Below, piece after piece: positions 1-64,000 of a stretch of DNA of 64,000 bases. Position 1 is the stretch's first letter; each line of letters opens with the position of its first letter. The stretch spans positions 18,745 through 82,744 of IMG/VR virus record IMGVR_UViG_3300028840_002702; one strand, written 5' to 3'. Source of the stretch: a virus. The position numbers and the translations under genes were made by a program. A model generated the notes under the pieces. The model worked only from the letters and a program-made list of their open reading frames with translations, was not told the DNA's origin and searched no databases.

Positions 1-2
1 CC

Positions 3-311
3 GAAATTGCCGAGATATTAAATAACCAAGGATTTGATGTAATTTGTACGTTTATAACACCTCAATATTCACATCATAAGCTTTTACGTTCTCTTATTAC
101 TAGAATTAAATTAATTCATATTGATACTCCTGTAAAAATTTGTGAAGAAAGAGATATTAAAGGTATGTGGGCAAAAGCTAAACAGGGAAAAATTAAAGGT
201 TTTACTGGATATGATTCATGTTTTGAAATTCCCAATGCTGATTTACGTATAGATACAACACAATCGATCGAAAAATGTGTTAAAGAAATTTTTAAAATAT
301 ATGAAGGCTAA
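3..311 (+). CDS. cysC: Adenylyl-sulfate (APS) kinase, C-terminal part
   Basis: About 102 residues are readable; the gene enters from the left edge, so its N-terminal P-loop is outside the window. The visible part has HIDTPVKICEERD followed by KGMWAKAKQGKIKGFTG and then a DS-x-FE-x-P block, the usual C-terminal half of APS kinases, which phosphorylate APS with ATP to make PAPS. PAPS is the sulfate donor of sulfotransferases, and a P-loop sulfotransferase-like gene lies downstream at 4577 in the same gene train. I infer that the phage supplies activated sulfate for sulfating a glycan. Family call is firm; completeness cannot be judged. Confidence 0.88.
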   Translation, partial: EIAEILNNQGFDVICTFITPQYSHHKLLRSLITRIKLIHIDTPVKICEERDIKGMWAKAKQGKIKGFTGYDSCFEIPNADLRIDTTQSIEKCVKEIFKIYEG

Positions 312-313
312 AA

Positions 314-895
314 ATGAAAAAATATACAATTAAATTAGCAAATAAAAATGGAGAGATGTCACAAGACTCCATGCATGCTAATGATGAAAATGAATTACGT
401 ATGCTTGCAAAAATGCAGGGTATGGAACTTGTAGAAATTATGGATGAACAGGATTTAACTTTTGAAAATGTAGCTAATGTTAAATTAGATGAAAATCTTC
501 TCGATGAAAATGGTAAACTTAAACCAATGACCATCGAACAACAAGCTATGGCTGAATTAGCAGCTGAAACTAATCCTGAACTTGCAGCTCAGCTTCCACC
601 TGAAATGCGTCCTATGCAACGTGATTCTCAAGGAAATTTAATATCACCACCTCCACCACAAGTTACAGTTGCATCGAAAAAAGAAAAAGCAACTTTTTAT
701 ACTGACAAAACAACTGGTATAGAGTTTAAATTTGTTGGTGATACTGTCTATCGTAAAGATTGGATTGAAGCTGATACCGATGATTTCAAAATCATTAGAA
801 AAAAATCTAGTAGACAAATTCCAAATGAAGAAATTATTGTTTTTAAACACGATTGGATTGAAATAGAAGAAGAAAGCGGAGACGAAGATGAGTAA
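314..895 (+). CDS. Unknown protein with GspF/PilC-like N-terminal segment
   Basis: 193 residues, acidic, not recognised as a whole. The first 45 residues follow the pattern of the short N-terminal segment of type II secretion F proteins (Y-x-x-K, NKNGE, then A-x-DENELR and a QG near residue 35). The 91-aa protein at 13831 shows the same pattern more clearly. A central proline-rich stretch (PPPPQ near residue 115) links to a C-terminal part of about 75 residues with two repeats of a HDWIEIE/KDWIEAD type motif. No membrane segment is visible. It starts 2 bases after the cysC stop, with GAAGG overlapping that stop as ribosome site. Confidence 0.6.
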   Translation: MKKYTIKLANKNGEMSQDSMHANDENELRMLAKMQGMELVEIMDEQDLTFENVANVKLDENLLDENGKLKPMTIEQQAMAELAAETNPELAAQLPPEMRPMQRDSQGNLISPPPPQVTVASKKEKATFYTDKTTGIEFKFVGDTVYRKDWIEADTDDFKIIRKKSSRQIPNEEIIVFKHDWIEIEEESGDEDE

Positions 896-1709
896 AATTG
901 GCATCGGAATAATTACATGTAACAGAGAAGATTTTTTACAGACTTCATATATGTCTGTTGCAGTATCTTCTGCTATTCAATTACATGATTGTTTCGTTGT
1001 TAATGATGGTGATCCACTTAGTGATGAAACAAGAAACATTATTGGACTAAGTGATGATAACCTTATTCAACATAAGAAAAATTGCGGTGTTGCAGTATCT
1101 AAAAATAACGCATTAAAACGCATGATGGATAATGGCTGTGATCATTTATTTCTAATGGAAGATGATATCAAGTTAACTAATATTTCAACTATTCCAAAAT
1201 ATATTGAAGTTGCAGAAAAGTCTGGTATTCAACATCTTAACTACGGCGGTCATGGAATTTATAATAGAACTAAACAAGGTGAAATTGTAACTCGTGCGAC
1301 TGTTAAAGTTAAAGATAGTGATATTAGTTTAAATCTTTACTATAATATTCTTGGTGCTTTTTCGTATTATTCAAGAGAAGTAATTGAAAAAGTTGGTTAT
1401 ATGGACGAAACTTTTCATAATGCTATGGAACATGTTGATCATACATATCAGATTATTAAAGCAGGATTTCATCCTCCATATTGGTGGTTTGCTGATCTTG
1501 CTAATAGCTGGGAATATATCGATGATATTAAACCATTCCATCAAGAAAGTGTAATTAGAAAAAATCATGATGAGTGGATGGAGAATTATAAAATTGCTTC
1601 AGAATATTTTGCAACTAAAAATGGTCACTTTCCAACAGCTGTTCCTGATCCTGGACAAGCTGTTGTTGGACAATCACTTAAATTTTTGAGAGATAAATAT
1701 GGAAATTAA
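888..1709 (+). CDS. Family 2-type (GT-A) glycosyltransferase
   Basis: 273 residues. It opens with a GIGIITCNRE strand typical of GT2 enzymes, followed by VVNDGD and, at residues 91-93, an EDD metal/nucleotide-sugar binding motif in FLMEDDIKL. A second half with EHVDHTY resembles the acceptor side of such enzymes. The protein at 1699 is a clear paralog (GVGIITYKRE, EDD at 87-89) and the one at 15654 a more distant one. The reading frame overlaps the upstream gene by 8 bases, with GGAG ahead of the ATG, so translation is probably coupled. The sugar and acceptor cannot be read from sequence. Confidence 0.85.
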   Translation: MSKIGIGIITCNREDFLQTSYMSVAVSSAIQLHDCFVVNDGDPLSDETRNIIGLSDDNLIQHKKNCGVAVSKNNALKRMMDNGCDHLFLMEDDIKLTNISTIPKYIEVAEKSGIQHLNYGGHGIYNRTKQGEIVTRATVKVKDSDISLNLYYNILGAFSYYSREVIEKVGYMDETFHNAMEHVDHTYQIIKAGFHPPYWWFADLANSWEYIDDIKPFHQESVIRKNHDEWMENYKIASEYFATKNGHFPTAVPDPGQAVVGQSLKFLRDKYGN

Positions 1710-2478
1710 AAGTAAAATTGGTGTTGGAATAATTACTTATAAACGTGAAAAAATGTTTAATGAAACATTAGACACAATTCCACGCGATAAAGTTCACCAT
1801 ATCGTAGCTGTTAATGACAGCCCTGATGTTAAATATAACTTTGAAGATAAAGATGTTCAGTATATAGAAAATAAAGTTAATCAAGGTGTTGGTATCTCAA
1901 AAAATATTGCTTTGACTAAGCTTATTAATGCTGGATGTACTCATCTTTTTATTATTGAAGACGACATTCTAATTAAAGATCCAGATGTATTTGAATATTT
2001 TATTAAATGTGCAGCAGAATCTGGAATTTGGCATTTGAATTATGGTCATACCGGATCAAAACAAATAATTCATAGAAAGAAATATGACGAACAAGAATTG
2101 ATATTCTATCCAGATCCTCAGGGTGGATTTCAATATTTTCATATCACATTGATTAATAAGTTTAAAGGTTTTGATCCAGTGTATAAGAATGCATTTGAAC
2201 ATGCAGATTATACTTATGTGTTAACAAAGGCTGGATTAATGCCACCATTTTGGTGTTTTCCTTGTCCAGCAGAACCTGAAAATTACATAGAAATTAATGG
2301 AGATTATGAAGAATCTACCATTACTGATAAACCTATGTATAAAGAAAATTATAGTACGTCGGCACAACACTGGGTTCAAAAACATGGATCTTTTGTCTCG
2401 GCAATTCCAAGACCAACTATAAATGATGTTGAAATAAGCCTTAAAAAAATTAAAGAAATGTATAGCGTGGGAAAATAA
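1699..2478 (+). CDS. Family 2-type (GT-A) glycosyltransferase, paralog of 888 gene
   Basis: 259 residues, aligned end to end with the preceding protein: SKIGVGIITYKRE at the start, AVNDSP, SKNIALTKL, then FIIEDDI with EDD at residues 87-89, and EHADYTY in the second half. It overlaps the upstream gene by 11 bases. The tandem pair looks like a local duplication that diverged, consistent with two successive sugar transfers on one glycan, which is inference. No membrane segment, so it probably acts in the cytoplasm. Confidence 0.84.
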   Translation: MEIKSKIGVGIITYKREKMFNETLDTIPRDKVHHIVAVNDSPDVKYNFEDKDVQYIENKVNQGVGISKNIALTKLINAGCTHLFIIEDDILIKDPDVFEYFIKCAAESGIWHLNYGHTGSKQIIHRKKYDEQELIFYPDPQGGFQYFHITLINKFKGFDPVYKNAFEHADYTYVLTKAGLMPPFWCFPCPAEPENYIEINGDYEESTITDKPMYKENYSTSAQHWVQKHGSFVSAIPRPTINDVEISLKKIKEMYSVGK

Positions 2479-2479
2479 A

Positions 2480-3940
2480 ATGATTGATTTTTCAAATGTA
2501 ACATTTATATATCACTATAGAAAAGACTGTGACGAACGTCTTGAAAATTTAAAGATTTCACTTGGATATTACAAAGAGCATTTTAAAGATGTTGAAGTAA
2601 TTTTAGTAGAAGATGATAAAGCATTAACTATTGATAAAGAAAAAGAACTTATGTCTATGATTGATAAAGTATTCTTTTTGAAAAATAGTGGTGTTTATGC
2701 TCGACCAGCTAGTTATAATGTTGCTGCTAAGTTATCTACTAGACCAATTATTATGACTATGGATACTGATGTTATTCTTAAACCTGAATATCTTGAAAAA
2801 GCTATTAAACTTCTTGATAATGAAAAAATTGGTATGATTATTCCTTATAATGGCATTGTGATTAATACTGATCAAACAATTAAAGATAAGTTTAAAGAAA
2901 ATGCTAATTATGATATTCTATTAGATTATGTTCCAAAGCAATTTGATATTCTTTATAAAGAAGAACATACTCAAATTCAACACAATAGAAGTGTTGGCGG
3001 TATTACAATTTTTAAGAAAGACCGTTACAATGATTTTGGTGGTTATAATCCAAACTTTCTTGGTTGGGGATTTGAAGACAATGAACTTGTTTGCCGTATT
3101 AAGAAAATGGGTTATGAAATTGGTCGTATTAATAATAAAGATGCTTGGATTTGGCATTTAACTCATCCTGGAACAATTAAAAATAATCATCCATTCTATG
3201 ATAATAATCAAAAAATTAATAATGCGGTTACTCGAATGAATAAAGAAGAATTGCGTTTATATATTGATTCTTGGATGAAAAATGCAAGTGCTGAATTTGC
3301 TGAAATGATTAAAGGAAAACGTGTTGCAGTTGTTGGTCCAGCACCTCATATTGTTGGATCTAAACAACGTGAACTTATTGATTCTTATGATATTGTTGTA
3401 CGTATCAATAAAGCTCTTCCAATTCCAGAACATTTACAAGTTGATATTGGAACAAAAACTGATCTTCTTTATAATTGTCTTAATACTTGGGATGAATGTG
3501 GCGGAGCATATAATATTGATCTTTGGAAAAAAAGTGGAGCTCAATGGGTTATTTGCCCATATCCACCAATTAAACCATTTGATGTTGATATCAAAAAATT
3601 TATAAATCATAATAATAATCGTATTCCATTTAGACATTTTCCAATTGGTCCATATAATGAGTTATTTAAAACTTTAGGTACACGACCAAATTCTGGTTAT
3701 TTGGCAATTCTTGATTTATTAATGTATGATATTGAAGAACTTTATATTACAGGATTTTCCTTCTTTAAAGGTGGCTATTATCCAGAATATAGACAAAAGA
3801 ATGAACAACAAGTAATGGACTTTATGTCTAAAGGATGTGGTCACAAACAAGGTCCACAGATTGAACATTTTAAAGCTTTAATGAGAAAAGATAGTCGAAT
3901 TAAAGTTGATGATTATTTAAAGGATATGTTAAATGATTAA
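2480..3940 (+). CDS. Two-domain glycosyltransferase: GT-A plus GT29 (sialyltransferase-like)
   Basis: 486 residues. Residues 1 to about 265 form a GT-A domain with DTD at 95-97 and the FGGYNPNFLGWGFEDNE block near 186-202 that is typical of the GT7 C-terminal/GT2 type. Residues about 278-486 are GT29-like: a sialyl-motif-L-like block (VAVVGPAP, then IDSYDIVVRIN) and a second block GTRPNSG followed by EELYITGFSF, resembling sialyl motif S. The 711-aa protein at 10058 has the same GT29 half. GT29 enzymes use CMP-sialic acid or CMP-Kdo-type donors, and a CMP-sugar synthetase is encoded at 9399. Confidence 0.8.
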   Translation: MIDFSNVTFIYHYRKDCDERLENLKISLGYYKEHFKDVEVILVEDDKALTIDKEKELMSMIDKVFFLKNSGVYARPASYNVAAKLSTRPIIMTMDTDVILKPEYLEKAIKLLDNEKIGMIIPYNGIVINTDQTIKDKFKENANYDILLDYVPKQFDILYKEEHTQIQHNRSVGGITIFKKDRYNDFGGYNPNFLGWGFEDNELVCRIKKMGYEIGRINNKDAWIWHLTHPGTIKNNHPFYDNNQKINNAVTRMNKEELRLYIDSWMKNASAEFAEMIKGKRVAVVGPAPHIVGSKQRELIDSYDIVVRINKALPIPEHLQVDIGTKTDLLYNCLNTWDECGGAYNIDLWKKSGAQWVICPYPPIKPFDVDIKKFINHNNNRIPFRHFPIGPYNELFKTLGTRPNSGYLAILDLLMYDIEELYITGFSFFKGGYYPEYRQKNEQQVMDFMSKGCGHKQGPQIEHFKALMRKDSRIKVDDYLKDMLND

Positions 3941-4580
3941 AAATACATTAAAGATAAATATAGATTTATCAACAGCTACCAAATATGATAAACTTATAGG
4001 AAATTTAAGTAAAAATATGTATGGAAGAATATGTGAAGCCCCAGCAGTTCATATTCTTCCAATAATAAAAGATTATATGGGAGATAAATGTAAAGTTTAT
4101 GTTGAAACTGGATCTTTATTCGGAGGATCTTTAATATTATTAATGCAAGATGAAACACCATGTGAATTTATTGGTATTGATTTATTTGATGGTTATTACG
4201 ATAAAGATATAGATCCAGTATCAAAATTAACTTTATGTGTAGATGATGTTCATAAAAATATTGAAAAATATAATAAACATGAACATAAATATACTCTTAT
4301 TAAAGGAAGTTCATATGATCTAAACACTGTAGAAAAATTTAGAAGTTTAGGAAAAAGTATTGATCTATTATTTATTGACGGAGATCATTCTGAAATAGGT
4401 GTTCTTGGTGATTATAATTCTTATAAGGAATTTGTAAATAAAGACGGATTAATTATGTTCGATAATTATGAATCATGTTGGAAAGAAGTAAAACCAACAG
4501 TTGATTCAATTGATTTTGAAAATGATGGATTTCAAAAAATAGGTCAATATGGACAAGCATTAATAGTTAAGAAAAAATGA
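3933..4580 (+). CDS. SAM-dependent methyltransferase-like protein (Methyltransf_24 type)
   Basis: 215 residues. A Rossmann-like methyltransferase core is visible: VYVETGSLFGGSLIL as motif I, IGIDLFDGYYD as the acidic end of strand 2, then LLFIDGDHSEIGVLGDY and GLIMFDN, the pattern of macrocin- or CmcI-like sugar O-methyltransferases. It overlaps the upstream gene by 8 bases and the next by an ATGA. Surrounded by glycosyltransferases, it probably methylates a sugar, which is inference from context. Confidence 0.75.
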   Translation: MIKNTLKINIDLSTATKYDKLIGNLSKNMYGRICEAPAVHILPIIKDYMGDKCKVYVETGSLFGGSLILLMQDETPCEFIGIDLFDGYYDKDIDPVSKLTLCVDDVHKNIEKYNKHEHKYTLIKGSSYDLNTVEKFRSLGKSIDLLFIDGDHSEIGVLGDYNSYKEFVNKDGLIMFDNYESCWKEVKPTVDSIDFENDGFQKIGQYGQALIVKKK

Positions 4581-5275
4581 GTTATACATTAAAAATATAT
4601 GGTGAAAGATGTTCTGGTACTAATTATCTTAAAGAGCTTTTAAAGAAAAATATCAAAGAACAAGTTTATATGCATACAGATAAAAATCATATAGTTAATT
4701 ATTGGAAACATGCATGTCCTGAAGAAATTAAAAGTACCGAACGTTTTACAGTAAAAGGCGATAAAATTTTATATATTTTTATCATACGTGAGTTAGATTC
4801 ATGGTTAAAATCATTTTTCAAATATCAATATCATCTTGTAAAGAAAAAATATTTTAAACAATTTGTAAAAGATCCATTTGTTGTTAAACATACACATAAA
4901 GACTATTTTTCAAATAAGTCTATTAATTTTGATGATGAAGATAAAACAGTTTTTGAATTAAGATATTATAAGATAAATTCTTATTTAGAATTTGCAAAAA
5001 CACACGATTGTATTTTTGTTAATCTTTATTGGTTGCAACAAAATTATAAGAAATTTTTTGATATAATAAAAGAAAATTTTTCTGATATTAGAATTAATGA
5101 AAATATTGTAAATATTGATAAACATACAAAAACAAAAAATTCTATTAAAAATAGAACATATAATGATATTGATATAGAAGAAGTAAGAAATTTAATATCA
5201 AATCAGACTGATAAAATTATGGAAGATTTTGTAAATAATTTAACTTATAAAATAGAGAAAAATGGAGAGAAATAA
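4577..5275 (+). CDS. Sulfotransferase-like P-loop protein
   Basis: 232 residues. The N-terminus has a strand followed by GERCSGTNYLKELL (residues 9-22), matching the 5'-phosphosulfate-binding loop of PAPS-dependent sulfotransferases, and a later strand YIFIIRELDSWLKSFFKY resembles the 3'-phosphate-binding R-x7-S region. The rest is lysine-rich and divergent. The APS kinase at the left edge makes PAPS, the expected donor, and the gene sits among glycosyltransferases, so sulfation of a sugar is the simplest role. It overlaps the upstream gene by ATGA and ends in TAATG with the next. Confidence 0.68.
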   Translation: MSYTLKIYGERCSGTNYLKELLKKNIKEQVYMHTDKNHIVNYWKHACPEEIKSTERFTVKGDKILYIFIIRELDSWLKSFFKYQYHLVKKKYFKQFVKDPFVVKHTHKDYFSNKSINFDDEDKTVFELRYYKINSYLEFAKTHDCIFVNLYWLQQNYKKFFDIIKENFSDIRINENIVNIDKHTKTKNSIKNRTYNDIDIEEVRNLISNQTDKIMEDFVNNLTYKIEKNGEK

Positions 5276-6282
5276 TGAAACCAATTATTACATTATTGGG
5301 TTATACAGGATCAAATCATTCACATTATTGGCCACAGCTAAGATTTTTTGACGTTTTTAAACATGCTGGTTATGATGTTGAATGGGTAAATATGAATGAA
5401 GTTCGCCAGACAAATCGCCCAAGAATTTATATTACATGGAATCAACCTGCATGTGATATAGTCGTTGCAAGAGGTCTTTATAACCATAAGCGTGGAGATG
5501 TAATTATTCAGAAATTAACTTCACTTGGAGCTGGTGATGATCATGTTAATTGGGGAAATGATGCAATGGGTTTCTTCCAAAAATGGTCTTGGAATACTTA
5601 TAAACGTGTAGAATATTTTTATGATATGGGTGTAAATATTCATGCTTTTGGTTGTAAAACAGTATCTGAACCATTTCCTGAAAAACATCGTATAGTATCA
5701 AAACTTGGTGATAGAGTTCATTGGTTTAATTGGGGTCCTTGTCTTTATGATTATAATGAACTTCAAAATATGAAACCAATTATAACTGATTTTAAATATG
5801 ATATTGGTTATGTTGGAATGAAGTGGGGATCAGTTGGTCGTGGAAATATTGATTCATGGGAAACTTATATTGATCCATTAGTAAAAGAATTTTCAAATAA
5901 TGCTTTAGCTGGTGCTGGAAATCCAATGGGTCAAGTTAGTAATGAAGTTCATAAAGAAATTTTAACACAGTCTAGATTATGTCCAATTATGCACTGTCCT
6001 TCATGGATTGCAGAACAAGGTTGCCAAGATAGAACATATACTGTATTTGCATCTGGTAGATTTGGTGTTATTGATAATCCAGGAATTTACGAGTTCTTCG
6101 ATGAAAAAGAAGTTGTATGTGAAACAGATCCGGGTGAATATTTTGAGAAATCAAAATACTTTGCTAATAATATAGATGCACAGATTCCTTATATTGAAAC
6201 ATTCCAAAAACGTATTAAGGAAGAGCTTAATTTCTATGTCACATGGCCTAGAATTATAGAAAAGGTTTGGAAGGAAAATTAA
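5275..6282 (+). CDS. GT-B glycosyltransferase (CgeB/group 1-like)
   Basis: 335 residues. The N-terminal half begins with a strand (ITLLGYTGSNHSHYWP) and contains GAGDDHVNWG. The C-terminal half has a strand KYDIGYVGMKWGS and the block TYTVFASGRFGVIDNPGIY followed by VCETDPGEYFEKSKYF, which is the donor-binding end of CgeB-like GT-B enzymes (asymmetric glycan cluster enzymes and relatives). A good GGAGAG ribosome site sits inside the end of the upstream gene. The donor and acceptor are unknown. Confidence 0.7.
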   Translation: MKPIITLLGYTGSNHSHYWPQLRFFDVFKHAGYDVEWVNMNEVRQTNRPRIYITWNQPACDIVVARGLYNHKRGDVIIQKLTSLGAGDDHVNWGNDAMGFFQKWSWNTYKRVEYFYDMGVNIHAFGCKTVSEPFPEKHRIVSKLGDRVHWFNWGPCLYDYNELQNMKPIITDFKYDIGYVGMKWGSVGRGNIDSWETYIDPLVKEFSNNALAGAGNPMGQVSNEVHKEILTQSRLCPIMHCPSWIAEQGCQDRTYTVFASGRFGVIDNPGIYEFFDEKEVVCETDPGEYFEKSKYFANNIDAQIPYIETFQKRIKEELNFYVTWPRIIEKVWKEN

Positions 6283-6283
6283 G

Positions 6284-7093
6284 ATGAGTTTAATAAGTCA
6301 AAAAGAATATGATAAACTTCCAAATAAAGAAGATTATACTGCTCTATCAGGTGTTATTCCATTAAATAACGAAATAGTTTATATACATAATGACGAAATT
6401 ATAGTAGATCAAGATACATATCATAACTGTAATTGTATGTCTGTTGCTACTGGTGACGAAACATTCGAAGAAGAATTTTCAATGAGAACTTTTCCTCCAT
6501 CATTAAACGATAATGAATGGTGGAGGATTGGTGAGGATCCAGATCCTATAAAACAAAAGTTAAAACTACATCTAGGTTGTGGTAATAAACATATTGACGG
6601 TTATACAAATATCGATTGTAGATATCAACCAGGTGTAGATAAAATTGATAATGTTCAATATCTTCGTAGTTATAAAGAATGTAGCATAGATGAAATTTAT
6701 GCTTGTCATGTTCTTGAACATGTTGGCAGATGGAATTATCTAGATACGCTTAAACGTTGGTTTAATCTTTTAAAACCTGGTGCTAAACTTTATATTGCAG
6801 TTCCTGATTTTGAAGCGATTGCCGAATATTATATCAAAAATAAGAAAAGTCAACAAGATATTATTGGTCTTCTTTACGGCGGTCAAGATTACGAAGGTAA
6901 TATTCATACATACTGTTGGGACTTTAAACAACTTTCAATTGATTTAGCTTCTCTTGGATTTAAAGATATTAAACGTTATGATTGGCGAGAAACTGATCAT
7001 GCACATATTGACGATTTTTCTCAATGTTACTTGCCTCATATGGACAAAGAAAACGGAACATTAATGAGTTTAAATGTGGTTGCAACAAAATGA
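6284..7093 (+). CDS. SAM-dependent methyltransferase with N-terminal extension
   Basis: 269 residues. The first 90 residues are an extra region without recognised motif. From residue 93 a class I methyltransferase starts: LHLGCGN (95-101, motif I), YTNIDCR, then CHVLEHVGRWN and LLKPGAKLYIAVPDF, the order found in Methyltransf_11 proteins. A C-terminal tail ends in MSLNVVATK. In an LPS/capsule-type cluster this family methylates sugars; that role is inferred. AAGGA precedes the ATG at 6284. Confidence 0.75.
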   Translation: MSLISQKEYDKLPNKEDYTALSGVIPLNNEIVYIHNDEIIVDQDTYHNCNCMSVATGDETFEEEFSMRTFPPSLNDNEWWRIGEDPDPIKQKLKLHLGCGNKHIDGYTNIDCRYQPGVDKIDNVQYLRSYKECSIDEIYACHVLEHVGRWNYLDTLKRWFNLLKPGAKLYIAVPDFEAIAEYYIKNKKSQQDIIGLLYGGQDYEGNIHTYCWDFKQLSIDLASLGFKDIKRYDWRETDHAHIDDFSQCYLPHMDKENGTLMSLNVVATK

Positions 7094-7950
7094 TTAGAGT
7101 AGCACTTAAAAATTTTTGGAAAACATGTCCAAATGAAAAGTTTGCGATGGATATGTTGGCACCAATGCAAAATGATTTCGATATTGTTTACGACGAAGAA
7201 AATCCTGATATCGAAATCTGCTCTACTTTTGGCACTGAACCTCTTAATCCAAAAATTATTAGTGTTTTTTGGGCTATGGAAGGTATCTGGGATATTAAAA
7301 AGTTCGATATATCAAAGTATGATTATGCATTTTACTTCTTTCCAGAATCTATGGTCAATGATCCTAAATATTGTAGAATTAATATGGTTTCACCAGGACT
7401 AGTTGGTCCACGAAATATTAATATTAACGAAGTAAAATTAACACATACTAAATTTTGCAATTTTATTTATAGTCATCCTGTTCCATTTAGAAACGAAATG
7501 TGTGGGGTAATATCTCAATATAAACGTGTAGATGCACCCGGATGTTGTATGAATAATATGGAACCAATTGGAAAACATAGTGATCCATGGACAAGTAGAA
7601 ATTCTAGTTCTTGGGTAAATGAAAAATTTGAGTTTCTTAAGCAATATAAATTTACAATTGCATGTGAAAATCATAGTCTTCCAGGATATGTTACTGAAAA
7701 AATTATTCAACCATTAAATGCAAATAGCATTCCGCTATATTGGGGTAATCCATATATCGCTTTAGATTATAATCCAAAAGCTTTTATTAATTATTATGAC
7801 TTTGGAAATATGATTGATTTTGTCAAAAAAATCAAAGAAGTCGATAATGATAATAAATTGTATGAAGCAATGCTACATGAACCAAAAGCATTTCAGCATA
7901 ATCAACAACGTAGTATAGATCATTGGGCAAAAATTTTGTTATCAGTTTAG
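7090..7950 (+). CDS. GT10 alpha-1,3-fucosyltransferase-like protein
   Basis: 286 residues from the ATG at 7090, which overlaps the upstream stop as ATGA; an upstream in-frame start at 7024 would only overlap the previous gene. From about residue 190 the protein has the family's acceptor/donor block: FTIACENHSLPGYVTEKI, then PLYWGNP and AFIN, nearly identical in layout to GT10 enzymes, which use GDP-fucose. The N-terminal half has the expected WAMEGIW and YAFYFFPES strands. A second GT10 gene follows at 7995. No GDP-fucose pathway gene was recognised in the window. Confidence 0.85.
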   Translation: MIRVALKNFWKTCPNEKFAMDMLAPMQNDFDIVYDEENPDIEICSTFGTEPLNPKIISVFWAMEGIWDIKKFDISKYDYAFYFFPESMVNDPKYCRINMVSPGLVGPRNININEVKLTHTKFCNFIYSHPVPFRNEMCGVISQYKRVDAPGCCMNNMEPIGKHSDPWTSRNSSSWVNEKFEFLKQYKFTIACENHSLPGYVTEKIIQPLNANSIPLYWGNPYIALDYNPKAFINYYDFGNMIDFVKKIKEVDNDNKLYEAMLHEPKAFQHNQQRSIDHWAKILLSV

Positions 7951-7981
7951 TTTACATTGAAAAAAATTAGATTATAATAAT
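7951..7981 (+). promoter_or_regulatory. Early-type phage promoter ahead of 7995 gene
   Basis: TTTACATT, 13 bases, TTATAATAAT, ending 14 bases before the start codon at 7995. It fits the TTTACTTT-N13-TTATATTATA pattern seen at 16 other places here and lies in the first real gap of the glycan cluster. Confidence 0.6.
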
Positions 7982-7994
7982 CAAAGAGGTTAAT

Positions 7995-8813
7995 ATGATC
8001 AAAATAAAATTTCATGCAAACTGGCGGCCAGATGATTATGTCTTCAACTGGATTTCTAAATATACAGCCAACGGTACAACGTGGGGAGATCTTCAACTTG
8101 TTTCTGGTAATGATTATGATTATTTAGTTATTATGAATTACCCAACTAGTGGATATAAATTCGATCCAAAACGTGCAATCTTTCTACAAACCGAAGCTCC
8201 TGATATTAGACGTAATTGGGGTAAATGGAATGATTCTATGGATAAATCTCCATACTTTTATGTCTATCCTTTCCCAACTGTATTTGGTTGGTCGATGAAT
8301 ATTTCTTACCAAGAACTTCAAGAAAAAGAATTTGATAAAATTTCCGTTATGTCTGGTGTTATTTCTAATAAGAATCACTTTTATGGACAAAAACGACGTC
8401 TTGAATTTGTTAACAAATATTTGAAAAACAAAGATTATTACACTGCATTTGGTCGTGGTAATGGACTACCAACTGTTGATAAAAGTGAAGCTTTATATGA
8501 TTACAAATATACTTTTAATGTAGAAAACCAATTTGAGAAAAATTTTATTACTGAAAAACTTCATGATGGATTTATTGCAGAATGTTTAACTTTTTATGAC
8601 GGTTGTCCAAATACTGAAGATTTTTATGATGACGACGCATATATCAGAATTGATATTTCCGATTATGATAAAACTATTACAATTATCGAACAAGCAATTG
8701 AAGATAATGAATGGCAAAAGCGTCTTGAAAAAATTAAACAAATGAAATATAGAATTATGAATGAATTACAACCAATGCCTTTGGTTGAAAAAATTATTAA
8801 GGAAAATCAATAA
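7995..8813 (+). CDS. GT10 fucosyltransferase-like protein, second copy
   Basis: 272 residues. From about residue 170 it shows the GT10 signature in divergent form: YKYTFNVENQFEKNFITEKL, then FIAECLTFYDGCPN, where the usual VTEK motif appears as ITEK. The start matches an N-terminal strand KIKFHANWRPDDYVFNW. The ATG has AAAGAGG upstream and its own promoter. With the gene at 7090 it makes two fucosyltransferase-like enzymes in a row, only weakly similar to each other, so probably different linkages. That is inference. Confidence 0.78.
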   Translation: MIKIKFHANWRPDDYVFNWISKYTANGTTWGDLQLVSGNDYDYLVIMNYPTSGYKFDPKRAIFLQTEAPDIRRNWGKWNDSMDKSPYFYVYPFPTVFGWSMNISYQELQEKEFDKISVMSGVISNKNHFYGQKRRLEFVNKYLKNKDYYTAFGRGNGLPTVDKSEALYDYKYTFNVENQFEKNFITEKLHDGFIAECLTFYDGCPNTEDFYDDDAYIRIDISDYDKTITIIEQAIEDNEWQKRLEKIKQMKYRIMNELQPMPLVEKIIKENQ

Positions 8814-8814
8814 T

Positions 8815-9399
8815 ATGCATGGACATATTTTAATACTCGAAAATAAAGATACTATGAAAGACAATATTGTTGGTGGTATTTTGGTAGAAATTGGATCTGA
8901 TAGAGCATCTGGATCTACTAAAGCATTAGCTCAAATGGCTAAAGAATTTGATATGGATTTCTATACTGTTGATCCAGACGAAGGTGCGTATGAACGTTCA
9001 ACAAATATTCTTAAAAATATTGATGAAGATTTTAAAGCTGTACAAGATCTTGGTGAAAATTTCTTAGATAAATTTGATGGTGAAATTAATTTGATTTATA
9101 TGGATGCGTTTGATAATGTATTAGAAAATTGGCCACATAAACAAGCAACAATTGATACTTATAAGAAACGTGGTGTTGATCTTAATAATGAAAATTCTTG
9201 GAAAATGCATCTAGAGGCATGTCAAAATGCGATTGATAAAATTCCAGTTGGATGCTATATTTGTTTTGATGATACAGTTCAACGTGGCAATGAATGGGAA
9301 GGCAAAGGTAAATTAGCAATTCCATTCTTATTAAAAAATGGTTTTGATATTATTGATAATGACTATAATAATTGTCTAATACTTCAGAAGGAAAAATAA
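8815..9399 (+). CDS. Class I methyltransferase-like protein
   Basis: 194 residues from the ATG at 8815, with AAGGA upstream. It has ILVEIGSDRASGSTKAL as a plausible motif I, FYTVDPDE as the acidic loop after strand 2, INLIYMDAFD and YICFDDT as strands 4 and 5. This is the layout of SAM-dependent methyltransferases acting on small molecules or sugars, though motif I lacks a second canonical glycine. The next gene starts inside its stop codon. Function beyond the fold is not visible. Confidence 0.62.
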   Translation: MHGHILILENKDTMKDNIVGGILVEIGSDRASGSTKALAQMAKEFDMDFYTVDPDEGAYERSTNILKNIDEDFKAVQDLGENFLDKFDGEINLIYMDAFDNVLENWPHKQATIDTYKKRGVDLNNENSWKMHLEACQNAIDKIPVGCYICFDDTVQRGNEWEGKGKLAIPFLLKNGFDIIDNDYNNCLILQKEK

Positions 9400-10061
9400 T
9401 GGCCCATAAAATTTTTATTCCAATTAAGGCGGAATCGCAAAGAGTACCTGGAAAAAATTTCAGAGATTTTCATGGTAAACCTTTATGGAAACATACATTA
9501 GATAAATTAGTAGATTATGATGTATACGTAGATACAGATTCTGGTGTTTTAGTAAGAGAACTTGAAGAAACATACGAAAATGTAACTGTAATTCCAAGAC
9601 GTCAAATGCATATAGGAAATGATGTTCCTGTTAATTGGTTGCTTGGTTATTTTGCAAATGAATGTCATGAAGACGATATCGTAGCACAAGTTCACGTAAC
9701 ATCTCCATTCTTAAAAGCTGAAACGCTTGATAAAATATTTAAAATGTTTGAAGGTGGTGGAGTTGATTCAGTAGCAACTGTTGATGTTATTCAAGCAAGA
9801 TGTTGGCGAACAGAAGCACCGAAAAGATTTATTCCAATTAACCATGATCCAGAGATTCTTGAACAAACACAAGATATTAATCCTGTTTATGTTGAGAATT
9901 CTTTAGTTTATGCGTTTCATGTTAGTCATTTTTTGAATACGCGAAATAGATTTAGTGGAGCTTATAAGCTCTTTTATGAAACACAATTTCCTGAAAGTTT
10001 AGATATTGATACAGAAGCAGATTGGGATTTGTGTGTTAAAATGGGAGAAATTTACAAATGA
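9399..10061 (+). CDS. CMP-sugar synthetase (NeuA/KdsB-like cytidylyltransferase)
   Basis: 220 residues from the ATG at 9399, which overlaps the previous stop. The start IFIPIKAESQRVPGKNFRD is the CTP-binding loop of CMP-N-acetylneuraminate synthetases (I-P-x-R/K-x-x-S-x-R-x-P-x-K-N); QVHVTSPFLKAETLDK and a C-terminal FPESLDIDTEADWDLC complete the family pattern. It should activate a nonulosonic or similar keto-sugar acid with CTP. GT29-type domains at 2480 and 10058 are natural users of the CMP-sugar, and the latter gene overlaps this one by 4 bases. The exact sugar is unknown; no NeuB was seen in the window. Confidence 0.85.
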   Translation: MAHKIFIPIKAESQRVPGKNFRDFHGKPLWKHTLDKLVDYDVYVDTDSGVLVRELEETYENVTVIPRRQMHIGNDVPVNWLLGYFANECHEDDIVAQVHVTSPFLKAETLDKIFKMFEGGGVDSVATVDVIQARCWRTEAPKRFIPINHDPEILEQTQDINPVYVENSLVYAFHVSHFLNTRNRFSGAYKLFYETQFPESLDIDTEADWDLCVKMGEIYK

Positions 10062-12193
10062 ATAATGGTAATGGATTGAAATTTATTTTTGGCATTAAAG
10101 CTTTAGATCCATATAAGACAAGAAGATTAATAGAACAATTTGAACAAACACGTAGTAAAAATACTAATTGGCTTCTTATTGTAGCATATAATAGATTTGA
10201 TTCAGAAGTTTGTGAAATTGTTAGTATGCTTGATAATCTAACAAAAGTTGAAACAATCGCTCTAAATTGTATTAATAATCCAGGTCAAATGACTAATAAG
10301 ATTTTTAAAGAAGCCAGTAAATATGAATTTGATTATGGTTTTATTGCAAGTGATTCTGTTCAATTTAAAAAAGAAGGCTGGGATGGTCTTTATTATAATG
10401 CATCAAATTATACAAATTATGACTGCTTATATTTCTATGATCAAGAAAACCCAGTTTGTAATGAGACTCCTCGTAATTGGAGCCCTGTTATTAATAGATG
10501 TCAATTAAAGCATGTTAGAGATACATTTTTTACTTTTACAAAATATTCTCTTAACAAAGTTGGTTATTATGATTTAGAAAATATGCCAATATTAGCAGCA
10601 CACGATTTCTTTTTAAGAGCTGCTGATCTAAGTTTCAACGATAAATATGATCCTTATGATGCATTTAATAGTGAGCAATACGTAAAAGCTGATCCAGAAT
10701 TTCCACCATTTGCAGGCGTTGATTCACCAGAACTTAAGAGAATGAGTCAACCACGTACATCACATAGAGTCGAATTTAAAAGTATTTATGATAAACTTTT
10801 CGATTGTGATAAGATTGTAACATTTGTTATGTGTCTTAAAGAACGATCTGATCGTGCAATGAAATCTATTAAAAGTGTTGTAACAGCGGCAAATTTAAAA
10901 TATATGGATTTTATCATTGTTGAAGATAAAAGTCTTGATCAATTAGATCTTTCGAAGTTTAAATATGTTGATAAAATCAAACATTATGTTGTTAACACTG
11001 GTGATTCTTGGAATAGATCAAAGCTTTTAAATTTTGGATTTAAACGTGCAACAACACCATTAATCGCAAGTTGGGATTGTGACATTCTATTTCCTAAAGC
11101 TTTTGGGAAAAAATTAAAAGAAGTTTGTGATCCACTTGATTTTGAAAGAAATATTATGAAAATTAATTCAAAAGAATCTGCAGAATGTTTCGTTAATGGT
11201 ACTCTTTATGAAAAGGGAGCGATTAGAGGCGGAATGTGGTTATATGATAAAAATGTTCTTGAATCAGTTGGTGGATATGACGAAGCATTTGTAGAATGGG
11301 GTCATGAAGAAATGGATATTCATGAACGTCTTGAACGAGCTCGTCAAACTAATATTATTGAAATGAAAGATATTAATATAGATTTAATTCTTACTCATAT
11401 TTCTCATAGTGATTCTTTACGTGGTGATTGTGTTAATAATCATAGAAATCATGATATTCGCTGTGCTCATAAACATTATGGAATTACAAATGTTAATCAT
11501 AATGGTTGGGGTCAACTTCCAATTTTAAGAAAAAGAAGTACTGATACAGCGTATGCTAATTTTCTTAAAGGAAAACGTGTTGCAGTTGTTGGTCCAGCAC
11601 CTTCTATTATTGGATCTAAACAAAGAAAATTAATAGATTCTTATGATGTAGTTGTTCGTATAAATAAAGCAATGCCAGTTCCAAAGAATCTTTATAAAGA
11701 TACTGGCGGTCGATGTGATGTACTTTATAATTGTATGAATACAAGTGAAGAATGTGGTGGAACTATTGATTTTATCGCATTAAAAAAAGGTAAAACAAAA
11801 TGGATTGCTTGTCCTTATCCAAAAGCTGGTGAATTTGAAAAAGATGTAACTAAATTTGAACAAATAAATCCCAAGTTTCCATTTCATGTAATTGATACTG
11901 AAAGATACTTTGCTGTTGAAAATTATATTGGAACACGTCCAAATACAGGAATTGGTACAATTCTTGACTTACTTGATCACGACATTGAAGAACTTTATAT
12001 AACTGGATTTACATTTTTCCAAGGTGGTTATCATGAACATTACCGTGGTTATACTGAAGAACATGTAATGGATTTTATGGCTCAATATGGAAAACACGAT
12101 CAAGAACCTCAGAAGAATTTAATTAAAGAACTATATTTGTATGATCCTCGTATTAATGTAGATGAAACACTTAAAGAAATTTTGGAGAGATAA
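10058..12193 (+). CDS. Three-domain glycosyltransferase: GT-A, GT-A and GT29
   Basis: 711 residues. Residues 1 to about 235 are a divergent GT-A-like domain (FGIKALDPYKTRRL, FIASDS); about 250-470 a second GT-A domain with FIIVEDKS, a DCD motif near 340-342 and FVEWGHEEMDIHERL; about 503-711 a GT29 domain (VAVVGPAPSIIGSKQ, IDSYDVVVRIN, GTRPNTG, EELYITGFTF). The last two domains match the two of the protein at 2480, so one gene is a longer version of the other. The overlap with the CMP-sugar synthetase suggests coupled expression of donor and transferase. Confidence 0.8.
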   Translation: MNNGNGLKFIFGIKALDPYKTRRLIEQFEQTRSKNTNWLLIVAYNRFDSEVCEIVSMLDNLTKVETIALNCINNPGQMTNKIFKEASKYEFDYGFIASDSVQFKKEGWDGLYYNASNYTNYDCLYFYDQENPVCNETPRNWSPVINRCQLKHVRDTFFTFTKYSLNKVGYYDLENMPILAAHDFFLRAADLSFNDKYDPYDAFNSEQYVKADPEFPPFAGVDSPELKRMSQPRTSHRVEFKSIYDKLFDCDKIVTFVMCLKERSDRAMKSIKSVVTAANLKYMDFIIVEDKSLDQLDLSKFKYVDKIKHYVVNTGDSWNRSKLLNFGFKRATTPLIASWDCDILFPKAFGKKLKEVCDPLDFERNIMKINSKESAECFVNGTLYEKGAIRGGMWLYDKNVLESVGGYDEAFVEWGHEEMDIHERLERARQTNIIEMKDINIDLILTHISHSDSLRGDCVNNHRNHDIRCAHKHYGITNVNHNGWGQLPILRKRSTDTAYANFLKGKRVAVVGPAPSIIGSKQRKLIDSYDVVVRINKAMPVPKNLYKDTGGRCDVLYNCMNTSEECGGTIDFIALKKGKTKWIACPYPKAGEFEKDVTKFEQINPKFPFHVIDTERYFAVENYIGTRPNTGIGTILDLLDHDIEELYITGFTFFQGGYHEHYRGYTEEHVMDFMAQYGKHDQEPQKNLIKELYLYDPRINVDETLKEILER

Positions 12194-12194
12194 T

Positions 12195-12941
12195 ATGCCA
12201 ATACGTTCCGAAAATTATAATGCTCGTCAAGATATCAACTTATGGCAACAAATTCCATCTACGGTAGTAACTGAAATATATACACAATTTACTAGAGTAA
12301 ATGGAATCGTATTTGATTTAGAACATGGTTGTTTTAACGATGAAACTTTATATTCGTGTATTCAAGTTGCATGTCTTGGTAAAAAACGTCCAATAGTTAG
12401 ACTTCCTTATTTAGATAAAGGTAGATTAAGAATGTGTTTAGATGCTGGTGTTGGTGGTGTAATTCTATCAACAGTTGAAACTAAAAAACAAGCACAAAAA
12501 TTTCTTGATGAATGTCTTTATTCTAGAAAACGAGGTCAGGGACTTGTTCGTCAAAATATGTGGAATGATGCTATGATAGCAGATGGTAGAAATTATATTG
12601 ACAATCATTTACAAATTATTCCACAGATCGAAACTAAGAAAGGTGTAGAAAATATTGACAAAATTTATGATAAGCGATTTACTTATTATATGGTTGGCCC
12701 TTATGATCTATCCGCAAGTTATGGATGTGCTGGTAATTTTGAAGCTCCAGAATTTCAAAATGCAATGTCTAAATTGGGACAAAAATTAGGTGAGGATGGT
12801 AAATTAGCTTTCCATCTTGTTAAAGATATAACTAAATCAAAAGTATATGCTAAGGCTGATTGTGGAATGCTAGCACTTGGCATGGATACAATTTTTTTAA
12901 ATGAAGGAATGGAACAATGTATAAAGATAGTATCGCGGTAA
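12195..12941 (+). CDS. HpcH/HpaI-family aldolase
   Basis: 248 residues from the ATG at 12195 with GGAGAG upstream. The family blocks appear in order: GIVFDLEHG, VRLPYLDKG, CLDAGVGGVILSTVET, IIPQIETKKGVENID and MVGPYDLSASYG. The glutamate of PQIET and the aspartate of GPYDLSAS are the metal ligands of HpcH/HpaI class II aldolases, which make or split 2-keto acids from pyruvate and an aldehyde. Paired with a 2-hydroxyacid dehydrogenase next door, it may supply a keto- or hydroxy-acid substituent for the glycan; that is inference. Confidence 0.82.
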   Translation: MPIRSENYNARQDINLWQQIPSTVVTEIYTQFTRVNGIVFDLEHGCFNDETLYSCIQVACLGKKRPIVRLPYLDKGRLRMCLDAGVGGVILSTVETKKQAQKFLDECLYSRKRGQGLVRQNMWNDAMIADGRNYIDNHLQIIPQIETKKGVENIDKIYDKRFTYYMVGPYDLSASYGCAGNFEAPEFQNAMSKLGQKLGEDGKLAFHLVKDITKSKVYAKADCGMLALGMDTIFLNEGMEQCIKIVSR

Positions 12942-13831
12942 CATCAAAAACATTATCAAATCAAGAAGGATTTGTTAAATGGCTTAAAAGACATTTTAAA
13001 GAAGTTAAATTAAATCAAAGTGATAAATTACGTGATGAAAAACTTATAGAGTTTTTATCTGATGTAGATTATGTTGTACTTGGTACTGAACCATTCCATA
13101 AAGATATTATCAAAAATACTAAAAATTTAAAGGCGGTCTTTAAATATGGAGTTGGTATTGATAACATCGATTTCTTTGTTGCTGGTAAAAATAATCTTCC
13201 TATTTATTATAAGAAAGGTACAAATAGTGATGCTGTTACTGAAATTGCTTTAAGTTATATTATTCAATTATTGAGAAATCAACATATTAGTTTTGCCGCT
13301 GCCCGAAATGGTTGTTGGGATAAACAAAAGGGTAAAGAACTATCTGAATCAATTATTGGAATTATCGGTTTTGGTAATATTGGTCAATGTCTAAATACTA
13401 AACTTACTAGTCTTTTATGTTATGATATCTTATGGCATGATAAAAACAATCATAAAAATTCAATTTGTAACAAAGATTTAGAATTTGTTTTAAGTAACGC
13501 TGATGTTATTTCAATTCATATTGATAATGAAGATAGAATGAATACTAATTTCTTTGACGATGAAAAATTAAGTCTTCTTAAAGATGGTGCATATATTGTC
13601 AATACAGCACGTGGTTCTATAATGGATTATGATGCGCTTGAAAAACATCTTCCAAGACTTGGAGGAGTTGCATTAGACGTTTATCCTTATGAACCTAATA
13701 TTCCTGAATTTTTATTGGATTCTGACAAAGTTATTTTATCATGTCATATTTGCGGAAGTTCAGAACAAGGTTTGAAGAATGGTGAAGAGTTTATTAAAGA
13801 AAGTATTAAAACTCATATGGAGAAAAAATAA
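12917..13831 (+). CDS. D-isomer-specific 2-hydroxyacid dehydrogenase
   Basis: 304 residues. It has the NAD-binding GFGNIG loop in IIGIIGFGNIGQCL, the catalytic arginine in NTARGSIMD, an acidic residue in DVYPYEPNIPE and the catalytic histidine in SCHICGSS, the set found in phosphoglycerate dehydrogenase-like enzymes. It overlaps the aldolase by 25 bases with GAAGGA upstream. It should reduce a 2-keto acid to a D-2-hydroxy acid, perhaps the aldolase product. Such a pair is unusual in a phage and supports a host-like carbohydrate pathway origin. Confidence 0.85.
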   Translation: MYKDSIAVTSKTLSNQEGFVKWLKRHFKEVKLNQSDKLRDEKLIEFLSDVDYVVLGTEPFHKDIIKNTKNLKAVFKYGVGIDNIDFFVAGKNNLPIYYKKGTNSDAVTEIALSYIIQLLRNQHISFAAARNGCWDKQKGKELSESIIGIIGFGNIGQCLNTKLTSLLCYDILWHDKNNHKNSICNKDLEFVLSNADVISIHIDNEDRMNTNFFDDEKLSLLKDGAYIVNTARGSIMDYDALEKHLPRLGGVALDVYPYEPNIPEFLLDSDKVILSCHICGSSEQGLKNGEEFIKESIKTHMEKK

Positions 13832-14106
13832 TGAAGTGTTATAAATATACTGCAATGGATGCTCAAGGAAAAGAGAAAAGTGGAAATATAGATGCTGAGA
13901 ATGAAAATGATGCTAATGCTAAATTGAAAGAAATCGGTCTTTTTCCTACAAGTATTTCTAAAATAAAAACACCTAAGCAACCATCTGAAGAAGATAAAAA
14001 ATCTACTATAGAACAAATTTTTGACAATTCCCTTATCAGAGAACCTGAAAAAATCAAAATTAAACTTTTCGGGTTAATTACAGTACTAACAATAGAGAAA
14101 AACTAA
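13831..14106 (+). CDS. Small protein with GspF/PilC N-terminal-like segment
   Basis: 91 residues. Residues 3-45 match the N-terminal segment of type II secretion/type IV pilus F proteins: Y-x-Y-x-A-M-D-A-x-G-K-E, then GNIDAENENDANAKL and a G-L-F-P-x-S-I block. The usual membrane domain is absent; the C-terminal half is charged and ends in a hydrophobic strand LFGLITVLTIEK. Its start codon shares one base with the dehydrogenase stop. In GspF this segment is cytoplasmic and of unclear role, so no function is assigned. The 314 gene carries a weaker version. Confidence 0.6.
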   Translation: MKCYKYTAMDAQGKEKSGNIDAENENDANAKLKEIGLFPTSISKIKTPKQPSEEDKKSTIEQIFDNSLIREPEKIKIKLFGLITVLTIEKN

Positions 14107-14108
14107 AT

Positions 14109-14381
14109 ATGGAATGGATTAAAGAAGACGTAGAAAAAATATCTGAGATGTTTGATATTACCAAAGAAGAAGTTATGGATTTAGAATGTTTTAGTCTAGA
14201 CCTTACAGATGATGAAATGGAACAACTAACAGAAGATATTCGCGATCTTGAATATGATGTTGAAGAAGGTAAAGGAACGTGCAAATTATGTTTTGATAAT
14301 CCATCTTCATTTCTTACCGCAACAGAAGCTTATGATGAATTCTATGGTTATGAACCATCTGATATTTCATTTGACGAATAA
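14109..14381 (+). CDS. Small acidic protein of unknown function
   Basis: 90 residues, strongly acidic (many Asp/Glu in the middle), with two cysteines in C-K-L-C. Predicted helical from the spacing of leucines and isoleucines. It begins 2 bases after the previous stop and ends the first gene train before an 83-base gap. Not recognised. Confidence 0.6.
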   Translation: MEWIKEDVEKISEMFDITKEEVMDLECFSLDLTDDEMEQLTEDIRDLEYDVEEGKGTCKLCFDNPSSFLTATEAYDEFYGYEPSDISFDE

Positions 14382-14464
14382 AAATATTAAAAAGTTTTGT
14401 GAAGAGTTTATTTTTACGAGATTTGGTTTATCTATAAACAATTAAAATATTTTTAGGAGTCTTT

Positions 14465-15652
14465 ATGCTTTCACAATATAATGTTATAACACACCCCGCT
14501 GATAACGGAGGTTGTGGACATTACCGAATGAAATTTCCAGCTTGGGCAGCACAATCTTTGCGTAAAGATATTAGCATAGTTGAATCACCCAAGCTAATTC
14601 ATATCCCAGGATTTTATCAAGACGTTAGAATGGTACGCATTCAGCGCCAATTAGCAGATTATTCATTTAAATTTGTACTTGAGTTTCTAAAGCCATTATC
14701 CGAAAAAATTGGATTTTGGCTTTCTTATGAAATTGATGATGTTGTTGGACGTCATGATATTCCACGCTATAATTCCGGTTGGCAAACATTTCAGAATGAT
14801 AAACTCATGATGAATATGAAATATATTTTGCAACTCTGCGATGTAGTTACTGTTACAACACCGGAACTTGGTAATTATTATCATAGAAAATTTGGTGTTG
14901 ATAAAAATAATATCATAGTAATTCCAAACTATCTTCCAAGATGGTGGATTGGTGAAAGTTATGATTTGGAAAAAATCAAAGCTAAAATTCAATCTGAACA
15001 TAAACCTAGAATTGGATTTATTAGTTCATCTACTCATTTTGATCTATTTAATAGAAATGATGGTGTTGATGATTTTACACATATCGTAGATTTTATTAGA
15101 GATACTGTTGATAAATATCGGTGGGTATTTATCGGTGGGGTTCCACAACAACTAAAAGATTTAGTTGAAGATAAAAAGATTGAATTTAATCCCGGTTTTG
15201 ATATTTTGAATTATACGCGAATTGTTAATAGTATGAAGTTTGACTTAATGGTTGCTCCTCTTCAAGATAATGTTTTTAATAGATGTAAATCTAATATCAA
15301 ATTTATTGAAATGGCCGCACTTGGTATTCCTTGTATTGTTCAAGATTTAACTCCATACAAAAAATATACTGATCTTCGCTTTACTGATGCAAATGATCTT
15401 CAAGATAAGATTGATTTTGTATTATCTAATAAAGAAAGATATCTTGACCTCGTTAAAAATAATCGTGACATCATTGATAATGGTGATTCTAACGCACCAA
15501 AAGGATGGTGGCTCGAAAATAATATGGATGTTTGGTTCCAACAATTTTGTGTTAATCAACGTTCATTACGTTTTGATTTAAGAGAAATTAATTTCGAAGA
15601 AATAACTCCGGAAAATAAAAATAACGCCGGTGAAATAACGTTTGAGGTTTAA
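14465..15652 (+). CDS. GT-B glycosyltransferase (group 1/GT4-like)
   Basis: 395 residues. The N-terminus has NGGCGHYRMKFPAW, the glycine-rich acceptor-side loop of GT-B enzymes. The C-terminal half has RIGFISSSTHFD, WVFIGGVP, MVAPLQDNVFN, then KSNIKFIEMAALGIPCIVQD, the donor-binding E-x7-E-like region. TTAGGAGT precedes the ATG, and the gap upstream has TTTACGAG and CTATAAAC but not the standard spacing, so a promoter there is uncertain. It overlaps no upstream gene and leads the pair with the GT-A gene at 15654. Confidence 0.78.
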   Translation: MLSQYNVITHPADNGGCGHYRMKFPAWAAQSLRKDISIVESPKLIHIPGFYQDVRMVRIQRQLADYSFKFVLEFLKPLSEKIGFWLSYEIDDVVGRHDIPRYNSGWQTFQNDKLMMNMKYILQLCDVVTVTTPELGNYYHRKFGVDKNNIIVIPNYLPRWWIGESYDLEKIKAKIQSEHKPRIGFISSSTHFDLFNRNDGVDDFTHIVDFIRDTVDKYRWVFIGGVPQQLKDLVEDKKIEFNPGFDILNYTRIVNSMKFDLMVAPLQDNVFNRCKSNIKFIEMAALGIPCIVQDLTPYKKYTDLRFTDANDLQDKIDFVLSNKERYLDLVKNNRDIIDNGDSNAPKGWWLENNMDVWFQQFCVNQRSLRFDLREINFEEITPENKNNAGEITFEV

Positions 15653-15653
15653 G

Positions 15654-16361
15654 ATGCAAGATATTTTATGTGGAATTTTAAATTATGGTAGAACCCATAA
15701 AGATATGAAAAAAGTACCCAATAAGATAAAGGGTGATGTCGTTATTTGTACCGATAATCCTGAATTTTGGGGTAAAAGAGAAACAATTGCAGCTGAAGAA
15801 TCTGTTGCAGCTAGTAAAAATAAGATTATAGATTTAGCTATTGAACGTGGTTATAAATATGTGTTTATTATAGAAGATGACATTATTCCAAAGAATAAAA
15901 GTCTTTTTCTTGAATATAAACAAATGATGCAAAAATATGATTTATGTGGTATTATGTATGGTTATGATACTCCAATGAATAAAGTATTTGGAAAAAGACC
16001 TAATGCATCACTTATAATTACTGATCATCAAGGACATATAGTAAATATTAATCGCTATCCTTGTTCATCTTTTATTGGCTTAAAAGTTAAACCTGACATG
16101 GTTAAATTTGATGAACAACTTTGTATTTTGGAAACAGATTTTTTGTTTATTGATATGCATAAAAAGGGTGATCACCCATTTAATGGCTTCTTTTTTGACA
16201 TATCAAAAAGCTGGGAAAAATTTAAGAAAATTGATGTTAAAAGTATTCGTAAGAAAAATCTTAATATGATTAATAAAGACCGTGAAGTAAGAAAAAAATG
16301 CGAAATTAAGCCAGATTTTTCTGCTGATGCAGTCCTCAAATATATGAACGAACACAGGTAA
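15654..16361 (+). CDS. GT-A glycosyltransferase (GT2-like)
   Basis: 235 residues from the ATG at 15654, preceded by GAGG; an in-frame TTG at 15642 lies inside the upstream gene and is less likely. It shows ICTDNP, SKNKIIDLAIERGYKYVFIIEDDI with EDD at 74-76, and a central strand with CSSFIGLKV. This is the same EDD-type GT-A fold as the proteins at 888 and 1699, but shorter. It is the last gene of the sugar cluster before the cochaperonin. Confidence 0.75.
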   Translation: MQDILCGILNYGRTHKDMKKVPNKIKGDVVICTDNPEFWGKRETIAAEESVAASKNKIIDLAIERGYKYVFIIEDDIIPKNKSLFLEYKQMMQKYDLCGIMYGYDTPMNKVFGKRPNASLIITDHQGHIVNINRYPCSSFIGLKVKPDMVKFDEQLCILETDFLFIDMHKKGDHPFNGFFFDISKSWEKFKKIDVKSIRKKNLNMINKDREVRKKCEIKPDFSADAVLKYMNEHR

Positions 16362-16365
16362 AAAC

Positions 16366-16746
16366 ATGGAAAACATGGAAGTAGAAATGCCGAAAGGTAT
16401 TGACTTCAATCCAGCAGGATTGGGTGGAGTCTACAGTAGAAAAGTTCATCTATCTGAAGATTCTACTGCACTCAATGATTTAGTAATTATTAAAATCATT
16501 GAACAAGATAGTAATAAACAAAAAGTTGGAGATATCTTTCTTCCTGATTCTACCATTACAAATGTAGAATTGTTGAAAGGCGAGATTATTAGTCTAGGTC
16601 CCGAAGCAGCGAGGGCAAACATCCAAAAGGGTGACATTGTTTTATATGACAAGTGGTCAACCTTCTATAAACCGCCGACCACTCCTGGAACATTTGTAAT
16701 CACAAAAATTGAGAATGTAATTTCTAAAGTTAAAAAGGAAAATTAG
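16366..16746 (+). CDS. GroES/gp31-like cochaperonin
   Basis: 126 residues. From about residue 35 it follows the Cpn10 pattern: LNDLVIIKIIEQ, then GDIFLPDS, the GEIISLGPEA strand, KGDIVLYDKWS and FVITKIENVI at the end. A 30-residue N-terminal extension precedes it. T4 gp31 replaces host GroES for folding the major capsid protein; a similar role with host GroEL is likely here. The mobile-loop region between about 47 and 60 is short. It starts 4 bases after the previous gene and is followed 1 base later by the reductase. Confidence 0.8.
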   Translation: MENMEVEMPKGIDFNPAGLGGVYSRKVHLSEDSTALNDLVIIKIIEQDSNKQKVGDIFLPDSTITNVELLKGEIISLGPEAARANIQKGDIVLYDKWSTFYKPPTTPGTFVITKIENVISKVKKEN

Positions 16747-16747
16747 T

Positions 16748-19075
16748 ATGTCGCTTAGAGCGCTCTCCGACTATACAATCTACGCTAAATATGCCAGATA
16801 TTTACCTGACATGTTTAGACGTGAAACATGGGAAGAACAAGTAGAACGTGTATTTGCAATGCACGCTACAAGATTTACTGACGTTTTGGAAAATAATCCA
16901 GAATTTAAAGACGAATTTGAATTTGCAAAACGTCAAGTACTTAAGAAACGTGTATTAGGTAGCCAACGAAGTCTTCAATTTGGCGGGCCGCAGATAGAAA
17001 AACATAATGCAAAGATGTATAATTGCGCATTTGGATATATTGATAGACTAGAGGCTTTTAATGAAGCCTTTTATCTTTTATTATGCGGAGTTGGAGTAGG
17101 ATTTAGTGTTCAACAACATCATGTCAGTTGTCTTCCCGTAATTAATAAGATTTCAGATGATGCAGAAGAAGTTATATTTGAAATTGAAGATTCAATTGAA
17201 GGTTGGTCTGAATCTCTATCTGCACTTTTAAGTTCTTACTATAAAGAAGGTTTAATGCCTGAAATGTATGGTAAGAAAATTAAATTTGTATACGATAAAA
17301 TTCGTCCTGAAGGTGAACTTATTTCTGGTGGATTTAAAGCACCTGGCCCAAATGGTTTGGAAAAATCATTGGAAAAAATTAGAACACTTCTAAATAGAAC
17401 AGAAACAAAACTACGTCCAATTGATGCTTATGATATTCTTATGCATATGTCTGATGCAGTTCTTTCTGGTGGTGTACGTCGATCAGCAACTATTTGTTTG
17501 TTCTCTCCCGACGACGATGAAATGATGAATGCAAAAACTGGCAATTGGTTTAAAGAAAATCCACAGCGTGCTCGTTCTAATAACTCAGCTTTATTAGTTA
17601 GAGGTGAAACTTCTGAAGAACAATTTGCCAAATTAATGAAGTCAACAAAAGAATTTGGTGAACCTGGTTTTATTTGGGCTGAAGACAAAGATATCGGTTT
17701 TAATCCATGTGCTGAAATTGGTTTGTATCCAAGAACTTTAGATGGACGTTCTGGATTTCAGTTTTGTAATCTTACTGAAATTAATGGCAAATGGTGTTCA
17801 AGTAAAGATAATTTCTTGAAAGCTTGTAGAGCAAGTGCAATTATTGGTACAATGCAAGCTGCTTATACTGATTTTAAATACGTATCTGACGCTACTAAAG
17901 AAATTACTGAATACGAATCATTACTTGGTTGTTCAATTACTGGAATGATGGATAATCCAGATGTTCTTTTTGATCCAAAAATTCAGAAAGAAGGTGCCAA
18001 ATGTATAATTGAGGTTAATGAAAAAATTGCTAAAATGATTGGTATCCGTCCAGCAGCTCGTGTTACAGCAGTTAAGCCAGCTGGTACAACTTCTTGTGTT
18101 CTTGGTACAGCATCTGGTATTCACCCGCATCATTCTCGTCGTTATATGCGTCGTGTTCAAGCTAACTATTTAGAATTTCCAGTTAGACAATTCGCAGAAG
18201 TTAATCCATCTGCTGTTGAAGATTCTGTATGGAGCAATAATAACACCGATAAAGTTATTACATTCCTTTGTGAAGTTCCGCCAGGAGCTATTGTTAAGAA
18301 CCAACTAAAAGCAACTGATTTGCTTGAACGTGTTAAATTAACACAACAAAATTGGATTGAAGCTGGTACTGTAAAAGAACGTTGTCGAATACCTGAACTT
18401 CGACATAATGTTTCTAATACTGTTACTGTTCTTGATGATGAATGGGATGAAGTAGAAAATTATATCTTTGAAAATAGAGGTTGGTTTGCAGGTATTTCAT
18501 TACTTCCAGCTTCTGGTGATAAAGATTATCCACAAGCACCATTTACAACAGTACATACACCTCGTGAAATTGTACGTGAATATGGTGACGCATCAGTATT
18601 TGCTTCTGGAGTAATTGTAGATGGTCTTAAAGCATTCAATAATAATCTATGGGATGCATGTAACTGTGTTCTTGGTATTGGCGAAGTACTTCCAGAGAAA
18701 AAATCTCATCGAGAAGAACCAACACGACCACGTAAAAATGGTTATTCACCTGAAGAATTTAATAAGAAACTTGTTAAATATGCAAGAGACCTTGAAAAAT
18801 ATTATGCTTCTGTTGAAGAGTATGATAAATGGTGGTATAAGAAAGAATGGGTCCGCCGCGCGGAAGGTTTTGCTGAAAAATATTTTAATGGTGATCTAAA
18901 GCGTATGACATACTGTTTAAAAGATGTCAATAACTGGAAAGTTTGGTGTGATCTTAATAGAGAATATAAAGAAATTGATTGGTCTGAAGTTCAAGAACTT
19001 GAAGCACATTATGAATCAGTAGATACTATGGGCGCCCAAGCTTGTTCTGGCGGCAAATGTGAAATTAGCTTCTAA
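16748..19075 (+). CDS. nrdJ: Ribonucleoside-triphosphate reductase, class II (B12-dependent), monomeric
   Basis: 775 residues, close to the usual length of monomeric class II reductases (about 740). Key residues are visible: C93 in MYNCAFG and C340 in FQFCNLTEIN as the redox pair, the NPCAEI motif with thiyl-radical C321 and E323, and a C-terminal C766-x4-C771 tail for thioredoxin reduction. GVGVGFSVQQHH fits the effector/substrate side. It should convert rNTPs to dNTPs with adenosylcobalamin, independent of oxygen. No intein is present. A long hairpin follows the stop. Confidence 0.9.
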   Translation: MSLRALSDYTIYAKYARYLPDMFRRETWEEQVERVFAMHATRFTDVLENNPEFKDEFEFAKRQVLKKRVLGSQRSLQFGGPQIEKHNAKMYNCAFGYIDRLEAFNEAFYLLLCGVGVGFSVQQHHVSCLPVINKISDDAEEVIFEIEDSIEGWSESLSALLSSYYKEGLMPEMYGKKIKFVYDKIRPEGELISGGFKAPGPNGLEKSLEKIRTLLNRTETKLRPIDAYDILMHMSDAVLSGGVRRSATICLFSPDDDEMMNAKTGNWFKENPQRARSNNSALLVRGETSEEQFAKLMKSTKEFGEPGFIWAEDKDIGFNPCAEIGLYPRTLDGRSGFQFCNLTEINGKWCSSKDNFLKACRASAIIGTMQAAYTDFKYVSDATKEITEYESLLGCSITGMMDNPDVLFDPKIQKEGAKCIIEVNEKIAKMIGIRPAARVTAVKPAGTTSCVLGTASGIHPHHSRRYMRRVQANYLEFPVRQFAEVNPSAVEDSVWSNNNTDKVITFLCEVPPGAIVKNQLKATDLLERVKLTQQNWIEAGTVKERCRIPELRHNVSNTVTVLDDEWDEVENYIFENRGWFAGISLLPASGDKDYPQAPFTTVHTPREIVREYGDASVFASGVIVDGLKAFNNNLWDACNCVLGIGEVLPEKKSHREEPTRPRKNGYSPEEFNKKLVKYARDLEKYYASVEEYDKWWYKKEWVRRAEGFAEKYFNGDLKRMTYCLKDVNNWKVWCDLNREYKEIDWSEVQELEAHYESVDTMGAQACSGGKCEISF

Positions 19076-19082
19076 TTAATAA

Positions 19083-19172
19083 GGAACTTGGAATTTCAAA
19101 TTTTAATTGTAATTCATAATCAGAAATATGGGTCCTGATGAATTTGTTACAATTAATGAAATTCCAAGTTCC
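19083..19172. repeat. Long interrupted inverted repeat after the reductase
   Basis: Three nested complementary arms fold into one hairpin: 19083-19097 with 19158-19172 (15 bp perfect, GGAACTTGGAATTTC), 19103-19112 with 19147-19156 (TTAATTGTAA, 10 bp) and 19119-19123 with 19135-19139. The loop is about 11 bases. No U-run follows closely, so it is not a standard terminator; it may protect the mRNA 3' end or be a small mobile-element remnant. Confidence 0.75.
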
Positions 19173-19201
19173 GAATTTTAACAAAAAAGAGAAAAAGAGA
19201 A

Positions 19202-19534
19202 ATGAAAAAAGAAAATTTATCAGCGGGGCATATTACGTTAGGATGTCTTTGGGTTTTAATGATATTTCCAATAGCAATATTTTTAAACGCATACACCTTA
19301 ATGAATATTTGGAATTGGTTTATTTCACCATTAGGTCTTACTACAATAAATTTAGTACACGCTATGGGGATCTCAACAGTTATTGGATTTTTCTTAATCA
19401 ATATTAAAACTAATGATTCTCCAGTAAAAACTAACGAAACTATTATTGAATTAATAACTAGATGTACAGCAAAAATAATTTTTGTTCCATTGTTCATACT
19501 TTTGTATGGTTATATTTTGTCAAAATTTATGTAA
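19202..19534 (+). CDS. Small membrane protein, three or four hydrophobic segments
   Basis: 110 residues, mostly hydrophobic: segments around residues 10-29, 36-52, 58-66 and a longer one near 92-106 (IIFVPLFILLYGYIL). No signal peptide cleavage site is obvious. The purine-rich leader (AAAAAGAGAAAAAGAGA) serves as ribosome site. Not recognised; size and topology would fit an inner-membrane protein, but nothing ties it to holins beyond that. Confidence 0.6.
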   Translation: MKKENLSAGHITLGCLWVLMIFPIAIFLNAYTLMNIWNWFISPLGLTTINLVHAMGISTVIGFFLINIKTNDSPVKTNETIIELITRCTAKIIFVPLFILLYGYILSKFM

Positions 19535-19543
19535 GGTATAATT

Positions 19544-19945
19544 ATGAAAGAATTAACTATTTATGATTTAGCTGAAACGTTATGGCGTGTAGATACCGAT
19601 CCTATTTTATTAGGTGTTTTCGATGGTTATGAAATTTTTAATACTCAATTTCATATTGAAATGAAGGATATAAATCCAAATGCCGTTATTGCATGTAATA
19701 TTGAAGAAGGTTGGATTGATATTGAACCAATTAAAAATGCACAAATACCGGCTCAACCATTTATGACAACACAAAATAGTATAGCTAATAAATTAGTGCA
19801 ACGACCTGATTTATATGATAAAGTTACTAAACGTCGCACACTTATTGGAAAAGTTATTATCTATGATTTAGAAGGTTTAAAACCACTTGTTGAATTTGAA
19901 AGAACAATTAAATCTCCAGGATTTTCTATTTATGAAGCAGGGTAA
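19544..19945 (+). CDS. Unknown protein
   Basis: 133 residues, soluble-looking, mixed alpha/beta by hydrophobic pattern. It has no cysteine motif or membrane segment. TAAGG precedes the ATG. The next gene starts 14 bases before its end. Not recognised. Confidence 0.65.
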   Translation: MKELTIYDLAETLWRVDTDPILLGVFDGYEIFNTQFHIEMKDINPNAVIACNIEEGWIDIEPIKNAQIPAQPFMTTQNSIANKLVQRPDLYDKVTKRRTLIGKVIIYDLEGLKPLVEFERTIKSPGFSIYEAG

Positions 19946-20858
19946 TAAAGAATATATTCAAGATTGTCAAAAACCATTTGGCACAAATAGTCATATTGTT
20001 AAAACTTTAATTAATTTGATGTCTACTGAGCCCCTTTTTGGGGTTCAGGCTATTAGTGATATCAATAAATGTGTATATGCTGTTGATACTCATACTGATA
20101 TGTACATTAATAATGATGTAAATCCAGTAAAAATTAATGATCATGATAAATTTACTATGACCGCTAGATCTATGGAAGAATTAGCTAAGAAATTAGATAA
20201 GTATATTGTAGAAGAAATTATAGATTGGGTTCAACATGTTGAGCCACTAGATCTAGATATTTCTAACGAAGATACAATTAAAGTTTGTCTAAGATCTAGT
20301 TATTTAAAATTGACACGAAGTCTTTCAAGACCAATTCAACCACAAGATTTAGTTGTTATTGGACCACCTCGTGTTACGTCATTTATTCCACCACTAAATC
20401 GTAGAATTAATAATGAATCTGATACTACCATTGTTACACATGGTGCTGAATCAAATCCATTCATGAGTCCTGTGATTTTGGCAATTGAACATATTGGTGT
20501 AAGTCATAGAGATTATGCTATTAGATGTGCTGTTAAAATTTTAGATCCTGATATTCATTTTTGTATAATGGAGAATACAAAAACTCCAATATATTCTAAA
20601 GATGAAGAAACTGATCTAAAAATTGATCCTACAATGGTTCCTAGAAAGATTAATACACCTGTTGAATTTAAGCAGCTAACACCAAATAATATAACTGATG
20701 ATGAAAAAGAAATGATTTTGAAAAAATGGAAACCACTTCTTGACGCTGATAAAATTCCAATGGATGATAATACGCGCGCAGCTACAGCAATGGTACTTGA
20801 AAATACACAACGTGCTTTTCAGGTTCCAGAACAAAATAAAAATAAAAAGAAAAATTAA
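19932..20858 (+). CDS. Unknown protein, lysine-rich C-terminus
   Basis: 308 residues from the ATG at 19932; an earlier in-frame start at 19887 lies deep in the previous gene. It contains DLVVIGPPRVTSFIPPLNRR in the middle and ends in a KNKKK tail. The coding sequence holds a perfect short hairpin at 20028-20046 (GAGCCCC, five Ts, GGGGTTC) that may affect translation but is coding. Not recognised; no catalytic motif seen. Confidence 0.65.
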   Translation: MKQGNKEYIQDCQKPFGTNSHIVKTLINLMSTEPLFGVQAISDINKCVYAVDTHTDMYINNDVNPVKINDHDKFTMTARSMEELAKKLDKYIVEEIIDWVQHVEPLDLDISNEDTIKVCLRSSYLKLTRSLSRPIQPQDLVVIGPPRVTSFIPPLNRRINNESDTTIVTHGAESNPFMSPVILAIEHIGVSHRDYAIRCAVKILDPDIHFCIMENTKTPIYSKDEETDLKIDPTMVPRKINTPVEFKQLTPNNITDDEKEMILKKWKPLLDADKIPMDDNTRAATAMVLENTQRAFQVPEQNKNKKKN

Positions 20859-20864
20859 GATTAG

Positions 20865-20895
20865 TTTACTTTGATATTTTTTGATTTATATACAA
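20865..20895 (+). promoter_or_regulatory. Early-type phage promoter ahead of 20920 gene
   Basis: TTTACTTT, 13 bases, TTATATACAA, directly after the 19932 gene stop and 25 bases before the ATG at 20920. Matches the shared promoter pattern. Confidence 0.7.
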
Positions 20896-20919
20896 ACATA
20901 AATTTATTTAGAGGATATT

Positions 20920-21243
20920 ATGGCTAAAAAACAAAAAGAATCAACCAAATTTTCTTTGGCATTAAAAGAACTCGGTTACGAATCAATCGGTGAATTTGTT
21001 GAACTAGTAGGTGGCTTTGCTGCTATGATTAGTGAAGGTAAAGATGCAAGTATTATGGCAAAACCACTTGCTGAACACTGTGGTGTTTTGATTGAACGTA
21101 TGGGACACCTTGATGCTGTTAAGAAAAAGAACCGCGATCTCAAAGAAATTGATGAACAAATTGAGAAAGCAAAAGAAGATAAACCAGCAATTACAATGGA
21201 TTTGGATCCTTCATTGATTGCAAACCTTAAAGGTCAAAAATAA
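20920..21243 (+). CDS. Unknown helical protein, first gene of nucleotide operon
   Basis: 107 residues, helical with a coiled-coil-like region near 70-92 (KKKNRDLKEIDEQIEKAKEDK). GAGG precedes the ATG and an early-type promoter lies upstream. The next gene, dUTPase, overlaps it by one base. Not recognised. Confidence 0.68.
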   Translation: MAKKQKESTKFSLALKELGYESIGEFVELVGGFAAMISEGKDASIMAKPLAEHCGVLIERMGHLDAVKKKNRDLKEIDEQIEKAKEDKPAITMDLDPSLIANLKGQK

Positions 21244-21734
21244 TGATTAAATTTTCAAAAGTACGTGACGTAAAATCACCAACCCGAGCTAATACTACTG
21301 ACGCAGGTATTGATTGGTTTATTCCTAATGATCTTACTAACGAAGTCTTTGAAGAAAAGAATAAAGTTAGTAATGCTTATGTTGGTTTAGGCGGTATTGT
21401 AATTACACCACATGGTAGAGCGTGTATTCCAGCTGGAATACATATTAATATCGATGAAGGTTGGGCGCTTATTGCTGCTAATAAATCAGGCGTAGCTACT
21501 AAGAAAGGTCTTGTATTTGGTGCACAAGTTGTTGATAGTGATTATCAAGGTGAAGTTCACATTAGCGTAATTAATACAACTGATAAAGAAGTAATTCTTG
21601 AATTTGGTGCTAAAATTATTCAATTCCTTTATATGCCAGTTGGATTGGATATGCCAGAAGAAGTTCCATTTGAAGATCTTTATACTGAAGAAACTAATCG
21701 TGGTACTGGTGGATTTGGATCATCTGGAGTATAA
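21243..21734 (+). CDS. dut: dUTP diphosphatase (dUTPase)
   Basis: 163 residues with the five trimeric dUTPase motifs in order: TTDAGIDWFIP (1), NKSGVATKKG (2), GAQVVDSDYQGEV (3), GAKIIQFLYMPV (4) and the C-terminal RGTGGFGSSGV (5). An insertion of about 20 residues lies between motifs 1 and 2. It hydrolyses dUTP to dUMP, keeping uracil out of DNA and feeding thymidylate synthesis; ThyX is at 33580. It is next to dCMP deaminase, the other dUMP source. Confidence 0.92.
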   Translation: MIKFSKVRDVKSPTRANTTDAGIDWFIPNDLTNEVFEEKNKVSNAYVGLGGIVITPHGRACIPAGIHINIDEGWALIAANKSGVATKKGLVFGAQVVDSDYQGEVHISVINTTDKEVILEFGAKIIQFLYMPVGLDMPEEVPFEDLYTEETNRGTGGFGSSGV

Positions 21735-21737
21735 TAA

Positions 21738-22037
21738 ATGTCTATAACCAAACAAACTGTGTATATATGCGATAATTGTAATGACAAGAAAACATATAAT
21801 GAAGATACGTTTGGTGGAGCTCGCCCCTATGTGTACAATTTAGAATGTACTGGGGGTGGAGTTCTAAGAGATTCTAAACAGACTAAATACAATTTTTGTT
21901 CTCTTCAATGTGTGGGTGAGCATGTGCATAAACAAATTGAATTAGAATCTGTAAATAAAAACCAAGACACACGTGTACAGGATGCTTTAGATGCCCTCAA
22001 AGGAAATTATAGATCAGACGTTTCTACGGATAGCTAG
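21738..22037 (+). CDS. Small zinc-ribbon-like protein
   Basis: 99 residues with C-x2-C at residues 11-14 (ICDNCND) and a second pair in NFCSLQC, a likely treble-clef or ribbon zinc site. The C-terminal 40 residues are polar. Its end overlaps the dCMP deaminase start by 47 bases. Function unknown. Confidence 0.62.
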   Translation: MSITKQTVYICDNCNDKKTYNEDTFGGARPYVYNLECTGGGVLRDSKQTKYNFCSLQCVGEHVHKQIELESVNKNQDTRVQDALDALKGNYRSDVSTDS

Positions 22038-22479
22038 AGAAATAGCTAACTTTTCAAATTGTGTTTCATTTAATGTTGGTTGTGTTATCGTAAAAGATGG
22101 TCGCATAATTTCAATGGGTTACAATGGTACACCAAAGGGATTTCAAAATTGTTCAGAACGATTTCCAAATTTAATTGAACGCCCTCGTAAAACATGGTCA
22201 ACTGATGAACGTGACGAACATCATGCTTTTTCAGAAGCTCATGAAATTCACGCAGAAGAAAATGCGATCAATTTTGCTGCTCGACATGGTTTAAGTATTG
22301 AAGGTTCAGATGTCTATTGTACTTTACAACCTTGTAATCGTTGTCTTAAAATGTTATGTGCACCAGGAATTAAGCGTATTATTTATAGTGAAGAATATGA
22401 TAAATGTAATCATTGTTCGGAAGTAAGGGAAATGGTAATAAATAGTGGAATTAAATTAGAATGGATCCCCTTAAAGTAA
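21991..22479 (+). CDS. cd: dCMP deaminase
   Basis: 162 residues. The zinc site is complete: H-A-E-E in IHAEENAINFAA and P-C-N-R-C in LQPCNRCLKML. The N-terminal VSFNVGCVIVKDGRIISMGYNGTPKG matches T4 Cd, which supports the start at 21991 despite the 47-base overlap with the upstream gene. It converts dCMP to dUMP. If dCMP hydroxymethylation occurs (35697), the two enzymes compete for dCMP, as in T4. Confidence 0.9.
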   Translation: MPSKEIIDQTFLRIAREIANFSNCVSFNVGCVIVKDGRIISMGYNGTPKGFQNCSERFPNLIERPRKTWSTDERDEHHAFSEAHEIHAEENAINFAARHGLSIEGSDVYCTLQPCNRCLKMLCAPGIKRIIYSEEYDKCNHCSEVREMVINSGIKLEWIPLK

Positions 22480-22853
22480 TAATTGCTGGAACTAGATCAA
22501 TTGAAGATATCCAATTAATTTATAATGCTATTGAAGATTCTGGTTTTGAAATTTCAGAAGTTGTGAGTGGTTGTGCTAGAGGTGTAGATTCTCTGGGTGA
22601 ACAATGGGCAGAAGAAAATAATATTTCTATCAAAAAGTTTCCCGCTGATTGGAAAGATTTAGAAACTCCACCTGTACGAATTAAAACAAACGGATATGGT
22701 CAGTATAATGCATTAGCTGGATTTGTTAGAAATCAAAAAATGGCTAATTACGCTAATGCACTTATAGCAATAACTACAGGAAGTCCTGGAACTAAGGATA
22801 TGATAGATCGTGCAAAGAAAAATGGTCTATATGTATTTGTAAAATATGTCTAA
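22461..22853 (+). CDS. SLOG-family (YspA-like, DUF2493) protein
   Basis: 130 residues. VIIAGTRSIEDIQLI at the start and VVSGCARGVDSLGEQWAEEN form the nucleotide-sugar/nucleotide-binding Rossmann-like pattern of the YspA group of SLOG proteins; YANALIAITTGSPGTKDMID continues it. SLOG proteins bind nucleotides or nucleotide-derived ligands and occur both in metabolism and in phage-defence systems. It overlaps both neighbours by 19 and 8 bases. Specific role unknown. Confidence 0.75.
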   Translation: MDPLKVIIAGTRSIEDIQLIYNAIEDSGFEISEVVSGCARGVDSLGEQWAEENNISIKKFPADWKDLETPPVRIKTNGYGQYNALAGFVRNQKMANYANALIAITTGSPGTKDMIDRAKKNGLYVFVKYV

Positions 22854-23934
22854 AAAAGTATTTGTATCAGGTTGTTATGATATTATCCATGGTGGCCATG
22901 TAGAATTTTTTACTCAAGCTAAAAATCATGGTGGACCAAAAGCAAAATTAATTGTTAGTTTTGCAAGTGATGATGTTTTACTTAAATATAAAGATCGAAA
23001 ATCGTCTTTACCTCAAGAACATAAAAAACGAATTTTAGAATCACTTGCAGTAGTTGATGAAGTGGTTATAGGAACTAACGTGGACAGTGACGGGATAGAT
23101 TTCTATGATCATTTCATTAATTTAAAACCGGATTATCTTGTAGTTACTGAAGATGATAAATATGAAGAACAAAAAAGAGCACTTTGCAAAAAAGTTGGTA
23201 CTGAATATATAATTCTTCCAAAAACATTACATTATGAAAAGATCTCAACAACTGAAATTGTTAATTGGATTAAAGCTCCAAAAGAAGTTCCATTAAGAGT
23301 TGATTTTGCTGGTGGTTGGTTAGATGTTCCAAAATATTCAGATAAAGATGCATACATTGTAAACTGCTCAATCAGTCCTTTAGTATCACTTAAAGAATGG
23401 TCATACAACATTAAAAGTGGATTGGGTGGATCTGGCGCTTATGCAATACTCACAGGTGTTGATGGTGTTAAGAGTGAATTAGATATGGGTGTTGGGTGGC
23501 AAGATCCAGCAATTATTCAAGAAACTGGATTATGTGTTTGGCGATCTGGTGAAAAACCTGTATTAGAAGTTAAAGTTAATCCCGATTTTCTTCAAGGTAA
23601 GATGGCATTATTTTGGACTGGTTATGATCATGATACTCCATCAAATGTAAATAACAAACGTCCATTTGATAAAATTAAACGTGCATCAATACGTGCAGCA
23701 GACGCTGTAGTTGAAAAAGATTATAATCTACTTTGTATTGCTATAGATATTTCGTTTTCAGCTCAATTATCAGAAGGCATGGCTTGGCTTCCTATTACAG
23801 ATGGTTGTATAGCACGTAAATATTGCGGTGGTGGTTGGGGTGGCTATGCTCTATATATGTTTGATACAGAAAACAATAGAGATAAATTTTGTGAACGAAC
23901 AGATGTAATTCCAATAGAACCATTTATGCGATGA
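22846..23934 (+). CDS. Fusion: cytidylyltransferase-like domain plus GHMP kinase-like domain
   Basis: 362 residues. Residues 1 to about 140 are a nucleotidyltransferase of the cytidylyltransferase-like type: FVSGCYDIIHGGHVEFF has the HxGH motif, and KISTTEIVNWI the usual ISTT end. Residues about 148-362 look like a GHMP kinase: PLRVDFAGGWLDVP at the start and SGLGGSGAY as the phosphate loop. Kinase plus nucleotidyltransferase would make an NDP-sugar from a free sugar or sugar phosphate (compare heptose or fucose salvage). The sugar is unknown. It may feed the glycan cluster or DNA glycosylation. Confidence 0.75.
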   Translation: MSKKVFVSGCYDIIHGGHVEFFTQAKNHGGPKAKLIVSFASDDVLLKYKDRKSSLPQEHKKRILESLAVVDEVVIGTNVDSDGIDFYDHFINLKPDYLVVTEDDKYEEQKRALCKKVGTEYIILPKTLHYEKISTTEIVNWIKAPKEVPLRVDFAGGWLDVPKYSDKDAYIVNCSISPLVSLKEWSYNIKSGLGGSGAYAILTGVDGVKSELDMGVGWQDPAIIQETGLCVWRSGEKPVLEVKVNPDFLQGKMALFWTGYDHDTPSNVNNKRPFDKIKRASIRAADAVVEKDYNLLCIAIDISFSAQLSEGMAWLPITDGCIARKYCGGGWGGYALYMFDTENNRDKFCERTDVIPIEPFMR

Positions 23935-24383
23935 AGTTTCAAACAACAGCTGATAGTCCAAATAGAATTCGAGATAAACAATGGGTTGAAGAAACTTATA
24001 ATCTCGACGAATTTGGCTGTTCAGCTTATGAAATTTATACGCTTAAACGAACGTTAATTGCAATAGGATATATTAGGATAGTATATGGTGATCATGGTCC
24101 ATATATTGAATTAGACGAGAAAAATCTAATTGAAGATAATTGGAAACCGATCATTAGAAAAAGTAAATATGCATATTACGACGAACGCTATCCAATAGAT
24201 GGTTCAGAATGTATGTTGTATATTCAGAAAAGACGAGTAACTGATCTTGCTAATCCTCCTAAAGGAAAAAGATCAGTTCGAAATGACAGAATTGGTGGAT
24301 ATGCAGATTACAGAGTTGGCAAATTGTATATCTCACCAGAATTTATTTTACCACAAAAGGCTGTAGATCTGAGTGAACTATGA
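23931..24383 (+). CDS. Unknown protein
   Basis: 150 residues, tyrosine- and arginine-rich, overlapping the previous gene by ATGA and the next by ATGA. The C-terminal half has RIGGYADYRVGKLYISPEF. No motif recognised. Its tight coupling places it in the nucleotide/sugar operon. Confidence 0.65.
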   Translation: MKFQTTADSPNRIRDKQWVEETYNLDEFGCSAYEIYTLKRTLIAIGYIRIVYGDHGPYIELDEKNLIEDNWKPIIRKSKYAYYDERYPIDGSECMLYIQKRRVTDLANPPKGKRSVRNDRIGGYADYRVGKLYISPEFILPQKAVDLSEL

Positions 24384-24748
24384 AAATTACTAATACTTAT
24401 GAAGCAAAACTTTATATTGGTCTAAAAGAAGGTTATGAAGGCTGGGTACGTGATATTACTGAAATTGAAACAGTTTGTCAACAATATTGTAACGATATTG
24501 GTCTTGGAGTAACTATTACACCAACAAAATTTGTTTATACCGGTGGAAATGAAAATGGCGCAATTATTGGATTGATTAATTATCCACGATTCCCAAAAGA
24601 ACCAGAAGAAATAACTCAACATATGGCAAATATTGCTGCTATACTGATCCCAAAATTGAAACAACATAGAGCAACTATTGTTTGTACAGATAAAACAATT
24701 ATGATTGAAAAGGAAGATATTGAAGATGGAAATGAAAAAACAGATTGA
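24380..24748 (+). CDS. Unknown phage protein
   Basis: 122 residues. It has the pattern LYIGLKEGYEG, QQYCNDIGLGVTITPTKFVYTGGNENGAIIGLINYPRFP, which I associate with a common conserved family of unknown function in large phages; shown here in pieces because no role is known. ATGA overlap with the upstream gene and a 23-base overlap with the next. Confidence 0.65.
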   Translation: MKITNTYEAKLYIGLKEGYEGWVRDITEIETVCQQYCNDIGLGVTITPTKFVYTGGNENGAIIGLINYPRFPKEPEEITQHMANIAAILIPKLKQHRATIVCTDKTIMIEKEDIEDGNEKTD

Positions 24749-25178
24749 AGAACAATTTGACATAATGGTTGCATTTTATGACGCTTTTATTCGAAGCGAA
24801 CATAATAAAGATGTACATTTTATCACTGATTCAGAAAAAGCTAATGAAGCAATACCAGTTGCAAAACCAATGGAAAGACGATTTGGTTATGCATTTTTTT
24901 CAAAAGAATTTTATCGTGATATGATATTTCTTTATAATGGAATGCAATTTAAGGGTGATGTAACTCCTCTATTAATCATGCAAGATGAAGAAAAAGTTTA
25001 TGCTTTATTATACAGTCCGAGTTTTCGTAAACTGGAACCAGAAGAAATTGTTCCAAAATATATTTTTGCTGTTGAAAAATTAATCAATGAAGAACATTCT
25101 AAAGAAGGAAGTAAAATCGTTGGAGTGCGGTTCCTTTGTCCTTGGAATGAATTCGTTGAAGAAGATGATGTAAAATAA
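24726..25178 (+). CDS. Unknown protein
   Basis: 150 residues from the ATG at 24726; an in-frame TTG at 24705 is less likely because GAAG sits just ahead of the ATG. Mixed alpha/beta, no cysteine cluster. Last gene before the direct-repeat-flanked cassette. Not recognised. Confidence 0.62.
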   Translation: MEMKKQIEEQFDIMVAFYDAFIRSEHNKDVHFITDSEKANEAIPVAKPMERRFGYAFFSKEFYRDMIFLYNGMQFKGDVTPLLIMQDEEKVYALLYSPSFRKLEPEEIVPKYIFAVEKLINEEHSKEGSKIVGVRFLCPWNEFVEEDDVK

Positions 25179-25210
25179 TTTTTCTGTCAAAATTTTAATC
25201 AAAGTATATT
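25179..25210 (+). repeat. Direct repeat, left copy, flanking the 25.2-25.8 kb cassette
   Basis: About 32 bases starting TTTTCTGTCAAA and ending AATCAAAGTATATT. The same ends occur at 25791-25822 with a few differences in the middle. The two copies bracket a gene fragment and one complete gene. Confidence 0.65.
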
Positions 25211-25381
25211 AAGGTCGTAGAAGATTTATTCACTTATAAGTTAGGATTAGTTACTGAACATTCTGATTATCCAATAACACAGCATGTTCTTAATGTATGT
25301 GATTGGAAAACTATGAAATGTGGAGGAACTACCATAAGTGGTGGAGGAGGATCTAATTATGAAAAATTTGATGAATTATAA
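25199..25381 (+). pseudogene. Open frame without start codon, likely gene remnant
   Basis: A frame open from 25199 to the TAA at 25379-25381 reads about 60 residues (contains KVVEDLFTYKLGLVTEH and VCDWKTMKCGGTTISGGGGS) but has no ATG, GTG or TTG near its 5' end; the first ATG is internal. It starts right at the end of the left direct repeat, as if the 5' part of a gene had been lost in the recombination that placed the cassette here. No family recognised. Confidence 0.4.
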
Positions 25382-25384
25382 ATA
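25377..25384 (+). promoter_or_regulatory. T4-type late promoter box ahead of 25402 gene
   Basis: TATAAATA, the exact T4 late -10 element, beginning 25 bases before the ATG at 25402. The same spacing (30-32) recurs before the other heads of this protein family. Confidence 0.6.
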
Positions 25385-25401
25385 TCTTAAAGGAGATTTT
25401 T

Positions 25402-25791
25402 ATGAACAAATTTAATAAAAAATACGAAAAATTACTTCAAGAATATCGCTATCATTCTGATTATGCAAAACTTGGAACTGAAAACAGAGCAACTTTAGAA
25501 GTTGAAAATTTACCTGCAGGTTATGTTTGGGAATTACTTAATAAAGATAATTTTCAAGCTGTAACAAAACAAATTGGCGCCCCACCCTCAACAGATGATG
25601 GACAAGAAATTTTTGTTTTGAAAAAAGGTTCTGAATATAAAGTTGCTTTTATTGTTAATCCAAAAGATGGTACTCCTGTTCTTCTTTTCCATAAATATGG
25701 TACTAAAGGATTAGAAAAACATGCAGAAGCATTAGATATAACTTTTGATGATATTGGAGCCGGTGATTGGCGAGAGTATATTCAAAAATAA
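25402..25791 (+). CDS. CTS-family protein, possible internal capsid protein (copy 1)
   Basis: 129 residues. The first 16 residues (MNKFNKKYEKLLQEYR) match the N-terminus shared by nine CDSs in this window, with L12-Q-E14 at the place where others have L-x-E-A-F. The rest is unlike the other members. In T4, internal proteins carry a short N-terminal capsid-targeting sequence that gp21 protease cuts after (L/I)-x-E. AAAGGAG and a TATAAATA box lie upstream. The gene lies between two direct repeats, so it may be a mobile addition ahead of the polymerase. Role inferred. Confidence 0.55.
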   Translation: MNKFNKKYEKLLQEYRYHSDYAKLGTENRATLEVENLPAGYVWELLNKDNFQAVTKQIGAPPSTDDGQEIFVLKKGSEYKVAFIVNPKDGTPVLLFHKYGTKGLEKHAEALDITFDDIGAGDWREYIQK

Positions 25792-25822
25792 TTTCTATCA
25801 AATTTATAAATCAAAGTATATT
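25791..25822 (+). repeat. Direct repeat, right copy, flanking the 25.2-25.8 kb cassette
   Basis: ATTTCTATCAAA at the left and AATCAAAGTATATT at the right match the copy at 25179-25210. The right half also forms the left arm of the hairpin at 25809-25840. Confidence 0.65.
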
Positions 25823-25846
25823 TCTTAGTATACTTTGATTTTTTCT
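25809..25846 (+). terminator. Hairpin terminator before DNA polymerase
   Basis: A perfect 12-bp stem, AATCAAAGTATA at 25809-25820 with TATACTTTGATT at 25829-25840, and an 8-base loop, followed by a T-rich run. It would end transcription of the 25402 gene. Its right arm contains the -35-like box of the polymerase promoter. Confidence 0.65.
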
Positions 25847-25859
25847 TGTTTATATATCT
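25829..25859 (+). promoter_or_regulatory. Early-type phage promoter for DNA polymerase
   Basis: TATACTTT, 13 bases, TTATATATCT. It overlaps the right arm of the terminator hairpin and gives a leader of about 45 bases to the ATG at 25906. Confidence 0.6.
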
Positions 25860-25905
25860 ATATCTGAAACGAAAGACGGTAATACCGCAACACGAGGAGA
25901 AATTA

Positions 25906-28575
25906 ATGTACAGAAATGTAGTGTACCGTGTCGGTCCTGACACTGGTTGGAAAGGTGAAATTACGCTTTACACCTGGGATGAAGATGGAATTCCCGAAGA
26001 AAGAGTTTACCCCCACAAATCAAGACTTTATTACGAACGCCCAAATGGACATTATAAATCCATGTATGGCACTCTACTCGAAAAGAAAGAATTTGATTCT
26101 ATTATTGAAAGATCTCGATGGATAAAAAATAATCCTGGTATTAAAATCTTTGAATGTTTTCATCCCGAACGTGAATTTCTAATTGATTACTTTGATGGTG
26201 AACAAGAAAAAGATGATTTTGCAAAACACGAACTTCGTACACATATTATCGATATTGAAATAGCGGTTGAAGAAGAATTCCCGCTACCAAGTAATCCAAT
26301 TTATCCAATTAATGTACTTACTGTGTATGACAATTATCTTGATGAATATCATACATGGATCTTTAAACATAAAAAATGGTGTAAGCCAGATACAGACTTT
26401 ACAATAATCCCAGATGATATTGATAAAAGCGTTGAAATTCCTACAAACGTTGAATTACATGTATTTGATGATGAAATGGAAATGTATATGGACTTTCTTC
26501 GTTGGTTCAAACATAATAGACCAGATGTTTTAACTGGTTGGAATGTAGAAGACTTTGATATTCCATATCTTGTTGAACGTATTGAAGTATTTCTTGGTGA
26601 AACTGTTGAACTATTATCTCCTGTCGGTACTATTAAGAAAGAAATGCGCGAACAACGTGGGTTTGATTCTCGTAAACTCTATTCTTATAAAGTTAAAGGT
26701 ATTTCTACGTTAGACTATTTACCAATTTATCGTTTTAAATTCGGCGCTAATCTTCCATCATATAAATTAGAAAATGTAGCTATGGAAGAACTTGGATATG
26801 GTAAAATTAGTTATGAAGGATCATTTAAGCAGTTCTATCGTAATCATTTTGTAAAATTTGTATATTACAATATTATTGACGTAAAAGTAGTTAAGGATTT
26901 AGATACAAAACTTAAATATATAGCTCTTGCTCGTAACATTTGTAATATTGGTTTAAGTGAATATGAATCAATCTTTAGATCTTCACCAGCTATTATCGGT
27001 GCTCTTTGTCTTCAAGCACATCAAATGGACGTAAAAATTATGACAAACGCTGGTGTTGAACCAGTTGAAGCTAGTTTTACAGGTGCGTTTGTGTTTGATG
27101 TTAAACGTGGTATTTATCATGGTGGAACAAGTTCATTAGACTTAAATTCGCTATATCCAAACTTGATGATTAACTTAAATATTAGTCCTGAGACTAAAAT
27201 AGGTAAGATAATTTATCGAGATGATGATGAAATTATGATTAAATTTCAAAATGGATCTATCAAAAAGATGCATCCATCGAAATTAGAAGAACTTCGTGGT
27301 AAAGTTACAATATCTCCAAATGGTGTCTTATACATTAATCCGAAGAAAAAGGTTGGATTAATGCCAGCATTCCTTGAACGTCTTTATAAGAAACGTAAAG
27401 AAGTTCAAGCTCGAGATAAAGTTGTACAAGATAAAATCGAGAAAATTAAAGCCAAACTTAAAGAACTTTCTAAAGAAAAAGTTGATATTGTTAAACCAAA
27501 ATTAGCTGAGCTTGAAACATTGCATCAAAATCTAAATAATAGACAACATGCTTATAAAATCTTTCTTAATTCTATTTATGGTCAGCTTGGTAACCGTTAC
27601 TTCCCACTATTTGATCTTGATAATGCTGAAGCTGTTACACTCTCAGGACAAAAAGTAATTAAAGAATCTGCACGTTTTCTACAAACATATTTTCAAAAGA
27701 AATACAAGCTTTCAGATTATGAAGCACCGCTTGCTGGTGATACTGACTCATTATATTTTGATTGTTCACCAACAACACAAGCAGTACTTGGCCATCTTCC
27801 TGAAAAATGGGATGACGAAATGATTCAACGAGTTTGTGACGAGCTTGATAAAGATCTTGTGAAAAAGATTAATGCCAATTGTGGTAGAATTACTGAACAA
27901 GAGTTTATGTCTCCGTTAAAAAATATTGTATTTAAACGTGAAACATTCTGTACTGAAGCAATGTTCCTTGCTAAGAAACGTAATATTCTACATGTTCGTA
28001 ACGATGAAGGTATTCCAGTAGATAAATGGAAATGTACTGGTGTTGATATTAAACGTAATGAACTTCCTGGAAAAATCAAAGATTCATTAAAGCATATTAT
28101 GTTTACTTCTCTTGTTGATAGATGGACAGCTGGTGATTATGCTGGTGAAATCAAAGAAGTTTGGCATAAATTTAATGAATTGACAGCTGATGATATTGCT
28201 TTTAATAAAGGTTATACAACTGAAAAGAAATCTAATGGATTTTTGAAAGCTGAAAAAGGATCTCTAATACATGCTAGAGGTGCAATCTATCATAATCATA
28301 TTATCGAAAATTTGAAACTTGAAGATCAATACGATAAAATTCAAGTTGGAGATAAAATTAGATTTGCACGAGTATTAAAAACTAATGTGTATGGTATAGA
28401 TGTTATCGCTTGGAAAGACGAATGGCCACCAGAATTTGATGAAATTTTTACTATTGATTATCAAATGATGTTTGAAAAAGTTGTTCTCGCTCCTCTTAAA
28501 AGGATTATTGAAATCAACAATTGGTCAAGAATGCACCCAGCAAACGAAGTAGAAACAGATATAATGAATTTGTAA
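25906..28575 (+). CDS. 43: DNA polymerase, family B (T4 gp43-like)
   Basis: 889 residues from the ATG at 25906 with GAGGAG upstream (T4 gp43 has 898). Exonuclease residues: D116 and E118 in IIDIEIA, D218 in NVEDFDIPY, D325 in YYNIIDVKVV, all within a few positions of T4 D112/E114, D219, D324. Polymerase motif A SLDLNSLYPN has D412, motif B is KIFLNSIYGQLGNRYF, motif C APLAGDTDSLYF has D612 and D614. It copies the phage genome with proofreading. A short hairpin precedes the ribosome site. No intein. Confidence 0.95.
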   Translation: MYRNVVYRVGPDTGWKGEITLYTWDEDGIPEERVYPHKSRLYYERPNGHYKSMYGTLLEKKEFDSIIERSRWIKNNPGIKIFECFHPEREFLIDYFDGEQEKDDFAKHELRTHIIDIEIAVEEEFPLPSNPIYPINVLTVYDNYLDEYHTWIFKHKKWCKPDTDFTIIPDDIDKSVEIPTNVELHVFDDEMEMYMDFLRWFKHNRPDVLTGWNVEDFDIPYLVERIEVFLGETVELLSPVGTIKKEMREQRGFDSRKLYSYKVKGISTLDYLPIYRFKFGANLPSYKLENVAMEELGYGKISYEGSFKQFYRNHFVKFVYYNIIDVKVVKDLDTKLKYIALARNICNIGLSEYESIFRSSPAIIGALCLQAHQMDVKIMTNAGVEPVEASFTGAFVFDVKRGIYHGGTSSLDLNSLYPNLMINLNISPETKIGKIIYRDDDEIMIKFQNGSIKKMHPSKLEELRGKVTISPNGVLYINPKKKVGLMPAFLERLYKKRKEVQARDKVVQDKIEKIKAKLKELSKEKVDIVKPKLAELETLHQNLNNRQHAYKIFLNSIYGQLGNRYFPLFDLDNAEAVTLSGQKVIKESARFLQTYFQKKYKLSDYEAPLAGDTDSLYFDCSPTTQAVLGHLPEKWDDEMIQRVCDELDKDLVKKINANCGRITEQEFMSPLKNIVFKRETFCTEAMFLAKKRNILHVRNDEGIPVDKWKCTGVDIKRNELPGKIKDSLKHIMFTSLVDRWTAGDYAGEIKEVWHKFNELTADDIAFNKGYTTEKKSNGFLKAEKGSLIHARGAIYHNHIIENLKLEDQYDKIQVGDKIRFARVLKTNVYGIDVIAWKDEWPPEFDEIFTIDYQMMFEKVVLAPLKRIIEINNWSRMHPANEVETDIMNL

Positions 28576-28576
28576 C

Positions 28577-28607
28577 TATACTTTGTTTAAATCTAGGTTA
28601 TATTATT
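28577..28607 (+). promoter_or_regulatory. Early-type phage promoter ahead of 28626 gene
   Basis: TATACTTT, 13 bases, TTATATTATT, starting one base after the polymerase stop and ending 19 bases before the ATG at 28626. Confidence 0.7.
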
Positions 28608-28625
28608 AAATAAGGTCATGCATTA

Positions 28626-28958
28626 ATGAATATAGGTGAATTGAAGGAGATGATCTGGTCAATTATCGACGTACATATTGGAGGGATTCCAGTTACGGAG
28701 AAAATTTACATAGACATCAGTAACAACTATTTGCAAGAAGATGAACTAGGATTCTGTGAAACAACTGATGATTTTAAATCAGCATTCATAACATTTAATG
28801 AATTAGAACTTAATTGTATGGATGATTCAGAACAAATTGACGTTATATGTCATGAAATAGCTCATTTAATTTGTGAAGATAAAGAAGAATTTGAAGAACA
28901 TGATCAACTATGGCAGAATGTTGTAGTTGCACTTGGTGGAATGCCAAATTATTATTGA
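28626..28958 (+). CDS. SprT-like zinc metalloprotease domain protein
   Basis: 110 residues. VICHEIAHLI contains an H-E-x-x-H zinc motif near residue 78, followed about 17 residues later by EEHDQLW with a possible third histidine ligand. Small SprT-like proteins bind DNA-protein crosslinks or act as DNA-linked proteases. Here the protein is minimal and lacks a C-terminal zinc ribbon. It leads the DNA-modification block under its own early-type promoter. Confidence 0.7.
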   Translation: MNIGELKEMIWSIIDVHIGGIPVTEKIYIDISNNYLQEDELGFCETTDDFKSAFITFNELELNCMDDSEQIDVICHEIAHLICEDKEEFEEHDQLWQNVVVALGGMPNYY

Positions 28959-28968
28959 GAGTTAAATA

Positions 28969-30171
28969 ATGAAAATCTGTTGTATTGAATATAATTTTGA
29001 TGCATTTAATGGTGGTGCAGCCACCTTTACCCGAGAGACAGTCAAACTATTTAATAAGTATTCTGATACGTTTGATGTAGATATTGTACAGTACGATCCA
29101 ATTGAAAAGAAGTGTGAAGTACTTGAAGTTAAACATATTGATGACGTTGATATAGAATCTTACGATATTGTAATGCATGGATGTGTAAACTGTGTTAATC
29201 GTGAGAATGACGAAATTCTTGATCTGTTAGTTAGCTTGAAGAATCCTCGTACTGTATTCTTTGAACATGACCGTTATCCTGTACAACGTGTATTTTGGCA
29301 TCAAAAGAAAAAAGCACGTACTGCAATGGCATGTGATTATATTATTACATGTCATCCTTTTATGTATAAAGAATTTGTTGAAGATAAAAGTAGAATCTTA
29401 GAATATAATACTTGGTTGAACTATAGAGATGTAACTGATGTTACTGAAGTTAAACCTTTTAATGAGCGCGAAATTGATGTTCTTTATCAAGCTCGTATTG
29501 CTCCCAAGAAAGGTTCTGATGGATATCTTGAATTTGCAACAACAACTAAAGAACTTGGTCTTTATGAAAATTATATGATGTATGGATTTACTGGAATGCC
29601 AGCAGAAATTTCTTGTAAAAAACATCCATCAGTATTTACTCGAATTCATAAAGATCCAAATAAACTGGTTTATAATACTCCAAAATCATTTATTGAACTT
29701 AATAAATTTGTTACCACAAATGAAGGTGTCTTAGATAATTTCAATAATGCTAAAATTACTTGGGCAGCTTATAAACTTGGTAAACAAAGTAAAGATGTAA
29801 ATGTTAAAATGCATAAAGGATGGGAAGGTGCTCAGCTCGAAGCTTTGGCTGCTGGAACTATTCTTATCTGTAATGGTTTACAACGTGATCTTGAAATCTG
29901 CGGTAAACGTCTCGAAGAATATGGTTGTTTTTTCTTTATCGACGATAACCAAATGGAGCCGCTAATTGAAGAAGTTAAGAATGCTAATCTTGAAGAAATG
30001 TATCAGAAGTTAATGGAATTTAGAAAGATTCTATTTAATGATAAGAATTTCGTTCAAGGTTGGGCTGATGTTTTAATTCCGATTTATAAAGGTGAAAAGA
30101 AAGAAACTTTTATAATTGAAGCAAGCACTTTTAAGGAATATAAAGAAAATAACAGTACAAGAACTAATTAA
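28969..30171 (+). CDS. GT-B glycosyltransferase resembling T4 DNA alpha-glucosyltransferase
   Basis: 400 residues, the same length as T4 AGT. N-terminal ICCIEYNFDAFNGGAATFTRE is a GT-B start loop; TVFFEHDRYPVQRVFW sits about where AGT has its QHDHSVLSLRR loop, followed by AMACDYIITCHPF. In the C-terminal half GWEGAQLEALAAGTILICNG and FFFIDDNQMEPLIEEV occupy the positions of AGT's ELGACGTIPVF and WFDENDMESTFERI. I read this as an AGT-type DNA glycosyltransferase because a cytosine methyltransferase and a BGT-like gene follow. An ordinary GT4 enzyme is the alternative. Confidence 0.58.
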   Translation: MKICCIEYNFDAFNGGAATFTRETVKLFNKYSDTFDVDIVQYDPIEKKCEVLEVKHIDDVDIESYDIVMHGCVNCVNRENDEILDLLVSLKNPRTVFFEHDRYPVQRVFWHQKKKARTAMACDYIITCHPFMYKEFVEDKSRILEYNTWLNYRDVTDVTEVKPFNEREIDVLYQARIAPKKGSDGYLEFATTTKELGLYENYMMYGFTGMPAEISCKKHPSVFTRIHKDPNKLVYNTPKSFIELNKFVTTNEGVLDNFNNAKITWAAYKLGKQSKDVNVKMHKGWEGAQLEALAAGTILICNGLQRDLEICGKRLEEYGCFFFIDDNQMEPLIEEVKNANLEEMYQKLMEFRKILFNDKNFVQGWADVLIPIYKGEKKETFIIEASTFKEYKENNSTRTN

Positions 30172-30193
30172 CATTTTAATAATTGAGGACTAA

Positions 30194-31480
30194 ATGAAAA
30201 AACATAAAGCTATCGCATATGCGATTTTTACCGGATCAAATTATATCGGCTGTATGAATACGGGTCGTTTTGAACAAGACACAATTCTTGAAAATTCTGA
30301 TGCATGTTTAGAAGGAAATTCGATGCATCTCGCTGGGTGTACTGCAAATTTAAAAATTGTCAAACCTAGTGAATGGAAAGAAGAAAATTATTTAGAAAAT
30401 CATCCAAGTTGTGGTTGTGATTATTTCTATGCTAATCCAAATTGTAGTGGATTAAGTCGAATTAATCGTAATGCTAATGCAGATCATTACAGAAATTTTT
30501 CTCTAAATGAATCTGTTGATATTATTGACAAGCTTGGTCCAAAAACTTTCTTTATTGAAAATGCTCCAACACTAAGTAGTCAAACTGGCTGGCCTATTCT
30601 TACTCGAATGGCAGAAGTACTTGGCGAAAATTACACATTCAATGTAACTCGTGATTATGGAAAATTTCACAATGTTCCAATGGGAAGACATCGTACTTTG
30701 GTAACTGGTTATCGCCGTGATGTTTTTGATAATAAAACTTTCAAACTTCCACATAAAGTTGTAACAACTAAAAAACTACTTGAAGAAGTTGGTTCAGATT
30801 TGATGCCACAAGATGTAGGTGTATTTAATTACGAACCATTTACTCATGATATGATTCAAATTGTTGAACAAAATTTCGAGATCTTTCAAGAAATTATTGA
30901 GAAGTATCAAAAGAAATTTACTATACTTTCTATTATTCTTTCAACTCATCCTCGTAATATCAATAAAGCGTTGGAAGAATCTTATGACTGGGATACAATC
31001 ATAAGAAAAACTAAGATGGAAAATGACAAGCATAAAGATAGTATTATTCGAGACATTGATCGTAAGATTGTGAAACTCGCTGGAGGCGGGGGTGTCTGGG
31101 ATAAGAGTCCAACACTGATTCATAAAGATGTTCAAATGGGAATTAGTCTGACTGCTATGGCAATTATGTATAATTACGAAGAACGTCGTTTGTTTAATAT
31201 CCGCGAATACGCAAACATGATGGGATATCCAAATGATTTCGTATTCAAACCTGGTGTTACAATTGGACATATTGCACAGGGTGTTCCAGCGAATTTTGCA
31301 CAATATGTTCATGAACATATCGCTAACGTTCTTGATAATCCTCAAGGTAATGTTGAATCAGTTGATGCTGATGCGGTTGTTCAATTGAATAATGCTAAAG
31401 AAGCAAGAACTGCAGCGGTTGATCTTGAAAGATTTAAAATACTCGGAAATATTAACTCAGCATTTGTAAAAGGAGAATAA
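30194..31480 (+). CDS. DNA (cytosine-5) methyltransferase, variant motif IV
   Basis: 428 residues. C5-methyltransferase motifs are in order: YANPNCSGLSR near residue 80 in place of the usual PCQ-x-x-S, FFIENAP (motif VI, ENV-like), GRHRTLVTGYRRD (motif VIII), NIREYANMMGYPNDF (IX) and GVPANFAQYV (X). The catalytic cysteine is present but the preceding proline is asparagine. A 130-residue region between motifs VIII and IX is the target-recognition part. It may methylate cytosine or act on a modified base. GAGG precedes the ATG. It lies between two candidate DNA glycosyltransferases. Confidence 0.78.
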   Translation: MKKHKAIAYAIFTGSNYIGCMNTGRFEQDTILENSDACLEGNSMHLAGCTANLKIVKPSEWKEENYLENHPSCGCDYFYANPNCSGLSRINRNANADHYRNFSLNESVDIIDKLGPKTFFIENAPTLSSQTGWPILTRMAEVLGENYTFNVTRDYGKFHNVPMGRHRTLVTGYRRDVFDNKTFKLPHKVVTTKKLLEEVGSDLMPQDVGVFNYEPFTHDMIQIVEQNFEIFQEIIEKYQKKFTILSIILSTHPRNINKALEESYDWDTIIRKTKMENDKHKDSIIRDIDRKIVKLAGGGGVWDKSPTLIHKDVQMGISLTAMAIMYNYEERRLFNIREYANMMGYPNDFVFKPGVTIGHIAQGVPANFAQYVHEHIANVLDNPQGNVESVDADAVVQLNNAKEARTAAVDLERFKILGNINSAFVKGE

Positions 31481-31483
31481 CAG

Positions 31484-32773
31484 TTGAAAAAGATCTGTGT
31501 ATTTAAAGTTGGTAAAAGTCCAAAGTTTTTCTGCAATGTAGATGTCAATGATCATCAATCGCGTATGATGGGTGACTGGGAGTTAGTCGAACTTATTCGA
31601 CTACTCTCAAATGAACATCCTGATGATCAAATTTATATTGTAGGACGAGCAAGACCTCAAAAGGGTTTTGATTTTAATGAACAATTCCCAAATGGTAATG
31701 TAAAGTATCTTCGTTTTGATAAAGATAAAGAAGATACTTCATTTGAGGCTGCACAATTCTATACTTCACATCCAGAGCTTGAAACAGTTGATGAATTCCA
31801 TTATCTTATGGGTCCACATGCCAGATATAATGGAAATATGAAACTCTGGGATGACGAAAAGGATAAACCAGTAAAAAGTATGATGTGTTTTGAAAATTAT
31901 GTAGCTCCTCTACATGCTTTAATGAACGCACATCCAAAAGCTGCCCATTTTCCATACATTTCTGACCGTCGATATGTATTTATTGGCCGAGATTTGGTTA
32001 CACAGCCCAAAATTATGCTTGCACAGAACGTCAAACCGTTCGAATTGGAGAATATTACCTTCAATAAAGCTGATGAAACGTCAAAACAGGGTTCTCAAGG
32101 GCCTAAAAAGTACACAATGGTACCATTTAGGTTCGATACATTGGTACTTTATGGTAAAAATAGGGACGAAATGACCCAAAATATGGTAAATTGGGAGTCC
32201 AGACCGTACGAAATATCAGTTGTAGCCAATCAAGTGGCCCCAAATATGGAAGGAAGTAGGTTCCAGGAGATCAAAAAGAACGTTCTGGACGTATATCCGG
32301 CCGAAAAAGTGGGTATAATTGGTCAGTGGAAGATAAAAGAAGTGGTAGAAGACCATATAGATTACGTTCATGAGGGTAGAACTGATGGTTGGGGTACTGA
32401 TTATTACGAAGAAATGAAGAAATTTAAGTATTCTATCATATTCTTTAACTGGAGAGACTGTTCTACTAAGACATCTAGAGCTCAAATTAAGGATAATTGG
32501 ATAACACCTAAGGTTTATGAAACAATGCTGCTTGGATGTGGTACTTTTATCCATGTAGAAGACCCTGAAATGCGTAAATGGTTCATTCCATACCTTGGAG
32601 ATAAACTACTTTTCAGCACACCTGAAGAGTTGAAGCATAAAATTGATACTTTTACTAAACAAGATATCATTGATGCTCAATTAGAAGTACTAAAACAGTC
32701 ATATTTTGATGGTTCTTACTTCAAAAAATTTATTGATAACGTAAGAAGTAAAATTTATGGCAATAGTAAATAA
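31484..32773 (+). CDS. GT-B glycosyltransferase resembling T4 DNA beta-glucosyltransferase
   Basis: 429 residues with a TTG start at 31484, chosen because AAAAGGAG lies 8 bases upstream and the strand KKICVFKVGKSPKFF begins at once. The C-terminal part, KDNWITPKVYETMLLGCGTFIHVED then ELKHKID, has the layout of T4 BGT's DNFITLRVWETMASDAVMLIDEE and AELIDRV. The middle is longer than in BGT (351 aa). I infer sugar transfer to modified cytosine in DNA, given the methyltransferase and hydroxymethylase-like neighbours. Confidence 0.58.
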   Translation: MKKICVFKVGKSPKFFCNVDVNDHQSRMMGDWELVELIRLLSNEHPDDQIYIVGRARPQKGFDFNEQFPNGNVKYLRFDKDKEDTSFEAAQFYTSHPELETVDEFHYLMGPHARYNGNMKLWDDEKDKPVKSMMCFENYVAPLHALMNAHPKAAHFPYISDRRYVFIGRDLVTQPKIMLAQNVKPFELENITFNKADETSKQGSQGPKKYTMVPFRFDTLVLYGKNRDEMTQNMVNWESRPYEISVVANQVAPNMEGSRFQEIKKNVLDVYPAEKVGIIGQWKIKEVVEDHIDYVHEGRTDGWGTDYYEEMKKFKYSIIFFNWRDCSTKTSRAQIKDNWITPKVYETMLLGCGTFIHVEDPEMRKWFIPYLGDKLLFSTPEELKHKIDTFTKQDIIDAQLEVLKQSYFDGSYFKKFIDNVRSKIYGNSK

Positions 32774-33140
32774 ACAATTTGAAGATTTTGTAGCATATGA
32801 TCCACACCAACTAATAAATTGCGGTCATAACTGGCTACCAGAGAAAAGTAATATGTATAAAGTAAACGATGTAATTAAATTTTCTAATACACAATTGGTT
32901 CATCCAGATATCATTAATAAAAAGTTTCTAATAACTGAACGATTAGTAGCTCATGTATCAATGATTTCTTTAGATGAAGATGAAATTGCACTTAATATCG
33001 ACTATCAAACTGTTCAAGATTTAGGTGGAGCAAAAATTGGATATCGTAGACAGAAAGCTGTTGGATTCTGGGCAAGTCTACGTAAAGATCCTGAATATGA
33101 AATTATTAATCTTGCAAATGAGAAAAATATAGATGGCTAA
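32757..33140 (+). CDS. Unknown protein
   Basis: 127 residues overlapping the previous gene by 17 bases. A possible beta-rich protein with FSNTQLVHPDIINKKF and a tryptophan near the end. No motif recognised. Its position suggests a role linked to the DNA-modification block, without direct evidence. Confidence 0.6.
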   Translation: MAIVNKQFEDFVAYDPHQLINCGHNWLPEKSNMYKVNDVIKFSNTQLVHPDIINKKFLITERLVAHVSMISLDEDEIALNIDYQTVQDLGGAKIGYRRQKAVGFWASLRKDPEYEIINLANEKNIDG

Positions 33141-33339
33141 TTTTGAAAATATCTCAAATGGAAAACACGGTGAAAATTCAAACGCATTTTGTGAACATTG
33201 TTATACACTTGAAAAGGGTATTGAATTATATATGGACGGATGTACTTGGTGTAGAGCTTGTATGATTGCAAATGGTTGGACTGATGAAAAACTTAATGAT
33301 ATGAGAGATAATGGTACTGAATATGACGATACAATCTGA
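33133..33339 (+). CDS. Small zinc-finger-like protein
   Basis: 68 residues with C-x2-C at AFCEHCYT and C-x2-C at TWCRACMI, a likely four-cysteine zinc site, and an acidic end. It overlaps the genes on both sides. Unknown function; one of many small zinc-ribbon proteins in the window. Confidence 0.62.
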   Translation: MANFENISNGKHGENSNAFCEHCYTLEKGIELYMDGCTWCRACMIANGWTDEKLNDMRDNGTEYDDTI

Positions 33340-33580
33340 ACCAGAACATCATAAACGTTATAGAGTAGCATGGGAGGCTCATAGAGATCCCGATACACCA
33401 AAATCTTGCTTAAAAGATATTGAAAATGAAATGGATAATGCTCAGAATGATTTTAAGTGGGATGAATTTCAAGAATTCAAACAAACACTTCCAGGTTATA
33501 TAGAACATTGGGAAAAAATGAAAAATGATCTTGATAAAAAATTGCTTGATATTATTGACAAAGAGATAAAAGATAAATAA
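33311..33580 (+). CDS. Small charged helical protein
   Basis: 89 residues from the ATG at 33311, or 85 from the ATG at 33323; neither has a clearly better ribosome site. Highly charged, tryptophan-containing and helical, ending in a KKLLDIIDKEIKDK tail. The next gene, thyX, starts on its last base. Not recognised. Confidence 0.6.
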   Translation: MVLNMTIQSEPEHHKRYRVAWEAHRDPDTPKSCLKDIENEMDNAQNDFKWDEFQEFKQTLPGYIEHWEKMKNDLDKKLLDIIDKEIKDK

Positions 33581-34197
33581 TGAAAAATACTATTGAACTT
33601 TTAGGAATTTATGGATCAGATTTAACACATGCACAATCGGCATGGACTTCAACTGAACGTGAATTAGATCAAAAGAAATTAAATCGTGTACCACAACTAT
33701 TAAAATATCTAGCTGAAAATAAACATGAAACTCCATTTGAGAAAAGTACATTACATTTCTTGGTAACATCAGAAATTGCTTCTCATATTCACATGCTTAA
33801 ACATCGAATTGGTGTTTCTATTAATGCTGAATCTGCTCGTTATAAAGAATTAAATGATGACAAATACTATATTCCTGACGATTGGCCAGAATTTCTACGT
33901 AAAGATTATATCAATTATATGGAAAAAGCATTTGAAAAATATCATGAAGTTTTAGCTCATTTAGAAATAATTGGATTTGATAGAAAACGTGCTAAAGAAT
34001 CTGCTAGATTTTATCTTCCATACGCTAATCAAATCAAATGTGATATAACATTTAACTTTCGATCATTTGTTCACTTTCAACGTCTTAGAAATGATGAACA
34101 TGCTCAATTAGAAATTAGAGAAATTGCGCAACAGATGCTTAAGTTAGTTAAAGATCATGGTGATTTTTTCCATACAATTAATGCGTTTAACTTGTAG
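33580..34197 (+). CDS. thyX: Flavin-dependent thymidylate synthase
   Basis: 205 residues. The ThyX signature appears as KHRIGVSINAESARY at residues 74-88, where the first Arg of the usual RHR is Lys and one residue is inserted. ETPFEKSTLHF near residue 50 and RSFVHFQRLRNDEHAQLEIREIA near the end fit the FAD- and dUMP-binding parts. It methylates dUMP to dTMP with methylene-THF and NADPH. A ThyA-family protein is also encoded at 35697, so the latter probably does another job. Confidence 0.88.
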   Translation: MKNTIELLGIYGSDLTHAQSAWTSTERELDQKKLNRVPQLLKYLAENKHETPFEKSTLHFLVTSEIASHIHMLKHRIGVSINAESARYKELNDDKYYIPDDWPEFLRKDYINYMEKAFEKYHEVLAHLEIIGFDRKRAKESARFYLPYANQIKCDITFNFRSFVHFQRLRNDEHAQLEIREIAQQMLKLVKDHGDFFHTINAFNL

Positions 34198-34227
34198 ATA
34201 AATAATGATTTTAGAGGAAACAGAATA

Positions 34228-34845
34228 ATGAGTGTAAAAGTACAATTTTGGTCTTATAATGATCCTGATTTACATGTAGCATGGTTTCAAAATCTATCTG
34301 ATTTAGATTATGTAGAAATTAAAGAAGGTGACATTTTATCTGAAGGTTGTGATATTTTAGTAAGTCCAGCAAATAGTTTTGGTTTTATGGATGGCGGCAT
34401 AGATCTTCATTATAGAAATTTTTTTGGAATGGAGTTAGAAACCAGAGTTAAAAATGAAATTATTAATTATCGGGATGGTGAACTTCCTGTAGGAGATGCA
34501 CTAACAGTACCAACAATGAATGAAAAATTTCAATGGTTAATGGTACTTCCAACTATGAGAACACCAACTATTCTAAGACCTTCTGATCCAAATATTTATC
34601 TCGCGGCAAAAAGATTAGCATGGAGTATAAAAGGTTGGATGAATGAAGGTCGAGATAAGATTATTGCAGTCCCTGGACTTGGAACCGGTGTTGGTAAAAT
34701 GCCTCCAGATATTTGTGCTAAACATATTAGACTTGCTTTTGATAGGGTTATGAGTCCTAAAACTTGGTCTCCAACATGTTTTAGTGATGCTAAACTTCCT
34801 GGTGATACTCGTATGAGTATGCACGATTTCTTTCCTTCATTTTAA
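34228..34845 (+). CDS. Macro-domain protein
   Basis: 205 residues. DILVSPANSFGFMDGGIDLHY near residues 45-65 and IIAVPGLGTGVGKMPP near 150 are the two ADP-ribose-binding loops of macro domains. The protein is close to a single domain with a C-terminal extension. Macro domains bind or remove ADP-ribose and related NAD derivatives, so it could counter NAD- or ADP-ribosylation-based host defence; that is inference. GAGG precedes the ATG. Confidence 0.75.
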   Translation: MSVKVQFWSYNDPDLHVAWFQNLSDLDYVEIKEGDILSEGCDILVSPANSFGFMDGGIDLHYRNFFGMELETRVKNEIINYRDGELPVGDALTVPTMNEKFQWLMVLPTMRTPTILRPSDPNIYLAAKRLAWSIKGWMNEGRDKIIAVPGLGTGVGKMPPDICAKHIRLAFDRVMSPKTWSPTCFSDAKLPGDTRMSMHDFFPSF

Positions 34846-34857
34846 TTAAAAAGATTT

Positions 34858-34900
34858 ACACAAATGGTTTACTTAGAACTATTTGTGTTTATTTATTTTT
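34858..34900 (+). terminator. Hairpin with T-rich tail after macro-domain gene
   Basis: ACACAAAT and GTT pair with AAC and ATTTGTGT across a six-base loop, with a G-T wobble, followed by TTATTTATTTTT. It could end the upstream transcript. An early-type promoter overlaps it. Confidence 0.5.
34868..34898 (+). promoter_or_regulatory. Early-type phage promoter ahead of 34917 gene
   Basis: TTTACTTA, 13 bases, TTATTTATTT, ending 19 bases before the ATG at 34917. The spacer and position match the shared pattern though the -10 part is weaker. Confidence 0.5.
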
Positions 34901-34916
34901 AACAAAGGAAATTAAA

Positions 34917-35156
34917 ATGGATAAGAAAATTGTAAAAATTCCTTTACGTGATCGTTTTCGAAATGGAGGAAATCAAAGAACTAGTATTCTTGGTTATCTT
35001 GAAACAGACGAAATTGAATTATCAACTTTAGCATGGTTATTAGCCAATAAAATTGAATTGAAATTGGCTGGGGAAGTAAGACTTGATCAACATGGTCACT
35101 ATGAATTAACAGAAATTAGATTTGAAGCAATTCCACATGAGCGTAATAAAAAGTAG
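34917..35156 (+). CDS. Small basic protein of unknown function
   Basis: 79 residues, basic at the start (KIPLRDRFRNGGNQR), with a hydrophobic middle STLAWLLANKIELKLAG. CAAAGGA precedes the ATG. It overlaps the kinase gene by 20 bases. Not recognised. Confidence 0.6.
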   Translation: MDKKIVKIPLRDRFRNGGNQRTSILGYLETDEIELSTLAWLLANKIELKLAGEVRLDQHGHYELTEIRFEAIPHERNKK

Positions 35157-35700
35157 TATAATAGTAGAAGGTTTAGATTGTACAGGAAAAAGTACAATAA
35201 TCAAACATATTCAAAATGAAATTCCTCGATTAAAATATTATCATTTTGAATTCCCACAAGGTAATACTGATATTGAAAAGTATGCATTTCAATGGGGTCA
35301 GTTTGATATGATGTTTAAATTTATTGAATTGACAAATGGTAGTACACAGTTTATATTTGATAGAGCACATATCGGTGAATATATTTGGGGTCCAAAATAT
35401 CGAAAAATGTTTCCTGATTATATGCCAATGATTGAAGATAAGTATAAAAATCTTCCAATAGTTTTACTTCATGTTCATGCTCACCATTCAAAAATTTATC
35501 AACGTTTTGAACAACGTGAAGATGAGAAAACACCTGGTATTATGTATATTAAAGAATATCTAAATAAGTTTAGACTATTCTGTGAACGGAGTCCATTTTA
35601 TACAATATCACTTAATACGACCGATTTGGAAACACCAGATCAAATTAGCGCTGCAGTTAAAGATGTAGTTAGACAAATAGACGAATTCGAAAATAAATGA
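35137..35700 (+). CDS. Thymidylate kinase-like dNMP kinase
   Basis: 187 residues from the ATG at 35137; a TTG at 35122 in frame is also possible. The P-loop is IIVEGLDCTGKSTIIKHI, as in thymidylate kinases. FIFDRAHIGEYIWGPKYR supplies the D-R motif of the nucleotide-binding site. A lid with paired arginines is not obvious. Next to the hydroxymethylase-like gene it may phosphorylate hm-dCMP and dTMP, as T4 gp1 does; that is inference. Confidence 0.75.
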   Translation: MSVIKSSIIVEGLDCTGKSTIIKHIQNEIPRLKYYHFEFPQGNTDIEKYAFQWGQFDMMFKFIELTNGSTQFIFDRAHIGEYIWGPKYRKMFPDYMPMIEDKYKNLPIVLLHVHAHHSKIYQRFEQREDEKTPGIMYIKEYLNKFRLFCERSPFYTISLNTTDLETPDQISAAVKDVVRQIDEFENK

Positions 35701-36431
35701 AAATTTTCAAAGACATACATAAAGCATATCGTGGCGTATTAATTGATGTTCGCGATAATTACGATCACATTTGTGCTCCACGTGAACAAGAAATTAGAGA
35801 AATCAGAGACTACTCATTTCGTATTGATAATCCAGTAGCTGAAGCTATTATTACAGCTGATGAAAAACGAAATGAAGTTATTGAAGATTATACTATGAAA
35901 GAATGGAAATTGTACGATTCATGTAGTAACCAAGTTCAGGATTTTGCAAAAGCATCCAAATTTTGGAATAAGCTACAAAATCCTGATGGTACAGTGAACT
36001 CAGCATATGGTTATTTGATTTGGAAGAAAAAATCTTTTGGAACCATAGCTTACGGTGATGGTCTGCATAGAACTCCATGGGAATGGGCTAAAGAATCTTT
36101 GATAAGAGATAAAGATTCTCGTCAGGCATTTCTTAAATTCTCTTTGCCAGAACACCAATGGTTTGGGAATAAAGATCAGACTTGTACGATGCATGCTAAT
36201 TTCCTCATTCGTGATGATAAGTTACATTTAACTGTTGTTATGCGTAGTAATGATGTTAAACTTGGCTTAGCTTACGATCTTCCATGGTTTGTATCTCTCT
36301 TGGATAGAATGCAAGATGATCTTATTGAGACTTATCCAGAATTGAAAATTGGAACTTATACTCATATTGCTCATAGTATGCATATGTACGAAAGAGATTT
36401 AGAAGATATTAGTAAGATGATCGGGGTTTAA
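35697..36431 (+). CDS. dCMP hydroxymethylase-like (thymidylate synthase family)
   Basis: 244 residues (T4 gp42 has 246). The nucleophile is C163 in DQTCTMHANFLIRD; R141 in DSRQAF, VMRSNDVKLGLAYD and HSMHMYERD match T4 gp42 blocks. The residue that distinguishes dCMP from dUMP enzymes is D194, 31 residues after the cysteine, exactly the C148-D179 spacing of T4 gp42; dUMP-specific synthases have Asn there. It should make 5-hydroxymethyl-dCMP. ThyX supplies dTMP separately. It overlaps the kinase gene by 4 bases. Confidence 0.75.
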   Translation: MKIFKDIHKAYRGVLIDVRDNYDHICAPREQEIREIRDYSFRIDNPVAEAIITADEKRNEVIEDYTMKEWKLYDSCSNQVQDFAKASKFWNKLQNPDGTVNSAYGYLIWKKKSFGTIAYGDGLHRTPWEWAKESLIRDKDSRQAFLKFSLPEHQWFGNKDQTCTMHANFLIRDDKLHLTVVMRSNDVKLGLAYDLPWFVSLLDRMQDDLIETYPELKIGTYTHIAHSMHMYERDLEDISKMIGV

Positions 36432-36444
36432 CTATCCTAAAATT

Positions 36445-36720
36445 TCATTTCTTGGCTAATTCATTTTTTTCATTAATGGAATCAAATTCAATACAAAGTT
36501 TAATCATTTCAGAATTTAGTTGTAGTTTTTGATTTTGTTTATTAAGAATTTTAACTAAACGTTTTCTTGTTGTTGAATCAACTGATTTACTTTTAAGAGC
36601 GTTTTCAATTTTAGAAATACGGACCATCTGAGATTGACGTTGAACATGAAGCTGTATCATTGTATCAGATGCCATTGTCACTGTAGAAACTAATAAAAGA
36701 GCCAAGATTAGAAATTTCAT
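36445..36720 (-). CDS. Small exported protein, helical
   Basis: 91 residues on the minus strand, one of only two such genes. The N-terminus (MKFLILALLLVSTVTMASD) is a clear signal peptide with cleavage likely after TMA. No lipobox is present. The mature part, about 75 residues, is helical and charged, coiled-coil-like. TATAAT lies upstream on the minus strand near 36750, and a GGAAAAA ribosome site just before the ATG. It acts in the periplasm or is secreted; role unknown. Confidence 0.68.
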   Translation of the reverse strand: MKFLILALLLVSTVTMASDTMIQLHVQRQSQMVRISKIENALKSKSVDSTTRKRLVKILNKQNQKLQLNSEMIKLCIEFDSINEKNELAKK

Positions 36721-36895
36721 TAAAATTTTTCCTTTTGGTTTAAATTGTATAATATTATATAGAATTTTCTATGCCAAACTTGGAAAAAATGACACATTTA
36801 TTTATGACAGAATAACTTACGACTATCTATGATAGAAGCTAATGAGAATGTGTGACATTAATATCACATTATAATGAGATATAAAAGTACCAACT

Positions 36896-37180
36896 ATGAA
36901 TAAACAACAAATAAAAGAGACAATAATATCCCTTTATCCTGACTTAACGTCATCACAACTCAATGAAATAACTGAGTATATAATGATCTCTGAAGTTGAT
37001 TTTGATAAAGTATTAATTGAAGAATTTGCACAAAAAATACAAAATTATATTGATAGACAAACATGGAGTCTTTTAAGAAGTGCAATAATGGAACAAGATG
37101 AATTTGAAGAAACAAAAATGGTTACTCCGTTTAATCCGTTTGAAAATAACTTAAATATATTTGGTGATAATGATGATTAG
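36896..37180 (+). CDS. Unknown helical protein
   Basis: 94 residues, helical at first (SSQLNEITEYIMI) with an acidic, proline- and phenylalanine-containing end. Upstream, 36723-36895, is a divergent intergenic region with TATAAT near 36873 and an imperfect TGTGA-N8-TCACA repeat. Not recognised. Confidence 0.58.
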   Translation: MNKQQIKETIISLYPDLTSSQLNEITEYIMISEVDFDKVLIEEFAQKIQNYIDRQTWSLLRSAIMEQDEFEETKMVTPFNPFENNLNIFGDNDD

Positions 37181-37553
37181 TTTATGGAAAGATAAAAATA
37201 CTGGTGAGTGGATTACAGATGATGGTCAAATATTTGATATTGATGATTATATCTTAATAGATATATTTGATTTTTGTGGATGCGGTCATACAAAATCTGC
37301 AGTTGAACATATTATCGGTGCTCTAAAACTTATTAAAGAAAAAGATGAAATTAATAAAAATACTAAATTCGAAGATTGGTATGAAGAATGGGCTGAAAAA
37401 GTAAGTAATTTCTTTAATCATGATAGGGGTGCTCAAACAATTATGTGGTATTGTTTTGACAGAGCGGGACTTACTGACCATGGTGGCAGTGTTCCTGGTT
37501 GGTTAACTGAAAAAGGATATGATCTTATAGATCTATATGAAAAGGTAACTTAA
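37170..37553 (+). CDS. Unknown protein
   Basis: 127 residues from the ATG at 37170, or 126 from 37173; the TTG at 37161 in frame is less likely. It starts inside the end of the previous gene. C-G-C-G-H near residue 40 and a tryptophan-rich middle (DWYEEWAEKV) are visible. A possible regulator or enzyme, not recognised. Confidence 0.6.
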   Translation: MMISLWKDKNTGEWITDDGQIFDIDDYILIDIFDFCGCGHTKSAVEHIIGALKLIKEKDEINKNTKFEDWYEEWAEKVSNFFNHDRGAQTIMWYCFDRAGLTDHGGSVPGWLTEKGYDLIDLYEKVT

Positions 37554-37555
37554 AA

Positions 37556-37933
37556 ATGAAAAGTAGACAAGGATTTGTAAGTAATAGTAGTTCATCTAGC
37601 TTTGTTATAATTGGAGCTAAACTTAAACAAGATATTCAAAATATTTCTGAAGAAAAAATGATTGAAATTATGAAATCATTTAAACTTGAATATGATGAAA
37701 AATATCCTGAAGATTCTTTTTGGGATTATGCATATTGTGAAGATTTTGGTGGTATTGGTATCGTACATAATACTAATTGTGTTGGAAAAACAGTCGCAAC
37801 ATGGGATGATTGTACTAGTATCAAAGAATTTAATATGAAAAATTTTGATCCTGAAAAAATTAAAAAACAAATTAAAGATATATTTGGCGAAGATGTTGAT
37901 GTTAAAATGTATTGTGGAATGACATACGGGTAA
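37556..37933 (+). CDS. Protein with GFVSNSSSSSF leader (copy 1)
   Basis: 125 residues. Residues 6-16 read GFVSNSSSSSF after a basic start MKSRQ. The next gene has nearly the same leader (MKRRDGFVSNSSSSSF). The rest of the two proteins is unrelated to the eye. The shared leader suggests a common targeting, modification or processing signal; I know of similar leaders in uncharacterised proteins but no proven role. The remaining part is acidic with two cysteine-containing loops. Confidence 0.65.
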   Translation: MKSRQGFVSNSSSSSFVIIGAKLKQDIQNISEEKMIEIMKSFKLEYDEKYPEDSFWDYAYCEDFGGIGIVHNTNCVGKTVATWDDCTSIKEFNMKNFDPEKIKKQIKDIFGEDVDVKMYCGMTYG

Positions 37934-37938
37934 AAATT

Positions 37939-38625
37939 ATGAAAAGAAGAGACGGATTTGTAAGTAATAGTAGTAGCAGTAGTTTTATTCTTGGATCTCA
38001 TAAAACTGTTCTTCAATATGCTATTGATATGGTTCCCTATAGAGAATGGGAAAATATTGACTGTGAATTAATTGAACAACTACGAAGTCTTCAAGATGAT
38101 CCAACATGGAATGATAATGCGCCAATAATGTTTAATTCTTGTAATTATGATACATTAATTGCTAGACTTGGTGATCATGTTTATATAAGTACATGTAATA
38201 ATCATCAATTTTATAATGCCTTCGACCATGAAGATATAGTAAATGTTAATCCCGAAACTGCTGAAAAAGAACTTGGTATCATAATGAATCCAGGAGAAGC
38301 TACTGATTATGCATATGATCTTTATGACTTATATCTGGATAGCTATAGTTTCTACTTTACACATGTCAGTGAAGAATTTATAAACGAATCTAAAACTGAT
38401 ATTAGAGATCAACCAAAACGTATTAAATCTATGGTTGATAATGTTGCAAAAAGTACTGAAAAAGAAGACAGATGGGAATGTAATACTTCTGATCTATCTT
38501 TTGATGAAATGGTTGCTTTAATGTATCTTATTAAATCCGGTCAAGCAGATACTATTATTTGTATCTCAGATACAACATTCTCTCGACTTGATAATAAAAT
38601 GAAAGATAAATTCATTAAATACTAA
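37939..38625 (+). CDS. Protein with GFVSNSSSSSF leader (copy 2)
   Basis: 228 residues from the ATG at 37939; the longer frame from 37912 overlaps the upstream gene and misses the leader start. After MKRRD the leader GFVSNSSSSSF continues with ILGSHKTVLQYAIDMV. The C-terminal part is acidic and tyrosine-rich (YAYDLYDLYLDSYSFYF). A hairpin terminator follows. Not recognised. Confidence 0.65.
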   Translation: MKRRDGFVSNSSSSSFILGSHKTVLQYAIDMVPYREWENIDCELIEQLRSLQDDPTWNDNAPIMFNSCNYDTLIARLGDHVYISTCNNHQFYNAFDHEDIVNVNPETAEKELGIIMNPGEATDYAYDLYDLYLDSYSFYFTHVSEEFINESKTDIRDQPKRIKSMVDNVAKSTEKEDRWECNTSDLSFDEMVALMYLIKSGQADTIICISDTTFSRLDNKMKDKFIKY

Positions 38626-38643
38626 TTGTAACTGCGAAACATT

Positions 38644-38679
38644 GGAGTCGGCTTTATGTCGGCTCCTTTTGTTGTTTTT
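38644..38679 (+). terminator. Rho-independent terminator
   Basis: GGAGTCGGC at 38644-38652 pairs with GTCGGCTCC at 38658-38666 (two wobble pairs), loop of five bases, followed by TTTTGTTGTTTTT. It ends the transcript of the 37939 gene. Confidence 0.8.
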
Positions 38680-38686
38680 ATAAATA
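38679..38686 (+). promoter_or_regulatory. T4-type late promoter box ahead of 38709 gene
   Basis: TATAAATA directly after the terminator T-run, beginning 30 bases before the ATG at 38709, leading the four-gene set of CTS-family paralogs. Confidence 0.65.
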
Positions 38687-38708
38687 TTTCATAAAAAGGA
38701 TTTATCAT

Positions 38709-39260
38709 ATGAAATTTAACACAATAATGGAAGCATTTAAAATACCTTCTAAACAAAAACGTTTAGAAAAGATTGGTTTTAATGAAGAATTATTCCAACA
38801 AAATATTAAAGAAGCAAGAGATAATACTAGCTTCAATGATTTTGATATTAAACTAGAATCGGATTTAACACCTTATGGTCTTGAAAGTCTAGTAACACGT
38901 CAACTAATAAAATCTGCTGAATTATATGATGGATTTAAACATGAAAAAAATACAACATTCGACTCAGTAATATTATTCATAAAAGAAGCTGAAGACTATA
39001 AAATCGACCTCAAGTACATAATTAAATCTGATGATTATGAACAAGTCGAAATATCATTTTATGTATTCTTTGATTATCCTAATTATAAACTATCAAAAGG
39101 TACATTTGGTGCACGAAAATTTTATAACAGAATAACACATGAAGATGTTTTAGATCTAAGAAACTATATCTTAACACCAGATGATGTTAGTGTTAGTGAA
39201 AGTTGGGGTATTACAGTTGATACTTCTTATTTTAAACTTAGTGAGCTCAGAGATGAATAA
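38709..39260 (+). CDS. CTS-family protein, possible internal capsid protein (copy 2)
   Basis: 183 residues. The N-terminus MKFNTIMEAFKIPSKQK has the shared motif with I6-M-E8-A9-F10, a T4-like prohead-protease site. After it, FDIKLESDLTPYG and several acidic/basic strands follow; the layout (short leader, then an alpha/beta domain of about 160 residues) is shared with the next three genes although identity is low. AAAAAGGA precedes the ATG. First gene of the late-type unit. Role inferred. Confidence 0.58.
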   Translation: MKFNTIMEAFKIPSKQKRLEKIGFNEELFQQNIKEARDNTSFNDFDIKLESDLTPYGLESLVTRQLIKSAELYDGFKHEKNTTFDSVILFIKEAEDYKIDLKYIIKSDDYEQVEISFYVFFDYPNYKLSKGTFGARKFYNRITHEDVLDLRNYILTPDDVSVSESWGITVDTSYFKLSELRDE

Positions 39261-39777
39261 ATTTACAAACAAATATAATACTTTATTGGAAGCATTTAAA
39301 CTTCCACAATCTAATACACTAATTAGGCAGTATCAAAATTTATACGATTTAACAGAAGAACAAACTGAAAAATTCATAAAACATGCGGATTTTGTTGATA
39401 AATTAAAAACGATCAAATTTGAAATTCCTGTTAGTAAAGATCCAGATAATAATTATGATATGGTTGGTAAAATCCATAAAGTAATTGAAAAGGTCTTACC
39501 AAAAAATTATGAAATTGACGCAATGAATAATGTATTCTGGGGTAAACCAATGTTTTACACTAAAATAACAGTTGCTAATAGAGAAAATGATGGTACTGCT
39601 GCGATAGTTATTCATATAAATCAGGCCGCCAATGGTAAAATTATTGTTGATAATTTTATTTATTTTGATGATGTCAAATTTTTAAATTCAGAAGAAGTAT
39701 CTTTAATGGATGATACAATAACAGATAATATCTTTAATGATATAAGATCAGTACCAAATATTTTTTCAGTAAAATAG
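39253..39777 (+). CDS. CTS-family protein (copy 3)
   Basis: 174 residues from the ATG at 39253, which overlaps the previous stop by 8 bases; the longer frame starting at 39181 lies inside the upstream gene. It begins MNKFTNKYNTLLEAFKLP with L11-L-E13. The body is distinct, rich in Asn and Lys. Expected to be packaged and trimmed if the leader works as proposed. Confidence 0.57.
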   Translation: MNKFTNKYNTLLEAFKLPQSNTLIRQYQNLYDLTEEQTEKFIKHADFVDKLKTIKFEIPVSKDPDNNYDMVGKIHKVIEKVLPKNYEIDAMNNVFWGKPMFYTKITVANRENDGTAAIVIHINQAANGKIIVDNFIYFDDVKFLNSEEVSLMDDTITDNIFNDIRSVPNIFSVK

Positions 39778-39786
39778 GAATATAAA

Positions 39787-40332
39787 ATGAATAAATTTAA
39801 TAACAAATATAAACAATTGATAGAAGCATTCAAAGGTCCATCAAAAGACCAAATATTAAAATATTATGGGTTAAGTACTGGTGAATTTTTACAAAAGTAC
39901 AAACTATTTTTTCGCGATATAAGTTTTAAATCATTTGATATTTACATTTCTGAAAAATTTATGGAAGAAATAATTCAAATATTGATTAAATCATATATTG
40001 GTTCTAAAAATAAGATCTGGAGTGATACACCGGATCTTACATCACTTATAATTGAACGTAATTTTGATGATGAATCAGTTATTTGGTTATATTTTGACTT
40101 TATAAATCTTAAAGAGAAAAATATAATTGATGTTTCATTAATGTATGATCCTCATAATCAAAAAGTTGATAGATCTTTATTTATACGTGGAAATCAGGTA
40201 TTTAATATTGATGGTTCTATGTTAGATGAGCAAATATTGTATAAATTTATAGATAAAATGCAAAATATAAAATTAGATGTCGAATTAGGTAATAAAATTA
40301 TACATAGTCTTAATACGGAAGATTTAAAATGA
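39787..40332 (+). CDS. CTS-family protein (copy 4)
   Basis: 181 residues beginning MNKFNNKYKQLIEAFKGP with L11-I-E13. The following region FKSFDIYISEKF corresponds to FNDFDIKLESDL in copy 2 and is the only body similarity I can see. AGGA lies upstream. The next paralog overlaps it by ATGA. Confidence 0.57.
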   Translation: MNKFNNKYKQLIEAFKGPSKDQILKYYGLSTGEFLQKYKLFFRDISFKSFDIYISEKFMEEIIQILIKSYIGSKNKIWSDTPDLTSLIIERNFDDESVIWLYFDFINLKEKNIIDVSLMYDPHNQKVDRSLFIRGNQVFNIDGSMLDEQILYKFIDKMQNIKLDVELGNKIIHSLNTEDLK

Positions 40333-40853
40333 AATTAGAAACATTTTTAGAAGCATTCAAAGTGCCACAACATGAAGATTTAATTAAAAAGTTCGAAGTA
40401 GAAGGTGCCGTAGAAATGTTCAAACTATTTGGACAAATCAAGTGGGATCCATTTACATTTGAATTTATAGATCAGATAAAACTTGATTATGAAAAACAAC
40501 AAAATCAATCATTTTCTCTCTTAATTACACTCTTTAAAAATATGAATTATGATACTAAAATATTTGAAGCAACATTAGAAAATAAAATATATGTTCGCCC
40601 ACTATCTGATGATTTAGTGCAATTTGATGGAACTAAATTTTCTATATCAGTTGCAAATTCTGGTAAAATTATATTCAATATTGAAGCAGTCGCTCAAAAT
40701 GAAAATTCGTTATCACGCTTTTCTCAAATAGGACCATTTGAAATCTACGATGAAAAGAAAATGAATACTGCTATTAATATCATTACTTCAGATTACGCTA
40801 CACTTCATCTCATTGACGATGGCGGTCAAGGTTCAAAAATTCAACTTCCCTAA
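40329..40853 (+). CDS. CTS-family protein (copy 5)
   Basis: 174 residues beginning MKLETFLEAFKVP; here the third residue before the cut would be Phe (F6-L-E8), the one exception to (L/I)-x-E. The body has DPFTFEFIDQIKLDYE at the position of the FDI strand of the others. Last gene before the repeat region; the sequence after its stop becomes richer in GC and non-coding. Confidence 0.56.
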   Translation: MKLETFLEAFKVPQHEDLIKKFEVEGAVEMFKLFGQIKWDPFTFEFIDQIKLDYEKQQNQSFSLLITLFKNMNYDTKIFEATLENKIYVRPLSDDLVQFDGTKFSISVANSGKIIFNIEAVAQNENSLSRFSQIGPFEIYDEKKMNTAINIITSDYATLHLIDDGGQGSKIQLP

Positions 40854-41063
40854 AAATATTCCATCACAAGCATGGCGGCAGACTTACGATCATGCTCACC
40901 TTAAAACATTAATTGAATATAAATTTCGCTATTATATATCTTCATGGCAGTTCGAGATCATTCCGAAAGCCATGGGGATATACACTCATCCCTTAGGGAC
41001 GGATACGATTCAAAGCCTCTTCCTATATGATCCGAAGATTCCTATATAGGGGCTTCAAAAATA
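40854..41063. other. Non-coding spacer with hairpin
   Basis: No convincing gene. A bulged hairpin at 41013-41055 pairs AAGCC and CCTATAT with ATATAGG and GGCTT; CAAAAATAA follows. It may end the late transcript. An open frame crosses the spacer but has no ribosome site. Confidence 0.5.
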
Positions 41064-41215
41064 ATCAAAAGACGATCAAAAGACGATCAAAAGACGATCA
41101 AAAGACGATCAAACAATCATCAATCATCAATCATCTATCATATCTTATCTTATCTTATTATCATATCATCAATCATATCATCAATCATATCATCAATCAT
41201 ATCATCAATCATATC
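41064..41215 (+). repeat. Short tandem repeats, 11-bp and 12-bp units
   Basis: ATCAAAAGACG occurs four times in a row at 41064-41107. Then ATCATCA and TATCT-type short units lead into AATCATATCATC, repeated about four times at 41159-41215. All units are built on ATC/ATCA. Confidence 0.85.
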
Positions 41216-41225
41216 TCAACAAACG

Positions 41226-41297
41226 GGTTATAACCTCAAGAACCCTTCCCATCCCAGAAACCCTCTATTGGCATTTTTCTACGAGCAGGTTATAACC
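41226..41297. repeat. Two copies of palindrome GGTTATAACC
   Basis: The 10-bp palindrome GGTTATAACC lies at 41226-41235 and again at 41288-41297, 62 bases apart, just before the 37/38-bp array. Such paired palindromes fit a binding site for a dimeric protein. Confidence 0.55.
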
Positions 41298-41350
41298 AGT
41301 TGTACCGCGCTTATTAACCTCTGAAGTATATGGCTTTTTGTTACGAGCCA

Positions 41351-41805
41351 GTTGTTCTAAACAACTTTGGAAGTAAGTAATATACCCGTTGTTACGAGCT
41401 CTAATTAGATTAAAGTAATATACCAGTTGTTCTAAACAACTTTGGAAGTAAGTAATATACCCGTTGCTACGAGCTCTAATTAGATTAAAGTAATACACCT
41501 GTTGTTCTAAACATATACATTCTACGAGGTTGTGTACGAGTTGTTACGAGCTTGAATACATTCAAGTTATTCGCACGTTGTTCTAAACAACTTTGGAAGT
41601 AAGTAATATACCCGTTGCTACGAGCTCTAATTAGATTAAAGTAATACACCTGTTGTTTCAAGCTCTAATTAGATTAAAGTAATATACCAGTTGTTCCTAA
41701 CTATTTTGGGAGTAAGTAATACACCTGTTGTTCCTAACTATTTTGGGAGTAAGTAATATACCCGTTGTTTCAAGCTCTAATTAGATTAATGTAATACACC
41801 CGTTG
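41351..41805 (+). repeat. Compound tandem array, alternating 37-bp and 38-bp units
   Basis: Ten occurrences of AGTAATAYACCNGTTG start at 41376, 41414, 41451, 41489, 41602, 41640, 41678, 41715, 41752 and 41790 (last one TGTAATA). The stretch between them is one of two kinds: type A (TTCTAAACAACTTTGGAAGTA or TTCCTAACTATTTTGGGAGTA; 37-bp unit) or type B (TACGAGCTCTAATTAGATTAA or the TTTCAAGC variant; 38-bp unit). Order: A B A B, a 75-base interruption, A B B A A B. Type A starts with a small hairpin GTTGTT/AACAAC; type B centres on palindrome TCTAATTAGA. Non-coding. Confidence 0.85.
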
Positions 41806-41896
41806 CTTGGTACTTAAAAACCTTTAAAGTATTTGACTATTAGTAGGGAAACTAAGAATCAAAGCTATTAGCAAAATACTACATCCCAGCGTTGTT

Positions 41897-41980
41897 ACGA
41901 GCCTTTTGCTACGAGCCTTTGTATACGAGCCTTTTGTAACCGGCTTTTAGATACGAGCTCTTTTGAACGAGACTTAAAGC
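41897..41980 (+). repeat. Six 14-bp iteron-like direct repeats
   Basis: ACGAGCCTTTTGNT-type units start exactly every 14 bases at 41897, 41911, 41925, 41939 (degenerate, ACCGGC), 41953 and 41967. They lie just upstream of the AT-rich promoter of the 42150 gene. Confidence 0.8.
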
Positions 41981-42023
41981 GAAAAAAAGTTTTAAAAAAG
42001 TAGTACTTTTTAATATTTATGTA

Positions 42024-42054
42024 TTTACTTATATCAGTTTTGAATTATATTATA
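42024..42054 (+). promoter_or_regulatory. Early-type phage promoter for GC-rich gene 42150
   Basis: TTTACTTA, 13 bases, TTATATTATA. It gives a long leader of about 90 bases that carries a small hairpin (42115-42127) also present before the paralog at 60430. Confidence 0.68.
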
Positions 42055-42114
42055 TATAGGTGGAGGGTAATATATAATGGATATATTAACCCTGCTGCCG
42101 CCCTTAATTAAAAC

Positions 42115-42127
42115 GGGCATTGCGCCC
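42115..42127 (+). promoter_or_regulatory. Leader hairpin shared with the 60430 paralog
   Basis: GGGC, five-base loop, GCCC, preceded by TTAATTAAAAC. The leader of the 60430 gene has TTAATTAAAAC followed by TGGGC, CTCT, GCCCA at 60398-60411. Sequence differs but pairing is kept. Confidence 0.55.
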
Positions 42128-42149
42128 AACACCAAAAAGGAGATCTACC

Positions 42150-42581
42150 ATGATCACCAAAAACGCCGCCACTCTGGCAATCCTGACCGAAGCCCTCAAC
42201 TCCCTGGCAGTCCGTGCGAAGAAGAACAAACTCCAAGACGGTGACACTAAGTTGCTCGAATCCATCTGGCGTTGCTCCTTCACATCCCACACCAAATACG
42301 ACCGCGAAGCGGTTGGCGAGTTCGCAAAAATCATCAACTACGGCGGAACACCTCCTACCAAGCCGGAAAACGATGATCAGGAACAATACGACTACGTCGT
42401 ATCCAACGCCCATAAGTGGATCGCAAAATGGGATATCTGCCCTAAGATAACCGCTAAGCTCGAAGAAGAAGCTGCCAAGAAGAAAGCTGAGGAGCAAGCC
42501 GCGAAGGAAGCTGAGAAAGCGGCTAAGGAAGCCGAAGCCGCCGCTCAGAAGGACGAATCCTCGGAAGAGAAATCCGCCTAA
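42150..42581 (+). CDS. GC-rich, codon-biased protein with coiled-coil tail (paralog of 60430)
   Basis: 143 residues from the ATG at 42150 (AAGGAG upstream). The N-terminal 100 residues contain SIWRCSFTSHTKY and NAHKWIAKW, both conserved in the protein at 60430. The last 45 residues are Ala/Glu/Lys repeats (EEEAAKKKAEEQAAKEAEK), a long single helix or coiled coil. Base and codon use are far richer in G and C than neighbours, with C-ending codons. Together with promoter, leader hairpin and strong terminator this points to very high expression. Function unknown. Confidence 0.75.
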   Translation: MITKNAATLAILTEALNSLAVRAKKNKLQDGDTKLLESIWRCSFTSHTKYDREAVGEFAKIINYGGTPPTKPENDDQEQYDYVVSNAHKWIAKWDICPKITAKLEEEAAKKKAEEQAAKEAEKAAKEAEAAAQKDESSEEKSA

Positions 42582-42595
42582 CGGATAACCACCCT

Positions 42596-42625
42596 CCCCG
42601 GACCTCCATGGTCCGGGGACCTTTT
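42596..42625 (+). terminator. Strong GC-rich rho-independent terminator
   Basis: CCCCGGACC at 42596-42604 pairs perfectly with GGTCCGGGG at 42610-42618, loop TCCAT, followed by ACCTTTTG. Confidence 0.85.
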
Positions 42626-42777
42626 GAGTCGCATTAATTGTCCAGAGCAAATAGTTGTACAGAGAAATTCTCGCGAGCTCGCCGCAATTAGTGGATTCAA
42701 GAGGTCCTCGGATACCTTGAAATCCGCAACTTAACCAAACAACGAGCTCCTTTCAACGAGCTCAAAGGAACGAAGAA

Positions 42778-43017
42778 ATGAGCATGATCATGGCAATGGT
42801 CCCTCACAAGACAACATCTGCCGGGGTACCAATCATCCCTCGTCAGCATCTCTCAACTGAAACTCGCTTTAACGCCCGTGAACGTGGTGGTGCGGTTCTT
42901 ATCACTGGGGAGAAGATCTCCTATAAGAAAGGTGTTGGTTACCTTTATACTCACTCCTACTCCCTCCGTGCAAAATTGGACACATTCCTCCACTGGTGGG
43001 ATGGCAAAGTACTCTAA
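42778..43017 (+). CDS. Small basic protein of unknown function
   Basis: 79 residues, basic, ending in FLHWWDGKVL. CAAAGGAACGAAG precedes the ATG. This and the following genes carry the ACGAG motif just after their ribosome site. The 159-base stretch before it has no gene; it contains two AACGAGCTC copies. Not recognised. Confidence 0.6.
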   Translation: MSMIMAMVPHKTTSAGVPIIPRQHLSTETRFNARERGGAVLITGEKISYKKGVGYLYTHSYSLRAKLDTFLHWWDGKVL

Positions 43018-43052
43018 CGAGCCTTAACGAACGAGCATAAAGGAACGAGATA

Positions 43053-43781
43053 ATGTCTCACACTTTTCTTAAAACAAATTATGCCGATCATGGCATATGT
43101 CTAGGCGTTCCCTACTCTGATGGGAGCGGTTATACCACACCGCAAGTGGTAGAATACAACTTGGCGCGCCGAATGTTCTATAACTGGCGGGTAGCAGTAT
43201 ATCGCAACAGTGATAGTCAGATGCAAGTTTTGATCAATCCTACCGATCAAGAAGAAGCATCTGGATGGTTTAATGGTTCAGAAGAAGTCGAAGGACGAAT
43301 CATCGAATATGTTGCAATAGACTGTGGATCATTTTTTGATATGGATGATGGAACATGTCTTCGAATGTCACATCCAATGGAAGAATTGATTGAGTGGTCA
43401 TGCATCCTCAACGTATTCAAAGCTAAATTCTGCCCAGACATTGAATTGGCACCTAGTGCAGGATTCATTGGAGCCAAACGGAATGCGAGAGATTACAAGG
43501 TTCGATTAATAGAAGCAATCTCCTCGGCAGACTTTGAAGGGAAGGATGAGATGATCAGTAACGAGCCCTTTCCAACGACCACTTTTGATCATCAACTTGA
43601 TCAAAATGATCGCGATAAGATCATTACTAAGATCAATGAGATCTTAAAAGATGGTGTTAAAGTTGGTTGTGATTCAACGATCGTTGGCAATACTCGACAA
43701 ATCTGGAAAGCTCTTGGAATTGATCAACATCAAGAAAACCGAGTTGTTAACCTACTGAAGCGTGTAATTGATAACATCTAA
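43053..43781 (+). CDS. Unknown protein
   Basis: 242 residues. AAAGGAACGAGATA precedes the ATG. The first half is beta-like (RMFYNWRVAVYRNSDSQMQVLINP); the second half has a helix-turn-helix-looking end (VGNTRQIWKALGIDQHQENRVVNLLKRVI) that might bind nucleic acid. No family recognised. Base composition is richer in GC than the first 40 kb. Confidence 0.62.
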   Translation: MSHTFLKTNYADHGICLGVPYSDGSGYTTPQVVEYNLARRMFYNWRVAVYRNSDSQMQVLINPTDQEEASGWFNGSEEVEGRIIEYVAIDCGSFFDMDDGTCLRMSHPMEELIEWSCILNVFKAKFCPDIELAPSAGFIGAKRNARDYKVRLIEAISSADFEGKDEMISNEPFPTTTFDHQLDQNDRDKIITKINEILKDGVKVGCDSTIVGNTRQIWKALGIDQHQENRVVNLLKRVIDNI

Positions 43782-43792
43782 ATACGAAGATC

Positions 43793-44059
43793 ATGTCAAA
43801 CAAAGAAATTATAACATGGAATACTGGGCGCCAGTATACGAGGGAAGGTCAACGAATTGGAGCAACTATCCATGAAGGAATAGTTCAATTCTCTGATTAT
43901 GACCGAATGGTATCGGGGACCTTCCCACATATACCTGGTATTGATCTGAAAGAACAAGTCATGGATCACTACGACAATAACAAATATAGTTGTAGTATGC
44001 CATATGAACACCGACAGGAGTTGGAAGAGTATATCAAGGAACATGCACCAACCCTCTAA
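43793..44059 (+). CDS. Unknown small protein
   Basis: 88 residues, acidic end, ATG 11 bases after the previous stop with only weak GAAGATC upstream. No motif recognised. Confidence 0.58.
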   Translation: MSNKEIITWNTGRQYTREGQRIGATIHEGIVQFSDYDRMVSGTFPHIPGIDLKEQVMDHYDNNKYSCSMPYEHRQELEEYIKEHAPTL

Positions 44060-44076
44060 CAAGAAAGGAACGAGCT

Positions 44077-44256
44077 ATGATCAACGAGCTAGAACAACAA
44101 GAACGACCACCTCAAGTAGTAAAAGAAGAACTAATCAATCTTCTCCAGGAATTCTCAGATCATCTCTTCAGTGGAAACTATGATGGTGATTGGGATGAAG
44201 ATGATATCCAAGATATCAAGAATGCAACAGGAATCCTCCAAGACGAAATTGAATAG
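44077..44256 (+). CDS. Small acidic protein
   Basis: 59 residues starting MINELEQQERPPQ, helical, with an acidic centre (GDWDEDDIQDIK). GAAAGGAACGAGCT lies before the ATG at 44077, and the next gene follows 8 bases after the stop with the same type of leader. Not recognised. Confidence 0.6.
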   Translation: MINELEQQERPPQVVKEELINLLQEFSDHLFSGNYDGDWDEDDIQDIKNATGILQDEIE

Positions 44257-44264
44257 GACGAGCT

Positions 44265-44564
44265 ATGACGAACGAGAAATGTAAATGTAAATGGGGCCAG
44301 TATTATTCTGAGAATGAACATGGTCAATCCGTATGGGTCTGTGACGAATGTGGTGCAGTTCGTGATAAACCAAAAGAACAAGAATTCACCTGCGCAGAAT
44401 GTAATAAGGAGATTCATGGCAGAATCAATCTAGTGGATCCAGGATCCTATGGATTTGTTAGATTCAAAAATGAACCACATGAAGAGATCTGTGATGAATG
44501 CTGGGATCGCAGAGTCAATAACCAAGGAGATCGTTACTACCTAAATAGCGAGGCAGCCTACTAA
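44265..44564 (+). CDS. Cysteine-rich zinc-ribbon-like protein
   Basis: 99 residues with four cysteine pairs: C-K-C near the start, CDEC (26-29), CAEC (43-46) and CDEC (76-79). Two zinc sites are likely. GGACGAGCT precedes the ATG. It lies just before a small membrane protein. No specific family recognised; nucleic-acid or protein binding is possible. Confidence 0.62.
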   Translation: MTNEKCKCKWGQYYSENEHGQSVWVCDECGAVRDKPKEQEFTCAECNKEIHGRINLVDPGSYGFVRFKNEPHEEICDECWDRRVNNQGDRYYLNSEAAY

Positions 44565-44753
44565 ATGAAATATGAGAAGATTAAAATCGTTATAGGTGCA
44601 TTGTGTCTAATAGCATCTATAGGAATAATTACATATATCAGTACGAGACCAATCAACGAGCTTGGCTTGTACGAGTTTGTAATCAATTCATTCTTTCTGA
44701 TACTATGTGCAATCATAGTAGATAAATGGTTGTTTATAAGGATGCGTGACTAG
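44565..44753 (+). CDS. Small membrane protein, two transmembrane segments
   Basis: 62 residues starting directly after the previous stop, with hydrophobic stretches at about 8-25 (VIGALCLIASIGIITYI) and 40-55 (INSFFLILCAIIVDKWLF). No known motif. One of at least six such small membrane proteins in this half. Confidence 0.6.
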   Translation: MKYEKIKIVIGALCLIASIGIITYISTRPINELGLYEFVINSFFLILCAIIVDKWLFIRMRD

Positions 44754-44903
44754 TGTCACTCGGTGTCCCTCGTTAGCTATCACGCGAGCGAGAACACAAT
44801 TCCCAACAACCCAAACAAACCCTCCCTAACGGGTAGACCTATGTCTATATAATCACGTTTCGTTAAAAGTAAACTAAGAAAAGACTGGAGTTGAAAAAAA
44901 GTT
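44754..44903. other. Non-coding spacer with antisense promoter candidate
   Basis: 150 bases without a gene. Contains TCTATATAATC on the plus strand, a minus-strand early-type promoter match at 44843-44873, and a GC-rich segment with CTCGTTAGC and CGCGAGCGAG that can form small stems. Confidence 0.5.
44843..44873 (-). promoter_or_regulatory. Early-type promoter on the minus strand
   Basis: On the minus strand: TTTACTTT, 13 bases, TTATATAGAC, the exact pattern of the plus-strand promoters. It points left toward the 44565 and 44265 genes, where there is no minus-strand gene, so it could make an antisense RNA. Confidence 0.45.
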
Positions 44904-45071
44904 ATGTTCAATAAGAATGCTCTAATTATAATAGGAGTAGTACTGTTCATTTATGGTGTTATCTTTCCCCCACCTAAATCAATTGAATTCATGCGTCAAC
45001 CAATGATTACTGCATCTATTATCCTATTAGTATTAGGTAGTACATATACAAACTTGGATAAAAAAGAATGA
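44904..45071 (+). CDS. Small membrane protein, two transmembrane segments
   Basis: 55 residues: hydrophobic segments at about 6-22 (ALIIIGVVLFIYGVIF) and 34-48 (ITASIILLVLGSTY), with a PPP turn between. GGAG lies about 15 bases before the ATG. It overlaps the next gene by ATGA. Probably an inner-membrane protein; role unknown. Confidence 0.58.
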   Translation: MFNKNALIIIGVVLFIYGVIFPPPKSIEFMRQPMITASIILLVLGSTYTNLDKKE

Positions 45072-45172
45072 AGAACTCAACAAAAGAACTTTTAATATTC
45101 ATTGCATTATTCCTTAGTATATTATTCATGATGACTGCACCTCTATGGATGTATTGGATTCTTGGAAAGTGA
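45068..45172 (+). CDS. Very small membrane protein, one transmembrane segment
   Basis: 34 residues, MKNSTKELL then a hydrophobic run of about 22 residues ending in WILGK. ATGA overlap with the previous gene supports translation by coupling. Unknown role. Confidence 0.52.
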   Translation: MKNSTKELLIFIALFLSILFMMTAPLWMYWILGK

Positions 45173-45350
45173 TCGCAAATGATCATTTTCAGTAGAAAAG
45201 TTGGAATAACCCTAGGGAAGATTTACCTCGTTGTATAAAAATGATCACTTTTTGATCATATGATCACTATTTTTGATCATATGAGAGCTCATATGTATAC
45301 TCCAGATGCTGCTCGTGAACTCTTGTGTTTGAGAATGGGCTGGGATGATC
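45173..45350. other. Non-coding stretch rich in TGATCA
   Basis: No gene seen. TGATCA occurs five times between 45177 and 45285, including a paired TGATCATATGATCA block. It could be a protein-binding or methylation-sensitive region. Confidence 0.5.
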
Positions 45351-45440
45351 AAAGAGATGGGGTGAGATGGCAGTAGATGGCAGTAGATGGCAGTAGATGG
45401 CAGTAGATGGGGTGAGATGGCAGTAGATGGCAGTAGATGG
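45351..45440 (+). repeat. Decamer minisatellite
   Basis: Nine units of exactly ten bases each ending in AGATGG: AAAGAGATGG, GGTGAGATGG, four CAGTAGATGG, GGTGAGATGG, two CAGTAGATGG. No gene spans it convincingly in either direction. Confidence 0.88.
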
Positions 45441-45739
45441 GAATAAACGCCCATAGGTTTGCATATAAAACAACTTGCATGAACATACCGTGATGCATGA
45501 GAGTCTTTGATGGCCGTGTCTGGGCATCTTACCTACCCACATAGTAGTATGTATCCCTATAAGAAGTGTTGTATTAGCATATGATTACCTATTGTATATC
45601 CTATTATTATTATGTGTATGTATACTAACGAGAGTTGTACTACGAGCTTTTTTATTTCTTTTATTTCTTGCCTGATTCTATATCTTTTGAGACGAGTTTG
45701 AGGAAGTACGATTGTTGTGGGGAAAAATTGCAATTTTTC
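45441..45739. other. Non-coding stretch before 45771 gene
   Basis: About 300 bases without a supported gene. It has ACGAGAG, ACGAGCTT and ACGAGTTT copies and runs such as TTTTATTTCTTTTATTTCTT. No clear terminator or early promoter seen. Confidence 0.5.
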
Positions 45740-45747
45740 AATAAATA
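45740..45747 (+). promoter_or_regulatory. Late-promoter-like box ahead of 45771 gene
   Basis: AATAAATA, one base off TATAAATA, beginning 31 bases before the ATG at 45771. Spacing matches the other late-type boxes of this family. Confidence 0.45.
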
Positions 45748-45770
45748 GTTCTATACAAATGGAGTATAAA

Positions 45771-46250
45771 ATGAAATTTAAGAAATTAATTGAGGCGTTT
45801 AACTATACTACTTCTATAGAGAAAGCTAAAGAAAAGTGGTATAAAGATTTTAATGCAATCAAGTTTAGTGACTTTGAAGTGAGGTGGGATCCGGAAAAAG
45901 ACAATATTGAATCTGTGATGAAAGCTTTATATGATGCTGATCAGTATGATGAAGATTGGGATGACCATGGACCTCCATTCTGGGAAATTGACATGCCATT
46001 ACCTTGGAATGATAATATTCTTTTTACTATTAATCCGTATGAGAATGGTAACATTTCAGTTAGTGTATCTGGGTTTAAAGGACGTGATGGTGTAAGAAGT
46101 GGTGTAGCGGTTAGTGATATTTTCTTAGGTACTGGGCGATTTATTAAAGGATCTTTTACAAACAAGGATCTAGAAGAGATGATGGATGAAGTGTTGGAAA
46201 AGATTATAGATAGAGATCTCCTACACCCTGCATCAAAAGATGACAATTAA
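45771..46250 (+). CDS. CTS-family protein (copy 6)
   Basis: 159 residues from the ATG at 45771; an ATG at 45759 in frame is less likely because GGAG lies between the two. The leader is MKFKKLIEAFNYTT with L6-I-E8. The FSDFEVRWDPEKD strand and the central IDMPLPWNDNILFTINPYE resemble the FDI-strand layout of copies 2-5. A terminator follows the stop by about 50 bases. Role inferred from the leader. Confidence 0.57.
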   Translation: MKFKKLIEAFNYTTSIEKAKEKWYKDFNAIKFSDFEVRWDPEKDNIESVMKALYDADQYDEDWDDHGPPFWEIDMPLPWNDNILFTINPYENGNISVSVSGFKGRDGVRSGVAVSDIFLGTGRFIKGSFTNKDLEEMMDEVLEKIIDRDLLHPASKDDN

Positions 46251-46301
46251 TATGTGATATATCCAGAACTTAAATAACGAGATGTCAACTACGAGATTTT
46301 T

Positions 46302-46330
46302 GGGAGCTTTTGGCTCCCATTATTTTTGTT
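46302..46330 (+). terminator. Rho-independent terminator
   Basis: GGGAGC at 46302-46307, loop TTTTG, GCTCCC at 46313-46318, then ATTATTTTTGTTT. Confidence 0.8.
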
Positions 46331-46350
46331 TAAAAAAGTTTAAGGATAAT

Positions 46351-46381
46351 TTTACTTTGTTAATTTACATGTTATATTATA
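46351..46381 (+). promoter_or_regulatory. Early-type phage promoter ahead of 46421 gene
   Basis: TTTACTTT, 13 bases, TTATATTATA, the consensus form, with an A/T-rich stretch upstream, starting a six-gene unit. Confidence 0.78.
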
Positions 46382-46420
46382 ATAACAACTTATAATGGAC
46401 TTAATAAAAGGAACATTGTT

Positions 46421-46693
46421 ATGGGCAGGTATATTGAAGGCCCCGCAAAAGGTAAAGTTAATCACATCGTTGACATGGGCGCAACTGTTATCAGTGAAGA
46501 TGGTGCACGACAAATCATGGAATCAGGTGACGAAGACAATGGTGTAATTATTGTTGTTGATAATGGACCATTTGAAGCCGCTGCGTGGGCATTTGATCTT
46601 CGTGAGTTCAAAGTATTCACTAACCCTCGTGATCACCGTCCAAAAACTTTCTTAACCATGAACCGTGAAACTATTATGAAGGTAGCTAAATAA
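46421..46693 (+). CDS. Unknown protein
   Basis: 90 residues, beta-rich look (KVNHIVDMGATVIS, NGVIIVVDNGPFEAAAWAF). AAAGGAACATTGTT precedes the ATG. The next gene starts on its last base. Not recognised. Confidence 0.62.
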   Translation: MGRYIEGPAKGKVNHIVDMGATVISEDGARQIMESGDEDNGVIIVVDNGPFEAAAWAFDLREFKVFTNPRDHRPKTFLTMNRETIMKVAK

Positions 46694-47058
46694 TGATTAC
46701 ACGGACTAAACTATCCGAAACAGCAATTGATGAGATTGCATACTGTATTGAACGTGGTAGTAAACTTACAGCAATTAAAACATTGCGTCAACACATCAAA
46801 ATTAGTCTTTTAGATGCAAAAGAACTAATTGAAGCGTATGATTGTCCAGCTAATTATAGTAGCAATAATGGAAGTCTTACTGTAATCCGTAGTGCAGAAG
46901 ATGAAAGACTTGCATATAAATCTGCAAACCGTTTCCGTGCTGATATGGCACGGTATGAATTTGTTACACATACCTTTGAAGAAATAATGGATGACGTAAT
47001 ACGTGAATTTGGTCACGTTCGAGCACTTCAATACATCGCAAATCAAATGGAGGTTTAG
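46693..47058 (+). CDS. Protein with ribosomal L7/L12 C-terminal-like segment
   Basis: 121 residues. Residues 23-48 (KLTAIKTLRQHIKISLLDAKELIEAY) match the helix-turn-helix of the L7/L12 C-terminal domain (K-x-x-x-IK-x-x-R-x-x-x-x-x-L-x-x-AK-x-L-x-E), the part that contacts elongation factors. The other half is unrelated and helical. Possible translation-related or stress-related role; unproven. Confidence 0.58.
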   Translation: MITRTKLSETAIDEIAYCIERGSKLTAIKTLRQHIKISLLDAKELIEAYDCPANYSSNNGSLTVIRSAEDERLAYKSANRFRADMARYEFVTHTFEEIMDDVIREFGHVRALQYIANQMEV

Positions 47059-47295
47059 ATGCCGCGACGTACACAATCGTTACTTGGTGAACTGGTTGAA
47101 GGTTCATGGGAAGAAATCCAGAATTATAACCATGCTGAATTCTTTGATTTTGCCGCCGGAACAATCGATGATTTGACCGAGGAAGAAGCATGGGATTACT
47201 GGGAAGGTGTTGGACTTACACCTCATGCAGATAATGAACATGATCTTGACTGGGAAGAAACTAAAGATCTTGTAGGAGTTTGGGAGTATGAGTAA
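47059..47295 (+). CDS. Unknown acidic protein
   Basis: 78 residues, acidic, tryptophan-rich (WEEIQ, WDYWEG, DWEETKD). It starts directly after the previous stop with GGAGG upstream and overlaps the next gene by 8 bases. Not recognised. Confidence 0.6.
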   Translation: MPRRTQSLLGELVEGSWEEIQNYNHAEFFDFAAGTIDDLTEEEAWDYWEGVGLTPHADNEHDLDWEETKDLVGVWEYE

Positions 47296-47524
47296 AGAAC
47301 TTATCGGGTATCTTGCCTTTTCTAAATCAGGCATTAAGTTCATCAAACCATCTAAACAACGTAAACCGAAAACACAATACAACTTCGGTGGACGAGATGC
47401 TACTATCGAGAAATGTGGTAGTCAATGGGAAGGTGTGTTTGATGATGATCATGGTCACACTTTCATTGCTGATCGGAAACGAGATGTAATTAATGATATG
47501 AAATGTCATGTTAATGTTTCGTAA
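47288..47524 (+). CDS. Unknown basic protein
   Basis: 78 residues, basic in the middle (KFIKPSKQRKPK), possibly beta-strand rich. GGAG lies before the ATG inside the previous gene. Not recognised. Confidence 0.6.
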   Translation: MSKELIGYLAFSKSGIKFIKPSKQRKPKTQYNFGGRDATIEKCGSQWEGVFDDDHGHTFIADRKRDVINDMKCHVNVS

Positions 47525-47546
47525 AATTTGAAGTTGGAGAAAATCA

Positions 47547-47888
47547 ATGAATATTTTACAAAAGCAACTATTGGATAAAAAGATTGTTGGTATTCATGAG
47601 ATCGAAGGATCATGTGTAGATCAATATCATTTGATATTGAATGATGGTACTAAAATTGTTATCAGTAACGAGCATCATACTGGTTCTTTTGAAGTTCATG
47701 AACCTGGAATGATTTGCGGGGGTACTGTTAAAATTCATCGCGATGAATTTGTAAAAGGTCGTACTGAAGATTTCTTTGATCCTTGTTGTATGGTATGTCA
47801 TGAAGAAATTGAAACAGCAATTCTTTATGAAGCTGGACATGAATCTACTTACGTATGTTGTCCAATGTGTTATGAACAAACGAAGTAA
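47547..47888 (+). CDS. Protein with C-terminal zinc-ribbon-like cysteines
   Basis: 113 residues. The first 80 residues have beta strands (LILNDGTKIVIS); the end has CCMVC, then CCPMC, a possible zinc site. TTGGAG precedes the ATG. Function unknown. Confidence 0.6.
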   Translation: MNILQKQLLDKKIVGIHEIEGSCVDQYHLILNDGTKIVISNEHHTGSFEVHEPGMICGGTVKIHRDEFVKGRTEDFFDPCCMVCHEEIETAILYEAGHESTYVCCPMCYEQTK

Positions 47889-47919
47889 GTATTAAAGAAG
47901 ATACTAAAGAGGAAATATA

Positions 47920-48177
47920 ATGTCAGGAAAAATTGAATGGTCAAAGTCTGGATCTTATTCAACAATTCATCCTGAGAAAATCGGGAAAGTCACTGCACCA
48001 AATGGTAAACAATATCGTGCCAAACCAACACTTAATTGTTGTGACTGTGCTTTCTCTTCAATGTTTTCACCATGTAATGATCGTCAAACATTACCATGTG
48101 AGACGGGTGATTTGATTACTATTGATGGCAAAACATATCGTATGGAACGAGATACTGCATGGGAAAAGGTTACTTAA
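47920..48177 (+). CDS. Small cysteine-containing protein, paralog of 49042 N-terminus
   Basis: 85 residues. K-I-E-W at the start, APNGKQYRA, CCDCAF, PC, GDLITIDGKTYRMERD and a final WEKV are shared with residues 1-75 of the protein at 49042. Cysteines C-x-x-C plus a later PC suggest a metal site. GAGGAAA precedes the ATG. Unknown function. Confidence 0.62.
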   Translation: MSGKIEWSKSGSYSTIHPEKIGKVTAPNGKQYRAKPTLNCCDCAFSSMFSPCNDRQTLPCETGDLITIDGKTYRMERDTAWEKVT

Positions 48178-48211
48178 GAAATCTTTTGTTCATTATTTTT
48201 ATAAAAATGTT

Positions 48212-48242
48212 TTTACTTTTATTAAAATGATGTTATATTATA
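48212..48242 (+). promoter_or_regulatory. Early-type phage promoter ahead of 48276/48328 genes
   Basis: TTTACTTT, 13 bases, TTATATTATA. Ends 34 bases before the short frame at 48276. Confidence 0.75.
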
Positions 48243-48275
48243 TTAAACCGCAAGGAATATAATAAAGGATATTAA

Positions 48276-48335
48276 GTGAAAGACCAAATCAAATTTTTAA
48301 ACCTCTTTAAACCATGTGGAGAATATTGTGGCTAA
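48276..48335 (+). CDS. Possible 19-residue leader peptide
   Basis: A GTG-started frame reading MKDQIKFLNLFKPCGEYCG, with AAAGGAT upstream, whose stop overlaps the start of the 48328 gene. It could couple translation to the next gene. Evidence is only the ribosome site and overlap. Confidence 0.3.
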   Translation: MKDQIKFLNLFKPCGEYCG

Positions 48336-48627
48336 GATTACATTAGACTTTGCTGTTGTAACTGAAGAAGAAACGATGGCTTTGTATCAAGAGTTCATTG
48401 AATATCTCTTGGATTTCGGATGTAATAATCCTGATGTACGTGCAATGACGTACGAAGAATTAAAAGAATATCATGCTACAAGAAATCCTAATTCAAACGA
48501 CTTTACACTTACTGGTCATATTGACGACATCAAACTATATCTTAAAGAGAAATACTGTGTTGGTATGACTGAAGAAGATATTAAAGAAACAATAAATTCA
48601 ATTGAAGATAGCGGAGATGTAAAATGA
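48328..48627 (+). CDS. Unknown protein, GTG start
   Basis: 99 residues from the GTG at 48328, chosen because GGAG lies 6 bases upstream; a GTG at 48316 in frame would add four residues. Alpha/beta pattern, acidic (MTYEELKEYH, GMTEEDIKETINSIED). The next gene overlaps it by ATGA. Not recognised. Confidence 0.58.
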   Translation: MAKITLDFAVVTEEETMALYQEFIEYLLDFGCNNPDVRAMTYEELKEYHATRNPNSNDFTLTGHIDDIKLYLKEKYCVGMTEEDIKETINSIEDSGDVK

Positions 48628-49058
48628 CTAAAGAAGAACGTGCCGCTTATATGAGGGAGTATCGAAAGAAAAATCCCGAATATGCTAAAAAATGTAGTGA
48701 ATATACGAGACAATGGCGGGAAAATAATCCGGAACGAAGCAAAGAATTATGTGATAAATCACGTGAAAAGAATCGTGATAAAATTAATGCACGGAAACGT
48801 GCAAAACGTGCAGCTGATCCTGAGAAAGAACGTGAAAAAGAACGTGCATATCGTGCACGTAATCCTGAATTAACTAAAGCACGGAACAAAATATCTAACG
48901 ACAAAGCTATTGAAGAACGTCGTAATGATGAAGAGAAACGATTGGCGTATAATAAACGTATGCGTGAATATCGTAGAAAGAATCCTGAAAAGATCAAAGC
49001 AATTAACGATAAATGCAGAAAGAAAAAATTGGAGGAAGAAAATGTCAAAGAAAGTTGA
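48624..49058 (+). CDS. Highly charged repeat protein (YRxKNPE repeats)
   Basis: 144 residues, nearly all charged, with repeats of YMREYRKKNPEY, YTRQWRENNPER, YRARNPEL, YNKRMREYRRKNPEK spaced about 20-25 residues apart. This looks like a long basic helix, seen as the helical part of some HNH endonucleases and DNA-binding phage proteins, but no HNH motif is present. It may bind DNA or RNA. Overlaps both neighbours. Confidence 0.65.
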   Translation: MTKEERAAYMREYRKKNPEYAKKCSEYTRQWRENNPERSKELCDKSREKNRDKINARKRAKRAADPEKEREKERAYRARNPELTKARNKISNDKAIEERRNDEEKRLAYNKRMREYRRKNPEKIKAINDKCRKKKLEEENVKES

Positions 49059-49647
49059 ATGGACTGAGAACATGATTGCTGATTATGTATCAGTTGATGA
49101 ACTCCAAGATGTCGAAGCTCCCGACGGGAAAAAGTATCGCGCAATTGAATCTAAAGAATGTGAAAACTGTGTATTCAAAAATACTACTAAGCCATGCCTA
49201 CCATGTGGTGTTGGTGATACAATTGTTATTGAAGGACAGGTTTATCGTCTTGAAACTGGTTTAGAATGGGAAGAAATAAAAATGATGAAATATCTAGTAA
49301 GTGAAGATTACCAACAAAATGTTTCAACTATGCAAATAATGTTTGATGATCTGTGTAAGAAGCACAAAATTAAAACAAAATTTGTAGCTGAAGCAGAACT
49401 CCCAAGTGATGGAATGGGTGATATCTATATTCATCCAAGCGAAGCAGGTCCTGGAAATGAAAAACCTTACTTTATGATTCTTGGTAATCGAGATGAAATC
49501 ATTTCATGTGAAGGATTGGATAAAGATGCTAAAGTCTATTACCCAGAACATTGTGCTTTAGCTTATTGTGCCGCAGATGGTGACACCGAAGATGTTTTTA
49601 AGACTGAAGAAGAAATTGTACAATGTTTAAAACAATTTGATAATTAA
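49042..49647 (+). CDS. Two-part protein; N-terminus paralogous to 47920 protein
   Basis: 201 residues from the ATG at 49042 with GGAGGAAGAA upstream, overlapping the previous gene. Residues 1-75 match the 47920 protein (K-V-E-W, APDGKKYRA, CENCVF, PC, GDTIVIEGQVYRLE). Residues 80-201 are a different acidic domain (MKYLVSEDYQQNVSTM, IYIHPSEAGPGNEK, CALAYCAADGD). Looks like a duplication followed by fusion. Unknown function. Confidence 0.62.
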   Translation: MSKKVEWTENMIADYVSVDELQDVEAPDGKKYRAIESKECENCVFKNTTKPCLPCGVGDTIVIEGQVYRLETGLEWEEIKMMKYLVSEDYQQNVSTMQIMFDDLCKKHKIKTKFVAEAELPSDGMGDIYIHPSEAGPGNEKPYFMILGNRDEIISCEGLDKDAKVYYPEHCALAYCAADGDTEDVFKTEEEIVQCLKQFDN

Positions 49648-49658
49648 AAGTAATTAAA

Positions 49659-49697
49659 AACCTGTTTAATCTAATAAATAATAAAAACAAACAGGTT
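49659..49697. repeat. Hairpin enclosing a late-promoter-like box
   Basis: AACCTGTTT at 49659-49667 pairs with AAACAGGTT at 49689-49697; the 21-base loop contains AATAAATA at 49673-49680, which begins 31 bases before the ATG at 49704. Confidence 0.5.
49673..49680 (+). promoter_or_regulatory. Late-promoter-like box ahead of 49704 gene
   Basis: AATAAATA, one base from TATAAATA, 31 bases before the start codon, the same offset as at 45740 and 38679. Confidence 0.45.
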
Positions 49698-49703
49698 ATT
49701 TTA

Positions 49704-50246
49704 ATGTCTAAATTTGATGACAAATATTTACAATTGATGGAAGCATTTAAACTTCCATCATCAAAAGATATGGCAAAGCTACTTACTGGGCGATTTGGTA
49801 AGTCAATGTATTTTGAACCATTCAATATTAAATTAGAAGATTATCTCTATTATAATAACGAAGGTTTACCAACTGGCTTTAAAGAAGAATTAAGAGATTT
49901 TCTTATAAGCAAAATATCTGGAGATTATGAACTAAAAGATACTAATTATGGATGGGATCCTGATTACAAAGAATATAGAAATCTAAGTATAGATGGTAAA
50001 GGTAGTAAGGGGAAAGAGAAAAGTTATCCTTCTATTTGGATGTCTTTGCCAAAGTACTCACATGGTAATCAACATGTTGTAAAAATTACGGTATATTATT
50101 ATAGTAAAAGTTATACACCTCTTGCGACACAAACTCTTGCAATACAGACAGACAATAACTTTACTGAAAAAACAATTAATGACCTTTTAACTAAAGTAGC
50201 AGGTAAAGCTACAAAAGAAAAAGAATTAAGGATTTATGGAAGATGA
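49704..50246 (+). CDS. CTS-family protein (copy 7)
   Basis: 180 residues beginning MSKFDDKYLQLMEAFKLP with L11-M-E13. The body has FEPFNIKLEDYLYYN, equivalent to the F-x-FDIxL strand of other copies, then a region with several aromatic residues. ATGA overlap with the next, longer copy. No early promoter ahead. Confidence 0.57.
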   Translation: MSKFDDKYLQLMEAFKLPSSKDMAKLLTGRFGKSMYFEPFNIKLEDYLYYNNEGLPTGFKEELRDFLISKISGDYELKDTNYGWDPDYKEYRNLSIDGKGSKGKEKSYPSIWMSLPKYSHGNQHVVKITVYYYSKSYTPLATQTLAIQTDNNFTEKTINDLLTKVAGKATKEKELRIYGR

Positions 50247-51298
50247 ATAAATTTAATGACAAATACAATAAATTAATGGAATCTTTTAACGTTCCTACAA
50301 TGGATAAAAGACTTGATAAATTTATTGATCGCTTACCTGTTCCAATTAAGGTAGGACCTTTTAGTATTAAAATAAACGAAGATTTTATAAGTAGAGAAAA
50401 CTTAGAAGTAATTAAAGATGCAATAATATTCCCAGAACATTCTGATGATGTGGAAATTAGGATAGTATCCAGACATTACGGTGTTCCGGGGACAAGCACA
50501 GAGGTTGGATTAGTTAATATGTATATTAAAACAACTGACGGTAAAAAGCTTCAATATAATTTTACTATATCACGTGATCTTGAACAAACTTTTGCAAGTT
50601 TCGCAATAGACGACGGTGTCTATCAATTTTATGATGAAATAACATTTGATGAAGAAGCCAAAGAATTAACTGATGATCATTTAAATGCTATCGTTATTAA
50701 AGTTGCTATTGATATTCCGGAAGAAGATTATGATTTAGAAGATTTAGAAGAAGCTTTTAAAATTCCTAAAAATGCTTTTGTTAAAAAAGCAACTGAAGGA
50801 CATGATATCAACTTAGATAAATTTGAAATTGATACTGAAGGAATGTCCAAAGTTAAAGCAGCTTTTGAATTTGCAGATGCTATTAAAAACAATTTATCAG
50901 GTGATTTTGAAATGTCGTTTCTATCTTGGCAACATCCTAGGAAAAAATCAAACGTATTACATACAATCAAGCTAATATTTGATGAAAATAAATCAATGAC
51001 TATTTTAGTTACAACGCTTGATCCAGCTACAATACAATTCCGAGGAGAAGGAAAACCTAAAACATTTAGAGATCTTCAAAAAAGACAACAAAGATACAAA
51101 AACGCTCGATCGAAATTTCAATCACCACAAGAGTTTATAACATTATTTATCTCAAGATTTGATGATGAAACTAAGAAAGCTGGTTCTGGACAAATACGAT
51201 TACTTAACGTTGGTAAAGATGGTAATGTATTAAAATCTGATGTTGTTGAAGAAGAAATTCATAATAGTGCTAAACAGTTTGTAACTGGCAAAAAATAA
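50243..51298 (+). CDS. CTS-family protein, tandem fusion with internal motif (copy 8)
   Basis: 351 residues. N-terminus MNKFNDKYNKLMESFNVP with L11-M-E13; then, at residues 165-175, LEDLEEAFKIP repeats the motif with L168-E-E170-A171-F-K-I-P. Each half has its own FxIxx strand (VGPFSIKINEDF, INLDKFEIDTE), so the protein is two family members joined end to end, with a second possible cut site at the joint. This internal copy supports the motif as the conserved functional element. A terminator follows. Confidence 0.6.
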   Translation: MNKFNDKYNKLMESFNVPTMDKRLDKFIDRLPVPIKVGPFSIKINEDFISRENLEVIKDAIIFPEHSDDVEIRIVSRHYGVPGTSTEVGLVNMYIKTTDGKKLQYNFTISRDLEQTFASFAIDDGVYQFYDEITFDEEAKELTDDHLNAIVIKVAIDIPEEDYDLEDLEEAFKIPKNAFVKKATEGHDINLDKFEIDTEGMSKVKAAFEFADAIKNNLSGDFEMSFLSWQHPRKKSNVLHTIKLIFDENKSMTILVTTLDPATIQFRGEGKPKTFRDLQKRQQRYKNARSKFQSPQEFITLFISRFDDETKKAGSGQIRLLNVGKDGNVLKSDVVEEEIHNSAKQFVTGKK

Positions 51299-51307
51299 TT
51301 TAATTAA

Positions 51308-51336
51308 ACTCCCAGGTTTTCTTGGGAGTATTTTTG
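51308..51336 (+). terminator. Rho-independent terminator
   Basis: ACTCCCAGG at 51308-51316, loop TTTT, CTTGGGAGT at 51321-51329, then ATTTTTGTG. Confidence 0.82.
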
Positions 51337-51359
51337 TGTAAAATTTTTATAAAGATTAT

Positions 51360-51390
51360 TTTACTTTGAATAATTCTATGTTATATTATA
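51360..51390 (+). promoter_or_regulatory. Early-type phage promoter ahead of 51424 gene
   Basis: TTTACTTT, 13 bases, TTATATTATA, 34 bases before the ATG. Confidence 0.78.
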
Positions 51391-51423
51391 TTAACTTAGG
51401 AATATATTAATATAAGGAATAAC

Positions 51424-52005
51424 ATGAAAAACAATTTAACATCTACTATGCAACAAATTGATGTAAGTCCTAAAGATTTCATTAATACTCCAAAAGCAAA
51501 AGAATTAGGCTGGAATATACACAATCATTGTTTTCCTGAAGTTCCATATACATATTTTGCATATTTCCAAGATGTTGAAGATGCATTATCGCTTTCATGT
51601 CATCAAGAAAATTCTCTTAATTGGGAACTTAATATTAAGAAAGACACTGAAGTGGTCACCACATATTTCCTTTCCAAGAACGATGCATATCAATTTATTA
51701 AGATGTTCTTTGGAATTGAAGTCAATGAGTCTTTTGCACGAATTGAGGAACCGGTTAATTGTTGTGATGAACCATTTGTTCGAGATATTTTTTATATTTG
51801 GTCATGTCCAACATGTAAAAGTAGCTTTGATAAGGACGGATGGTATTGTGAGCCATCCCCTGATAAACGATGTCATTACTATTCAAGAGATGGAAAAATT
51901 TCTCTTCGAAATGGTAATACAGTTGATATTCCAACTGACCATGATCCTGAGTATGAAACAGATGATTGCTGCATTTTCTGTGGTGATCCAGATGAAAGGA
52001 AATAA
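51424..52005 (+). CDS. Unknown protein with cysteine-rich C-terminus
   Basis: 193 residues. The first 110 residues have no motif; then NCCDE, SCPTCKSSF, WYCEP, RCHYY and CCIFCGD give ten or more cysteines, probably two zinc sites. AAGGAATAAC precedes the ATG. Unknown function. Confidence 0.62.
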   Translation: MKNNLTSTMQQIDVSPKDFINTPKAKELGWNIHNHCFPEVPYTYFAYFQDVEDALSLSCHQENSLNWELNIKKDTEVVTTYFLSKNDAYQFIKMFFGIEVNESFARIEEPVNCCDEPFVRDIFYIWSCPTCKSSFDKDGWYCEPSPDKRCHYYSRDGKISLRNGNTVDIPTDHDPEYETDDCCIFCGDPDERK

Positions 52006-52006
52006 C

Positions 52007-52213
52007 ATGAAAACTAAAGTAAAAGCTGTAACGGTTAAGAATTCTAAGGAAGTTCCAGAACAGCTTATGGTCAAAGATGGAAAGCTTCTTTGTAAGGATG
52101 GATCTGAACCTGACTTTTCTAATTTTCCAGATGGTGATGTGAGTCTTATTATGACTGAAAGGTTTAAGAGAGATTTGGATGACGTATGGATGCTTAATCA
52201 TTGGGGTGCTTAA
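52007..52213 (+). CDS. Unknown small protein
   Basis: 68 residues from the ATG at 52007, with AAAGGAAATAAC upstream; a longer overlapping frame from 51557 is a shadow of the previous gene. Begins MKTKVKAVTVKNSKEV. Unknown. Confidence 0.58.
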   Translation: MKTKVKAVTVKNSKEVPEQLMVKDGKLLCKDGSEPDFSNFPDGDVSLIMTERFKRDLDDVWMLNHWGA

Positions 52214-52429
52214 ATGGTAATGACTATAAAACCAATAATACCATTTGAAGTATTCGTGATAAGTATGGTTGGTTTATTTATCATCAGTCTTTTATTCATT
52301 GCATGGAAGTCTGTTAATTCCAAGCTCGAAAAGGAATGGCTACTAAATGGTAGTATTATTATAGGTATCATGTGGTGTATTACATTTGTCGCAGTTGTGT
52401 ATGAAAACTGGGATAAAATGTTTCTCTAA
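52214..52429 (+). CDS. Small membrane protein, two transmembrane segments
   Basis: 71 residues starting right after the previous stop. Hydrophobic segments at about 11-28 (FEVFVISMVGLFIISLLF) and 44-62 (LNGSIIIGIMWCITFVAVV), a charged loop between. Unknown role. Confidence 0.6.
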   Translation: MVMTIKPIIPFEVFVISMVGLFIISLLFIAWKSVNSKLEKEWLLNGSIIIGIMWCITFVAVVYENWDKMFL

Positions 52430-52432
52430 AAT

Positions 52433-52463
52433 TTTACTTTATTATAATGTAAGTTATATTAAA
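52433..52463 (+). promoter_or_regulatory. Early-type phage promoter ahead of 52501 gene
   Basis: TTTACTTT, 13 bases, TTATATTAAA, just after the 52214 gene stop. Confidence 0.72.
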
Positions 52464-52500
52464 TTTTATGTGGCAATCTAGATGAAAGGAAATAATAAAG

Positions 52501-52800
52501 ATGAGCGACAACCAACAAATCGTACGATGGGCGAATGCTATCGCCCGGGCAACACAAAAAGTTGAATTCAACAATGAAGCTGCTGAGCTTGGTTGGGAAC
52601 ATGATGAATTTGGAATCATGGCACAAGTGTTGGTCGATGATGCAATGCTTGAAATGGATCCACAATGTATAGGCGAAGACGTTGAAGCTTATGGTGAATT
52701 CCTCGAAAATGATTCTGAAAATTGGTGGCATTGGATTGATCAAACAATCGGCACCGATTGGGGAAAAGTAGCTAAAGTGATTCACGAAGAAGGTTATTAA
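52501..52800 (+). CDS. Unknown acidic protein
   Basis: 99 residues, acidic, tryptophan-rich (LGWEHDEFGI, NWWHWIDQ). Helical pattern. GAAAGGAAATAATAAAG precedes the ATG. Not recognised. Confidence 0.6.
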   Translation: MSDNQQIVRWANAIARATQKVEFNNEAAELGWEHDEFGIMAQVLVDDAMLEMDPQCIGEDVEAYGEFLENDSENWWHWIDQTIGTDWGKVAKVIHEEGY

Positions 52801-52859
52801 TTTAGTAGAAAGAAATGACAATAATTTTGATTCTACCATATCTTAAAAGGAAAAAAGAG

Positions 52860-53033
52860 ATGCCAACAAAACCAACACTCAGAGATGACGCCGAACAAAT
52901 CGTTGATACTTATGGTATGAATGTATGTAGTGAAACCATTTACGAATGGGCAAATGAATTTCTTGTTGATTACTCAGATTTGCAAGATGAAGTATATAAA
53001 GTAATCAGAGAACGAAAAGAAGCTGAAGCTTAA
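52860..53033 (+). CDS. Small unknown protein
   Basis: 57 residues from the ATG at 52860, with AAAAGGAAAAAAGAG upstream; the longer frame from 52815 is not supported. Helical, acidic. Its stop overlaps by 4 bases the end of the convergent minus-strand gene. Not recognised. Confidence 0.55.
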   Translation: MPTKPTLRDDAEQIVDTYGMNVCSETIYEWANEFLVDYSDLQDEVYKVIRERKEAEA

Positions 53034-53620
53034 CGCCAACTAAATGATTTGCCTGGAATAGTTTTAAAGCCGGATATGTCTACTTTAATGCTTGATAAAA
53101 TATTTAAGATTTCTTGTAATTTCTTAGAATCTAATTCATTCCATGGCAACTCAGTGTCAATAACCTCTTTAAATCCACCAACCAATTGTTTCGGTAATTC
53201 ATGACCAAGAACTTGACCAGTATCTAATGTTAGTTCTAAAATGATATCAATTATATCATAATTGAAATCAATAATCATTTTACAATTAGCTACATTACCT
53301 ACATTAATATCAAATGCTTTTGTTATTGTTCTGTTTTCTCTCCAATTATTTGGATCGAGTAAAGGAATTTTTTGACTAATATGTATTTCGTTACCAATTG
53401 GTTTAACTTTAGCACCTTCAGGTACACTGAGTGCATAAGTTAATGTACGTTTCAAATTAATTTTTCTTTTAATTGGACGGAACATTGTAGTAACTTTAAT
53501 ATTATTAAGAAAGTTTTTAAATGGTTCAGTTAAGAATGATACATTCTTTTTCTTTATAGCATCTTTTGGTATTTTAAATGCTTCTTTAAGAATATTATAA
53601 GTTTTAATAAATTGTTTCAT
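53030..53620 (-). CDS. CTS-family protein on the minus strand (copy 9)
   Basis: 196 residues beginning MKQFIKTYNILKEAFKIP with L11-K-E13. The body is unlike the other copies but has a similar length. It is one of only two minus-strand genes and lies inverted relative to every neighbour; a perfect late-type box precedes it on its own strand. That a family member with its own promoter sits inverted suggests independent movement of these genes. Role inferred. Confidence 0.57.
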   Translation of the reverse strand: MKQFIKTYNILKEAFKIPKDAIKKKNVSFLTEPFKNFLNNIKVTTMFRPIKRKINLKRTLTYALSVPEGAKVKPIGNEIHISQKIPLLDPNNWRENRTITKAFDINVGNVANCKMIIDFNYDIIDIILELTLDTGQVLGHELPKQLVGGFKEVIDTELPWNELDSKKLQEILNILSSIKVDISGFKTIPGKSFSWR

Positions 53621-53644
53621 AAATCACCGATTGACCTTTTTGAT

Positions 53645-53652
53645 TATTTATA
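53645..53652 (-). promoter_or_regulatory. T4-type late promoter box for minus-strand gene
   Basis: On the minus strand TATAAATA begins 32 bases before the ATG at 53620. It keeps the offset of the plus-strand copies. Confidence 0.6.
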
Positions 53653-53693
53653 ATCCGAAAGTAAACTTTTGTTAAATTTTTTAATGGGAACAG

Positions 53694-53724
53694 TTTACTT
53701 TGATAAAATCTATGTTATATTATA
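53694..53724 (+). promoter_or_regulatory. Early-type phage promoter ahead of 53782 gene
   Basis: TTTACTTT, 13 bases, TTATATTATA. The divergent region 53621-53781 holds this promoter on the plus strand and the late box on the minus strand. Confidence 0.78.
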
Positions 53725-53781
53725 ATAAGTTATGGAAATAGATATTTCCTTACATTCTTAAACTTAACCGTGGAGAGTAAC

Positions 53782-54243
53782 ATGCAGAATCAACTTATTT
53801 ATGTCTGCCACTTCGACATTATCTGGGAAGACTTCGCAGCTATCTTGGGAGAAATTCACAAGATTGGAGCTGGGAAACAAATCGTCGAAATCGAATGGCA
53901 TGGTCCAGCCGGCGGAAATCCTCTTCTTCAAATTGTTTTCAATGAAGAGCAACTTACAGAATTCTACAAAATCTATACTGGCGCTGATCCAGTTGTAGTA
54001 ATTGACGAAGAAACAACAACACCAATTGCATCTGATTATGATGAATTTCTAAATCTTCATACTATTTCATATTCAATTGATGCAATCAAAAATCATCTGA
54101 AACACGAACTGGTTCATAAGGTTGGCTTAGATGGAATTCCACTTAAAGAAATGTGCGAAGCGCTTGGAATTTCAGATAAATTCTATGAACTTGGTCGTGT
54201 ACAATATGAAGCAATGACTAACCATCTATTTACTGAGGAATAA
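53782..54243 (+). CDS. Unknown protein
   Basis: 153 residues from the ATG at 53782; a GTG at 53770 in frame overlaps the GGAGAG ribosome site, so the ATG is preferred. Alpha/beta with a hydrophobic N-terminal strand (LIYVCHFDIIW). Followed 4 bases later by the next gene. Not recognised. Confidence 0.6.
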   Translation: MQNQLIYVCHFDIIWEDFAAILGEIHKIGAGKQIVEIEWHGPAGGNPLLQIVFNEEQLTEFYKIYTGADPVVVIDEETTTPIASDYDEFLNLHTISYSIDAIKNHLKHELVHKVGLDGIPLKEMCEALGISDKFYELGRVQYEAMTNHLFTEE

Positions 54244-54247
54244 ATAA

Positions 54248-54631
54248 ATGTCAACAAGGGCAATGGTCGGAATTTTGGACGTGGAAACGGGTAAGATCTC
54301 AGCATCTTATTGTCACTGGGCATCAGAGTTGGATGATGAACTCCCTAATTACTGGGATTCAGAACACGGTGCAGAACAATTAGCCTATCATGGTTATATG
54401 TCGGAAATTGATCGGGGTGAAATTGAAGTAACTCCTGGCGCAATTCCTGGTGAAGATACTGAGGAATACTCGGAGTATAAAAATATTACAGAGCTCATGG
54501 AAAAGATGGCAATCTGTGACTATTTTTATATTTGGGAAAATAACGATTGGACTGTGTATGGAGGTTATCACAGTTATCAACTCGGCAGAGATGTATGGGA
54601 TGATGATGAGGATGACGAATACAAAGACTAA
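54248..54631 (+). CDS. Unknown acidic protein
   Basis: 127 residues. The start STRAMVGILDVETGKISASYCHW followed by ELPNYWDSEHGAEQL looks like a nucleophile-type or phage-conserved fold but I cannot name it. The C-terminus is a run of Asp and Glu (DVWDDDEDDEYKD). Coupled to the upstream gene. Confidence 0.6.
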   Translation: MSTRAMVGILDVETGKISASYCHWASELDDELPNYWDSEHGAEQLAYHGYMSEIDRGEIEVTPGAIPGEDTEEYSEYKNITELMEKMAICDYFYIWENNDWTVYGGYHSYQLGRDVWDDDEDDEYKD

Positions 54632-54671
54632 TTCAAGGCAAAAATAAGTTAAAAATAATTTAATTATTGTA

Positions 54672-54702
54672 TTTACTTTTATTCGTTTTGAATTATATTT
54701 AT
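54672..54702 (+). promoter_or_regulatory. Early-type phage promoter ahead of sigma-factor gene
   Basis: TTTACTTT, 13 bases, TTATATTTAT, 17 bases before the ATG at 54719. Confidence 0.72.
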
Positions 54703-54718
54703 ATTAAGGAATGGAATA

Positions 54719-55462
54719 ATGGTTCCATTTTATAACTTAACCAAACTAAAACCAGCAACAACCGGAGGCTACGGGATGCTGAAATTGACAAAAGATGAAC
54801 GCCATGAAAGAATGATCGCAATTCATGGATCGGGAAAACCACTGACTGACCACGTGGATGAAATACTTGCAATTAATGAACAGCTTGTTCAATCTCAAGC
54901 TCGCCACAATGCACGCTTTAACCGAACTGGTCTTGATGTAAATGACTTTATTCAAATTGGTTTATTGGCAATTACACATTGCTGCGATAACTTCAAACCT
55001 GAAGAACATGTAAATGATCTTAACAATCTTGATGAAATTCAAGAGGTTTGGAAATCCTACATGTACAAACGAATCAAAAACAAACAACGTAACTTGAACC
55101 GCCTCAAGAAATACGAAAACGAAAATGGACTTCCAACAAGTCTAGAAGTTGCAACCGCTTCTGATGACGACGATACAAAGCTCCATGAAGTTATCGAAGA
55201 TGAAGGTGCTGATAAGTTTGCTGATTTATTTAGCATGGATTACAAAATCATTGCTGAAATGATTGAATCAGAAACTGTTCTAACAGAACGTGAACGAACC
55301 ACAATTATCCACAAACTTGGATTATGGGATCAACCTATTCTAAAGAATGTTGAGATTGCTGATATTATCGGAGTTACTAAAGCCGATGTCAAAAATCAAT
55401 TTGATCGTGGAATCCGTAAATTGCGGGCACGGTTGATCGAACTTGATCCATCTTTAATCTAA
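54719..55462 (+). CDS. Sigma-70-family RNA polymerase sigma factor
   Basis: 247 residues. DVNDFIQIGLLAITHCCDNF at about 76-95 followed by YMYKRIKNKQRNLNRL fits sigma region 2; LTERERTTIIHKLGL at about 188, then VEIADIIGVTKADVKNQFDRGIRKLRARL (in pieces: EIADIIGVTKADVKN, FDRGIRKLR) is a region 4 helix-turn-helix. A variable linker joins the two parts. It would redirect host RNA polymerase, perhaps to the late box (T4 uses gp55 for that) or to another class. The start has AAGGAATGG upstream. Confidence 0.72.
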   Translation: MVPFYNLTKLKPATTGGYGMLKLTKDERHERMIAIHGSGKPLTDHVDEILAINEQLVQSQARHNARFNRTGLDVNDFIQIGLLAITHCCDNFKPEEHVNDLNNLDEIQEVWKSYMYKRIKNKQRNLNRLKKYENENGLPTSLEVATASDDDDTKLHEVIEDEGADKFADLFSMDYKIIAEMIESETVLTERERTTIIHKLGLWDQPILKNVEIADIIGVTKADVKNQFDRGIRKLRARLIELDPSLI

Positions 55463-55474
55463 TGGAGGTACCAC

Positions 55475-55645
55475 ATGCCAACTAAAGAAACCACAAAACA
55501 CAAGAAAGATCAATACGAAGATTTTAATGATCCACGTATTGATACTAGTCGCCCATTGTATTTCCCGACTCCTGCCCACGAGGACATGATGCGAGACTTA
55601 CGTGACAAACAATTAATCGCCGGAATTGAAGGAGCAGACGACTAA
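55475..55645 (+). CDS. Small unknown protein
   Basis: 56 residues, starting MPTKETTKHKKDQYEDF and containing RPLYFPTPAHEDMM. GGAGGTACC precedes the ATG at 55475, and the next ATG overlaps its stop as TAATG, both strong signs of a gene. Not recognised. Confidence 0.6.
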   Translation: MPTKETTKHKKDQYEDFNDPRIDTSRPLYFPTPAHEDMMRDLRDKQLIAGIEGADD

Positions 55646-55953
55646 TGAATGCTGAAGACCTTGATAAATGTCATCTCACACATAATTTGATTGCACTCGA
55701 ATACCGAAGTTTTGATCAAAATTATCGTGGTGATGATCCAATTGAAGATACTAAACCACTTCAAGCACTTGAAGTAGAAGAAGCAGAAGAGTTTATAGCC
55801 GCAATTATGGGTGACGAAAATAATTCAATTGAAGATCAAATTCGTCATTTAGCAGTTCGTATTGAATACCTTCTACCAGGCGTCAAAGATCTTCCTGAAG
55901 AACAATACGAAGAAGTGATGGAAGCTCTTCGGATTATTAACGTAACAATCTGA
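55645..55953 (+). CDS. Unknown acidic protein
   Basis: 102 residues, acidic, helical (EVEEAEEFIAAIM). GGAG lies inside the previous gene end. Not recognised. Confidence 0.6.
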   Translation: MNAEDLDKCHLTHNLIALEYRSFDQNYRGDDPIEDTKPLQALEVEEAEEFIAAIMGDENNSIEDQIRHLAVRIEYLLPGVKDLPEEQYEEVMEALRIINVTI

Positions 55954-55962
55954 GATCGAACA

Positions 55963-56157
55963 ATGAATGATCCAGTTTTTGGGAATAGAAGTGTTGAGCA
56001 AATAATTAGTGAATTCAAAGATTATCTTGATAAAATGTCTGATGAAGAATTCAACGATATTGTAAAGTTTGCTGAAGCTCTCCCACCAGTCCAAATCATA
56101 TGTCCGTTTGATCACGAGAATGATATTAACGAGAGTTCATTAACGAGTAAAAAATAG
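55963..56157 (+). CDS. Small unknown protein
   Basis: 64 residues, acidic, helical, starting MNDPVFGNRSVEQIIS. Weak GAGATCG ribosome site. The gene ends with two AACGAG copies in its coding 3' end. Not recognised. Confidence 0.52.
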   Translation: MNDPVFGNRSVEQIISEFKDYLDKMSDEEFNDIVKFAEALPPVQIICPFDHENDINESSLTSKK

Positions 56158-56179
56158 TTAAAAAAGTTTTAAAGATTAT

Positions 56180-56210
56180 TTTACTTTGTTAAATAACATG
56201 TTATATTATA
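56180..56210 (+). promoter_or_regulatory. Early-type phage promoter ahead of 56247 gene
   Basis: TTTACTTT, 13 bases, TTATATTATA, preceded by an A-rich stretch AAAAAAGTTTTAAAGAT. Confidence 0.78.
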
Positions 56211-56246
56211 ATATGATTTGGAATACTTAACCAAAAAGGAGTACCA

Positions 56247-56798
56247 ATGAAAAACGCAACCGCAATGCAACTGGCTCAACTCTGTGATGCCAATACCTTT
56301 GAAGCCGCAATCGAATTTGTTGATAAGTTCAACATCACATTCGGAACAAGCATTTCACCAACTGAAGTTGTTCTCGAAATGAACAAGAACGGATACAAGA
56401 TTCCGGTGAACTTTGAATTCGATCACCTCGAAACTTTCTCTAAGGTTCTTCCATGCGGAGTGAAGGGAAAGAAAATGACTGTACTCGTTACAACAAAATC
56501 TGAAATTACTGTCGATCTTTCTAAAGATATTGACCTTCAAATTTTGGCAGAAGTAACTGCTAAGGGTACATCCGAGACCATTAAAAGCATGGTCAAACCA
56601 ACCAAGAAGAAACGAAAGAAATCAATTACCCGGAAAATTTGGACAGCTGAAGATGATGAACTCGTAATGAGTGATGAAAAAATCTCATTGCTGGCCGAAC
56701 TTCTTGGTCGGTCCCAACAAGCGGTTTATAATCGCCGCTATAACCTCCGCAAACAAGCTGCTAACGCAGCCGGTAATGGCCCAGTATTTTTGTGTTAA
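56247..56798 (+). CDS. Protein with C-terminal Myb/SANT-like domain
   Basis: 183 residues. Residues about 1-110 are an unknown alpha/beta domain. A lysine-rich linker (PTKKKRKKSITRK) leads to IWTAEDDELVMSDEKISLLAELLGRS and QQAVYNRRYNLRKQ, the W-T-x-E-D-D-E-x...LGRS-x-x-x-V-x-x-R pattern of Myb/SANT-type DNA-binding helices. A likely DNA-binding regulator. AAAAAGGAGTACC precedes the ATG. Codon use here is richer in GC than its neighbours. Confidence 0.68.
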   Translation: MKNATAMQLAQLCDANTFEAAIEFVDKFNITFGTSISPTEVVLEMNKNGYKIPVNFEFDHLETFSKVLPCGVKGKKMTVLVTTKSEITVDLSKDIDLQILAEVTAKGTSETIKSMVKPTKKKRKKSITRKIWTAEDDELVMSDEKISLLAELLGRSQQAVYNRRYNLRKQAANAAGNGPVFLC

Positions 56799-56816
56799 AA
56801 AAATTATAAAGATGAT

Positions 56817-56847
56817 TTTACTTTGAATAATTCTATGTTATATTATT
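56817..56847 (+). promoter_or_regulatory. Early-type phage promoter ahead of 56883 gene
   Basis: TTTACTTT, 13 bases, TTATATTATT, starting 18 bases after the stop of the Myb-like gene. Confidence 0.75.
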
Positions 56848-56882
56848 ATATCAAAGGAATAACTTAACTTAAGGAATGTTAG

Positions 56883-57272
56883 ATGCCTGATAAAATGACT
56901 GCAGAAGATCTCATTGCGCATGTTGGAACGGACATTGATCCGCTATTAAAAGCGGGATTATTTCTTGACACAACAGACTTAATGGCACGCAATGGAACAC
57001 TTAGATTCTGGGATCCAAAAACAGATGAGCTTTACACTCTTAACGAAGCAACTGGTTATGTTCGTCGCTTCACTACAACAAATTCTTACAAGAAACATTT
57101 ACCGTACCCACTTAATCCCCGTCCGAGTAAGACGGTTACCCACGGACAATTCTTTCAAACGAAGGAACGAGTACTAGGGGATTACATTAGACTTCATGAT
57201 ATTAAAGAACAAGTCAAACGAGTTTTACAAACATTAAGGAGGAGACATGCCGCGCTCAATAAAAACACCTGA
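56883..57272 (+). CDS. Unknown protein
   Basis: 129 residues with FWDPKTDELYTLNEATGYVRRF in the middle and a basic helical end (KRVLQTLRRRHAALNK). AAGGAATGTTAG precedes the ATG. Overlaps the next gene by 26 bases. Not recognised. Confidence 0.6.
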   Translation: MPDKMTAEDLIAHVGTDIDPLLKAGLFLDTTDLMARNGTLRFWDPKTDELYTLNEATGYVRRFTTTNSYKKHLPYPLNPRPSKTVTHGQFFQTKERVLGDYIRLHDIKEQVKRVLQTLRRRHAALNKNT

Positions 57273-57618
57273 CGAAATAGCACAAAACGTGCTTAATCAA
57301 CTAACATGTGCATGTGGCGATATTGCTGCTTGTACTGTAGATTACGATGGTAATATTTTAAGACAATTACCTGGACTTGGAGACTCTCGCTGGACACGTC
57401 GAGCACGCCAAGCAAAGGCTGATGGAGTTATTGATCTTCATGGTTGGCTGGCGGATGAAATCTATAACGACTCTGATACAATTCGTGATTATTTAGGAGA
57501 CTGGATCCACGATAATTGTAATAATGACGTTGAACTCTATAACAAAGTTTGTATTGAGCTTATTCAAATTGGACACTCAGCAGTAAAATCTGCTGCACAA
57601 ACACTTATAAGGGATTAA
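57247..57618 (+). CDS. Unknown protein
   Basis: 123 residues with CACGDIAACT near the start and a helical second half. AAGGAGGAGAC, a strong ribosome site, lies just before the ATG inside the upstream gene. Not recognised. Confidence 0.62.
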   Translation: MPRSIKTPDEIAQNVLNQLTCACGDIAACTVDYDGNILRQLPGLGDSRWTRRARQAKADGVIDLHGWLADEIYNDSDTIRDYLGDWIHDNCNNDVELYNKVCIELIQIGHSAVKSAAQTLIRD

Positions 57619-57622
57619 GTTA

Positions 57623-57898
57623 ATGAAAGCGCATGATAAACGTGATATCTTTAAAACAGTTGTTGCACGTCTCAACGATTGTAAAACCGAACTTAAAGAT
57701 ATCACGGAAGATCCAGACGATTCTCAATGTAAGGATGTATCATCCTTTAAAAACATGTTTAATGACATGATTGACGACGCTACTTGGTATATGAATCATT
57801 ATGAGAAAATTGCCGATGCTTGTTGCAAATCATGTGAAAAAGAATTAGATCAAAGATGGATTCATTGTCCATTTTGTGGAACCAAAAGAGCTGCCTAA
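57623..57898 (+). CDS. Small protein with C-terminal zinc ribbon
   Basis: 91 residues. The last 27 residues contain C-C-K-S-C and HCPFCGTK, a classic C-x2-C...C-x2-C zinc ribbon. A helical N-terminal part precedes it. The next gene starts on its last base. Function unknown. Confidence 0.62.
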   Translation: MKAHDKRDIFKTVVARLNDCKTELKDITEDPDDSQCKDVSSFKNMFNDMIDDATWYMNHYEKIADACCKSCEKELDQRWIHCPFCGTKRAA

Positions 57899-58221
57899 TG
57901 TTTATCGCAACAACCTTTATTATACCCGCAATTGTTTTAGCACTACTAGTTGTAGGAATCTTTAAAAGATCAAGACAATTACTTGAAATTAAAGAATTTG
58001 AAAAAGAATGTAGTTCATTACATTTCCGAGCGAAAAATATAATGAAAGTTGTTAACAATGATATTGAAATTATTAAGAATGAAAAACGACGAGTATTAGC
58101 TGCATGGTCAATGGTAGATCTTTATCACGATTCAGTTAAAATTGGTGATGAAGAAACTATCAAGAAGTGTGGCACTTGGTTTAAAAATTCTAAGAAAGAA
58201 AATCTCTTTGACGAGGAATAG
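57898..58221 (+). CDS. Membrane-anchored protein
   Basis: 107 residues from the ATG at 57898, overlapping the previous stop; the longer frame from 57856 is not needed. One transmembrane helix at about residues 2-24 (FIATTFIIPAIVLALLVVGIF) followed by a charged, helical cytoplasmic or periplasmic part. Paired with the next membrane protein. Not recognised. Confidence 0.6.
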   Translation: MFIATTFIIPAIVLALLVVGIFKRSRQLLEIKEFEKECSSLHFRAKNIMKVVNNDIEIIKNEKRRVLAAWSMVDLYHDSVKIGDEETIKKCGTWFKNSKKENLFDEE

Positions 58222-58428
58222 ATGATGCGAAATCTTTTTAAAGTATTATGGAAAGAGTTTAAAACTCTTGTTGCAATTGCAGGATTATTCTCAGTATTAA
58301 CTCTTGCTGTTTGGGGTACAGCATATGTTACAGCAAAGCATTGCCGAATACAAGCTGAGAAAGAGAAGCGTATACTTGCCAAAGTATTCTACGAATATCG
58401 GTTGAAAAATCCACCGAAGCAAAAGTAA
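58222..58428 (+). CDS. Small membrane protein, one transmembrane segment
   Basis: 68 residues, two adjacent ATGs at 58222 and 58225. One hydrophobic segment at about 17-38 (VAIAGLFSVLTLAVWGTAYV) then a basic helix. GAGGAATAG precedes. Could act with the previous protein; unknown. Confidence 0.58.
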   Translation: MMRNLFKVLWKEFKTLVAIAGLFSVLTLAVWGTAYVTAKHCRIQAEKEKRILAKVFYEYRLKNPPKQK

Positions 58429-58446
58429 AATAATTTTAAAATAGTT

Positions 58447-58477
58447 TTTACTTTTTAACTTTTCATGTTATATTATA
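58447..58477 (+). promoter_or_regulatory. Early-type phage promoter ahead of 58511 gene
   Basis: TTTACTTT, 13 bases, TTATATTATA. Starts 19 bases after the membrane-protein stop. Confidence 0.78.
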
Positions 58478-58510
58478 ATATCAAAGAAAATAAGAATAAG
58501 GATTATAAAG

Positions 58511-58693
58511 ATGTTCTGTGAAACATGTAAAATGAATGACCGCTTAGTTGAAGGCGATTTCTTTTGTGAAGAATGTAACGAAGCTAAATGCGAAGAGTGT
58601 ATGTTAAACTGTGAAGCATGTGGTTTCGATCTTTGTGATTCTTGTAATGAAGATTTGGATGTATGTCCACAATGTAAAGAACCTTTAAAATGA
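58511..58693 (+). CDS. Small cysteine-rich zinc protein
   Basis: 60 residues, with six C-x2-C pairs (CETC, CEEC, CEEC, CEAC, CDSC, CPQC), about twelve cysteines, so two or more zinc sites like a cross-brace or ring-type fold. Strongly acidic. Overlaps the next gene by ATGA. Function unknown. Confidence 0.65.
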   Translation: MFCETCKMNDRLVEGDFFCEECNEAKCEECMLNCEACGFDLCDSCNEDLDVCPQCKEPLK

Positions 58694-58863
58694 AAAATAT
58701 TGTTTGTTATCTCGTATTGCTCACCATCGCAATTGTAGGTCTTGTTAGATGTGAACAAGTTGAATCAATACTTGGAAGCTACGCATTTTTAATGAGTGCA
58801 ATTGCGATAGTGATTCTTATTTTTATGGAGATAATAACAATTGCAACTGGAGAAAATAAATGA
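58690..58863 (+). CDS. Small membrane protein, two transmembrane segments
   Basis: 57 residues beginning MKNIVCYLVLLTIAIVGLV, with a second hydrophobic stretch AFLMSAIAIVILIFMEIITIA. ATGA overlaps at both ends support translation. Unknown. Confidence 0.58.
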   Translation: MKNIVCYLVLLTIAIVGLVRCEQVESILGSYAFLMSAIAIVILIFMEIITIATGENK

Positions 58864-59081
58864 GAATGCTTGTAACATTTGGTCAAGAACATGCTCATAG
58901 AATCAATAACCAAACTCTTGACAAAGATTCAGTGGCAGTAATTAATTGTGATAATTATGATCACGGTCGCAAACTTGCATTTGAATTTTTTGATAACAAA
59001 TTTCACAATACATATGAAGAAGGAAAAGAACCGTCTAACTTAATGTTCTGGTTCCCACGAGGAAAAATCGAGGTTAATTAA
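58860..59081 (+). CDS. Small unknown protein
   Basis: 73 residues, starting MRMLVTFGQEHAHRIN, with a central AVINCDNYDHGRKLAFEFF. Overlaps both neighbours by a few bases. Not recognised. Confidence 0.58.
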   Translation: MRMLVTFGQEHAHRINNQTLDKDSVAVINCDNYDHGRKLAFEFFDNKFHNTYEEGKEPSNLMFWFPRGKIEVN

Positions 59082-59587
59082 TGCCTAAAGTACAAATTGT
59101 TAAATATGATATCACGGTTACTGAACCACCATTTACTTTAATTGTTGTTGGTGAGTTTGAATATGATGAACCAATAGATGATCATCTCGGAGAAAAACGC
59201 TCAATAATCTTGGCTCGTGAATGTAGAAAACAAGGTTTTGATATGCAGTTTATTACATCAAGTGATGCTGAAGGATATGATCATGATGTTTTTGTTCATC
59301 TAACACAAGAAGAATGGCCGCATTGTAGTGATGGTAAATTTAATTGTTTTTGTTCTCGGGATGAAAAACTCTATAATCGATATAACGAATTTAACTATAT
59401 TGATATTGAGAGTACCAATTTTCCTCCGTGTCCCATTTGTGATAATAATGCAGTTTATCCATCTGAATTTTTCTTTAATAAAGAAGAACCAAATCTTACT
59501 TGTATGAAATGTAATTTAAATCTACATTTAGCTGATTGGAAAATATTAGCGGAGCGAGTAGACAGAACAAAGGTTGCAACTATCTAA
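59081..59587 (+). CDS. Unknown protein with C-terminal zinc ribbon
   Basis: 168 residues. First half beta-rich (LIVVGEFEYDEPID); then CSDGKFNCFC, PPCPICDNN and LTCMKCNLNL give a four-cysteine ribbon near residues 116-150. Starts on the last base of the previous gene. Unknown function. Confidence 0.62.
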   Translation: MPKVQIVKYDITVTEPPFTLIVVGEFEYDEPIDDHLGEKRSIILARECRKQGFDMQFITSSDAEGYDHDVFVHLTQEEWPHCSDGKFNCFCSRDEKLYNRYNEFNYIDIESTNFPPCPICDNNAVYPSEFFFNKEEPNLTCMKCNLNLHLADWKILAERVDRTKVATI

Positions 59588-59931
59588 TGGATTATTACGA
59601 ACAAGAACGCATTAAACAACAAAAATTTGATCGGCAATTTAAAGCTGCTCAACAACGTTACGATAACCAGCTTCCACCTGATTATGAAGATGGCCCTGAA
59701 TTTGAAGACTATCCCAGCGAATATCGTGGGTGGAAATGTCTTGAATGTCATGAAATTTATTTGGCATCAGAATATGATGATGAACCAACGAAATGTCAAT
59801 GTTGTTTTGAATGTGCAGATGAATATCCGGATCCTCATCCAGGATTTGAAGAGTACATTGATTATAATGGATTTAATCAGTATCAAAATGATGCTGAAGC
59901 CGAAGCTGCATTAGATGCAATGGATTGGTAA
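59587..59931 (+). CDS. Acidic protein with cysteine motif
   Basis: 114 residues from the ATG at 59587, overlapping the previous stop. Glutamine- and tyrosine-rich start, then KCLECHEIY and KCQCCFEC, a zinc-ribbon-like site, and an acidic alanine-rich end. Not recognised. Confidence 0.6.
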   Translation: MDYYEQERIKQQKFDRQFKAAQQRYDNQLPPDYEDGPEFEDYPSEYRGWKCLECHEIYLASEYDDEPTKCQCCFECADEYPDPHPGFEEYIDYNGFNQYQNDAEAEAALDAMDW

Positions 59932-59932
59932 C

Positions 59933-60313
59933 ATGAAAAAACGAAATAGATATACTCATCGAAATATTTTTGGCAAGGTTATGGAAACTTTCTATAACTT
60001 TCATGGAACTGTTGAAGAAGCAGTAGAAATTCTTCGTCCACATCACTGGATCTTAAATGAAATTTATAAGAACAGTCTTGAAGAAGAAACCAAGCTTAGT
60101 AAAGAATATGGGTTTGATTCTAAACCTGATACTAGGAGTGGCGAAGAAACATATGGATATAAATCAGACGAAGATATCTTATGTAACCTCTTTTATATCT
60201 CAGATCGATGGGGTTGTGCATTTCGTGTCAGATGGATACTTGATTTAATTGATCGTTATGATGAAAACAAGAATAATTCTAAAGACAAAAAAAGTTTTAA
60301 AAAAATAATATGA
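59933..60313 (+). CDS. Unknown protein
   Basis: 126 residues from the ATG at 59933. Basic start (KKRNRYTHRNIFGKV), helical, ends in a lysine run. An AATTTCA-free leader with no strong ribosome site. Last gene of this unit before the promoter of the 60430 gene. Not recognised. Confidence 0.55.
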   Translation: MKKRNRYTHRNIFGKVMETFYNFHGTVEEAVEILRPHHWILNEIYKNSLEEETKLSKEYGFDSKPDTRSGEETYGYKSDEDILCNLFYISDRWGCAFRVRWILDLIDRYDENKNNSKDKKSFKKII

Positions 60314-60317
60314 AGTT

Positions 60318-60348
60318 TATACTTTTTAATGTTTGATGTTATATTATA
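60318..60348 (+). promoter_or_regulatory. Early-type phage promoter for GC-rich gene 60430
   Basis: TATACTTT, 13 bases, TTATATTATA. It gives a leader of about 80 bases that carries the hairpin shared with the 42150 gene. Confidence 0.75.
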
Positions 60349-60397
60349 TTATCAAAGGAATAATAGTAAATCCATTATTATTCCCTTTAATTAAAAC

Positions 60398-60411
60398 TGG
60401 GCCTCTGCCCA
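60398..60411 (+). promoter_or_regulatory. Leader hairpin shared with the 42150 paralog
   Basis: TGGGC, loop CTCT, GCCCA, preceded by TTAATTAAAAC. Same position class as 42115-42127. Confidence 0.55.
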
Positions 60412-60429
60412 CAACATGGAGTAACCACC

Positions 60430-60927
60430 ATGATCAGCAAAGCTGAAGCAATCCAAGCCATCCTGGCTGAAGCCGTCGCCTCCCTTGAGGCTCGTAAAGA
60501 CAACCTGACATCCGAAGACATCGCCCTCCTCGGCGCTATCTGGCGTTGCAGCTACACCTCCCACACCAACTTCAACAGTGAAGTGGTTGAATCCTTTGGC
60601 CGCATCACCAACTACGGTGGCGACCTTCCGATGATCGACGGTCTGACCGAAGAAGAAACCGAAGAGTACACCGCGATCGTTAAGAACGGTCACAAGTGGA
60701 TCGGTAAGTGGGGCGTAATGCCGGAAATTACCGAACGCCTCGAAGCTGAAGAAGCCGAACGGAAGCGTCTGGAAGAAGAAGCCAAGGCGGAAGCCAAGGT
60801 GAAAGCCGAGCAGGAAAAGAAGGAAAAGGAAGAAGCTGAAGCGAAAGCTGCAGCCGAAGCCGAAGCCGAAGAACAATCCGAGCCGGCCCAGACCACGAAG
60901 AAAGGCAGCAAAAAGAAGTCTGCCTAA
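60430..60927 (+). CDS. GC-rich, codon-biased protein with coiled-coil tail (paralog of 42150)
   Basis: 165 residues. AIWRCSYTSHTNF and GHKWIGKW match the 42150 protein; the tail of about 60 residues is Ala/Glu/Lys-rich (EAEEAERKRLEEEAKAE). C-ending codons dominate, unlike the AT-rich neighbours, and a strong palindromic terminator follows. The ATG at 60430 has GGAG upstream. Unknown function; probably abundant early in infection. Confidence 0.75.
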   Translation: MISKAEAIQAILAEAVASLEARKDNLTSEDIALLGAIWRCSYTSHTNFNSEVVESFGRITNYGGDLPMIDGLTEEETEEYTAIVKNGHKWIGKWGVMPEITERLEAEEAERKRLEEEAKAEAKVKAEQEKKEKEEAEAKAAAEAEAEEQSEPAQTTKKGSKKKSA

Positions 60928-60950
60928 CTTCCACACTACCCTGGAATAAT

Positions 60951-60974
60951 TACGGGGTCCAATTGGACCCCGTA
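60951..60974. terminator. Perfect GC-rich palindrome after 60430 gene
   Basis: TACGGGGTCC, AATT, GGACCCCGTA: a 10-bp perfect stem with a four-base loop that is itself palindromic. Followed by CTTTAA rather than a long T-run, so a terminator or a protein-binding site. Confidence 0.7.
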
Positions 60975-60980
60975 CTTTAA

Positions 60981-61057
60981 TGGTATCTTAATAAGATATT
61001 ACTAGTTTTAAACTAGCGTCGCATCATCTTGACTAGTAATATCTTATTAAGATATCA
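60981..61057. repeat. 26-bp inverted repeat with 25-base loop
   Basis: Left arm 60981-61006 and right arm 61032-61057 are complementary over 26 bases with one mismatch; each arm holds TATCTTAATAAGATA-like palindromes and ends in ACTAGT. The loop contains TAGTTT/AAACTA. A related block (TGATATCTTAATTAAATC) recurs at about 61121. Non-coding; a structured RNA or site-specific recombination or replication site is possible. Confidence 0.75.
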
Positions 61058-61159
61058 TAAGAAGTAGTAGGCTGGTCGAAGCTCTCCAATAGGATGACAA
61101 TCGCTGGTAAGACTCACTTATGATATCTTAATTAAATCTTAATCAAAAGGAAAGCTACA
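61058..61159. other. Non-coding leader before 61160 gene
   Basis: About 100 bases without a gene; contains another copy of TATGATATCTTAATTAAATC near 61121 and AAAAGGAAAG as ribosome site. No early-type promoter match. Confidence 0.5.
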
Positions 61160-61381
61160 ATGGCTACATGCTTTAGAGTCTATTCAGATGGTAGCAAGAA
61201 AAAATTCTCACCGCAATCATTAGCCGACCAAAATGACTGGATTGAATTTAATAAGATCCATCGTTTTGGTTGTGCTTTAGTTGTTGGTGATAGATATATT
61301 GATGGCACTGGATATCCAGCTGCTAGACAACATGCGGAACACTTTGTTGAAGAAATGAAAGGATCAGGGTGGTTAACATGA
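61160..61381 (+). CDS. Small unknown protein
   Basis: 73 residues, starting MATCFRVYSDGSKKKF. AAAAGGAAAG precedes the ATG. Overlaps the next gene by 4 bases. Not recognised. Confidence 0.6.
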   Translation: MATCFRVYSDGSKKKFSPQSLADQNDWIEFNKIHRFGCALVVGDRYIDGTGYPAARQHAEHFVEEMKGSGWLT

Positions 61382-61926
61382 CAAATTTAAACTGGCCTTC
61401 GACCAACGAACTATTTAACAATTGGTATAAAGGTGATGCTTTTATTGAACCTGCTCAACCTGCTCAACCTGATTGGATAAAGAAGTTTAATGACTTTTGT
61501 AATCTATTACCTGAAGCAGATGATTCAGTTCCATATAGTAAAGAATTATACAACCGTATTGAGAAGATTGTTCCCGAACAAATGATTGATTGGATGATTG
61601 GTGATGGACCAGGATTTTATGATTGGGCTTTACGTCATCAAACTGAAGTTGAGAAATATGTAGACTTAGTAATCGATACTAAGTTAGAATATGACAAATC
61701 TCAAGAAGATTTAAAGAAAGAAGATGTTGAAAGAATGAATAACAACGCTTGGCTACTTACGCAAGAACTTGAAGGATTGGAAGAACATCAATCTACATTA
61801 CGATCTGTCAATGAACAACTTCAAAGTTCTCATTTACAAATAGCAATTCGAGATATTGATGAAGCAATTGATAGTATCCGAGAAGTAATTGATGAATGTG
61901 AGGATGCAGATGAAGAAGCGAATTAA
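61378..61926 (+). CDS. Unknown acidic, helical protein
   Basis: 182 residues from the ATG at 61378; an in-frame start at 61369 lies in the previous gene. Contains QPAQPAQP near residue 25 and a long helical, coiled-coil-like second half (ELEGLEEHQSTLRSVNEQLQ). Not recognised. Confidence 0.6.
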   Translation: MTNLNWPSTNELFNNWYKGDAFIEPAQPAQPDWIKKFNDFCNLLPEADDSVPYSKELYNRIEKIVPEQMIDWMIGDGPGFYDWALRHQTEVEKYVDLVIDTKLEYDKSQEDLKKEDVERMNNNAWLLTQELEGLEEHQSTLRSVNEQLQSSHLQIAIRDIDEAIDSIREVIDECEDADEEAN

Positions 61927-62209
61927 GAAAAAGATGGTCCGTGATGGAATATGTCCTTGTTGTAAAAGTGGTAATGGAATTGCGCATTTTGATTCTACCA
62001 CTTACAAACGGTTTATGAATGTTTGTACTGATTGTTTTACTTGTTCTATCATTAATGAAAATGGACATATTGAATATGAAGTAAATGAAGAATTTAAAAA
62101 GACATGGCAAGAAGCTGAAAAACAACCCATGTCTCCTCAGATGAAAAAGTTCCTAGAAAAATTGGAGGATAATAATGGAAGTAGCAACGACAATAACGAA
62201 GATCTTTAA
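61910..62209 (+). CDS. Small zinc-ribbon protein
   Basis: 99 residues from the ATG at 61910, with GAGGATG upstream. ICPCCKSG and CTDCFTC make a four-cysteine zinc ribbon near residues 13-45; the C-terminus is acidic and Asn-rich. Unknown function. Confidence 0.6.
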   Translation: MKKRIKKKMVRDGICPCCKSGNGIAHFDSTTYKRFMNVCTDCFTCSIINENGHIEYEVNEEFKKTWQEAEKQPMSPQMKKFLEKLEDNNGSSNDNNEDL

Positions 62210-62408
62210 ACGTCGAGTTGAAGATATAGACTATGTATTGGATATTCCTCATTGCATGACAAAGGGTGAGTCTATTGGTTGCCCTTGTAATCACGAAACA
62301 GTTTGTAATGGTGATGGTGCAGCACGAGAGTTTAACCACGAAGATATGTATGAAATCAAAACAACAGGCTTTCCAAGCTGGTGTCCATTAGAGAATAAAA
62401 ATGATTGA
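62175..62408 (+). CDS. Small cysteine-containing protein
   Basis: 77 residues with GCPCNHETVCNG, three cysteines near residues 36-44 plus a fourth near residue 70, possibly a metal site. Overlaps both neighbours. Not recognised. Confidence 0.57.
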   Translation: MEVATTITKIFKRRVEDIDYVLDIPHCMTKGESIGCPCNHETVCNGDGAAREFNHEDMYEIKTTGFPSWCPLENKND

Positions 62409-62595
62409 TAATACGCTTAAATTAATTGAACAGGGTAAACTACGAGAGAAAGAACTCTGTAAAGAACAAAAGCTCTGTGATATTTGTAAGCGTCATTTGG
62501 CGATTAAGCCACGTATTTGGTTTGGTATTTCATTAGATATTTGTACTGAGTGTATCAAGAGTCACAATATTATTCTTAACCAAAAGGAAAAGTGA
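62401..62595 (+). CDS. Small zinc-finger-like protein
   Basis: 64 residues with LCDICKRH and ICTECIKS, a C-x2-C...C-x2-C pair. Lysine-rich ends. Overlaps the previous gene by 8 bases, one base before the next. Unknown function. Confidence 0.58.
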   Translation: MIDNTLKLIEQGKLREKELCKEQKLCDICKRHLAIKPRIWFGISLDICTECIKSHNIILNQKEK

Positions 62596-62596
62596 T

Positions 62597-63259
62597 ATGG
62601 ACAACAAAACACATGCAAGAATGCGGCATTTTTATCTGTACGCAAAACATCATTACAAAGCTTCTGATGATGTAATGGCTGATCTTAAAGTTATCTATGA
62701 TGACTTTGTTGGTCACGATTGTGGTGAAGAACGAGACATCATGCACTGGCTTTTGAAACTCGGTTATCTACATATCAAATCTGAACGTGATTTTTCTGAA
62801 TTTATGAATGACATTCATCCAATGAATGCTTTCCGAGTTGGATGTAGTTCACCTGGATTTATGCAACCATCTGAAGATCCATATTGGACACGAGTAGCCC
62901 GAGCTATTCTTTCAAGACTTTTCAATACGACTGTTAATGAAATTGATTTTGATCTCGGTGAACCAGATGAAAGTCTTTTACCACTACGATTTAAACAAGA
63001 ATTCATTGATGAAATGAATGAAATCGGATTTGAATATGATGGTGATAGTACGTTCACACATAACTATCAATACGAATATACAATTGCTGGTCCAACTACC
63101 GCTTTTGTATGTGTCGATTGGATTAATCGTACTGCCAAAGCATATGATGATACTGAAGAAGATAACGAAGAAGTTTGGCACTATGCAAACCTTTACGATG
63201 CTATCAGGAATATTAAAGAAATAGCAGAATCAGGAACATTCGATATCAGACAATCATAA
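62597..63259 (+). CDS. Unknown protein
   Basis: 220 residues, mixed helical and beta, with RMRHFYLYAKHHYKAS at the start and a C-terminal acidic region. AAAAGGAAAAGTGAT precedes the ATG. No motif recognised. It ends before a 58-base gap with the 10-bp palindrome AGTCTAGACT near 63272. Confidence 0.6.
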   Translation: MDNKTHARMRHFYLYAKHHYKASDDVMADLKVIYDDFVGHDCGEERDIMHWLLKLGYLHIKSERDFSEFMNDIHPMNAFRVGCSSPGFMQPSEDPYWTRVARAILSRLFNTTVNEIDFDLGEPDESLLPLRFKQEFIDEMNEIGFEYDGDSTFTHNYQYEYTIAGPTTAFVCVDWINRTAKAYDDTEEDNEEVWHYANLYDAIRNIKEIAESGTFDIRQS

Positions 63260-63317
63260 TAACGAAGATAGTCTAGACTCTAGCACTTAAACTGACATAA
63301 ATAAAGGAACACATATT

Positions 63318-63542
63318 ATGACAATCGGAGATGTCGTTAAACACAAAGAAACAACCAAGTATAACAATTGGATGGATCAAGTTGATAAACTTCTATCTAA
63401 GCAGTTTGGAGTTACTTCCCAACATCTAGAAGATTATATTTGGAGAAATTGTTTCGAAAGTGGATCTTCACCTGCTGAGGCTATTGATGATTTTATCTAT
63501 GATAATTATCCTGAATTGGCTGATGAAATGGGTATGAACTGA
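63318..63542 (+). CDS. Small unknown protein
   Basis: 74 residues, starting MTIGDVVKHKETTKYNN; helical, acidic end. AAAGGAACAC precedes the ATG. The following frame (63543-63633) has no start codon and may be a continuation in a shifted frame. Not recognised. Confidence 0.58.
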   Translation: MTIGDVVKHKETTKYNNWMDQVDKLLSKQFGVTSQHLEDYIWRNCFESGSSPAEAIDDFIYDNYPELADEMGMN

Positions 63543-63633
63543 TCTTCATAAACTTCCAACTGTACATTTAACCGCTAAACAAAGAGCATTAGCAAAGCTA
63601 ACTGCTAAAGATAAAGAGGCACCTGGATTATGA
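63543..63633 (+). pseudogene. Start-less open frame fragment
   Basis: About 30 codons (contains LHKLPTVHLTAKQRALAKL) between the previous stop and a TGA at 63631-63633 that overlaps the next ATG as ATGA. No start codon of any usual type is present. Either a remnant of a gene or the shifted continuation of the 63318 gene. Confidence 0.35.
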
Positions 63634-64000
63634 TTATGTTTGCAAAGGGTGAAGCACGCTACGGCGGTAAAGGTAGTCCTACTGATGATATTACATTAGA
63701 AAATACACCAATAAACTGTGGAGAGTATTACTATTTTATGGGTCAAGAGCGTGTTTATGTAAAACAAGTACATCGATCGGAAATGTTTAGTAATCAAGTT
63801 ATGTGTTTAGTTGCACCTGATGGCGAAAGTTATACGTATATTATTGCTGAATCATTAACTAAGAACGCTGAAGACTTTGACCTTAAAGCTTGGGATGAAT
63901 ATCTTAAACCGTTTAAACAAGCTAGAGAACAGTATGAAGAAGAAAATAAAGACAACCCTGTTATACAGTTTCGTAAAGATTTGAGAGAAGTTAGTAAACA
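63630..64000 (+). CDS. Unknown protein, runs off right edge
   Basis: At least 123 residues from the ATG at 63630 (a second ATG at 63636), ending beyond the window. Begins MIMFAKGEARYGGKGSP, with a beta-rich first half (YYYFMGQERVYVKQVH) and a charged helical end. ATGA overlap with the preceding fragment. Not recognised. Confidence 0.55.
   Translation, partial: MIMFAKGEARYGGKGSPTDDITLENTPINCGEYYYFMGQERVYVKQVHRSEMFSNQVMCLVAPDGESYTYIIAESLTKNAEDFDLKAWDEYLKPFKQAREQYEEENKDNPVIQFRKDLREVSK

Follow-up and report, generated by a model that had tools for sequence, protein, structure and literature searches.

Large LPS gene clusters are already described from the T4-like cyanophages P-SSM2 and S-SSM7 (PMC2984593, PMC3037559). 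For such clusters, alteration of the host surface has been proposed (PMC2984593, PMC3037559); a 2010 comparison left it unsettled whether phage polysaccharide clusters work or are 'stuffer DNA' (PMC3037559). Here we analyse a cluster of this general kind that carries genes for a CMP-sugar synthetase, two GT29-fold domains and a pyruvate aldolase. We found no paper joining these genes in PMC, a collection outside which most subscription papers fall.

A glycan gene cluster in a T4-type phage genome

The source is an IMG/VR virus record of 82,744 bases (82.7 kb), which may be a genome fragment. The window, meaning the whole 64,000-nucleotide stretch analysed, has positions 1 to 64,000 at record positions 18,745 to 82,744; coordinates below are those of the window, and the genes from 1 to 19075 lie on its plus strand. 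Nineteen collinear genes occupy positions 314–16361 with an APS kinase gene directly upstream, so that about 20 sugar-chemistry genes follow one another without interruption. Intergenic gaps range from −25 to +83 nt across the dense train from 314 to 19075, in keeping with the original prediction that the genes lie in one train. Transmembrane stretches number zero among all cluster proteins, and a Pfam profile search of these proteins gave no match to an exporter or lipid-carrier enzyme.

Upstream, the cluster is flanked by T4-type gp55, gp47 and gp46 and a baseplate wedge gene. Downstream, the first phage housekeeping gene encodes a GroES-like protein (16366–16746; PF00166, 2e-7), followed by the class II ribonucleotide reductase gene nrdJ (16748–19075), whose product shares up to 62% identity with IMG/VR contigs. 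With gp55, gp46, gp47, wedge and PolB homologues all within the same record, the polysaccharide cluster, with its many genes, belongs to a phage genome of T4 type. A search for phage relatives anchored on nrdJ returned 75 loci, which share no cluster genes except for weak matches in two of them (L017 and L023); nrdJ therefore does not trace this lineage, and the 75 loci serve below as a negative control. Single queries with the GT29 fusion, PolB or the gene at 4577–5275 gave nothing or distant matches only.

Enzymes encoded by the cluster

The CMP-sugar synthetase (9399–10061) is of the NeuA/PseF-type CTP_transf_3 family (PF02348, 8e-15). Its closest solved structure is the CMP-NeuAc synthetase 1qwj (1.4e-10), and comparison with the PDB places it nearer to NeuA than to KdsB. 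It is grouped in the same operon with an HpcH/HpaI-family class II pyruvate aldolase (12195–12941) and a SerA-like D-2-hydroxyacid dehydrogenase (12917–13831; PF02826, 1e-31), an association that the original prediction overlooked. The aldolase belongs to the HpcH/HpaI family (PF03328, 9e-15, 54.9 bits against a cut-off of 25; PDB HpaI, 9e-19) and retains the HpaI catalytic and metal residues, with H46, R71, E148 and D173 invariant (numbering starts at codon 12189). It reaches none of the equivalog cut-offs for HpaI, GarL and rhamnonate aldolase; the substrate of an HpaI-family aldolase is not readable from sequence, and the product proposed below is a prediction. The dehydrogenase has no obvious step in the proposed scheme and also accompanies NeuB. 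Neither a NeuB-type (PF03102) nor a KdsA/DAHP-type (PF00793) synthase is present in the 82.7-kb record, while controls were positive in 9 and 11 genomes; as the record may be a fragment, NeuB could lie elsewhere. In this locus, the aldolase appears to occupy the place of the usual sialic-acid synthase.

Two fusion proteins carry GT29-fold domains. The first (2480–3940) joins a GT2/GT7-type domain (PF02709, 2.7e-13) to a GT29-fold domain at 3281–3940 (PF00777, 1.2e-6), and the second (10058–12193) adds an extra N-terminal domain before the same pair, with its GT29-fold domain at 11537–12193. Both fusions exceed the PF02709 and PF00777 cut-offs; the two PF00777 scores are 28.6 and 24.5 bits against a cut-off of 23, with the alignment confined to the motif-L part of the profile. 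The two GT29 domains are 51% identical to each other. For the GT29 domains, phmmer against the PDB finds pig ST3Gal-I (E=3e-4). The predicted structure of the domain in 2480–3940 (pLDDT 94.6) confirms a sialyltransferase fold: its best 35 Foldseek matches in the PDB are all GT29/GT42 sialyltransferases (best E 2e-7). A histidine, His188, is invariant in an alignment of 28 GT29-domain homologues and would by that alignment correspond to the catalytic-base His described for sialylmotif VS (PMC10225777). The GT29 domains are predicted to use a CMP-activated acid sugar as donor. A query built from the aligned GT29 pair proved too narrow; with huge-phage and DLP6 homologues added, GT29-like proteins were found on 285 IMG/VR contig stretches.

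The remaining genes encode further transferases and a partial sulfation route. A GT10 α-1,3-fucosyltransferase-type enzyme (7090–7950; PF00852, 5e-15; Helicobacter pylori FucT, 6.5e-20) is followed by a second GT10-like protein (7995–8813) that falls just below the profile cut-off (21.5 versus 23.9 bits). GDP-fucose genes (PF16363) were not found in the record, while the control was positive in 14/14; the host possibly supplies this donor. At least five other glycosyltransferase-like genes are present: three GT2-like paralogues matching phrog_2456 (888–1709, 1.5e-28; 1699–2478, 2.3e-28; and, weakly, 15642–16361, 3e-5), a Glyco_trans_1_2-like gene (5275–6282; PF13524, 1e-4, below cut-off), and a GT4-type gene (14465–15652; phrog_7162, 7.9e-24). 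Of three methyltransferase-like genes, one exceeds its Pfam cut-off, the SAM methyltransferase at 3933–4580 (Methyltransf_24; PF13578, 6e-12), which has a homologue beside the same cassette in another viral locus (L167). The second (6284–7093; PF13489, 2e-4; phrog_6636, 2.5e-9) has homologues in GT29 viral loci. The third (8815–9399; PF13578, 0.0017) is a recurrent partner of the aldolase cassette, with a homologue adjoining the aldolase in L165 (3.8e-55) and others in L220, L257, L264 and L273. The APS kinase gene (cysC) is truncated by the window edge, its 3′ part lying at 1–311 and the whole gene at record positions 18555–19055; its product exceeds the NCBIfam and Pfam cut-offs (TIGR00455, 148.3 bits versus 138.7; PF01583, 4e-42) and matches PAPSS1 in the PDB (7.5e-33). 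The protein at 4577–5275 is possibly a sulfotransferase, as hinted by an N-terminal P-loop-like RCSGTN motif; searches of Pfam, the PDB, and phage and viral sequences gave no match, and a single-sequence model reached a pLDDT of only 38.5, which gives the fold no support. The 193-aa product of the gene that separates cysC from the glycosyltransferases (314–895) has no Pfam match, and two small proteins (13831–14106 and 14109–14381) have no assigned function.

These results bear out part of the original prediction of a phage-encoded glycan pathway. The pathway itself is well supported by the flanking phage genes, the viral recurrence described below and the GT29 fold; the synthetase, both GT29-like domains, the APS kinase, the methyltransferases and the five or more other glycosyltransferases all stand, and fold support, whose absence was named as fatal to the idea, is present for GT29. 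The two GT10-like enzymes reduce to one secure and one weak match, and the sulfotransferase-like protein is not confirmed. As for the predicted chemistry, the transferase and synthetase folds agree with 'sialyl-type', with an aldolase instead of a sialic acid synthase in the record; 'fucosyl' keeps one GT10 enzyme and lacks GDP-fucose genes; and 'sulfo' keeps the APS kinase and nothing else. The set is not 'complete', as NeuB, a KdsA-type synthase, GDP-fucose genes and ATP-sulfurylase genes were not found in the record, which may be a fragment. Nor are such genes simply more typical of LPS clusters than of phages, given the P-SSM2 and S-SSM7 clusters and the 285 GT29-like stretches.

Recurrence of the aldolase module in viruses

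Conservation of the module was sampled from two directions, using 80 GT29-anchored and 75 aldolase-anchored viral loci. Around GT29, the synthetase is present in 53/80 loci and the aldolase in 19/80; around the aldolase, 62 of the 75 viral contigs carry the synthetase and 49 carry GT29 (41/50 and 29/50 after dereplication). The nrdJ control loci lack the module (0/75). A late-sigma gene lies nearby in 22 of the 50 dereplicated viral contigs, and the gene order GT29–synthetase–aldolase–dehydrogenase is found in L236, L237 and L288. The GT29/synthetase/aldolase set is a recurrent viral module, present in dozens of environmental viral contigs. Most viral aldolase loci also carry an SIS protein (phosphoheptose-isomerase-like, weak) and/or a HAD protein; the profile also picks up SIS-only or HAD-only proteins, so its counts mean 'SIS and/or HAD'. 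This partner was not found in the present record.

Phylogenetic analysis places the viral aldolases in one near-purely viral clade (support 100/96), and the phage aldolase falls within it rather than in the prokaryotic clade. The module is small, ordered and recurrent, its aldolase lineage is specific to viruses and the catalytic residues are intact; together these features argue for a selected function. NeuB occurs in 8/80 GT29-anchored loci and never together with the aldolase (0/80), which suggested strict mutual exclusion. We withdrew this idea on the second sample: 4/75 aldolase-anchored loci hold both genes, with separate synthetase copies in the two that were mapped, so one gene does not strictly exclude the other.

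Related aldolases in prokaryotes lie in loci that resemble surface-polysaccharide clusters and include sulfotransferases and MptE/GT42-like proteins.

Proposed pathway and relation to known systems

We marginally favour a model in which the operon encodes soluble enzymes for assembling and decorating a glycan in the host cytosol, with the aldolase-based module at its centre. The aldolase would join an aldose to pyruvate or hydroxypyruvate, and the NeuA-like enzyme would convert the resulting 2-keto (ulosonic) acid to a CMP-sugar for transfer by the two GT29-fold domains. The GT10 and GT2/4/7-type enzymes would attach further sugars, the methyltransferases would cap them, and the APS kinase may provide PAPS for sulfation. 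This scheme would leave APS to the host, along with any exporter or lipid carrier and, should the GT10 enzyme use it as donor, GDP-fucose. The glycan thus seems sialic-acid-like, fucose-type and possibly sulfated. A host envelope glycan is its likeliest target, ahead of the virion or DNA, and a changed surface of the infected cell might, for example, hinder superinfection. More tentatively, and a shade short of even confidence, viruses may have evolved their own aldolase route to CMP-ulosonic acids. In that case, a virus-specific HpcH/HpaI clade would replace NeuB/KdsA and work with a NeuA-like synthetase and GT29-fold transferases in a module common to many tailed phages, possibly making a sugar not known from cells.

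The alternatives differ widely in plausibility. We consider it somewhat unlikely that these enzymes act on the virion, glycosylating structural proteins of its capsid, tail or fibres. Soluble proteins lacking a transmembrane stretch, exporter or lipid-carrier match suit a cytosolic protein acceptor, the paralogous GT2-like genes belong to phage families, and virion glycosylation is reported in mycobacteriophages (Freeman et al. 2023, as cited in PMC12619734); however, CMP-acid sugar, PAPS and GT10 make up a donor set like that of envelope polysaccharides, and the prokaryotic aldolase loci described above point the same way. Slightly less probable is a standard nonulosonic acid pathway in which a NeuB/PseI-type synthase is encoded by the host or by genome sequence absent from the record, with the aldolase and dehydrogenase serving another sugar or recycling it. 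The loci with NeuB, alone or beside the aldolase, and a huge phage (LR756508) that combines NeuB with four GT29 copies fit such a pathway, but both in this phage and across many viral loci the aldolase shares an operon with the synthetase and GT29, and the GT29-anchored sample never pairs it with NeuB.

Hypermodification of phage DNA by the glycosyltransferases, as protection against host nucleases, is improbable. Matches to a TET-associated GT (E=0.017) and the T4-type DNA glucosyltransferase family (0.0056) are weak, and a C5 DNA methylase flanked by two GT-like genes (28969–32773) lies 12 kb from the cluster; no TET/JBP oxygenase was found in the record, and DNA is an unusual target for CMP-acid sugar, GT10 and APS kinase chemistry. 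A further alternative, named in the original prediction as a refutation, is a contig chimera in which polysaccharide genes of bacterial origin became joined to phage DNA during assembly; the cluster has a slightly lower GC fraction (0.26–0.31) than the DNA to its right (0.31–0.34). Such a chimera is extremely improbable, and we reject it: a continuous, overlapping operon runs from phage gp46/cysC through groES/nrdJ, with phage core genes on both sides; similar modules recur in dozens of viral contigs, many with a late-sigma gene nearby; and the aldolase is of the viral clade. The glycan cluster is DNA of a T4-related phage.

The favoured aldolase-centred pathway can be set against several described systems. 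Mycobacteriophage virion glycosylation likewise uses phage glycosyltransferases without export genes, but reportedly involves few transferases and no donor-sugar synthesis cassette, unlike the present phage. The cluster of huge phage LR756508 (L082) shares GT10 and GT29 and contains a sulfotransferase-like gene, but has NeuB, lacks the aldolase module and is not syntenic; by eye, it probably also encodes Gmd and Fcl. In the Kdo pathway (KdsD–KdsA–KdsC–KdsB), KdsD and KdsC are analogous to the SIS and/or HAD proteins of most viral aldolase loci, whereas the present record has an aldolase instead of KdsA, no SIS/HAD found and a synthetase nearer NeuA. The CMP-Neu5Ac/Kdn pathway of bacteria and animals (NeuB/NANS–NeuA/CMAS–GT29 or GT42) shares the NeuA-type synthetase and GT29-fold transferases. 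It differs in its PEP-dependent synthase, in whose place the phage record has a class II pyruvate aldolase, and the phage GT29 domains are fused to GT2/GT7-type domains and have no recognisable sialylmotif III.

The module (GT29, synthetase, aldolase and often SIS/HAD or dehydrogenase) comprises three or four proteins, all small and soluble, and lends itself to a joint assay. It offers sialyltransferase-like enzymes that have the GT29 fold and no membrane anchor and, if the aldolase makes an ulosonic acid, would represent a new route to an acidic sugar. Like P-SSM2, S-SSM7 and S-SM2, this phage carries a large polysaccharide gene cluster in a T4-type myovirus, and cyanophages have homologues of the GT2/GT7 part of its fusion at 21–28% identity. 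By contrast, isolated-phage records include no match to the synthetase, two Staphylococcus records alone matching the aldolase (28% identity), and only two matching the GT29 domain. LPS-type clusters are already known from phages such as P-SSM2; the aldolase–synthetase–GT29 module is what distinguishes this one.

Phage setting of the glycan cluster

The glycan cluster is real and phage-borne. The window spans positions 18745–82744 of a virus record in IMG/VR that is 82,744 bases long. In the part of the record upstream of the window (L002), − strand genes for the baseplate and tail collar are followed by a + strand run of late sigma gp55-like (phrog_234, 1.5e-32), gp47/SbcD-like, gp46/SbcC-like and APS kinase genes. 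Nineteen + strand genes then lie head to tail at 314–16361, spaced by −25 to +83 nt, and groES and then nrdJ are directly downstream. The record PolB is ∼30% identical to polymerases of T4-type cyanophages and the baseplate wedge ∼25% identical; the source virus is a deeply diverged T4-type phage.

Cluster genes were checked by Pfam, PHROG, NCBIfam, and PDB searches. Together they confirm the originally predicted GT29 domains (3281–3940 and 11537–12193); profile and PDB searches likewise recover the CMP-sugar synthetase (9399–10061) and APS kinase (3′ part at 1–311), and database searches several further glycosyltransferase-like proteins. One of two proposed GT10 enzymes is recognized by profile and PDB searches and the other falls under the Pfam cut-off; one methyltransferase exceeds its cut-off and two more match more weakly. 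For the proposed sulfotransferase-like gene (4577–5275), the searches gave no support; an RCSGTN motif is all that suggests it. The original prediction overlooked an HpcH/HpaI aldolase (12195–12941) and a D-2-hydroxyacid dehydrogenase (12917–13831). The cluster falls within the already known phage polysaccharide clusters, as a variant; its strongest novelty lies in a virus-specific aldolase–synthetase–GT29 module rather than in any fucosyl or sulfo assignment.

A recurrent aldolase–synthetase–GT29 module

Both fusion proteins (2480–3940 and 10058–12193) have a GT2/GT7-plus-GT29 architecture, with 34% identity over the whole and 51% between their GT29 parts. An AlphaFold2 model of the GT29 domain (28 homologues; pLDDT 94.6) retrieved sialyltransferases as all of its best 35 Foldseek PDB matches, including ST8SiaIII, ST3Gal-I, ST6GalNAc2, ST6Gal1, and Campylobacter CstI/CstII. 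TM-scores are moderate (about 0.5–0.6), so the domain has a sialyltransferase fold but belongs to a diverged enzyme. His188, invariant in the 28-sequence alignment, aligns with the VS-motif His, described as the catalytic base (PMC10225777). No counterpart of the animal motif III (HYYE) can be made out.

Queried with the window's GT29 domains aligned to phage homologues, IMG/VR yielded 285 related stretches. Among the 80 kept, 53 contain a CMP-sugar synthetase, 44 a SIS and/or HAD protein, 19 the aldolase, and eight NeuB, with aldolase and NeuB together in none; these counts are not independent of the set, since the module profiles, built in this analysis, derive partly from it. The cleanest contrast is the control of 75 nrdJ loci, which scored zero for every module profile. 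A separate, independent scan that used the aldolase as its starting point recovered 75 viral loci, some on contigs shared with the GT29 set, with synthetase in 62, GT29 in 49, SIS and/or HAD in 48, dehydrogenase in 18, and NeuB in four. Dereplication to 50 left synthetase in 41, GT29 in 29, SIS and/or HAD in 34, and dehydrogenase in 11; 22 carry a late-sigma gene. Three loci (L236, L237, L288) have GT29, synthetase, aldolase, and dehydrogenase in a single row close to the window order, and the methyltransferase of 8815–9399 recurs between synthetase and aldolase in four (L220, L257, L264, L273). A single open frame in another viral locus (L221:6819–8420) matches 2-hydroxyacid dehydrogenase and GT29 profiles, a possible fusion.

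When genomes were scanned with the aldolase alignment, 52 prokaryotic loci emerged, about ten with a strong synthetase match and a dehydrogenase near the aldolase; a similar three-gene group thus exists in cellular genomes too. Sulfotransferases also occur in prokaryotic loci L165, L167, and L186, and MptE-like proteins in the latter two. Maximum-likelihood analysis groups the window aldolase with 49 viral ones. A long branch (support 100/96) separates this group from the remaining cellular sequences, and the window aldolase is nested in a viral subclade (95/80). The group contains only three MAG contigs (two short, one 50 kb), which could themselves be viral.

Proposed donor routes

The window aldolase retains the His, Arg, Glu, and Asp of HpaI as H46, R71, E148, and D173, residues whose roles are described for HpaI. 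It falls short of the equivalog cut-offs for HpaI, GarL, and rhamnonate aldolase, which leaves its substrate unassigned. Searches of the 82,744-base record, with positive controls, found no NeuB, KdsA/DAHP-type synthase, GDP-mannose dehydratase-type, or ATP-sulfurylase gene. In the simplest scheme, the aldolase would produce an ulosonic acid, the synthetase would convert it to a CMP-sugar, and the GT29 domains would transfer the activated sugar, with PAPS, GT10, and methyltransferases providing decoration. The dehydrogenase is not bound to the aldolase alone, since it also lies beside NeuB-linked synthetases (L245, L252).

Twenty-two GT29 loci have the synthetase and neither aldolase nor NeuB. 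Several (L089–L109, L131, L134, L155) encode a 3-dehydroquinate-synthase-like protein together with an SDR and an aminotransferase of class III, identified by eye rather than by profile; these genes may point to another route to the donor built on the shared GT29–synthetase core. The 484-kb huge phage LR756508 (L082; 314042–330518) combines four GT29, NeuB, and GT10 in one cluster; genes resembling Gmd, Fcl, GT11, and a sulfotransferase are also present. The isolated Stenotrophomonas phage DLP6 (L083), a culturable relative, has a GT29-like gene, annotated hypothetical, among methyltransferase and glycosyltransferase genes.

Other window genes and the glycan acceptor

Outside the cluster, 22846–23934 encodes an HldE-C/glycerol-3-phosphate cytidylyltransferase-like domain (TIGR02199, 2.6e-14) and a second half that by eye resembles a heptose-phosphate-type GHMP kinase, possibly a second nucleotide-sugar enzyme. 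A C5 cytosine DNA methylase (PF00145, 2.5e-15) between two glycosyltransferase-looking genes (28969–32773) may form a DNA modification trio; the record contains no TET/JBP. At least eight small paralogue-looking genes in 38709–53620 (at 38709, 39181, 39787, 40329, 45717, 49704, 50243, and 53030 on the − strand) share an N-terminus of the type NKF..KY..LLEAFK.P. GC reaches 0.445 at 42001–44000 versus about 0.32 elsewhere. The window also encodes a Macro domain protein (34228–34845; PF01661, 9e-9) and a YspA/SLOG-type protein (22461–22853; PF10686, 4.5e-12).

Transmembrane stretches are absent from all cluster proteins, and the enzymes must therefore reach their acceptor from the cytosol; candidates are host lipid-linked glycans, virion proteins, and DNA. 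We rank the host envelope first as the probable target, because related prokaryotic loci resemble surface-polysaccharide clusters and because the closest precedent to the window cluster is the LPS clusters of cyanophages.

Follow-up and report, generated by a model that had tools for sequence, protein, structure and literature searches.

Leader genes in the window

The window analysed here is a 64,000-nucleotide stretch that corresponds to bases 18745-82744 of an 82,744-base virus record (an 82.7-kb fragment of an uncultured virus). The initial annotation reported nine open reading frames (ORFs) with a common N-terminal leader, and all nine exist where it placed them (Table 1).

Table 1. Leader genes of the window and the promoters and hairpins associated with them. 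A slash within a leader marks the proposed cut.
Feature	Position	Strand	Details
T4-type late promoter	25377-25384	+	TATAAATA, 25 nt before the ATG at 25402
129-aa protein, weak leader	25402-25791	+	MNKFNKKYEKLLQEYR (L-Q-E, no EAFKxP)
A+T-rich hairpin, then T-run	about 25805-25841		Downstream of the 25402 gene
Terminator-like hairpin	38644-38666	+	Upstream of the four-gene leader unit starting at 38709
T4-type late promoter	38679-38686	+	TATAAATA, 30 nt before the ATG at 38709
183-aa leader protein	38709-39260	+	MKFNTIME/AFKIP; first of four closely packed leader genes
174-aa leader protein	39253-39777	+	MNKFTNKYNTLLE/AFKLP; begins within the 3' end of the preceding gene
181-aa leader protein	39787-40332	+	MNKFNNKYKQLIE/AFKGP
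174-aa leader protein	40329-40853	+	MKLETFLE/AFKVP (F-L-E, not L/I-x-E)
Late-promoter variant	45740-45747	+	AATAAATA, 31 nt before 45771
159-aa leader protein	45771-46250	+	MKFKKLIE/AFNYT
Terminator-like hairpin	46301-46319	+	Directly 3' of 45771-46250
Late-promoter variant	49673-49680	+	AATAAATA, 31 nt before 49704
180-aa leader protein	49704-50246	+	MSKFDDKYLQLME/AFKLP
351-aa two-unit leader protein	50243-51298	+	MNKFNDKYNKLME/SFNVP
Second, internal leader copy	50741-50767	+	DLEE/AFKIP, residues 167-175; possible internal cut site between units
Terminator-like hairpin	51308-51329	+	Directly 3' of the 49704-51298 unit
196-aa leader protein	53030-53620	-	MKQFIKTYNILKE/AFKIP; direction opposite to neighbours
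T4-type late promoter	53645-53652	-	TATAAATA, 32 nt before the ATG at 53620 (minus strand)

The motif [F/Y]xx[L/I/F]xE[A/S]F[K/N] lies within residues 5-16 at the start of eight ORFs. The pattern [LIMF]xE[AS]F[KNR] is likewise present in the first 25 residues of eight ORFs, compared with a mean of 0.06 (maximum 2) when residues were shuffled within the same 223 N-termini in 2,000 trials. The common leader is thus secure for eight strict copies, and the 25402 protein is a weaker ninth that has only the first half of the leader in common with the others. The reported L/I-x-E at the same place in eight of the nine proteins also holds; the exception is the 40329 protein, and the L-Q-E of the 25402 protein is offset by one residue. 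The Glu is residue 8 in the short form of the leader, 13 in the long form and 14 in the 25402 protein, and it is followed by Ala in seven proteins, Ser in one and Tyr in the 25402 protein.

Numbered from this Glu, the consensus of 20 copies from three contigs has F, Y, L or V at -5, L or I at -2 (19 of 20, with one F), an invariant E at 0, A at +1 (one S), F at +2, mostly K at +3 and mostly P at +5; the long forms carry an extra F at -9. The hydrophobic residues are spaced 4-3-4, as in an amphipathic helix, and in AlphaFold models of the 38709 and 50243 proteins, which are of low overall confidence (mean pLDDT of 46 and 55, respectively), the leader is a helix that stops before the proline. 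Fold searches with the two models gave no match at E 0.001. The leader has no hydrophobic stretch, and its centre is acidic and resembles a cut site. Where a pair of leaders has the same residue, different codons are used in 37% of cases, compared with 40% expected from phage codon usage. Divergence this close to random codon choice indicates that selection has acted to preserve the peptide, not its coding DNA; on the same grounds, the leaders are not recent DNA duplicates.

The proteins behind the leader

The claim that the bodies diverge and only the leader is common holds in pairwise comparison: phmmer searches with leader-less bodies found nothing significant among the window members. Searches of all leader proteins against Pfam and PHROGs gave nothing above the cut-off. 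In a leave-one-out profile test, the bodies of the 38709, 45771 and 49704 proteins, both halves of the 50243 protein and two bodies from a related contig rank in the top 27 against about 580 decoys, and the remaining bodies rank at random. This high-ranking subset suggests that some bodies may be very diverged paralogues that partly share a body; a weak FxxFxI-like pattern is present in some. Most window bodies are acidic (pI 4.4-5.3), the basic ones being those of the 49704 and 53620 proteins and the second half of the 50243 protein.

Outside N-termini the motif occurs once in the ORF set of the record, inside the 351-aa protein. This tenth copy in the window, which the initial annotation had overlooked, makes the 351-aa protein look like two joined leader units, of which the first is acidic and the second basic. 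In the low-confidence model of this protein the order of elements is alike in both halves.

Phage lineage and relatives carrying the leader

Outside the window, the record encodes a baseplate wedge protein in a minus-strand operon (phrog_219, E 3e-32) and a late sigma factor resembling gp55 (phrog_234, E 1.5e-32), and gp46/gp47-like genes were read by eye there. The polymerase has an approximately 30% match to T4-like phages. These matches identify the record as a fragment of a T4-like phage from a lineage without a close cultured relative. Searches of viral contigs with DNA polymerase, gp46 and sheath returned distant relatives or none, and tblastn with single leader proteins gave no match in 50,697 phage records.

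Two related contigs were located by degenerate DNA patterns for the leader. The first (G001; 68 kb) encodes seven strict leader proteins together with tail sheath, tail tube and head-tail connector proteins and a terminase-like gene. In the second (L013; 9.6 kb), a T4-type large terminase (identified with Pfam) is preceded by four leader genes, whose bodies range from 86 to 286 aa. In both contigs the leader sits on different bodies beside the terminase gene. G001 also has the motif about 40 residues into a protein of another family, after a basic stretch. In one orthologous pair (42% identical) the G001 member has the leader and the L013 member has I-T-E-A nearby, without FKxP.

Neither the record nor G001 has a match to PF03420 (gp21 prohead protease), PF07068 (gp23 capsid) or PF07230 (gp20 portal). 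The PF03420 and PF07230 models recover their own targets in T4, and PF03420 also recovers the gp21 of Immutovirus. The capsid module is absent from both contigs, which accounts for no prohead protease being found in the 82.7-kb record.

A blind search of 2.9 million viral contigs with the leader pattern gave 41 stretches, some of which are short chance ORFs. PF03420 is present in 11 of 32 other leader-pattern contigs; the contigs that lack it are in many cases short. In another T4-like group, from marine contigs, a 121-aa protein that begins MKFLRLIEAFK is encoded directly after gp23, in a cluster of gp20, the gp21 S77 protease, the gp22 scaffold and gp23. In a further group from the blind search MKFSDFMEAFK lies inside the ORF of a head maturation protease (phrog_976, E 8e-84), which may be a case of convergence and carries no weight in the argument below.

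Late promoters of the leader units

All five leader-headed units of the window have [T/A]ATAAATA 25-32 nt before the ATG. Across the record, the exact sequence TATAAATA is found 22-36 nt upstream of four of 124 genes, namely those at 25402, 38709 and 53620 and the first gene of the baseplate operon. This enrichment on leader genes has a hypergeometric P of 0.001, or 6e-5 with A/C-first variants. Late promoters have TATAAATA in T4 and KVP40 and NATAAATA in S-PM2 (PMC2984593), and A in place of T at position one is the commonest variant in T4 (PMC2988020). When variants are counted the 45771 and 49704 genes join the set, so that every leader-headed unit has a late promoter. A sigma70-like promoter (TTTACTTT-N-TTATATT) occurs at 11 sites in the record, none of which precedes a leader gene. 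With their late promoters, hairpins and neighbours of another promoter class, the leader units look like self-contained late cassettes.

In G001, 15 of 92 genes, including those for the sheath, tail tube, neck and other structural proteins, have TATAAATA 22-40 nt upstream, and this sequence ranks first of 56 same-letter permutations (permuted 8-mers precede a mean of 1.2 genes). Late-promoter enrichment is not significant for the strict leader genes of G001 alone; it is significant (P 0.002) for the wider group of N-termini in which L/I/M-x-E comes after an aromatic residue. In T4 itself, neither ipII nor ipIII is immediately preceded by a late promoter; sites of the TATAAATA type are found at the e gene, further upstream, and the two genes are presumably co-transcribed from e. 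At the level of promoters, and with a gp55 homologue in the record, the leader genes are predicted to be expressed late, together with virion genes.

A probable packaging leader and its alternatives

The initial annotation proposed a packaging tag cut by gp21. We consider it probable that the leader is this lineage's own counterpart of the T4 capsid-targeting sequence (CTS), cut by a gp21-type (S77) protease between L/I-x-E and A, and that its cargo is packaged and ejected. The late promoters, the gp55 homologue, the terminase-side clusters and the like-leadered gene that follows the capsid gene in a cluster with an S77 protease all argue for this reading. Two observations sit less well with it: AFK-x-P is conserved past the cut, which a removable tag alone would not need, and the bodies are mostly acidic. 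The motif L/I-x-E is, moreover, very short. Judged from sequence and gene context, packaging of the leader proteins in the head is likely and cleavage of the leader slightly less so; an anti-host role of the bodies, by analogy with T4 Ip1-3, is a tentative suggestion.

A mechanism can be proposed in which the leader, as a short amphipathic helix, would dock the late-made protein on the prohead scaffold core. Relative to the Glu, the helix would present an aromatic residue at -9 and -5, L/I at -2 and F at +2, and would be ended by the proline at +5. At maturation a gp21-type (S77) protease would cut after L/I-x-E and split the docking helix; as the helix presumably spans the scissile bond, cutting would release the cargo. 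The freed body, beginning AFK-x-P, would remain in the head and leave with the DNA at ejection, and might then counter host defences or aid take-over, as T4 Ip1-3 suggest. A bolder version, which we regard as unlikely, combines three ideas. First, the core-binding surface would straddle the scissile bond, so that a single cut serves both as processing and as loss of the grip on the scaffold. Second, the 351-aa protein would be a packaged polyprotein whose acidic and basic effectors are separated in the head. Third, T4-like and Mu-like head pathways would have acquired EAFK-type addresses more than once.

The conserved residues beyond the proposed cut (F at +2, K at +3, P at +5) would also fit a motif that works whole, namely an uncut docking helix that has its partner in the core, portal or neck and is retained by the mature protein, with L/I-x-E incidental. 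The late promoters and genomic context would suit any virion protein. However, an invariant E with L/I at -2 and almost always A at +1 is what a protease site predicts, the L013 ortholog has I-T-E-A at about the same position but no FKxP, and an internal copy links the two units of the 351-aa protein. We consider uncut docking unlikely.

It is less probable again that the proteins form one old paralogous family in which the N-terminus has simply evolved more slowly than the rest (as might a segment with which proteins outside the virion bind a target) and is not a transferable tag. The bodies that share the FxxFxI-like pattern and rank high in the leave-one-out tests would fit such a family, as would the similar halves of the low-confidence 50243 model. 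Other bodies, however, rank at random, those of L013 vary in size, in G001 a protein from a different family carries the motif after a basic stretch, and the late promoters indicate virion timing. Another late role for the leader, for instance in targeting to membranes or replication sites or in controlling translation, would accommodate the fold searches without a match but is highly improbable given the acidic, cut-site-like centre without a hydrophobic stretch and the relatives' genes that adjoin a terminase or capsid gene.

As a packaging address, the leader would provide a sequence handle for injected proteins in uncultured T4-like phages; to our knowledge, targets have been identified for only a few of the proteins that T4 injects, and these were found in T-even phages. 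A packaging role would also mean that different T4-like lineages use the same tag-and-cut system, each with its own consensus, and that about 20 proteins without a Pfam or PHROG family are candidates for early anti-defence or take-over functions.

Comparison with known packaged proteins

In T4, a CTS of 10-19 residues guides the internal proteins into the prohead core; in that of IPIII, residues 4 and 7 mainly serve targeting and residues 8 and 10 determine cutting (PMC9026906). The gp21 protease cleaves after L/I-x-E, and the mature internal proteins are divergent in sequence (PMC9026906). Ip1-3 are injected, and each inhibits a different GmrSD restriction enzyme (PMC12373910). The leader resembles the CTS of IPI-IPIII (MKTYQEFIAE/A) as a short N-terminal segment with hydrophobic and aromatic positions and L/I-x-E followed by Ala, on unrelated mature bodies and under T4-type late regulation. 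Its length is that of a T4 propeptide, the short form (Glu 8) being slightly below the range of the internal proteins and that of Alt being 7. In contrast, the leader does not have the spacing of the T4 CTS (Y4, F7, I8 and E10): its aromatic residues are at -9 and -5, compared with -6 and -3 in MKTYQEFIAE. Unlike in T4, AFKxP is conserved beyond the cut, one fragment holds eight or nine leader copies, one of its proteins consists of two units and has a further, internal copy, and most bodies are acidic where mature T4 internal proteins are basic. Since the T4 sequence pattern is absent and the capsid module is missing from the record, we have not placed the leader in the T4 CTS or internal-protein families.

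The 121-aa protein of the marine group has the same first 11-residue pattern and is encoded inside a head cluster with gp21; it differs in being a single copy and one protein family and in lacking P at +5. Its relative in the Flavobacterium phage Immutovirus has part of the motif only (MRLLELLREAKEA). A further parallel is provided by SPN3US gp53 and gp54, which have an identical N-terminal propeptide region, removed by a prohead protease, on diverged packaged bodies (PMC5694885). The SPN3US propeptides are much longer (about 125 residues) and belong to a giant phage outside the T4-like group with a protease of another lineage, but the arrangement of a conserved N-terminal region on diverged proteins is the same as in the leader proteins, for which packaging is predicted.

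Promoter usage and leader-like sequences

A repeated sigma70-like promoter, TTTACTTT-N-TTATATT(AT), occurs at 11 sites in the record (see the table), with genes a short way downstream of most of them, including the sigma factor gene at 54719. None of the leader genes is preceded by this promoter at any of the 11 sites.

A leader-like sequence, MKFSDFMEAFKFWKK, lies within a head maturation protease ORF of another viral record (L040, 2143-3411; phrog_976, E 8e-84), and similar loci are present in L021, L045, L052, L053 and L055. The sequence perhaps sits at the junction between protease and scaffold, and it could possibly represent a convergent cut or docking site.

Surrounding genes and repeats

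The stretch separating the first leader cluster from the later leader gene at 45771 contains tandem-repeat blocks, with unit lengths of 11, 12, 75, 14 and 10 bases. Two proteins with tails rich in Lys, Glu and Ala residues are paralogous (E 1.7e-12), and the pair matched no known family. Elsewhere, the long gene run at 888-13831 appears by eye to encode candidate glycosyltransferases, methyltransferases and sugar or nucleotide enzymes; within this run, the same C-terminal domain (VAVVGPAP.I.GSKQR.LIDSYD) occurs in the product of 2480-3940 and in that of 10058-12193.

Coordinates of features in the window and other records
Feature	Location	Positions	Strand	E
Tandem-repeat blocks	window	41064-41219, 41348-41805, 41892-41975, 45365-45440
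Paralogous pair	window	42120-42581, 60430-60927
Sigma70-like promoter sites	window	42024, 46351, 48212, 51360, 52433, 53694, 54672, 56180, 56817, 58447	+
Further sigma70-like promoter site	whole record	about 18511
C5 cytosine DNA methylase-like protein	window	30194-31480		2.5e-15
Macro-domain protein	window	34228-34845		9e-9
Immutovirus common-leader proteins	L072	546, 14371, 15372

Other shared N-terminal motifs

The adjoining proteins at 37556-37933 and 37939-38625 have differing bodies and a common N-terminal motif, MK.R.GFVSNSSSSSF, which differs from the LxEAFKxP-type leader; the phrog_7397 match of the former is confined to its first 32 residues. In viral record L048, a series of adjacent genes (5206-10526) encodes N-termini resembling the T4 capsid-targeting sequence, among them MIEFNEFITEA, MVINSFKNYLVEE and MKFKSFVEAFSEP. 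The cultured T4-like Flavobacterium phage Immutovirus (L072, NC_055915), which encodes an S77 protease, has three proteins with differing bodies behind one common leader, F[DN]L[KR][KS]FL.ENKLT.N[SA]..L.E, distinct from that of the window.
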